From Nitrospiraceae bacterium (GTDB lineage Bacteria; Nitrospirota; Nitrospiria; Nitrospirales; UBA8639): a stretch of 20,541 bases of DNA. The stretch spans positions 1 through 20,541 of the forward strand of contig DOFS01000228.1 of NCBI GenBank assembly GCA_003523945.1, written 5' to 3'. Each line of letters starts with the position of its first letter. The stretch's first letter is position 1. Positions 1 to 20,541 of this stretch are shown here, piece by piece. Below the pieces are notes generated by a model that was given only the letters and a program-made list of their open reading frames with translations, did not search any database and had not been told where the DNA came from. A program made the translations under genes and the position numbers.

Positions 1-1714
1 CGGACTGAATCCGAAACCGGACCTCCGCAACGTAGGTAGAACCAGAAACATCTTCTCCGACAAACAAATCAATACGATAGGTTCCCGCTGACCAACCCTC
101 TTGGGGCTGGTCTAAAAAGAAGTAGCCGCTATTGTCGTTTAAATCCACCAAAACGGAATCGGTTCCCACAACCGTGTTTGGAGATAGTCCTTCCACACCT
201 TCACCAACCCATTGCGTGGTGATCTTCTTGGCATGACCGGGCGGGGTTGTGAGCGCAAACACGAGATAAATTCTGGGCTGGTTGGGGGAAAAGGTATCAC
301 CAGGATCAAGCGGAATATACTCATGAAATCCTGCTTGCCTCTCATCTTGAATGACCGACTTTGCCGTGATGAGTTGTCGAAACCACCCCCTGACGACATC
401 AACGCTCAAGGGAAGCACACGAAGGGGAATTTCTTTTTTTTCGAGAAGGCCTTGAGGTGAATCAGGAGACGATGGCGTAAGGGGAACCTCCGCACTTTTT
501 GATGGTGCTGACCGATGGAGAGATGGTGCCTCACCAAGCATCGGTGATTGCGGGATAGTCGGGACATGGGTTCGGGCTTCCTCGAGTGCGATTTCCACCC
601 GGTGGAGATCGGGAAAATTCAGGGCATAAAAATCCTGTTCTTGCCAATTTCGAATAGCCCAGACTTGTTGAAAGTAATCGAGAGCCTGTTCCCAGTTTCC
701 CAATTTCGCATAGGCGCGTCCGATTTGAAAGATGGCATCAGGGTAAAAAGCCGGCTGTCCCGACTTGGCCAGGCTGGCCTTCAATGAGGCAATCGCCTCT
801 TCATTCTTTTTCAGTTTGAAGAGTGTCAGCCCAAGGTTATACCGTGTTTGGTCGTCTTCGGGGTCCAGAGTCAACACGGTTCGTAGCATCGCTTCAGCTT
901 TGGCATATTCACCGGTTTCCATGAGTTGCCAGGCTTTCTCACGGGTAAGAGCCCAAGTTTTGTAATCTTTTCCCTCTTCCCCATACGGTTCCTTTGTTGT
1001 TTTGAAAAAATCCGAACGCGCGCCCTTATCCGTGCTCTCCCCTCCCACAATTTGAGACAAGTTCCGAGCCGCGACCCATTCTGGAGAATCTGGAGAGGCG
1101 TGGGACAGAACCCATTGCACTTCTGCCTTGGCTTCTTCTTTGCTCAGGACATCATAGAGAGCTCTGGCCAAAAACAGTCGGTAGGCTAGATGAGTAGGCG
1201 CTATTTTAACCGCACGCCGAAAATATACGACGGACTCTTCAAATCGTTGCAGTTGACGGAGCTTCCTGGCTACCCGGATTTGAGCCAAGGGATTGCGGGA
1301 ATCAAGTTCAGCAATATGGAACAGGGAATCGAGTTCCAAATCTGGGTTCGAGTTGAGGCGATCGAGAAGAGCCCACAAGGCCCAATGGGCCGGCAGCCAA
1401 TCCGGAGCCAGCGTGAGGGCTTGGCGGTAGGAAGTCAGGGCTTCTTGATTCTGCCGAAGGATCATCAAGACATTGCCTCGTTTTTTGTGGAGACGGGGAG
1501 AGGCGGGAAAAAGCTGGATGGCCTCGTCAAGGCGAGTAAGGCCAGCCTGAAATTGGAATTGGTCCAACAACTCCTCAATGTTCAGCCGCCATGACTTCTC
1601 TTCTTCCGTTTCTTGGTCTTGGCGTGCCGGGGAGGGATCAGGCGCCAGGAACGTCAACATCCCCCCTATGATCAAGCCGAGGAGGATAACGGGTAATTTC
1701 CGGTTCTGTGGCAT
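1..1714 (-). CDS. Secreted or membrane-anchored TPR-repeat protein (partial, C-terminus beyond window)
   Basis: An open frame of 571 codons runs from an ATG at 1714 to the window edge without a stop. The N-terminus (MPQNRKLPVILLGLIIGGML) is a hydrophobic signal or anchor segment. Residues about 50-220 and 255-360 contain helical TPR-like repeats, for example AEAMLRTVLTLDPEDDQTRYNLGLTLFKLKKNEEA in pieces with the usual alternation of small and bulky residues. A Pro/Ser-rich linker follows at about 385-425. The C-terminal part, about 430-571, is beta-rich and may be a ligand- or protein-binding domain; I do not recognise it. TPR proteins are scaffolds, so a role in envelope assembly is plausible but unproven. 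The gene starts 33 bp after the stop of the CopZ-like gene, with only a weak ribosome-binding site. It may be the last gene of the metal array or an unrelated neighbour. Confidence 0.85.
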   Translation of the reverse strand, partial: MPQNRKLPVILLGLIIGGMLTFLAPDPSPARQDQETEEEKSWRLNIEELLDQFQFQAGLTRLDEAIQLFPASPRLHKKRGNVLMILRQNQEALTSYRQALTLAPDWLPAHWALWALLDRLNSNPDLELDSLFHIAELDSRNPLAQIRVARKLRQLQRFEESVVYFRRAVKIAPTHLAYRLFLARALYDVLSKEEAKAEVQWVLSHASPDSPEWVAARNLSQIVGGESTDKGARSDFFKTTKEPYGEEGKDYKTWALTREKAWQLMETGEYAKAEAMLRTVLTLDPEDDQTRYNLGLTLFKLKKNEEAIASLKASLAKSGQPAFYPDAIFQIGRAYAKLGNWEQALDYFQQVWAIRNWQEQDFYALNFPDLHRVEIALEEARTHVPTIPQSPMLGEAPSLHRSAPSKSAEVPLTPSSPDSPQGLLEKKEIPLRVLPLSVDVVRGWFRQLITAKSVIQDERQAGFHEYIPLDPGDTFSPNQPRIYLVFALTTPPGHAKKITTQWVGEGVEGLSPNTVVGTDSVLVDLNDNSGYFFLDQPQEGWSAGTYRIDLFVGEDVSGSTYVAEVRFRIQS

Positions 1715-1747
1715 GGCTTGATGTTCCAAGAACAGCGTGCTCTATTT

Positions 1748-2221
1748 TTAAAGAAGTCCCTGAGATTGTAACGCTTTGGCGAGCTTAATGGCTTTCGCGA
1801 CTTCTCCTAAACAGCAGCCCCCGCTCGGATTGGCTTTTTCGCACCAACATTCTCCGGCTTGCACACGTTCCCGAATGATTTTTTCGATATCAGTGTCGTT
1901 CCTATGACGGATGTCTTCCCGGACATCTGCACGCTCATAATCAAAGCAATAGCAGAGTGGGACCGGATCTTCCGTTTCCTTGATCCCGACGCGCACGGTG
2001 AGCATTTCTTTGGTGATCAAATGGTCCCCACATGCCGGGACATACACGGTATCGCAGTCTGGAGCGGGACAAAAATAATAGGGCTGCGGCAATAAATCCG
2101 CTTTGATTTCTGGCTTGAGCAGGCTCTCGATCGTATTCCGCTCGACAGGTTTCGTCGGTTTTCCGTTCATCGGGCAGGTGGGTGAGGCGCCCGTGTGTGA
2201 TGTGACGCAACATTGTGACAT
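1748..2221 (-). CDS. CopZ-type [2Fe-2S]/zinc metallochaperone-like protein lacking the HMA domain
   Basis: The 157-residue protein has 12 cysteines. They include CYC at 90-92, a cluster near 125-127 (CWC) and a CC pair at 136-137 in NPSGGCC. The frame around YFCPAPDCDTVYV and LTVRVGIKETEDPVPLCYC matches my recollection of the N-terminal domain of Archaeoglobus CopZ, which binds one zinc and one [2Fe-2S] cluster. In that protein a C-terminal HMA domain passes Cu(I) on; here the protein ends after the Fe-S domain, so any transfer would need a partner. An AGGAG site precedes the ATG. The gene lies 173 bp after merF and belongs to the merA-merF group. A redox or metal-relay role in the cytoplasm beside MerA is an inference. 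Related proteins are often annotated as putative iron-sulfur metallochaperones. Confidence 0.82.
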   Translation of the reverse strand: MSQCCVTSHTGASPTCPMNGKPTKPVERNTIESLLKPEIKADLLPQPYYFCPAPDCDTVYVPACGDHLITKEMLTVRVGIKETEDPVPLCYCFDYERADVREDIRHRNDTDIEKIIRERVQAGECWCEKANPSGGCCLGEVAKAIKLAKALQSQGLL

Positions 2222-2394
2222 GGGTTTCTCCTGTGACGCTGTAGCTTGAATGTTGTGGCGGCCTATTCCACAGCTTGCCTATTGAATGCCGGTTCCATCG
2301 TTTCTCACAAACCTTTCTGAGAATCTGTTAAAAATACGGCAACCCCATTCATCTTCTGACCCTCAATTGTCCCGCCTTGAGCATTGGCGCGACC

Positions 2395-2712
2395 TCAGCC
2401 ATGACGGTTCTGTTCATCCTTGTCACCTTGGCTCAATGGGGGCTCGGGGCAACAGGATGCTTCACGTGATCGTTGCCGCACAAGGCCATACATAAGAAGA
2501 CCGATAAAAAAAGCCAAGGCAGGGAGAAGCACGAGGTCCAAATAGCCCGTGAGGGCGCCTAGCCCCAAGACCGCCAACAGTCCGACTAAAATCGGGGTAA
2601 CGCAACACAGGGCGACGATTCCGGCGCCGACCATGCCTGTGATCACCAATTTGCGCGAATGCTTGGCTGCGGATGTCGGTTCCTGGGCTGTGGGCTTGGC
2701 TTCATTCATCAT
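2395..2712 (-). CDS. merF: MerF-type mercuric ion transporter
   Basis: This 105-residue protein has two membrane segments, at about 22-50 and 57-80. The first carries the vicinal pair C36-C37 in ALCCVTPILVGLL, and a second pair, C87-C88, follows the second helix (REASCCPE). This is the known MerF plan, in which the two Cys pairs move Hg(II) across the inner membrane towards MerA. The GYLD.VLLPALA.FIGL stretch is also MerF-like. Compared with the roughly 81-residue plasmid MerF, there are about 20 extra N-terminal and 15 extra C-terminal hydrophilic residues. The start at 2712 has AGGAG six bases upstream; a second ATG at 2709 is possible. It lies 61 bp downstream of merA. Confidence 0.92.
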   Translation of the reverse strand: MMNEAKPTAQEPTSAAKHSRKLVITGMVGAGIVALCCVTPILVGLLAVLGLGALTGYLDLVLLPALAFFIGLLMYGLVRQRSREASCCPEPPLSQGDKDEQNRHG

Positions 2713-2773
2713 CCAAACTCCTTTCTTGTTCGTGTGCCGTATCTTTCTCCGGTTTGGGTTTTCCGGTCGCCGG

Positions 2774-4177
2774 TTATTCAGCGCAACAGGACAGTGTGCT
2801 CACATCCTTCTGGAATATTTGTGCGGCCATTCGTATGGACTCCGACATCGTCGGGTAGACATGAATCATGTCAATAAGATCCTGAGTCGTCAGACGGCAC
2901 TTGATCGCTAAGGCTGCCTCATGAACGAGATCCGCCCCCCTATCCGCAACAAGGTGCACCCCGATGATACGATCCGTGTCCTCTTCCACCACCATGTTGA
3001 CAAGGCCTCCAGTTTTATAAATAGCCGCGGCTTTCGGGACATGCTTCAAATCCAGACAATCCGCTTTGACTCGGATTCCCTGTTGTCGTGCTTCGGTGGC
3101 GGTTAATCCTACGGAGGCGACTTCCGGATCGGTAAAGACGGCGCGGGGAATGATGGTGTAGTCCATCCGGCGATGTTTGCCGGCAAGCATGTTCTCCACC
3201 GCAATGACGCCTTCCCGTGCCCCCACGGGGGTCGCCAGTGGCGGTCCGGTCACATCCCCGGCCGCCCAAATACTCGCATGCGTGGTTTGCATTTCCTCAT
3301 TGACTGTGATGAAATTCCGGTCATCTACCTCAACCCATGCCTTGTCCAAGTGTAAGTGATCGGTGTTGGGAACTCGCCCACACGCGATGAGTAATGTTTC
3401 CCCAGTCAGGTCATGAGTCTGGCCATTGGTTGGCACCCGAACAGTCACACCTCTGTCTGATTGACCGATCTGTGCCACTGTGGTGTGTGTGAGGATGTTC
3501 AGGCCTTCATCTTGAAGAACACCTTGAATCGAATGAGCCACGTCTTCGTCAAAGCCCGAGAGGACGTGCGGCCCTCGTACCAGAATCGCGACGTGAACCC
3601 CAAACCGCTGAAACATTTGGCCCAGTTCCAGGGCAATGACGCCGCCACCAATGATGATCATGGAGTCTGGAAGTTTCTTCAGCATAAACGCTTCGGTACT
3701 TGTGAGATACGGGACAGACTCCAACCCGGGAAAAGGCGGGATACAGGCACGTGTACCGGTGGCAATGAGCACCTGCCGGCCAGTCACGATTTCTTCGTTC
3801 ACGACAATTTGTTGAGGGCCGATAAAGTGGCCCTGTCCTTCTATAATGGAAATGCCTTCATGCCCTTGGGCCACATCAAGATATTTCTTTTGCCGAAGAG
3901 TCGTCACCAATTGATCTTTCTGCCCAATCAGATCGGCGAAATCCACCTTGGCCCGGCCGAACGCCAGGCCCCGGTAGCGATTGGGCGCCATGACGGAATG
4001 GTGGAGATTTGCCGCCTCAATCAGATTTTTGCTGGGAATGCACCCGACGTTGACACAGGTTCCACCGATCGGGCCGGATTCGATCATGACCACAGTGGCG
4101 CCTAAATCGGCTGCCTTAATGGCGGCCGCAAACGCGGCGGATCCTGCCCCCAAAATGACGACATCATAGTGACGCAT
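2774..4177 (-). CDS. merA: Mercuric reductase MerA (short form, no N-terminal HMA domain)
   Basis: MerA reduces Hg(II) to volatile Hg(0) with NADPH, using FAD and a redox disulfide. The 467-residue protein begins with an FAD-binding GAGSAA motif and has the redox motif GTCVNVGCIPSK (C41, C46). An NAD(P)H-binding GGGVIALELG follows at about 177, then the second FAD motif AAGDV at 305-309, and a C-terminal dimerisation domain. Features separating it from dihydrolipoamide dehydrogenase are Y157 in PYLTSTEA, Y441 where the dehydrogenases have the catalytic His (VYPTMSE), and the vicinal C464-C465 near the C-terminus (LSCCAE) that hands Hg to the partner active site. No NmerA HMA domain is present, so MerT, MerF or another thiol protein must deliver Hg. 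A GAGGAG site precedes the ATG. Confidence 0.96.
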   Translation of the reverse strand: MRHYDVVILGAGSAAFAAAIKAADLGATVVMIESGPIGGTCVNVGCIPSKNLIEAANLHHSVMAPNRYRGLAFGRAKVDFADLIGQKDQLVTTLRQKKYLDVAQGHEGISIIEGQGHFIGPQQIVVNEEIVTGRQVLIATGTRACIPPFPGLESVPYLTSTEAFMLKKLPDSMIIIGGGVIALELGQMFQRFGVHVAILVRGPHVLSGFDEDVAHSIQGVLQDEGLNILTHTTVAQIGQSDRGVTVRVPTNGQTHDLTGETLLIACGRVPNTDHLHLDKAWVEVDDRNFITVNEEMQTTHASIWAAGDVTGPPLATPVGAREGVIAVENMLAGKHRRMDYTIIPRAVFTDPEVASVGLTATEARQQGIRVKADCLDLKHVPKAAAIYKTGGLVNMVVEEDTDRIIGVHLVADRGADLVHEAALAIKCRLTTQDLIDMIHVYPTMSESIRMAAQIFQKDVSTLSCCAE

Positions 4178-4258
4178 GGTTTTCTCCTCATTTATGGAAT
4201 ATATATGGGCTTGTCCTCATCTTCGGGAATAACCTGGTTGAATGTCGCCGGTGGTGGG

Positions 4259-4786
4259 TTAATCGTTTCCACGAGCGTGTAAGAGTTGTTCGAATGAATG
4301 CATGACCTCTTCACTGCCCCACGGTCTCGCCCCGAGAACGGTTTCAATTATTTCACCCTCTTGTCCCACCATAATCGTGACCGGAACCCATGAGAGCCGA
4401 TAGGCCCGAGCTACCGTTTCTCCTGGATCTAGTAGGATAGGATAAGTGAGATCCAGGTTTTCTTTTTTTAAAAAAGTTCTCACGGCAGGTTGTCCCTCTT
4501 TATCAAGAGCAATCGCAAGAATCGTGAGTCCTTTGCTCCGAAATTTCTGATATAGCTTTTCGAGTTCCGGCATTTCCAACACACAATCTCGGCACCAGGT
4601 GGCCCAAAAATTGAGGAGAACGACCTTCCCTTTATATTCGTTCAGGCTCACCACCTGACCTTGAATGCTCGGCAATCTGAAGTTAGGGGCATGGTTTTGC
4701 TCTTCTGCCCATACAATCTCAGCTGTTCCAAACATGGGGGTAAGGAATACTAGGCACGTCAGGGTAATGAGTGGATATGCCATCAT
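4259..4786 (-). CDS. TlpA/ResA-like exported thioredoxin-domain protein
   Basis: The 175-residue protein has a signal peptide or anchor (residues 1-27, ending near VWA-EE) and one thioredoxin-like domain of the AhpC/TlpA type. The active site is WCRDC at 64-68 in VVLLNFWATWC, and the cis-proline is in WVPVTIMV. These proteins reduce or shuffle disulfides and thiols in the periplasm, often for cytochrome c or copper-site assembly. WCRDC is a variant of the commoner WCPPC or WCEPC. In this setting it may keep cysteines of MerP or of the upstream CxC proteins reduced (inference). The start is uncertain: ATGs at 4786 and 4783 are adjacent and no clear Shine-Dalgarno is seen, while 78 bp separate it from the upstream gene. 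Confidence 0.88.
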   Translation of the reverse strand: MMAYPLITLTCLVFLTPMFGTAEIVWAEEQNHAPNFRLPSIQGQVVSLNEYKGKVVLLNFWATWCRDCVLEMPELEKLYQKFRSKGLTILAIALDKEGQPAVRTFLKKENLDLTYPILLDPGETVARAYRLSWVPVTIMVGQEGEIIETVLGARPWGSEEVMHSFEQLLHARGND

Positions 4787-4864
4787 GTGTTTCTGAAAAT
4801 TTGGACTTTTTTTAGACCAAAGAATCCTATTCCACGTAAAAGCACATGATTGAGCTGCGGTGTA

Positions 4865-5584
4865 TTACTCAATTTTGATCATGAGGGGCTCGTCTTCTTT
4901 TGGTTCATGCTTCAAAGCCCGCGGCCCTTTCATGGCCGTCATCACAAAGGTCATCCGAGAGGGAACAGGAATGTCCTTGTTGATGTTGAGTCCGATGACT
5001 CGATACCAAATTCCCCCTTTGGGAGCGGTGTACACAATGCTGGCGCAGAGACACTTTGCCACAACATTGAGCATGGCGATTGAACTGGTATCCCACGACA
5101 GCAGGATATTGCTTTTGGGATTTGGGGCGGGGACATAAAACTGAATGTCTTCTTTTCCCTTCCGGTTATCGACGACCAAGGTAATAAAATAATATCCTGG
5201 TGGAAGAGACACAGGCGCGGTAATCGCTCCTTCTCCGGTATCAAGATTACCCATGATCGGAACTTTCACTGTCTCGACTTCTTCAGGTGGAATGGACTGT
5301 TCTTTCCACTGCATCTTGGGGTCTTGTGGACTGGTCAAGAATTGTTGAATCGGCAGATTCAGCCCTTTTTCCTTTTGAAATACGATCTGGAACGTAAATT
5401 TGCCTTCCTCACGAGGAAATTCGTTGGGATCTGGTGCTTCTCCCTGTGGCGGGAGAATGATGGGTAATTTGTGCCCCATGGGAACATGGGGCCGTACCAC
5501 CAGATTCTCAGAAAAGGCGGAATGAACCGAACCAAGGAAAAGGCTAATGAGCAGGATGAATATAGCAACAATTGAGGTTTTCAT
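4865..5584 (-). CDS. Exported protein with C-terminal CxC motif (unknown function, paralogue-like partner of the next gene)
   Basis: The 239-residue protein begins with a clear signal peptide (MKTSIVAIFILLISLFLG, cleavage near HSAFS). After a Pro-rich stretch at about 28-60, the rest looks beta-rich, with PPGYYFITLVVDNRKGKEDIQF at about 128-150. Its only two cysteines after the signal form CLC at 178-180, followed by YTAP and WYRVI. The next gene upstream has the same arrangement (CMC, then YTVP, then WFRII), so the two share a C-terminal module. I recognise no named family. The CxC after a beta sandwich recalls the Cu(I)-binding CFCF site of Cox11/CtaG, but this is only a resemblance. An AGGAG site six bases before the ATG supports the start. 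It is 27 bp after the preceding gene, so probably co-transcribed. Confidence 0.85.
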   Translation of the reverse strand: MKTSIVAIFILLISLFLGSVHSAFSENLVVRPHVPMGHKLPIILPPQGEAPDPNEFPREEGKFTFQIVFQKEKGLNLPIQQFLTSPQDPKMQWKEQSIPPEEVETVKVPIMGNLDTGEGAITAPVSLPPGYYFITLVVDNRKGKEDIQFYVPAPNPKSNILLSWDTSSIAMLNVVAKCLCASIVYTAPKGGIWYRVIGLNINKDIPVPSRMTFVMTAMKGPRALKHEPKEDEPLMIKIE

Positions 5585-5611
5585 AATTGTCTCCTAAAGG
5601 AATTGGCAGCA

Positions 5612-6241
5612 TTAATCCACCAAAGAATCGCTGGTTAAGACATGGGTGGCAACCACCCGGGCCCCATTGGGTGTATCAAACGCCGGACCCAGTCGGATGA
5701 TGCGGAACCATCCGGAATGAGGCGGAACCGTATAGGTTTCCCCCAAACACATGCAGTTCATGATTGTCACGGGTTGTAAATTTTGAGGCTCGATATAATG
5801 GGGAATCCCGCGGAACTTTACTGGCTTGTCGGTATTATTAAAGTAAGCCACTTTCACCATCGTGAGTTCTCCCGGTCTCAGGATGAACACCCCATCTTTA
5901 ATAGGTTCTCCAGCAAAGGCATCTTCTATGCTGCACCCACCGACGGTGTGCCATGGGACGGCATGAGCCGCCGGAGGCTTGAGAATCTGAAATTGGCTGC
6001 AGTTTCCATCAAACAGCAAACATTCAAATTTGACTTGCATGGTCACGTAATAGGGTTCTTGCCCAGGAGGTTCTTGCCCCGGTTTGACACGCTTCAACTC
6101 CTCCTCGCCACCTGGCAACCAATCAAAATTTTGCACGACTGGTTGGTCCGTTGAAGTTTTTTGGGATTCGGCCCAAAGGGATACTGGCCATCCCAAAACA
6201 GCACAGATCCCAAATATCACAATCGCTGTGCGGATTTTCAT
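5612..6241 (-). CDS. Exported protein with CxC motif, Cox11-like arrangement (unknown function)
   Basis: The 209-residue protein starts at the ATG at 6241, which has a strong AGGAGG site seven bases upstream; an in-frame ATG at 6265 lacks one. Residues 1-24 are a signal peptide (ending LWA-ES). The mature protein has C74, C81 and C103, then CMC at 163-165. Before this motif comes KVAYFNNTDKPVKFRGIPHY, and after it YTVPPHSGWFRIIRL. In Cox11/CtaG copper chaperones a phrase like N.SDKPV precedes the CFCF copper site at a similar distance, so a related fold is possible. Shared motif with the downstream neighbour: C-x-C-x4-Y-T-x-P-x4-W-[FY]-R-[IV]-I. A periplasmic thiol-metal binding role is inferred. 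No catalytic residues are recognised. Confidence 0.85.
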   Translation of the reverse strand: MKIRTAIVIFGICAVLGWPVSLWAESQKTSTDQPVVQNFDWLPGGEEELKRVKPGQEPPGQEPYYVTMQVKFECLLFDGNCSQFQILKPPAAHAVPWHTVGGCSIEDAFAGEPIKDGVFILRPGELTMVKVAYFNNTDKPVKFRGIPHYIEPQNLQPVTIMNCMCLGETYTVPPHSGWFRIIRLGPAFDTPNGARVVATHVLTSDSLVD

Positions 6242-6315
6242 GATATGTCCTCCTCGATTCTGCATAGATGTTCAGACTCATATTCCCGAAATTTTCCATA
6301 AATTCATTTGAATCG

Positions 6316-6855
6316 TTACCGGGTGAACGAGGCCACGATCTCATCCAAGACCCCATCGATCTCACGTCCCAATCCTTCACAGCCCTTATACGGGGCGAGG
6401 ACAGAAGAAGGGCGATAGTAGGTCACAAGGACGCTCCCATCATTGGCCTCCATCACCACAATACGAAAGGGCATTTCCAAAGCGGCCGCTCCGTCATTCT
6501 TTGCGATGACTTTTCCATAGCGAGGATGAAAAAATTCAATTCCCAGCATGCCTCCCGTTTTCAGGCCCACCAATTTAAGCAATTCTTGATGGTCGGTGTT
6601 TCCCACGATAAGGAGGTCTTTGGATTCAATGGTTTCTTTAATTCGAATGACGGTATCCATAAATGGATATTTCGAGCGGACTACCAGCCGATCCTTGGGT
6701 AACGGCATGGCGATGGACCGGTCTCCAAAGACCATTTGCATGCCGGCCTCTTGTGCGTTGGCCTCTGTGGAAAGCGGTAATCCAAAACTGAGCGCTATTT
6801 GCAGACAAATGACCAAAATACCCGCACGTCTCGGAATGTGTATGAGATGTTGCAT
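6316..6855 (-). CDS. Exported DUF302-domain protein (copy A)
   Basis: The 179-residue protein starts at ATG 6855, with GAGGAG seven bases upstream; longer in-frame starts at 6873 and 6912 lack such a site. Residues 1-34 form a signal peptide (ending ANA-QE). The rest matches the DUF302 pattern: an amphipathic helix (MDTVIRIKETIESKDLLIVG), a GIEFFHPRYG turn, LEMPFRIVVMEANDGSVLVTYYRPSSVL in pieces, and a C-terminal helix ending in LDEIVASF. DUF302 has no established biochemical role; the fold is small alpha/beta and members are often periplasmic. The next gene upstream is a second DUF302 protein with the same RPSSVL/QPSSVL segment, 57 bp away, suggesting duplication. A role in binding or buffering a ligand in the periplasm is a guess from context. 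Confidence 0.86.
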   Translation of the reverse strand: MQHLIHIPRRAGILVICLQIALSFGLPLSTEANAQEAGMQMVFGDRSIAMPLPKDRLVVRSKYPFMDTVIRIKETIESKDLLIVGNTDHQELLKLVGLKTGGMLGIEFFHPRYGKVIAKNDGAAALEMPFRIVVMEANDGSVLVTYYRPSSVLAPYKGCEGLGREIDGVLDEIVASFTR

Positions 6856-6912
6856 TGGCGTTCTCCTCGTCATAAAAGATGGGATCCAACGTTTAGATGA
6901 ATTGAAAAACAT

Positions 6913-7434
6913 TTACTTCACGCCGGCATCAGAGATCTTCACCAGCAACTGGTCAAGCTCGGCCCCTAATCCAGCCAATGATTTGTAATCAGCCAGCACC
7001 GACGAGGGTTGTTTGTATCGGATGATGCCTTTTCCATCCGGACCCTCCCAAATCACGATTTTCAAGGGAATCTCCATAGCCGCTTTCGGGTCATTATCGA
7101 ACACGGGAATGCCGAGGTCGGGGCGATACAGAAAGAACCCTTTGGCACCTGCCCGCTCTCGACCGACCATGCGTTGCATCAGTTGATAATTCGGTTCACC
7201 GACGATGATAAATCGTGCGCCTTTTATGGCATGTTGAATTTTGGCAATCGCAGCTCGAAAGGGAAGCGTCGATTGTTTTTCAATAATGACTCCTCCGGAA
7301 TACTGGTAGTCCTTCGCCAAGACCATGGTGTTCGTTCCATGAAACAGCCCGACGAAGAGTGCTATGCCGAGCATGGTATGCAGCCACGGCATTTTGAGAA
7401 ATGACAGGATTTTGTGTCTGTTACTTTTGATCAT
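6913..7434 (-). CDS. Exported DUF302-domain protein (copy B)
   Basis: The 173-residue product starts at ATG 7434, with AAGGAGG six bases upstream. An in-frame ATG at 7533 would add 33 residues without a good site. Residues 15-40 are a signal peptide or membrane anchor (ending VLA-KD). The DUF302 signature is clearer here than in copy A: GARFIIVGEP, then FLYRPDLGIPVFDNDPKAAMEIPLKIVIWE in pieces, then GIIRYKQPSSVLADY. It has no cysteine in the mature part, so it is not an obvious thiol metal-binding protein. It is the first gene after the RND pump, from which it is separated by 128 bp. That gap holds a small hairpin (7471-7484) but no clear promoter, so read-through from the efflux genes is likely. 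Confidence 0.87.
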   Translation of the reverse strand: MIKSNRHKILSFLKMPWLHTMLGIALFVGLFHGTNTMVLAKDYQYSGGVIIEKQSTLPFRAAIAKIQHAIKGARFIIVGEPNYQLMQRMVGRERAGAKGFFLYRPDLGIPVFDNDPKAAMEIPLKIVIWEGPDGKGIIRYKQPSSVLADYKSLAGLGAELDQLLVKISDAGVK

Positions 7435-7562
7435 CAGAAACCTCCTTGATGTATGGGGTGAAGTGATTGGGTGGTTCGCACCACAGTGCACGTGAAGAAA
7501 CATTCCTTTTCCAGGTTTGGGTTTGCCGAACATGAAAACGTATCCGCATAATTAGGAATTCC

Positions 7563-10500
7563 TTAGGCCGAAAATTCCCCCCGCTTTGGTTCTCCGATGG
7601 AACCTCCCTGAGTTTCAGCTCCGCCGTTTGGGGCGATTTCCGCAAGTGAAGCTGCCTCCACGGGTAAAGGCGACTGGATTCCATCACCGTCCCTTTCCAT
7701 TTGAGCCATTGCTGGGTTTTTTGCGGTGCCGGGGCGTGCCCCAAACACTTTCCCGAGATATTCCTTGGCATCATCCAGCAATGAATACGTGACAGGGACC
7801 ATGATGAGGCTGAGGGCCGTCGAACTGATGATGGCTCCAATTAACGCGGTGGCAATGGGTCGAAACCGGTCCATCCCCGTCGGGGGCGCGAACATGGGGG
7901 GAATAAACGCAGCCACAAAGGTGATCGCCGTCATCAAGACCGGGATGAGCCGAATGGTGCCTCCGCTGATAATCGCGTCCCGTATGGATTTTCCTTCAGC
8001 CCGTTCCTGCTCGACTTTATCGAGCAAATAGATACCGGTTGCCATGACGGCGGCGGTGGCAATCGTCAGACCCCACACGACCGGCGGGGACCAATACATG
8101 CCACGCCAATATAGGAAGAAAATTGCCCCAAAGACCTGCAAGGGTGCATCGACCATAATGGCCATAGTGGCCACCCAGGATTGCGTTTGAAGGAGCAACA
8201 TGAAAAACAAAATAAAGATGGCCAAGGCCAACGCGGAGTAAAGCCGATAGAGGTTGTCCATCATGTCGAGCATCAACCCCTTGGGTTGGACGGTATAGCC
8301 TTTGGGAAGCGTGACCGAAGTCTTGATGCCCATGATGACCCCAGCGGTCGCCATTCTGAGGCCCACACCACGATATTGGGCCAACACGCTCATGGCATAT
8401 CGCAGGTCTTCCTTGTAAATCAGATCGGTTCCATTTTTGAGTTCAATGGTGGCCACGTCCTTCAACGGGATTTGACCGCCATCGGGAAGTTTCAACATGA
8501 CCTGTTTGAGGTCCTCCAGGGCCATGCGTTGATCGGGCTGATAGCGGATCAGCAGACGGTTGTGACGATACCCCTCTTCGGGTTTAAAGAATTCGGAGGT
8601 CATGCCTCCATTCAAGGCGTAGTACGCCTGCATGGCGATTTGTGGGACGGCCAACCCCAATTCCTTGGCACGGACCCGATCGATGTTGAGATGATATTGC
8701 GGCATGGTCATCGACCAACTCGTAAAGGGTTGGACAATTCCGGGGGTACGTTGAGCCACTGCCAACCCCTCTTCACCAATCTTGGCGAGTTCCTCCAAGT
8801 CCAGTCCTTTAATAACCGCTTCCACGGGTGCGCGAGCGGTGTTCACAGGCGTCGCTCCCATTTCCATGAGCCAAAAAGATCGGATTCCAGGGACGGAGGA
8901 GAGCGCTTCGTTCTGGACGCCATCCATAATTTGCCAGATGTCCCGTCCGCTTAACTCCGAACAGGGCCGAAATAAGGAGTCCAAGAGAAAGACGTCCTCA
9001 GCCCATCGGTTATAGAATTCGCAGACGCGCTCTTCCTTATTACTCATGGTGATTTTGAAAAACGCCCGGTTGACGGTTCGAACTCCGTAGCCGGAAAAAT
9101 ACGTGCCAAATGCCGGTTCAGCTCCAATCTGGGTAGAGACCAATTGAATTTCCGGTTGTTGCAGCAAAATTTTCTCCACGCGGGACACGATGGCTTCAGT
9201 TTCCTGGAAGGAGGTGCCGGGCCAGGCTTCGATTTCTCCAACGGCTTGAGCCGTATCTTGAAGAGGCATGCCTTCCCATCCGAGGGTCGGCCAAATTTTG
9301 TAGGCGATATACATCGAACTCATGGCCAGGGCGATGACGATCAACCGATTGTCGAGCGCCAATGCCAACACATGGCGGTATGCCCACACCGTGCCTTCGA
9401 TGAGTTTGGCAAATGGAAAGAGAAGGATTTTCAAGATCCGGTCAACAATATTGGTTTTGCGATCCCGCTGGGGTTTGTAAAGGTAAGCCGCCATCATCGG
9501 ATTGAGCGTCAGGGACAGAAACGCCGAGAAGACCATGGCAAAAATCATGGGCCAGGTCATGCCGCGAAAGCCGGTTCCCATGGTGCCCTGGAGCACGAGG
9601 TTAGGTGTGAGGGCAATCATGAACGTCAGGGCCGAAAGAATATTCGGGAGGAGAATTTCTTGTGAACCATCGATGGCTGCGTCTTTCGGAGTTTTCCCAA
9701 ACTTCAAATGCCGATTGATCACCTCGATAAGCACCACGGAGTCATCCACTAATCGCCCGATGACGAAGGTAATGCCCATCAAGGTGGGTGTGTTGATCGT
9801 TTGTCCGGCCATGGGAAAAAACATGAAGCTGGCGGCGACGGCGGCGGGAAGCGTGACGAGGACGATGAAGGTGGGCGTGATGGTCTGAATGAAAATCAGC
9901 ACCACGATGCCGGTCATGATAAAGGCGAGCATCATCTCGTGCCAGGCATTGGCAATGATGGTTTCCAAAAAGGCTTTGCGATTGTAGGCCACGTCAAACG
10001 TCAGCCCTGGAAACTCCTTGACAAATTCGTCCATCAAGCCTGGCCTGGGATGCGTCGGCAACCCCATGAAATCTTTAATCGCTTTTACCATCCCCGTATC
10101 TTGAGACCCGATAATGTCATCGATCACATCGTAGTCGCTGGCTTCCGGTTGTTTGACGATTTGGATGAGTTGTCCTGGTTTCCCATTAAAGTGATAGGCG
10201 CTGGTAACTTCCGAAAAGGTGTCTTTGACGTTGGCCACGTCCCGCAAGTACACCACTTGATCCTTGACGGTGGCGATGGGAATGTCATTGAGCTTGACAG
10301 GATTCCGGAAGCGTTCATCGGCTCGCACGAGGATGTTGCGCTCCGGGGTTCGGAGCTTCCCGGCAGCGCGACTGATATGCTGCTCTTCCAACGCCTTCTT
10401 GAGATCCATCAACCCCAGCGAATACCCCGCCAGCTTGTCCCGATCCACTTCAACCAAAATGAGTCGCCGCTTGCCGCCAAAGGGAATAGCTGACTGGACC

Positions 10501-11096
10501 CCCGGGACGGCTTCGAGGCGATCCCGCAAGGTGTTTTCGACAAACTCGCGCAGTCGAACGTCGTCATACCCTTCCCGCTTGATGTTGAGGTCCAAAATCG
10601 GAACATTGTCATTGGCGACATGAACGACCCAGGGGTTGCTGGTGTTGTCTTTATCGATCGGCAGCTCATTCAGCATGTTGGAGAGCAGCGTTTGCACCTC
10701 GACTTTGTGCTTGTTCATGTCCGAGTAATAGTCAAACCCGACGATAACCTCGGTGCGGCCTTCTTGAGAATTCGACCGGATAAATGTCATCTCATCCAGC
10801 ACGGTCATTTTTTGCTCGATGGGGCGGGCGAAATAGGCTTCCATATCTTCAGCGGCCACGCCTGGATAGGTGATGATGATGCCCACAGTGGGATTTTCCA
10901 GATAGGGTTGCAGTTCCCTGACCGTCTTGCCATAGGTCATGATGCCGCCGATGACCATGAGGAGAATGACCGGAATCATCAGCATGGGTTTTTCAATGGC
11001 AAGAATCGGGAGCTTTCGCAGCCAGGTCATACCTCGGTACTCGACCGGCTTGCCGTCATATGAAAGAAATGTTCGCGCCATGTTCTTTAATTTCAT
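7563..11096 (-). CDS. RND efflux pump, inner-membrane permease (AcrB-like, DD motif in TM4)
   Basis: The 1177-residue protein has the two-fold RND plan: TM1 at about 30-52, a large periplasmic loop at 55-380, TM2-6 at 385-540, TM7 at about 580-600, a second loop at 605-945, and TM8-12 at 950-1110. A hydrophilic tail of about 65 residues follows. TM4 carries GRLVDDSVVLIEV with D451-D452, the acidic pair used for proton relay in AcrB-type (HAE) pumps. CusA/CzcA metal pumps have a different TM4 signature, so substrate cannot be read from family alone. The only two cysteines, C692 and C712, lie in the second periplasmic porter region, and Met pairs occur at 744/746 and 796/798. A 20-residue N-terminal extension precedes the usual start; M6 is an alternative. 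The gene begins 6 bp after the adaptor stop: one operon. Confidence 0.95.
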   Translation of the reverse strand: MKLKNMARTFLSYDGKPVEYRGMTWLRKLPILAIEKPMLMIPVILLMVIGGIMTYGKTVRELQPYLENPTVGIIITYPGVAAEDMEAYFARPIEQKMTVLDEMTFIRSNSQEGRTEVIVGFDYYSDMNKHKVEVQTLLSNMLNELPIDKDNTSNPWVVHVANDNVPILDLNIKREGYDDVRLREFVENTLRDRLEAVPGVQSAIPFGGKRRLILVEVDRDKLAGYSLGLMDLKKALEEQHISRAAGKLRTPERNILVRADERFRNPVKLNDIPIATVKDQVVYLRDVANVKDTFSEVTSAYHFNGKPGQLIQIVKQPEASDYDVIDDIIGSQDTGMVKAIKDFMGLPTHPRPGLMDEFVKEFPGLTFDVAYNRKAFLETIIANAWHEMMLAFIMTGIVVLIFIQTITPTFIVLVTLPAAVAASFMFFPMAGQTINTPTLMGITFVIGRLVDDSVVLIEVINRHLKFGKTPKDAAIDGSQEILLPNILSALTFMIALTPNLVLQGTMGTGFRGMTWPMIFAMVFSAFLSLTLNPMMAAYLYKPQRDRKTNIVDRILKILLFPFAKLIEGTVWAYRHVLALALDNRLIVIALAMSSMYIAYKIWPTLGWEGMPLQDTAQAVGEIEAWPGTSFQETEAIVSRVEKILLQQPEIQLVSTQIGAEPAFGTYFSGYGVRTVNRAFFKITMSNKEERVCEFYNRWAEDVFLLDSLFRPCSELSGRDIWQIMDGVQNEALSSVPGIRSFWLMEMGATPVNTARAPVEAVIKGLDLEELAKIGEEGLAVAQRTPGIVQPFTSWSMTMPQYHLNIDRVRAKELGLAVPQIAMQAYYALNGGMTSEFFKPEEGYRHNRLLIRYQPDQRMALEDLKQVMLKLPDGGQIPLKDVATIELKNGTDLIYKEDLRYAMSVLAQYRGVGLRMATAGVIMGIKTSVTLPKGYTVQPKGLMLDMMDNLYRLYSALALAIFILFFMLLLQTQSWVATMAIMVDAPLQVFGAIFFLYWRGMYWSPPVVWGLTIATAAVMATGIYLLDKVEQERAEGKSIRDAIISGGTIRLIPVLMTAITFVAAFIPPMFAPPTGMDRFRPIATALIGAIISSTALSLIMVPVTYSLLDDAKEYLGKVFGARPGTAKNPAMAQMERDGDGIQSPLPVEAASLAEIAPNGGAETQGGSIGEPKRGEFSA

Positions 11097-11102
11097 CCGG
11101 AC

Positions 11103-12248
11103 TTAAAATCCCGATACCACCGCCACCTCTTGGAAATCCGTGAGTCCTCGTGCCCCCTTGGTAATGACCATATCCCCCTCGTTGATCCCTTGAACGATTT
11201 CCACCATGTCGTTGCTGGAAATCCCAAGGACCACCGGCTGTTTCATGGCGACCACGGTATCGGTCGTAAACACCACGGGTTCGTCTTCGATTTGCAAGAC
11301 CGCTTGTCGTGGAATCATGATGGCGTCGGATTTTCGTTCAAGCACTAAGTCCACAACGGCGTACATATCCGCCCGAATGAGGTCCATGGGGTTTTCGACG
11401 ATGATCTCCACAGTGCTTGTGCGGGTCCGAGGTTCAAGTTGAGGAAAGACGACTGACACCCCGGCGTCAATGGAATTGTGGGAAGGCGGCAAAGAGGGAA
11501 ATCGTACCGTGGCTTTCGTCCCAGCTTGTATGTAAGGAAGGTCTTTTCCCGCGACCTTTACCTGGACGCGCATCTGTTGCGTGTCGGCGATATCAAGGAG
11601 GTGTGTGTTGGGATGAACCAATTCACCGGGATTAATCAATTTCACCCGTTTGGTCACCAATCCATTCATGGGGGCAGTCACCTTGGTGTACGACAGGAGG
11701 GTTGTCACCCGCTGTTCCTTGGCTCTGGCGGCATCGAACATCATCCTGGACCGATCCGCCTCGGATTGAGGGATGGCCCCTTCCTTCACCAGCCGCGCAT
11801 CTCGGGCAAATTCCCGTGCCGTAAAAATTCGGTGCGCACGCTGTTCAGCCAAGTTGGTTAATAATTCTCGTTGGTCTAACTTGACGAGCACTTCCCCTTT
11901 TTTGACCGTGTCACCCACATCCACAAAGATATGGTCCAACCATCCCTCCGTGCGCGGGAACACGTTGACGACCGACTTCGGAACGACCGTCCCCGTATAG
12001 GTGACCGTCGAGACCATCTCGCCTCTTGTTGCCGGAGCGACCGCCACGGCCACCGCCCCGGCCAGGGGACTCATTGTCATATCCAGACGGGGAGCACTCA
12101 GATAGGCGGCCACCGAGGTGGCCGAATAATAGATCAACATGAGCAATAGCCCGGTGACGGCGATCTTGCGACCTCTGATCCAACAACCCTTCTGGTCGAG
12201 GAACTGCGCGGATTCTCGCACAGCCTGCAAACGGCTCTTCAGATTCAT
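11103..12248 (-). CDS. Periplasmic adaptor (membrane fusion protein, HlyD family) of the RND system
   Basis: The 381-residue protein links the RND pump to the outer-membrane channel. It has one N-terminal membrane segment (about 28-50) with a cytoplasmic head of 27 residues, then a lipoyl-like half (VVNVFPRTEGWLDHIFVDVGDTVKKGEVLVKLD in pieces, about 90-125). A short helical hairpin (about 130-180) leads to the second lipoyl half (YTKVTAPMNGLV). Beta-barrel and membrane-proximal domains complete it, ending in VVITKGARGLTDFQEV. There are no His- or Met-rich extensions of the kind seen in CusB or CzcB. The ATG overlaps the stop of the TolC-like gene (ATGA), and the pump starts 6 bp after it, indicating translational coupling. 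Confidence 0.94.
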   Translation of the reverse strand: MNLKSRLQAVRESAQFLDQKGCWIRGRKIAVTGLLLMLIYYSATSVAAYLSAPRLDMTMSPLAGAVAVAVAPATRGEMVSTVTYTGTVVPKSVVNVFPRTEGWLDHIFVDVGDTVKKGEVLVKLDQRELLTNLAEQRAHRIFTAREFARDARLVKEGAIPQSEADRSRMMFDAARAKEQRVTTLLSYTKVTAPMNGLVTKRVKLINPGELVHPNTHLLDIADTQQMRVQVKVAGKDLPYIQAGTKATVRFPSLPPSHNSIDAGVSVVFPQLEPRTRTSTVEIIVENPMDLIRADMYAVVDLVLERKSDAIMIPRQAVLQIEDEPVVFTTDTVVAMKQPVVLGISSNDMVEIVQGINEGDMVITKGARGLTDFQEVAVVSGF

Positions 12249-13690
12249 CCTGCAACCTCGATCTGGCCAATGGCCTTTTTCAACGCCATGAGTTGAATCT
12301 GATAGTCGGCCACGGCGGCGGAGAAATTTTGTTCAGCCTGTAATTGAGCCGTTTGTGCATCCAGCAGGGTTTCAATAATGCTTTTCCCTTCCTGAACTTT
12401 CAGCGCTTCGATGCGGAGGACCTCTTTGGCTTCATCCAAGGCTGCCTGCGCGGCGGAAATCCGTTGATGGGCTTCCAGGGTATTCAAATAGGCCGCTTGG
12501 ACTTCCTGTGCCACACGGAGTGTGAGTTGAGTCAACTCATGTTGCAGTTTTGTGAGCCGGATCCGTTCCTGTGAGACTTTGGCGTCAATCGTTCCACCGG
12601 CGAACAAGGGAACAGAGAAAAAGATCCCGGCAAACTGCTGAGCGAACAACGCGGAGTTGTCTCCGGTGATCCCTTGGACTTGCCCCCGGAGGGTGATGTT
12701 GGGAAGGTGTTCCGCGAAGCTGATGCGAATGTTCTTCTCCTGCATGCTCAATGCCTGACGAGTGGCCAGCAATTCGGGCCGACGTTGCTTCGCGCGTTCT
12801 TGCGCTTCTTGGAGGCCGGCGAATGTCTTGAGCACGGGAGAGAGGGTGCGAAGATCGCCCGCCACCTCGAAACGGGAAGTCCCCGCTTCTTCGCCGAGGA
12901 GTACCGCCAGCGCGCTCTGGAGGATCGCTTGTTGGTTCAGCAACCGGATCAGGAGTTGTTCCACGGCGGCCAGCCGCGTGTTGACTTTGAAGGTGTCCAC
13001 CTTGGCGGCTTTTCCCACGGAAAACCGCTGCCGGACGACCCGTTGGGATTCCAACAATTGTTCTTTCGATTTTTGGGCCGCATCGACGAAATCGCGAATT
13101 CTCAAAATGTTGTAATACACGCTTGTGACATTAAAAATGAGTTCGTCTTGGGTTTGAGCCACTCGATTGGCGATCAACTCTCTTCCGAGTTCCTCCAACT
13201 TGATCCGATTCGTAATGCGGCCTCCGGTATAGAGGGGAATGGTAATGCTTCCTCCAAAACTGAACAGATTAAGATTATGTTCTCCCGCCCCATCGCGGAT
13301 GATATTTCCCTGTTTCACAACCAGGGATTTCATGACAAGTGGGAGATTGTCCGGGCCATACGTGAAATCTGAAATTTCCACATCGATCCGCCCGAACCAT
13401 TCTCCTTTCGCTGCGAGAATGCCTTGGTCCGCCACATCCACTTCTTTCCGTATCGCGCTGAGGCCGGGGTTGTGTTTGAGGGCCAGCTTGATGAGATCGG
13501 GTAACCCCATCTTGGGACGGACCATCTGTGAGGTGGTTTCCCTAACACTTCCTGGTTCCTGCCCAAGAACAGAGGAAGAAAACGCTGGTGACCACAATAT
13601 GAGGAAAACCAGCACGCCGACCCAAGCTGTTCCTTCCAAAGACCTCGTGTTTTCCCTACGCACGAAAGAACTCAGTTTTTTACACGTCAT
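12245..13690 (-). CDS. TolC-family outer membrane channel protein
   Basis: The 481-residue product starts at the ATG at 13690, preceded by a purine-rich GGGGGAAG site. An ATG at 13807 in the same frame would add 39 residues ahead of the signal and is not favoured. The hydrophobic segment at about 22-42 followed by VLGQ is the signal peptide. Two long coiled, Ala/Gln-rich repeats follow, each with LxxALxxNP or related helices: GLPDLIKLALKHNPGL near 60-76 and KQRRPELLATRQAL near 300. A GG.I.IPLYTGGRI and a FSVPLFAGGTIDAK segment are the typical beta-barrel strand ends of this family. It exports substrate delivered by the RND pump and adaptor. Its first codons overlap the end of the upstream STAS-like gene by 11 bp. 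Confidence 0.93.
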   Translation of the reverse strand: MTCKKLSSFVRRENTRSLEGTAWVGVLVFLILWSPAFSSSVLGQEPGSVRETTSQMVRPKMGLPDLIKLALKHNPGLSAIRKEVDVADQGILAAKGEWFGRIDVEISDFTYGPDNLPLVMKSLVVKQGNIIRDGAGEHNLNLFSFGGSITIPLYTGGRITNRIKLEELGRELIANRVAQTQDELIFNVTSVYYNILRIRDFVDAAQKSKEQLLESQRVVRQRFSVGKAAKVDTFKVNTRLAAVEQLLIRLLNQQAILQSALAVLLGEEAGTSRFEVAGDLRTLSPVLKTFAGLQEAQERAKQRRPELLATRQALSMQEKNIRISFAEHLPNITLRGQVQGITGDNSALFAQQFAGIFFSVPLFAGGTIDAKVSQERIRLTKLQHELTQLTLRVAQEVQAAYLNTLEAHQRISAAQAALDEAKEVLRIEALKVQEGKSIIETLLDAQTAQLQAEQNFSAAVADYQIQLMALKKAIGQIEVAG

Positions 13691-14021
13691 CGCTTCCCCC
13701 TTCTGCAGAGGACATGATGTGTGGGAAGTCTCCGTGGGAAAACGGCTTGGGCTTTTTGCGTTTTTGTATGAGAACAATCTCACCTCTGCTCTTAATAATG
13801 TGGTCAAACCCAGCCTTCAGAATCCTGGCAGCAAACCAATGAATCGTTTCTAGGCCGCCAATGTCCAAATGAATGGGGTACGAAGAAACAGGAAATGTCT
13901 CCAATTGTTTGAGCAATTGCCATGCAGCCTTTTCACGCAAATCACCCTTGAGAATGACGCAAGGACGACCTCGTCTCGTTGTTACATTCATCTGAAATCG
14001 TTTGAGATTAATGACGCTCAT
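13680..14021 (-). CDS. STAS-like domain protein (degenerate anti-sigma-factor-antagonist type)
   Basis: The 113-residue protein shows a STAS-like order: a strand (CVILKGDL), a helix with KAAWQLLKQLETF, a strand HLDIGGLETI, a helix WFAARILKAGFDHI, and the last strand EIVLIQK. In canonical anti-sigma antagonists the D.SG..FIDSSG segment carries a phosphorylated Ser; here the corresponding stretch reads ETIHWFA, with no Ser or Thr, so phospho-switching is unlikely. About 30 residues of polar tail follow, whose last codons overlap the start of the TolC-like gene. No good ribosome-binding site is seen for the ATG at 14021 or at 13991, so translation may be weak or coupled to the gene 48 bp upstream. 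Other STAS-like proteins accompany transport systems such as Mla, which would suit its place in front of an efflux operon. Confidence 0.65.
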   Translation of the reverse strand: MSVINLKRFQMNVTTRRGRPCVILKGDLREKAAWQLLKQLETFPVSSYPIHLDIGGLETIHWFAARILKAGFDHIIKSRGEIVLIQKRKKPKPFSHGDFPHIMSSAEGGSDDV

Positions 14022-14069
14022 GGGATGGCCAGATTATTGGGGTTAATGGATAGATATGAGGCTTGTCTT

Positions 14070-14390
14070 TCATAATTCCTTCAAGTAATCCTTGATGCTT
14101 TCTTTGATAAGGTTGGTGTCAGGTATTCCCACCAAGTTTCCCCCGGTCCTGTAGAGCCGGCATTTCAAACCAAAATCCTCTCGTGCCCTCGCTTGAACCT
14201 CGACATCTAAACCATTCACCCGAATGGTGGGCGACCCAAGAAACCGATGAGTCAGTGCGTCTTTATGGGTTTCAACCGGAACAGAATCGATGGACAGATC
14301 AATGCCCTCTTCCTTGAGGACCTTTTTCACTTGTTCCACAGCTTTTGGGTAAGAGGGACAACCATCGAAATAGAACACTTCAATTTTCAT
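14070..14390 (-). CDS. Small thioredoxin-fold protein with FDGCPSY motif
   Basis: The 106-residue protein begins MKIEVFYFDGCPSY, the beta-strand plus CPxx turn of a thioredoxin-like fold with a single N-terminal Cys (C11). It continues with a cis-Pro region, FLGSPTIRVNG (50-60), and C77 in GLKCRLYRTGG. This layout is familiar in small cytoplasmic proteins sitting near mercury or arsenic genes; some relatives have selenocysteine in place of C11. A thiol-mercury or disulfide-handling role is plausible but not established. There is no signal peptide. GGAGG nine bases before the ATG supports the start. It is the first gene after the 355-bp gap with the candidate sigma-54 promoter, so it is probably the leader gene of the efflux operon. 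Confidence 0.85.
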   Translation of the reverse strand: MKIEVFYFDGCPSYPKAVEQVKKVLKEEGIDLSIDSVPVETHKDALTHRFLGSPTIRVNGLDVEVQARAREDFGLKCRLYRTGGNLVGIPDTNLIKESIKDYLKEL

Positions 14391-14451
14391 GTCGATCCTC
14401 CAACATCTACTCCGTACTAGGGACAGTTAGGGGGGCTTCCTACATGCCTTA

Positions 14452-14468
14452 GAACAATATTTGTGCCC
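14452..14468 (-). promoter_or_regulatory. Candidate sigma-54 (-24/-12) promoter of the efflux block
   Basis: Read on the minus strand, 14468-14452 is GGGCACAAATATTGTTC. The consensus is TGGCAC-N5-TTGCW; GGCAC and TTG fit with correct spacing, but the -12 element has GT instead of GC. The predicted start is near 14443, about 53 bases before the ATG at 14390. The adjacent activator gene and upstream dyad support it; the -12 mismatch lowers confidence. Confidence 0.5.
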
Positions 14469-14546
14469 CTCTATCCTAAAAAGAGCGGTCCTTTGGAAAA
14501 GGCTTATCGTTCAACCTTTTACGTCTCACAATTTTGACGATTGCTT

Positions 14547-14561
14547 ACCTGGTATTCAGGT
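14547..14561. repeat. Small inverted repeat ACCTG-N5-CAGGT
   Basis: ACCTG (14547-14551) and CAGGT (14557-14561) form a perfect dyad with a 5-bp spacer directly beside the 28-bp dyad. It may be a second, unrelated protein-binding half of the same control region. Confidence 0.4.
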
Positions 14562-14574
14562 GGAAGTTGTTTCA

Positions 14575-14602
14575 TGAAACGGTTAAAACGTTTACCGTTT
14601 CA
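14575..14602. promoter_or_regulatory. 28-bp dyad, likely activator-binding site (UAS)
   Basis: TGAAACGGT (14575-14583) and ACCGTTTCA (14594-14602) form a perfect 9-bp inverted repeat around a 10-bp spacer that itself contains AAACGTTT. A perfect 12-bp palindrome, GTTTCATGAAAC (14569-14580), overlaps its left arm, and CAGGTG/CACCTG (14557-14562, 14601-14606) bracket the whole. The dyad is about 130-160 bp upstream of the predicted start, the usual distance for enhancer sites of sigma-54 activators such as the one encoded next door. Confidence 0.6.
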
Positions 14603-14745
14603 CCTGCGAATGGCAAGAAAGGGAAGGGAATAGAAATGGTTTGAGATAAGTTGAGAAAGAGCTGGAATAAGGATCGAAAAGAGACCTTGGGAAGGAAATC
14701 CCTGGTGGGAATAAATTTTAGAGAAAGAGTGAAGGGATGACGTAT

Positions 14746-16179
14746 TCAGCGGGAATTGTTCTTGAGCTTCCGCCACAAGGTGGCCCGCCCAATTCCAAGT
14801 AAATTGGCCGCGGCGGTCTTATTGCCTCGGGATTTTTTGAGGGCGTGGCGAATTTGTTCCATTTCTTTTTTTCCCCCTTTCGTCCCAGAAGAGTGAAGCT
14901 CCGAAGGAAAATCTGTGAGGGTAAGATAGAGCCCCTGGGCATGCACAAAGGCATGCTCAATCGCGTTTTCCAGCTCACGAATATTACCAGGCCAGGGGTA
15001 GTCCATGAGAGCAGCGACGGCATCTTGAGTCGGACCCAAAATGCTTTTCTCCATCTCCATATTATATTTGGCAACAAAGTGCTTCACGAGTAAGAGGATA
15101 TCCTCCCTTCGTTCTCGGAGAGGGGGAAGATGAATTGGAACCACCTTCAACCGATAATACAAATCTTCTCGCAGTAACCCCTTCTTGAGAAGATCCTTGA
15201 GGTCTTGGTGGGTGGCTGCCAGAACCCGTACGTTCACTTTTCGTGACTTGACTTCCCCCACTCGTTCAAATTCTTTCTCTTGCAGAACACGAAGAAGTTT
15301 CAATTGCAAATAATTGCTGAGATCCCCAATTTCGTCTAAGAGCAAGGTCCCGCCATCCGCTGCCTCGAACCGACCGATCTTGTCACGAATAGCTCCGGTG
15401 AACGATCCTCGGACATGCCCGAATAATTCAGATTCAAGTAACGTTTCCGCCAGGGCCGAACAGTTAACCTTAATCAGGGGCCTAGAAGCTCTTGGGCTAT
15501 AATGATGAAGAGCATGGGCAACAAGTTCTTTGCCAGTTCCACTTTCCCCTTGGATTAAGACCGTCGTATCCATGGGGGCGACTCGTTGGATCTTTTGAAA
15601 CAATCTCTGCATAGTTGGACTTTTCCCGATAATACGGGCCAAACGCCATTTTCCTTTGAGTTGTTCTTTAAGCAAACGATATTCCGATATGTCACGAAAG
15701 ACCACTACCACACCTTCTGCTAAGCCATGCCCATCAAACAACAAGGACGTTGTCACCGCCACGGCACGCGTGGTTCCATCTCGCCTGATAATTTCGACTT
15801 CCACGTCCTTTGCTGCTTGTCCATGCTGTGAATCAGCCATGAAACAGTGGCTTTCACACAGCGACCCTCGAAAAATCTCCAGGCAAGGTTGTCCAAGAAT
15901 CTCCCCAGAGGAAAATCCAGTAATCTCCAAGCCTGCTTTATTGACCTGGGTGACTATAAGATCTTGGTTCACGACTAAAATTCCCTCTGTAATACTATTT
16001 AAAATACCCCAAAGGTTTTCCTGAAGCAGGAGTTGGCCTGTGGCAGCCCCTGACGCTATGTCGCCCTTGAGGTCAGGGCTTCGCGGCACCGCCTTCGTAT
16101 TGTTAGCGGGAGGAATTACAGGCGTGTCCCTTTTTTGTTTGGAAGGAGAGTGTGGCGAAACACGAGGCTGGGAAGACAA
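14746..16179 (-). CDS. Sigma-54-dependent transcriptional activator with Cys-containing PAS sensor
   Basis: The 477-residue protein activates RNA polymerase holding sigma-54. After a polar N-terminus, a PAS domain (about 53-165) contains C99, C108 and C112 with H111 ([18 protein letters not shown]). The AAA+ domain has Walker A GESGTGKE (211-218), a GSFTGA loop (258-263, the usual form being GAFTGA) that contacts sigma-54, and Walker [10 protein letters not shown]. It ends with a Fis-type helix-turn-helix (about 440-475, [20 protein letters not shown]). There is no response-regulator receiver domain, so the signal is probably sensed directly by the PAS. Translation begins at TTG 16179: GAGGTGA lies six bases upstream and no ATG is nearby. 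It follows the DsrE-like gene by 63 bp and probably controls the efflux block on its other side. Confidence 0.93.
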
Positions 16180-16242
16180 AAGTCACCTCTACGCTTTTGA
16201 AAGCAGTTAAGAGTGTTAGAGAACAGATCGTTTCCTCCATTT

Positions 16243-16776
16243 TCAATACACGACAATGTGATCTGCTGATGAGAATAGTTCAACCATTTGATTGAGGGGT
16301 ATTGGGGTGACCGCAGAATCAATTTTGGATAGATTAATATTATAGAGCAGCATCATGGTTTGATTCCCGTAAATTTCTACACCCAGACTTTTGAGAAATT
16401 GAAAATAGTCTCCGTAATTGTGTGGCACCTTCTCAAGGGATACTTCCATTTGTTCGGCAAGACTCTGTCGTTCTCGTTCGGGGAGGGTGGCACGGTCTAG
16501 GGCGGTGCTGCCCGAACCGAACAGGCTATTGAACCACCCAAACCCTTTGGTCACAGACGTGACCGCGCTGGCATCCACTAATATTTTGACTTGGTGACCG
16601 GCTTTCGTCATGGCCCAGACGACATTCGGGACTGCACAAATTTGTGCGTCGTCTTCAGCTAGAGAGGTTTTCATATGGATCAAGATTTGGGCTGCTTCTC
16701 CGTGGGGTATATGGCCGAATAATCCCCAAGCAAGTAAGGCTCCCACCACCATAAATTTCTGAATCCAGTTTCCCAT
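16243..16776 (-). CDS. Exported DsrE-like protein
   Basis: The 177-residue protein has a signal peptide (1-29, ending GEA-AQ) and a DsrE/F-like alpha/beta fold. It opens with the strand ILIHMKTSLAEDDAQICAVPNVVWAMTKAGHQVKILVDASAV in pieces (about 30-75) and ends in a strand-helix-strand (LLYNINLSK, ADHIVVY). Cytosolic DsrE/TusD proteins carry persulfide sulfur on a Cys; C47 is the only Cys of the mature protein and lies early in the first helix, so equivalence is uncertain. Exported members of this family are of unknown role. Handling of sulfur or thiols in a mercury-stress setting is an inference. GAGGAG lies before the ATG. The gene is 147 bp after the AhpD-like gene, and that gap contains two hairpins. 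Confidence 0.8.
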   Translation of the reverse strand: MGNWIQKFMVVGALLAWGLFGHIPHGEAAQILIHMKTSLAEDDAQICAVPNVVWAMTKAGHQVKILVDASAVTSVTKGFGWFNSLFGSGSTALDRATLPERERQSLAEQMEVSLEKVPHNYGDYFQFLKSLGVEIYGNQTMMLLYNINLSKIDSAVTPIPLNQMVELFSSADHIVVY

Positions 16777-16874
16777 TGACCATTTCTCCTCTTGTCTTCT
16801 GCACTCAACCGGTTTTCGGCTTGATCTATCACAGGCTCAGGCCAGCATCTCTAGCAGAGCCTTAACGAGGGCAA

Positions 16875-16917
16875 GAACAAGCCCGTGGCCCATCTTTCTT
16901 GTTCCGGCAGATGCCGG
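16875..16917. repeat. Pair of hairpins between the AhpD-like and DsrE-like genes
   Basis: CCGGC-AGAT-GCCGG (16904-16917) is a perfect 5-bp stem with a 4-base loop. GAACAAG (16875-16881) and CTTGTTC (16898-16904) form a 7-bp stem around 16 bases. No U-tract follows on the minus strand, so these look more like mRNA-processing or stability elements than terminators. Confidence 0.45.
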
Positions 16918-16923
16918 CTGAGA

Positions 16924-17295
16924 TCAGTGGCTGCAACAGCCTGCTCCAGCTAAACTGTGTTGTCCTGTAACATGCCCTTTGTAGACCTCAAAGGCTTTTA
17001 ACGCCCACTCTTCTCCAGGGCATCCTTGCATGGTCATGGCCACATCTAAGAATTCGATAAATTCTTCCTGGGAAATTCCTTTGTCACAGGCCATTTTCAC
17101 ATACGCGTCAATACAGGGTTCGCACCGTAGGGCAATAGAGATACTCATGGCCGTCAACAGTTTGTACTTGGCGGGCACGGCTTTTTCTCGATATGCCTCT
17201 TCGCGCATTCGCATGACTCCACCGGTCACCTTGGGGCTTAATCGCCTCAATTCTTCGAAGGTCGACTCCGGTGTGTTCGTTTCGACTTCATGCAT
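16924..17295 (-). CDS. AhpD-like carboxymuconolactone-decarboxylase-family protein with C-terminal CC
   Basis: The 123-residue protein is an all-helical CMD/AhpD-family member. The family motif is at 57-64, RCEPCIDAY, with C58 and C61 in a CxxC that in AhpD works as a disulfide reductase site. Helices before it (GGVMRMREEAYREKAVPAKYKLLTAM) and after it (DKGISQEEFIEFLDVAMTMQG) match the usual single-domain length. Oddly, the last residues are GAGCCSH, adding a vicinal Cys pair and a His that ordinary members lack, much like the tails of MerA and MerF. A thiol exchange or Hg-binding role in the cytoplasm is an inference. AAGGAG lies seven to nine bases before the ATG. It sits 167 bp after merP. 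Confidence 0.88.
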   Translation of the reverse strand: MHEVETNTPESTFEELRRLSPKVTGGVMRMREEAYREKAVPAKYKLLTAMSISIALRCEPCIDAYVKMACDKGISQEEFIEFLDVAMTMQGCPGEEWALKAFEVYKGHVTGQHSLAGAGCCSH

Positions 17296-17403
17296 CAGCA
17301 GGACTCCTTTCCATTTTCTGAGATTAGGTTAATTGGGTGGCGGCCAACTCCCCAAATGATGTGTTTACTGTTACTCAATCACTGATGGGTCCATGGTGAT
17401 GTT

Positions 17404-17453
17404 CCAGAAATAGTTCTGGTTACCCAACTGGGAGCACCGGATACAATGCTCCC
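17404..17453. repeat. Two hairpins downstream of merP
   Basis: GGGAGCA (17430-17436) pairs with TGCTCCC (17447-17453), a perfect 7-bp stem; CCAGAA (17404-17409) pairs with TTCTGG (17414-17419) around ATAG. Both follow merP within 60 bases on the minus strand. Without a U-run they are weak terminators at best and could lower expression of the genes beyond or stabilise the merT-merP message. Confidence 0.5.
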
Positions 17454-17462
17454 CTTAGGGGG

Positions 17463-17876
17463 TTATTTGAAAAGTGAAGACCAGAAATCCCGGAACACAT
17501 TGCGCTCTTTCTTTTGAATGGTTAGGGAACCATTGGGAATAACGGTGGCCTTGTAAGTGTCGAACACAGTACTGGCACCTCTGATGGCTTGCACCAATTG
17601 ATCAGGATTGCCTTGCCCTGGCTCAACCGTGACAATGGCTCCGCCACTCGGATAACTCACCTCGGCAGATTGAACCCCGGAAACGGACATCAGGGCGGCA
17701 TGCACATCTTTTTCACAACTTGCGCAGGTCCACCCATCAATTTTCAGCGTGATGATTTCCCCTGAGGGAGCACTCGCAGAGAGTTCTTCCGAGGCCGCAA
17801 GAGCGCCCCGAGCCAATATGCCCTGTGTGACGAGAAACATTGCTAGAAACATCAATGGAAACAGTCTTCGTATCAT
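17463..17876 (-). CDS. merP: MerP-type periplasmic mercury-binding protein
   Basis: MerP binds Hg(II) in the periplasm through two Cys and passes it to MerT. The 137-residue product has a signal peptide (1-28, ending ALA-AS) and an HMA domain from about 40 to 105 with the binding motif GWTCASCEKDV (C51, C54; classical MerP has GMTCxxC). The chain follows the ferredoxin-like order of the family (VHAALMSVSGVQSAEVSYPSGGAIVTVE in pieces). About 30 residues follow the usual MerP end (DTYKATVIPNGSLTIQKKERNVFRDF in pieces). The ATG at 17876 has AAGGTG upstream; a longer in-frame start at 18197 would run through merT in another frame and is rejected. It starts 14 bp after merT. Confidence 0.92.
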   Translation of the reverse strand: MIRRLFPLMFLAMFLVTQGILARGALAASEELSASAPSGEIITLKIDGWTCASCEKDVHAALMSVSGVQSAEVSYPSGGAIVTVEPGQGNPDQLVQAIRGASTVFDTYKATVIPNGSLTIQKKERNVFRDFWSSLFK

Positions 17877-17890
17877 GGTTTCACCTTCCT

Positions 17891-18337
17891 TTATTTGAAA
17901 ATTCCCAGCCAATAGGGGGACAGAACAAAAAAGAGGGTCAGCACCGTAGCCAACCAGAGAAAGACAACCGATTTCGAGCGTATTCGTGAATCCGTACAAT
18001 GTGAGTCTGAGGCACAAGCGGCTTTGGGCTTGCGATACACGAGATAAAATCCGGCTCCAATCGCCACCATAGCGACAACAATGAAAAAGGGTCGGTATGG
18101 GACAAAGGCTTTCAGAACTCCTGCTGTATTCGCTAAAAAGCCTGTGGCTCCAACACCTACCCCAAGCCCAGCAAACAGCACAGGCCCAATACAGCAAAGA
18201 GAGGCGAGAAAGGCCGCAATGATTCCACCAACCGAAGCGATGGAGGCAGGCTCCTTGAAATTTTTTGCGCCTTCACTTTCTTGAAATGAGGGTTTCTCCG
18301 ATATAATTACCGCTCCAGAATTTGATTTCTTATGCAT
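17891..18337 (-). CDS. merT: MerT-type mercuric ion inner-membrane transporter
   Basis: MerT imports Hg(II) handed over by MerP. The 148-residue protein has three membrane segments: about 34-58 (with the vicinal C48-C49 in ASLCCIGPVLFAGLG), about 81-100 and about 122-145. The loop between the second and third carries C108 and C114 (AACASDSHC), the second Cys pair of the family. The phrase FVPYRPFFI matches the conserved LEPYRPIFI of plasmid MerT. A polar N-terminal extension of about 30 residues makes it longer than the usual roughly 116 residues. GAGGAG precedes the ATG. It lies 47 bp after the CGRTHC membrane protein and 14 bp before merP. Confidence 0.95.
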   Translation of the reverse strand: MHKKSNSGAVIISEKPSFQESEGAKNFKEPASIASVGGIIAAFLASLCCIGPVLFAGLGVGVGATGFLANTAGVLKAFVPYRPFFIVVAMVAIGAGFYLVYRKPKAACASDSHCTDSRIRSKSVVFLWLATVLTLFFVLSPYWLGIFK

Positions 18338-18384
18338 GGTCTCCTCTCATGTTTCGTATAATCACTCATTAGAACATTCTCACC

Positions 18385-18768
18385 TCAATAATTCGCAGGG
18401 AAAAACTTTCCCCAGATCCGTTCCGTGACAATCCACAAGAACCCGGTTCCGCCTATGAGGGCAAGGCCTAACCACATCCAACCATTCGCTCCAAGGTCTA
18501 CAATTTGGAATCCATGCAGGACCATCACGATGGCCAGCAGGAGGAAATACGGTCCCGTAAAATAACAATGAGTCCGTCCACACCGTGCGGCATTGACCAC
18601 GCACGCAACTCCTTTCCACAGAAGCGCACCAGTCCACATGATCGTTCTCGTAAAGGGGTCTACAAAAACTCCAACGATTAACAGTGCTCCCGGCAATCCC
18701 CATAGAAATGCATAGGTGTAGGAATCACTGACCCAATCTTTCAATTCAAAAGATTCTCTGTTTGGCAT
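18385..18768 (-). CDS. Small membrane protein with CGRTHC motif (unknown function)
   Basis: The 127-residue protein has four likely membrane segments at about 20-36, 43-60, 70-86 and 97-115. Between the second and third lies ACVVNAARCGRTHCYFTGPYF with C56, C63 and C68 and H67. It is the first gene of the mer array, just below the MerR-type promoter. I know similar sequences only as conserved hypothetical membrane proteins of metal-resistance regions. It does not match MerC, MerE, MerH or MerF by its Cys placement. A role in metal transport across the inner membrane is plausible from position and from Cys residues at a membrane edge, but is not shown. No clear Shine-Dalgarno precedes the ATG; the transcript would have a short leader of about 30 bases. 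Confidence 0.82.
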   Translation of the reverse strand: MPNRESFELKDWVSDSYTYAFLWGLPGALLIVGVFVDPFTRTIMWTGALLWKGVACVVNAARCGRTHCYFTGPYFLLLAIVMVLHGFQIVDLGANGWMWLGLALIGGTGFLWIVTERIWGKFFPANY

Positions 18769-18804
18769 GAGCGATAACGTCTAGATTTCCACTTGTATCT
18801 CACT

Positions 18805-18810
18805 TATGAT
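18805..18810 (+). promoter_or_regulatory. Candidate -10 of the merR promoter
   Basis: TATGAT on the plus strand overlaps the -10 of the minus-strand operon promoter. A weak -35 lies about 17 bp upstream (TAGATT, 18782-18787). An alternative is TTGTAT (18793-18798) with TGTAGT (18817-18822) at 18 bp, which would overlap the operator. Either would allow autorepression by MerR. Confidence 0.35.
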
Positions 18811-18836
18811 AAACCCTGTAGTAACTACAGATACAA
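18806..18836 (-). promoter_or_regulatory. MerR-type promoter of the minus-strand mer operon (19-bp spacer)
   Basis: On the minus strand, TTGTAT (18836-18831) and TATCAT (18811-18806) are separated by exactly 19 bp, and the spacer contains a perfect palindrome. An overlong spacer with a central dyad is the hallmark of promoters that MerR-family regulators activate by distorting DNA. The predicted start is near 18799, about 30 bases before the first gene. Confidence 0.85.
18816..18830. promoter_or_regulatory. MerR-family operator
   Basis: CTGTAGTAACTACAG is a perfect 15-bp palindrome inside the promoter spacer. A wider 9-bp inverted repeat, CTTGTATCT (18792-18800) with AGATACAAG (18829-18837), flanks it. 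As I recall them, Pb/Cd/Zn-type MerR operators resemble this more than the CCGTAC-N4-GTACGG of Tn501 MerR. Confidence 0.8.
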
Positions 18837-18862
18837 GAGGTTTTTTTTGGGGAGAGGCGCAC

Positions 18863-19273
18863 ATGGTCACCATTGGCGAATTATCCAAGCAGACCCGCTG
18901 TAATATTGAAACCATCCGCTATTACGAGCGGATTGGTCTGCTATCCAAACCACCGAGAAGCCAAGGCGGGCACCGCCTCTATGACAAAGAACAAATCAAA
19001 CGGTTGGTCTTTATCCGTCGCAGCCGGGAACTGGGATTTTCGCTTGAGGAGATTCGCACGCTGTTCAGGCTGGTTGACGGCGACCGGTACACGTGCCAGG
19101 AAGTGAAGGGGGTGACGGAACAACATCTCAGGGATGTCAGGAAGAAAATCTCAGATCTGCGGAGGCTTCAAAAGACACTTCGTTCGATTTCCTCCCAATG
19201 CGAAGGAGGTTTGGTTCCGGACTGTCCTATTATTGAATCGCTGTTTGCAGAACAGCAACGAACTACACAGTGA
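18863..19273 (+). CDS. merR: MerR-family metal-responsive transcriptional regulator
   Basis: The 136-residue protein has an N-terminal winged helix-turn-helix (VTIGELSKQTRCNIETIRYYERIGLL in pieces), the dimerisation helix (residues about 78-108) and three cysteines placed like the Hg(II) ligands of MerR. These are C78 (YTCQEV), C113 and C121 (SQCEGGLVPDCPIIESL), corresponding to C82, C117 and C126 of Tn501 MerR, though the loop is one residue shorter. The His-rich tail of CadR is absent. Hg(II) is the likely signal because merT, merP and merA are downstream of its promoter, but Zn, Cd or Pb cannot be excluded. GGAGAGG lies seven bases before ATG 18863; a start at 18806 would fall inside the operator. 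It is transcribed divergently from the mer array. Confidence 0.92.
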   Translation: MVTIGELSKQTRCNIETIRYYERIGLLSKPPRSQGGHRLYDKEQIKRLVFIRRSRELGFSLEEIRTLFRLVDGDRYTCQEVKGVTEQHLRDVRKKISDLRRLQKTLRSISSQCEGGLVPDCPIIESLFAEQQRTTQ

Positions 19274-19680
19274 AGTCCAGCACGAAGATACGGGTTCCCA
19301 AAACTTCTCGATCACTCTGGCGCAATAGTTCCCATGATAGTCAAGACCTTAAAGACATTGAATAAAAACTGAAAGCCGAAATTCGCGTCTATCGGCTCGT
19401 GTTACGTGACAAAAGGACCTCACGCCTTCCTGAGGTATTGTTGGGGTTGGCCCTCGTCTCAAATGGCAAAGGGAAGAAACATCTATCATCAAACAATTGG
19501 AGTTAGGCGAAACACGGAGAATCACAGCATGCAGAGCTTCCCTATTTGAGTTAGCCCTTAAACTGGCCGACATATTTTTATAAACATTGACGAGGCATAA
19601 TTCACATGATACCTTCCGAGATGCCGCGTAGCCTAAACAATTAGACAGTCCATTTTGAGAAGAGCAAGGATTGCGGGCGT
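19274..19680. other. 407-bp region without an intact gene
   Basis: This stretch holds a decayed DUF1232 fragment (19334-19460). A second open segment without a start codon reads IIKQLELGETRRITACRAS... and ends at a TAA at 19581-19583, in a third frame. No promoter, hairpin with U-tract or repeat was convincing. It looks like gene debris between the mer island and the next operon. Confidence 0.6.
19334..19460 (+). pseudogene. Remnant of a DUF1232 (YkvA-like) gene, frameshifted and truncated
   Basis: From ATG 19334 the frame reads MIVKTLKTLNKN and stops at 19370. Shifting frame at that point gives KAEIRVYRLVLRDKRTSRLPEVLLGLAL (from 19372), which matches my memory of the start of DUF1232 proteins (..YRLVL.D.RTP.LAK.LLGLA.GYAL.P.DLIPDF). 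The similarity stops at about 19455, before the diagnostic DLIPDF segment, and the frame then hits a TAG at 19504. One indel plus loss of the rest would explain this. DUF1232 proteins are small membrane proteins of unclear role. Confidence 0.5.
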
Positions 19681-20127
19681 ATGAAAGTATGGGTTTCCCT
19701 CCTTTTATTTGGGATCTTCAGTCTCCCCTTTCTTCATGACCATCGCATCCAACTGGCAGAAGCCGGATATGGAGCCCAGGGTCCTGAACAGGCAGATCTG
19801 GTCCGCCATGTTCATCTGGCAGAGCATTCTTCTCACGGACCCCAGCCAGAATCTGGTGAGCACCAGAACCAGGACCTATGGCCAATTCTTGACCATGTTT
19901 CCCTCATCACCCTGACTTCAGGTTCGAGTACTAACCTTTTCACCATTCTGCCCATAGTCGACGCTTCGCCCAAAGACTATCCGTCACCTGATCTACCTCA
20001 AAGATTACGGGAGCCAACGTCACCTGTTCGCGGGAGTCCGCTGAACACACTCAACACTGTCCTTCCTTCCACAAGCCTTCTTCTTCCTATCCATTCAGGA
20101 AGAGCTCCACCTCTTTTCCCTTTGTAA
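19681..20127 (+). CDS. Small exported His-containing protein preceding a metal-efflux operon
   Basis: The 148-residue protein starts with a signal-like segment (MKVWVSLLLFGIFSLPFLHD) and has a His-rich stretch at about 42-62 (RHVHLAEHSSHGPQPESGEH). The central part is hydrophobic and Thr/Ser-rich, followed by many prolines, and it ends SGRAPPLFPL. It has no Cys. Small exported proteins with His clusters and a terminal R.PP motif, such as CzcI-like or DUF2946-like proteins, often precede CzcCBA/CusCBA operons; this one precedes a CusB-like gene on the same strand. The family link is a resemblance, not a proven match. The start codon has only AAGGA about ten bases upstream. It could be a periplasmic metal-binding accessory protein. 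Confidence 0.6.
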   Translation: MKVWVSLLLFGIFSLPFLHDHRIQLAEAGYGAQGPEQADLVRHVHLAEHSSHGPQPESGEHQNQDLWPILDHVSLITLTSGSSTNLFTILPIVDASPKDYPSPDLPQRLREPTSPVRGSPLNTLNTVLPSTSLLLPIHSGRAPPLFPL

Positions 20128-20325
20128 TACATTTCCATTCCCTACAGTTTTAGCAAGTCATTGCTAGCCATTTAACGGATTGCCCAGGTGTGGGCTGGCT
20201 GCTGCACTTTTTCTGCCTCATGAGTTTGTGAAGATCCGGCTTATTGAGGCTGTGAATGTTGTTGGGACTCTTGAGTCTTGTCTATCAAAAGTAGATTGCG
20301 CGTTGAATCTGAAAGAAGGTAGACC

Positions 20326-20541
20326 ATGAAACGAATGTTTTTCTGGGCTTTGGGTTTTATTGTGTTAGTTGTCGTGGGTGTGACGGCCATTCTTGGTGGA
20401 GGATTTCGTTTGGATTCCATCACCGGTTCACAAGATTTAGAGGAAGGTCCAACGGAGCCGGACCCCATTTCGATTACCTTGTGGTCTGACAAGGCCGAGC
20501 TTTTCTTGGAGTATCCGCCATTTGTGGTGGGGCACGCCTCC
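20326..20541 (+). CDS. RND metal-efflux periplasmic adaptor, CusB/HlyD-like (partial, N-terminal 72 codons)
   Basis: The frame opens at ATG 20326 with GAAGGT upstream and runs off the window. Residues 5-25 are a membrane anchor or signal. After a short acidic stretch comes ISITLWSDKAELFLEYPPFVVGHAS, the start of a beta domain that I recognise from adaptors of CusB/CzcB-like metal efflux systems (usually T.WTDK.ELF.EYPPLVVG). It would connect an RND pump, presumably encoded further right, with an outer-membrane channel. This is a different adaptor type from the one at 11103-12248, so the genome carries a second, separate efflux system next to the mer array. Confidence 0.8.
   Translation, partial: MKRMFFWALGFIVLVVVGVTAILGGGFRLDSITGSQDLEEGPTEPDPISITLWSDKAELFLEYPPFVVGHAS

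Follow-up and report, generated by a model that had tools for sequence, protein, structure and literature searches.

The window, that is, the whole stretch of 20,541 nucleotides analysed here, is best read as carrying a two-unit locus for detoxification of a thiophilic metal, with Hg(II) as the likeliest candidate; the locus occurs in some Nitrospirales and would join capture of the Mer type, thiol proteins in the periplasm and efflux by an RND pump, reduction being optional. We assign this reading, made from sequence, a probability of about 0.5.

Gene content and conservation of the array

All 20 genes from position 18768 down to 2 lie on the minus strand (Table 1). Profile searches agreed with the gene inventory of the initial annotation, comprising an RND–adaptor–TolC set, two DUF302 proteins, an AhpD-like protein and two thioredoxin-like proteins (now assigned to the TlpA/ResA type and the DF family), and also with its order, merT and merP at the head and merA and merF near the end; the distance from the merP end to the merA start is 13.3 kb, in agreement with the about 13 kb given there. 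The exception is the protein that it named DsrE-like, for which neither a Pfam match up to E 10 nor a solved structure up to E 1 was found. Four genes absent from that annotation are the divergent merR and those for the sigma54 activator, the CopZ-N-type metallochaperone and mem127.

Table 1 Features of the array in the window, from the head to the end.
Feature	Position	Strand	Basis and remarks
merR, divergent	18863..19273	+	Likely start Met20 of listed ORF 18806-19273
MerR-type promoter (likely)	18806..18836	-	TTGTAT, 19-bp spacer with dyad CTGTAGTTACTACAG (18816-18830), TATCAT
mem127, mer-associated membrane protein	18385..18768	-	127 aa, three Cys; homologues beside merA
merT	17891..18337	-	PF02411; Cys48-Cys49, Cys108, Cys114
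merP-like HMA protein, 137-aa form	17463..17876	-	PF00403; CASC motif, CxxC at 51-54
CMD/AhpD-like protein	16924..17295	-	PF02627; CxxC is CEPC
Protein initially named DsrE-like	16243..16776	-	Conserved in array copies
Sigma54 activator	14746..16179	-	PAS PF13426, AAA+ PF00158, Fis-type HTH PF02954
Palindrome TGAAACGGT-N10-ACCGTTTCA, candidate activator site	14575..14602	-	Conservation in six copies
Sigma54-like promoter (likely) GGGCACAAATATTGTT	14453..14468	-	GGGCACA-N5-TGTT element; conservation in six copies
DF-family protein, thioredoxin-like	14070..14390	-	NF049942, 118.9 bits, cut-off 70
STAS-like protein	13680..14021	-	Conserved in array copies
TolC-type outer membrane factor (OMF)	12245..13807	-	PF02321; listed ORF, real start probably downstream
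Periplasmic adaptor (MFP)	11103..12248	-	TIGR01730, 192.4 bits, cut-off 94.9
RND permease, unclassified subfamily	7563..11096	-	PF00873; 1177 aa
Porter-domain insert, 26 residues	8949..9026	-	Cys692 and Cys712; position about AcrB 637-640
DUF302 protein b	6913..7533	-	PF03625
DUF302 protein a	6316..6912	-	PF03625
CxC2	5612..6265	-	CMC at 171-173
CxC1, homologue of CxC2	4865..5584	-	CLC at 178-180
TlpA/ResA-type thioredoxin	4259..4786	-	PF00578; CRDC
merA	2774..4177	-	TIGR02053; without N-terminal HMA domain, C-terminal CC at 464-465
merF	2395..2712	-	NF033565, 78.7 bits, cut-off 50; two CC pairs
CopZ-N-type metallochaperone	1748..2221	-	NF047645, 132.3 bits, cut-off 100; 12 Cys
TPR protein, array end	2..1729	-	Runs off window; domain search, conserved position in copies

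The array was found in a few Nitrospirales bacteria with a conserved order, starting from the divergent merR, followed by mem127–merT–merP–cmd–dsrE-like–sigma54 activator and then by DF–STAS-like–OMF–MFP–RND–2×DUF302–CxC2–CxC1–TlpA–(merA)–merF–CopZN–TPR. Where the upstream side is covered, merT and merP precede the pump genes in five of six copies. Downstream, merF and CopZ-N follow in six of six; a compact copy (G034 contig C35) has merT–merP–dsrE-like directly upstream of the outer membrane factor gene. Genes for mer transport and for the pump travel together, which supports the initial reading in part, and their association appears to go beyond accidental proximity. The product preceding the outer membrane factor, which we take to be STAS-like, has no Pfam match up to E 10, and the DF-family protein has two cysteines (Cys11 and Cys77) and no CxxC. 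One copy (C108) also includes a disulfide-reductase-like flavoprotein.

Two promoter-like elements

The merR product matches TIGR02051 best among the metal MerR models (133.9 bits), and the head of the array carries both the promoter and the cysteine pattern of a mer operon, though the equivalog cut-off of 150.9 is missed. Its cysteines are Cys97, Cys132 and Cys140 (numbering of the listed ORF), the last two having the C-x7-C spacing also seen in MerR from three mer operons of alphaproteobacteria. The promoter pattern was matched once in the window and never in 100 shuffles, and its dyad recurs in all six array copies with the merR–mem127 gap covered, at a separate merR/merT pair of Ca. Nitronereus thalassa and, in a close form, in the three alphaproteobacterial operons; as in those operons, a MerR-type promoter is likely to precede mem127. 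The mem127 protein, with no Pfam family at E 0.001, has homologues encoded directly downstream of merA in all three plasmid loci inspected. MerT reaches 70 bits against PF02411 (cut-off 32.9), and the MerP-like protein matches the HMA family and scores 33.7 bits where the MerP equivalog model has its cut-off at 92.6.

A second promoter, composed of a sigma54-like site and a palindrome, is likely to stand before the pump unit, that is, between merT/merP and merA/merF. In an alignment of the upstream stretch from six copies (370 columns, 149 of them invariant), no blocks are better conserved than these two elements: 13 of 16 columns are invariant at the sigma54-like site, a level matched in the rest of the alignment only by the right half of the palindrome and the bases immediately following it, and 26 of 34 are invariant in the palindrome with the next six bases. 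Sigma54-like patterns are not more frequent in the window than expected by chance, and at −12 the site has GT instead of the GC that we take to be the consensus. RpoN is encoded in the genome of this window and was found in four of five array genomes, the remaining one being 64% complete. The sigma54 activator may act on the palindrome.

merA as an optional component

Judged from its sequence, MerA is genuine: it scores 533 bits against TIGR02053 (cut-off 454), has the C-terminal Cys pair and finds mercuric reductases as its nearest solved structures. However, MerA does not accompany the locus wherever it occurs, as would be expected of a mer operon. The slot is filled in two of the six copies covering it (the window and NPIRA02) and empty in the other four, or filled in two of seven when a broken copy (C182) is counted. 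Close homologues (76–100% identity) are present in two of 48 family genomes, each inside this array, and all other MerA matches at E 1e-60 in these genomes are 31–36% identical. No close MerA was found in the array genomes NPIRA04 (86% complete), Ca. N. thalassa (98%) and G034 (64%). Because NPIRA04 and Ca. N. thalassa have the array without a close MerA, import plus reduction cannot be its general function. The initial picture, in which a pump embedded in a mer operon splits it, is consequently not supported, merA being variable and lying in what is apparently a second unit, under a separate sigma54-like promoter; by gene content it is an optional part of the array and not its core. That picture was to fall if the middle genes occurred elsewhere mostly without mer genes, which is the case for merA but not for merT, merP and merF. 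The absence of merA from four copies and of a close MerA from three array genomes also makes the Hg specificity of the locus putative.

The RND permease and the CxC proteins

The permease matches 13 NCBIfam models but reaches the cut-off of none of them, the heavy-metal (CusA/CzcA) model TIGR00914 included (307.5 bits against 701.45). It shares 33–35% identity with five pumps from cyanobacterial plasmids, 22% with CusA and 24% with Synechocystis CopA. All five cyanobacterial relatives of the pump that were inspected have metal genes nearby, in line with the main reading. Its porter-domain insert with the Cys pair occurs in all seven array copies and in none of eight comparison pumps; the pair could be a structural disulfide.

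CxC1 and CxC2, without a Pfam match at E 0.001, are homologous to each other (hhalign E 8.9e-8) and belong to a rare family, of which 53 proteins were found among about 5.8 billion. Cys171 and Cys173 of CxC2 are invariant in 15 aligned rows (8 of 10 database hits taken in, two short ones excluded), and the motif is invariant in the joint alignment of both proteins (18 rows); a relative of CxC1 (P0045), whose end seems to be out of frame, lacks a visible first Cys. Their N-termini, read by eye, suggest that both are exported.

Proposed route

In the predicted route, the metal would be sensed by MerR, switching on unit 1 (mem127–merT–merP and probably CMD, the DsrE-like protein and the sigma54 activator), and unit 2, read from the sigma54-like promoter with its palindrome, would supply the pump, DUF302, CxC, TlpA, MerF and CopZ-N proteins. 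In the periplasm, the metal may be bound by the cysteine pairs of the CxC and MerP-like proteins, held reduced by TlpA and other thiol proteins, and then handed to the RND pump, with the clade-specific Cys pair of the porter domain as a presumed receiver, to leave the cell through the outer membrane factor. The fraction entering the cytoplasm would pass via MerT/MerF to CopZ-N and, where merA is present, on to MerA for reduction to Hg(0). We speculate, only tentatively, that the permease represents a cysteine-based RND metal pump, whose insert would receive Hg(II), or a different bis-thiolate metal, from the CxC proteins, so that mercury would be expelled from the periplasm instead of, or besides, being imported and reduced, with efflux as the core and MerA as an add-on.

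Import and reduction are the usual explanation of mercury resistance in bacteria. A dedicated efflux system of three parts, tied to mer transporters, would, if true, change this picture, and an efflux route could explain the mer transport genes in merA-less genomes. Concrete residues for testing are offered by the Cys-bearing insert and by the rare family of CxC proteins. Nitrite oxidisers are important to nitrogen cycling where sediments and reactors are exposed to metals.

Alternative readings

It is possible, though rather unlikely, that the pump unit exports copper (or silver), the CxC proteins being Cox11-like periplasmic Cu(I) carriers reduced by TlpA, CopZ-N a cytoplasmic copper chaperone and the mer genes recruited by co-selection. 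Three of the five cyanobacterial pump relatives inspected lie near cupredoxin or multicopper oxidase genes, so that copper fits as well. However, the signals for Cox11 are all weak: the predicted CxC structure (pLDDT 55.5) ranked apoCox11 fourth and first with weak scores, profile comparison gave E 0.066 and 0.18, comparison of Cox11 with the wider CxC family yielded no useful alignment, and at E values up to 10, with HMMER's filters in force, none of the 15 CxC2 rows matched PF04442 (Cox11/CtaG). Moreover, profile searches revealed no copper ATPase, multicopper oxidase or cupredoxin among the array genes, MerR has Cys at the position of Ser in E. coli CueR, and the methionine triad of CusA (presumably Met573, Met623 and Met672) is absent from the porter domain, the aligned residues being Glu, Ile and Pro. 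Should copper be the substrate, the locus could still be a thiol-based alternative to the methionine-based Cus pump.

An improbable reading is that the substrate of the pump unit is a thiophile other than a metal (an organic compound that reacts with thiols, persulfides or reactive sulfur), with the thiol proteins as redox or sulfur carriers and the PAS activator as a redox sensor. The PAS domain indeed has C-x8-C-x3-C in six of six copies examined, thioredoxin-like, CMD and DF proteins are encoded in the array, as is the flavoprotein of the C108 copy, and the permease, with VDDS (Asp-Asp) in TM4 and drug pumps as its best solved-structure matches, is unlike a classic metal pump; yet merF and CopZ-N are constant companions of the pump genes, merT and merP nearly so, and the DsrE label is unconfirmed. 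Still less probable are unrelated, separately controlled mer and pump cassettes lying side by side in a metal-resistance island, although there are two promoter-like elements, the array of Ca. N. thalassa has the pump unit but neither the MerR/merT/merP head nor a close activator, and the copies group differently by their pump genes than by their tail genes, so that pieces have been exchanged. Against this reading, merF and CopZ-N follow the pump genes in all six copies, the compact G034 copy joins merT–merP–dsrE-like to the outer membrane factor gene, and the gene for the likely activator of unit 2 lies beside those of unit 1.

Comparison with known systems

Of known systems, the locus comes close to the marine and alphaproteobacterial mer operons (Sphingopyxis, Phaeobacter and Roseovarius plasmids), which share with it the three-Cys MerR, the CTGTAG..CTACAG promoter dyad, MerT, MerA, MerP or MerF, and mem127, whereas the merA of the array is optional and placed in a second, apparently sigma54-driven unit with the RND pump and the CxC proteins. 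CusCFBA and CzcCBA likewise have a three-part pump, with an adaptor, a TolC-type channel and periplasmic proteins encoded alongside, but VDAA in TM4 rather than VDDS; the Cys insert is not found in CusA, and the CusA methionines are not conserved in the array. VDDS is shared by the best-scoring plasmid relatives, the cyanobacterial RND pumps of Nostoc, Tolypothrix, Stanieria, Leptolyngbya and Acaryochloris, which, unlike the array pump, lack the insert and the Cys pair and have no gene named as a mer transporter nearby within the listed, incomplete annotation; the Synechocystis CopA pump is not among these close relatives. Cox11/CtaG has a CxC motif in common with the CxC proteins, in the form CFC-F as against CMC/CLC, and resembles them weakly in structure and profile. 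Part of CxC2 distantly resembles LIC11469 (Leptospira Lsa20) at 45.1 bits, well below the NCBIfam cut-off of 150, a resemblance with no bearing on adhesion.

Composition and copies of the array

We read the array as a two-unit thiophilic-metal locus, in which an unusual pump would act together with Mer-type capture and transport, with merA as an optional gene, and assign this reading a probability of about one half. The window is an entire 20,541-base contig, C202, of a draft genome (83.8% complete, 4.9% contaminated) whose family includes Ca. Nitronereus thalassa and the NPIRA Nitrospirales MAGs; it carries 20 genes on the minus strand, from mem127, encoding a 127-aa mer-associated membrane protein, to a TPR protein gene, with merR divergent. 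Family scans bore out the merT, merP-like, merA and merF genes, the RND–adaptor–TolC set, two DUF302 proteins, the AhpD-like protein (CMD), a TlpA-type thioredoxin, a thioredoxin-like family protein (DF) and a CopZ-N metallochaperone. The DsrE label drew no confirmation from family or solved-structure comparison, nor did the STAS label of another array protein from a family search. Rfam (gathering thresholds) and tRNA scans of the window gave no matches, and promoter and terminator scans gave counts no higher than chance.

Searches by tblastn with the window's proteins located the array in the window, on a second contig of the same genome (C108), in NPIRA02, NPIRA04 and Ca. Nitronereus thalassa (G031), and in a MAG from ERR2094167 (L008); two more copies, both interrupted by contig ends, lie in G034, a 64% complete relative. 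In a ninth copy, on contig C182 of the NPIRA04 genome (G420), the middle is absent: merR-mem127-merT-merP is fused to CxC1 fragments, tlpA, merF and CopZ-N without the pump region, which reflects either a deletion or an error of assembly. Where the upstream side is covered (window, C108, NPIRA02, NPIRA04, G034-C35 and G031), merT and merP lie 5' of the pump in five of six copies, being absent in G031. Where the tail is covered (window, C108, G031, NPIRA02, NPIRA04 and L008), merF and CopZ-N are present in all six copies and merA in two, those of the window and NPIRA02; both the merA of NPIRA02 and the merF of G031 are spread over two reading frames.

Close MerA homologues (76–100%) occur in 2 of 48 family genomes, both within the array, and all remaining MerA matches there (E 1e-60) show 31–36% identity. 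A MerA-like gene of C108, located 3' of CopZ-N and encoding a flavoprotein of the disulfide-reductase type, scored below the MerA cut-off (286.7 against 454 bits) and was rejected as MerA. A tree of the tail genes CxC1, tlpA, copZN and tpr sets the window and NPIRA02 apart from the four copies without merA (ultrafast bootstrap 98%), consistent with merA having been gained once or lost once. The pump genes of NPIRA02 group with those of C108 and G031 (100% support), so array segments have been exchanged.

Further metal-type genes surround the array, namely distant RND, adaptor and MerR genes in G031 (L011 and L012), the same plus a MerF-like gene in NPIRA04 (L049), and MerR-, MerT- and adaptor-like genes in L008, and these suggest a metal-resistance island. 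A non-metal thiophile as substrate, or a mere neighbourhood of genes, jointly takes up what probability the metal readings leave. Ca. Manganitrophus plasmid CP114554.1 (L069), with merR-merA next to a CusA-type RND, FixH and TolC, is another Nitrospirota case of merA paired with an RND pump.

Among the open-licence papers listed on mer with RND or DUF302, DUF302 with RND and copper, merT or merF without merA, and Nitrospira mercuric reductase, and among the best 12 of 92 on Hg efflux and RND, no title or abstract opening describes the array. The main text of the Ca. Nitronereus paper (PMC10579370) lacks the terms 'mercury', 'merA', 'heavy metal' and 'efflux'; excerpts of other papers place DUF302 at the margin of a metal-gene cluster (PMC7760498) and mercuric reductase in Nitrospina (PMC3578206).

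Coordinates of features in the window and in related loci
Feature	Locus	Position	Remark
Minus-strand genes, mem127 to TPR protein	window	18768 to 2	20 genes
CxC1	window	4865..5584	
CxC2	window	5612..6265	
PAS C-x8-C-x3-C of activator	window	15844-15885	
orf148	window	19681-20127	beyond merR; His-rich (6%); no family matched; 95% identical in C108
Copy lacking the middle	L063 (G420:C182)	342-5354	
Separate merR/merT pair	L064 (Ca. N. thalassa, G031:C1:75000-84000)	4389-5183	
Flavoprotein	L010 (C108)	7826-9160	
Activator–DF gap	L009 (C108)	5537-7033	1.5 kb
Activator–DF gap	L060 (NPIRA02)	10681-13398	2.7 kb
merR-merA and RND	L069 (CP114554.1)	11437-21071	

Candidate regulatory elements of the two proposed units

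The sequence 5' of mem127 contains TTGTAT-19 bp-TATCAT with the dyad CTGTAGTTACTACAG, a promoter pattern with a single match in the window and no match in 100 shuffled versions; the dyad recurs in all six copies with the merR-mem127 gap covered (window, C108, NPIRA02, NPIRA04, G420-C182 and G034-C152). Plasmids of Roseovarius, Sphingopyxis and Phaeobacter carry a close form of it in their merR promoters, their MerRs have a Cys pattern in common with that of the window, C-x7-C included, and mem127 homologues lie 3' of their merA. The head unit points to Hg(II). The window's MerR scores below the cut-offs for both MerR (133.9 against 150.9 bits) and CueR (126 against 147.4), so that the profile alone does not settle the metal. 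Ca. N. thalassa has a merR/merT pair separate from the array with the same CTGTAG..CTACAG dyad; this stretch gave no match to the window's merA.

The pump unit is preceded, 5' of the DF gene, by a sigma54-like site, GGGCACAAATATTGTT, with a palindrome, TGAAACGGT-N10-ACCGTTTCA, about 120 bp upstream. Next to this gap, on its upstream side, lies the gene for a sigma54 activator of PAS-AAA-HTH architecture; four of five array genomes carry RpoN. A plain sigma54 pattern scan of the window was not above chance and was rejected as evidence, and conservation across copies was therefore used. The gap was aligned over 370 columns in six copies, with 149 columns invariant; a 16-column stretch reaches 13 or more invariant positions at just two places, the GGGCACAAATATTGTT site and a block at and just after the palindrome's right half. 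Because the −12 dinucleotide is GT instead of GC and the pattern search was not above chance, the site is a conserved candidate and not a proven promoter. A C-x8-C-x3-C motif in the activator's PAS domain, conserved in six of six copies, is possibly a metal or redox sensor. Ca. N. thalassa has the sigma54-like element and no activator homologue at E 1e-150. The longer gaps of C108 and NPIRA02 may contain additional genes.

The RND pump and its cysteine insert

The RND protein falls below the cut-off for all 13 NCBIfam models matched, and its best plasmid relatives among the matches listed are cyanobacterial pumps of 33–35% identity; Synechocystis CopBAC was rejected as the closest pump (24%). 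All five cyanobacterial relatives inspected lie near metal genes, three of them near cupredoxin or multicopper oxidase genes, and these surroundings, together with CopZ-N, leave room for copper or silver as substrate, which we consider a tentative alternative, clearly less probable than the two-unit reading above. The methionine triad of CusA is not conserved in the array RND, whose TM4 reads VDDSVVLIE. The seven array pumps all have a 26-residue insert that is lacking from eight comparison pumps (five from cyanobacteria, CusA, AcrB from residue 202 and a Ca. Manganitrophus RND) and falls at approximately AcrB 637–640, in the porter domain. The insert holds two cysteines, the only ones of the pump in six of the seven, which could form a metal site or a disulfide.

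The CxC proteins

CxC1 is a homologue of CxC2 by profile comparison (hhalign, E 8.9e-8), and the Cys-x-Cys is invariant across 18 chosen rows of their joint alignment (A4); the first Cys is missing from a single row of a wider, 25-row CxC1 alignment, a sequence that seems to run out of frame. The CxC2 alignment (A1) omits the short matches P0005 and P0010, and that of CxC1 (A3) omits 12 of 36 matches. Both proteins are rare. Of 395 phylum-sample genomes, 2 had a match to the CxC2 profile, counting the window's own. A single CxC2 query protein found three loci (L006–L008) in genome contigs, and a search of plasmids for CxC2 found none. The CxC1 profile matched 2 of the 395 and 5 of 48 family genomes, and a named Nitrospirales MAG has a 92% identical CxC1. 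The remaining 19 genomes of the genus gave no CxC1 match, which means either horizontal acquisition or misbinned contigs.

A combined CxC1 and CxC2 profile retrieved 53 proteins among about 5.8 billion, by a search limited to proteins that have short words in common with the query, and none has a listed Pfam domain. The sole Pfam name to come up for CxC2 is DUF7652, matched by 5 of 15 rows at a best E of 0.049, each CxC profile gave one chance-level match to solved structures, and the predicted CxC1 model (pLDDT 31) is useless. Comparisons of Pfam models, folds and profiles leave Cox11, not found at E 0.001 in 118 phylum-sample genomes, as a weak lead, and CxC2 bears a distant resemblance to Leptospira Lsa20.
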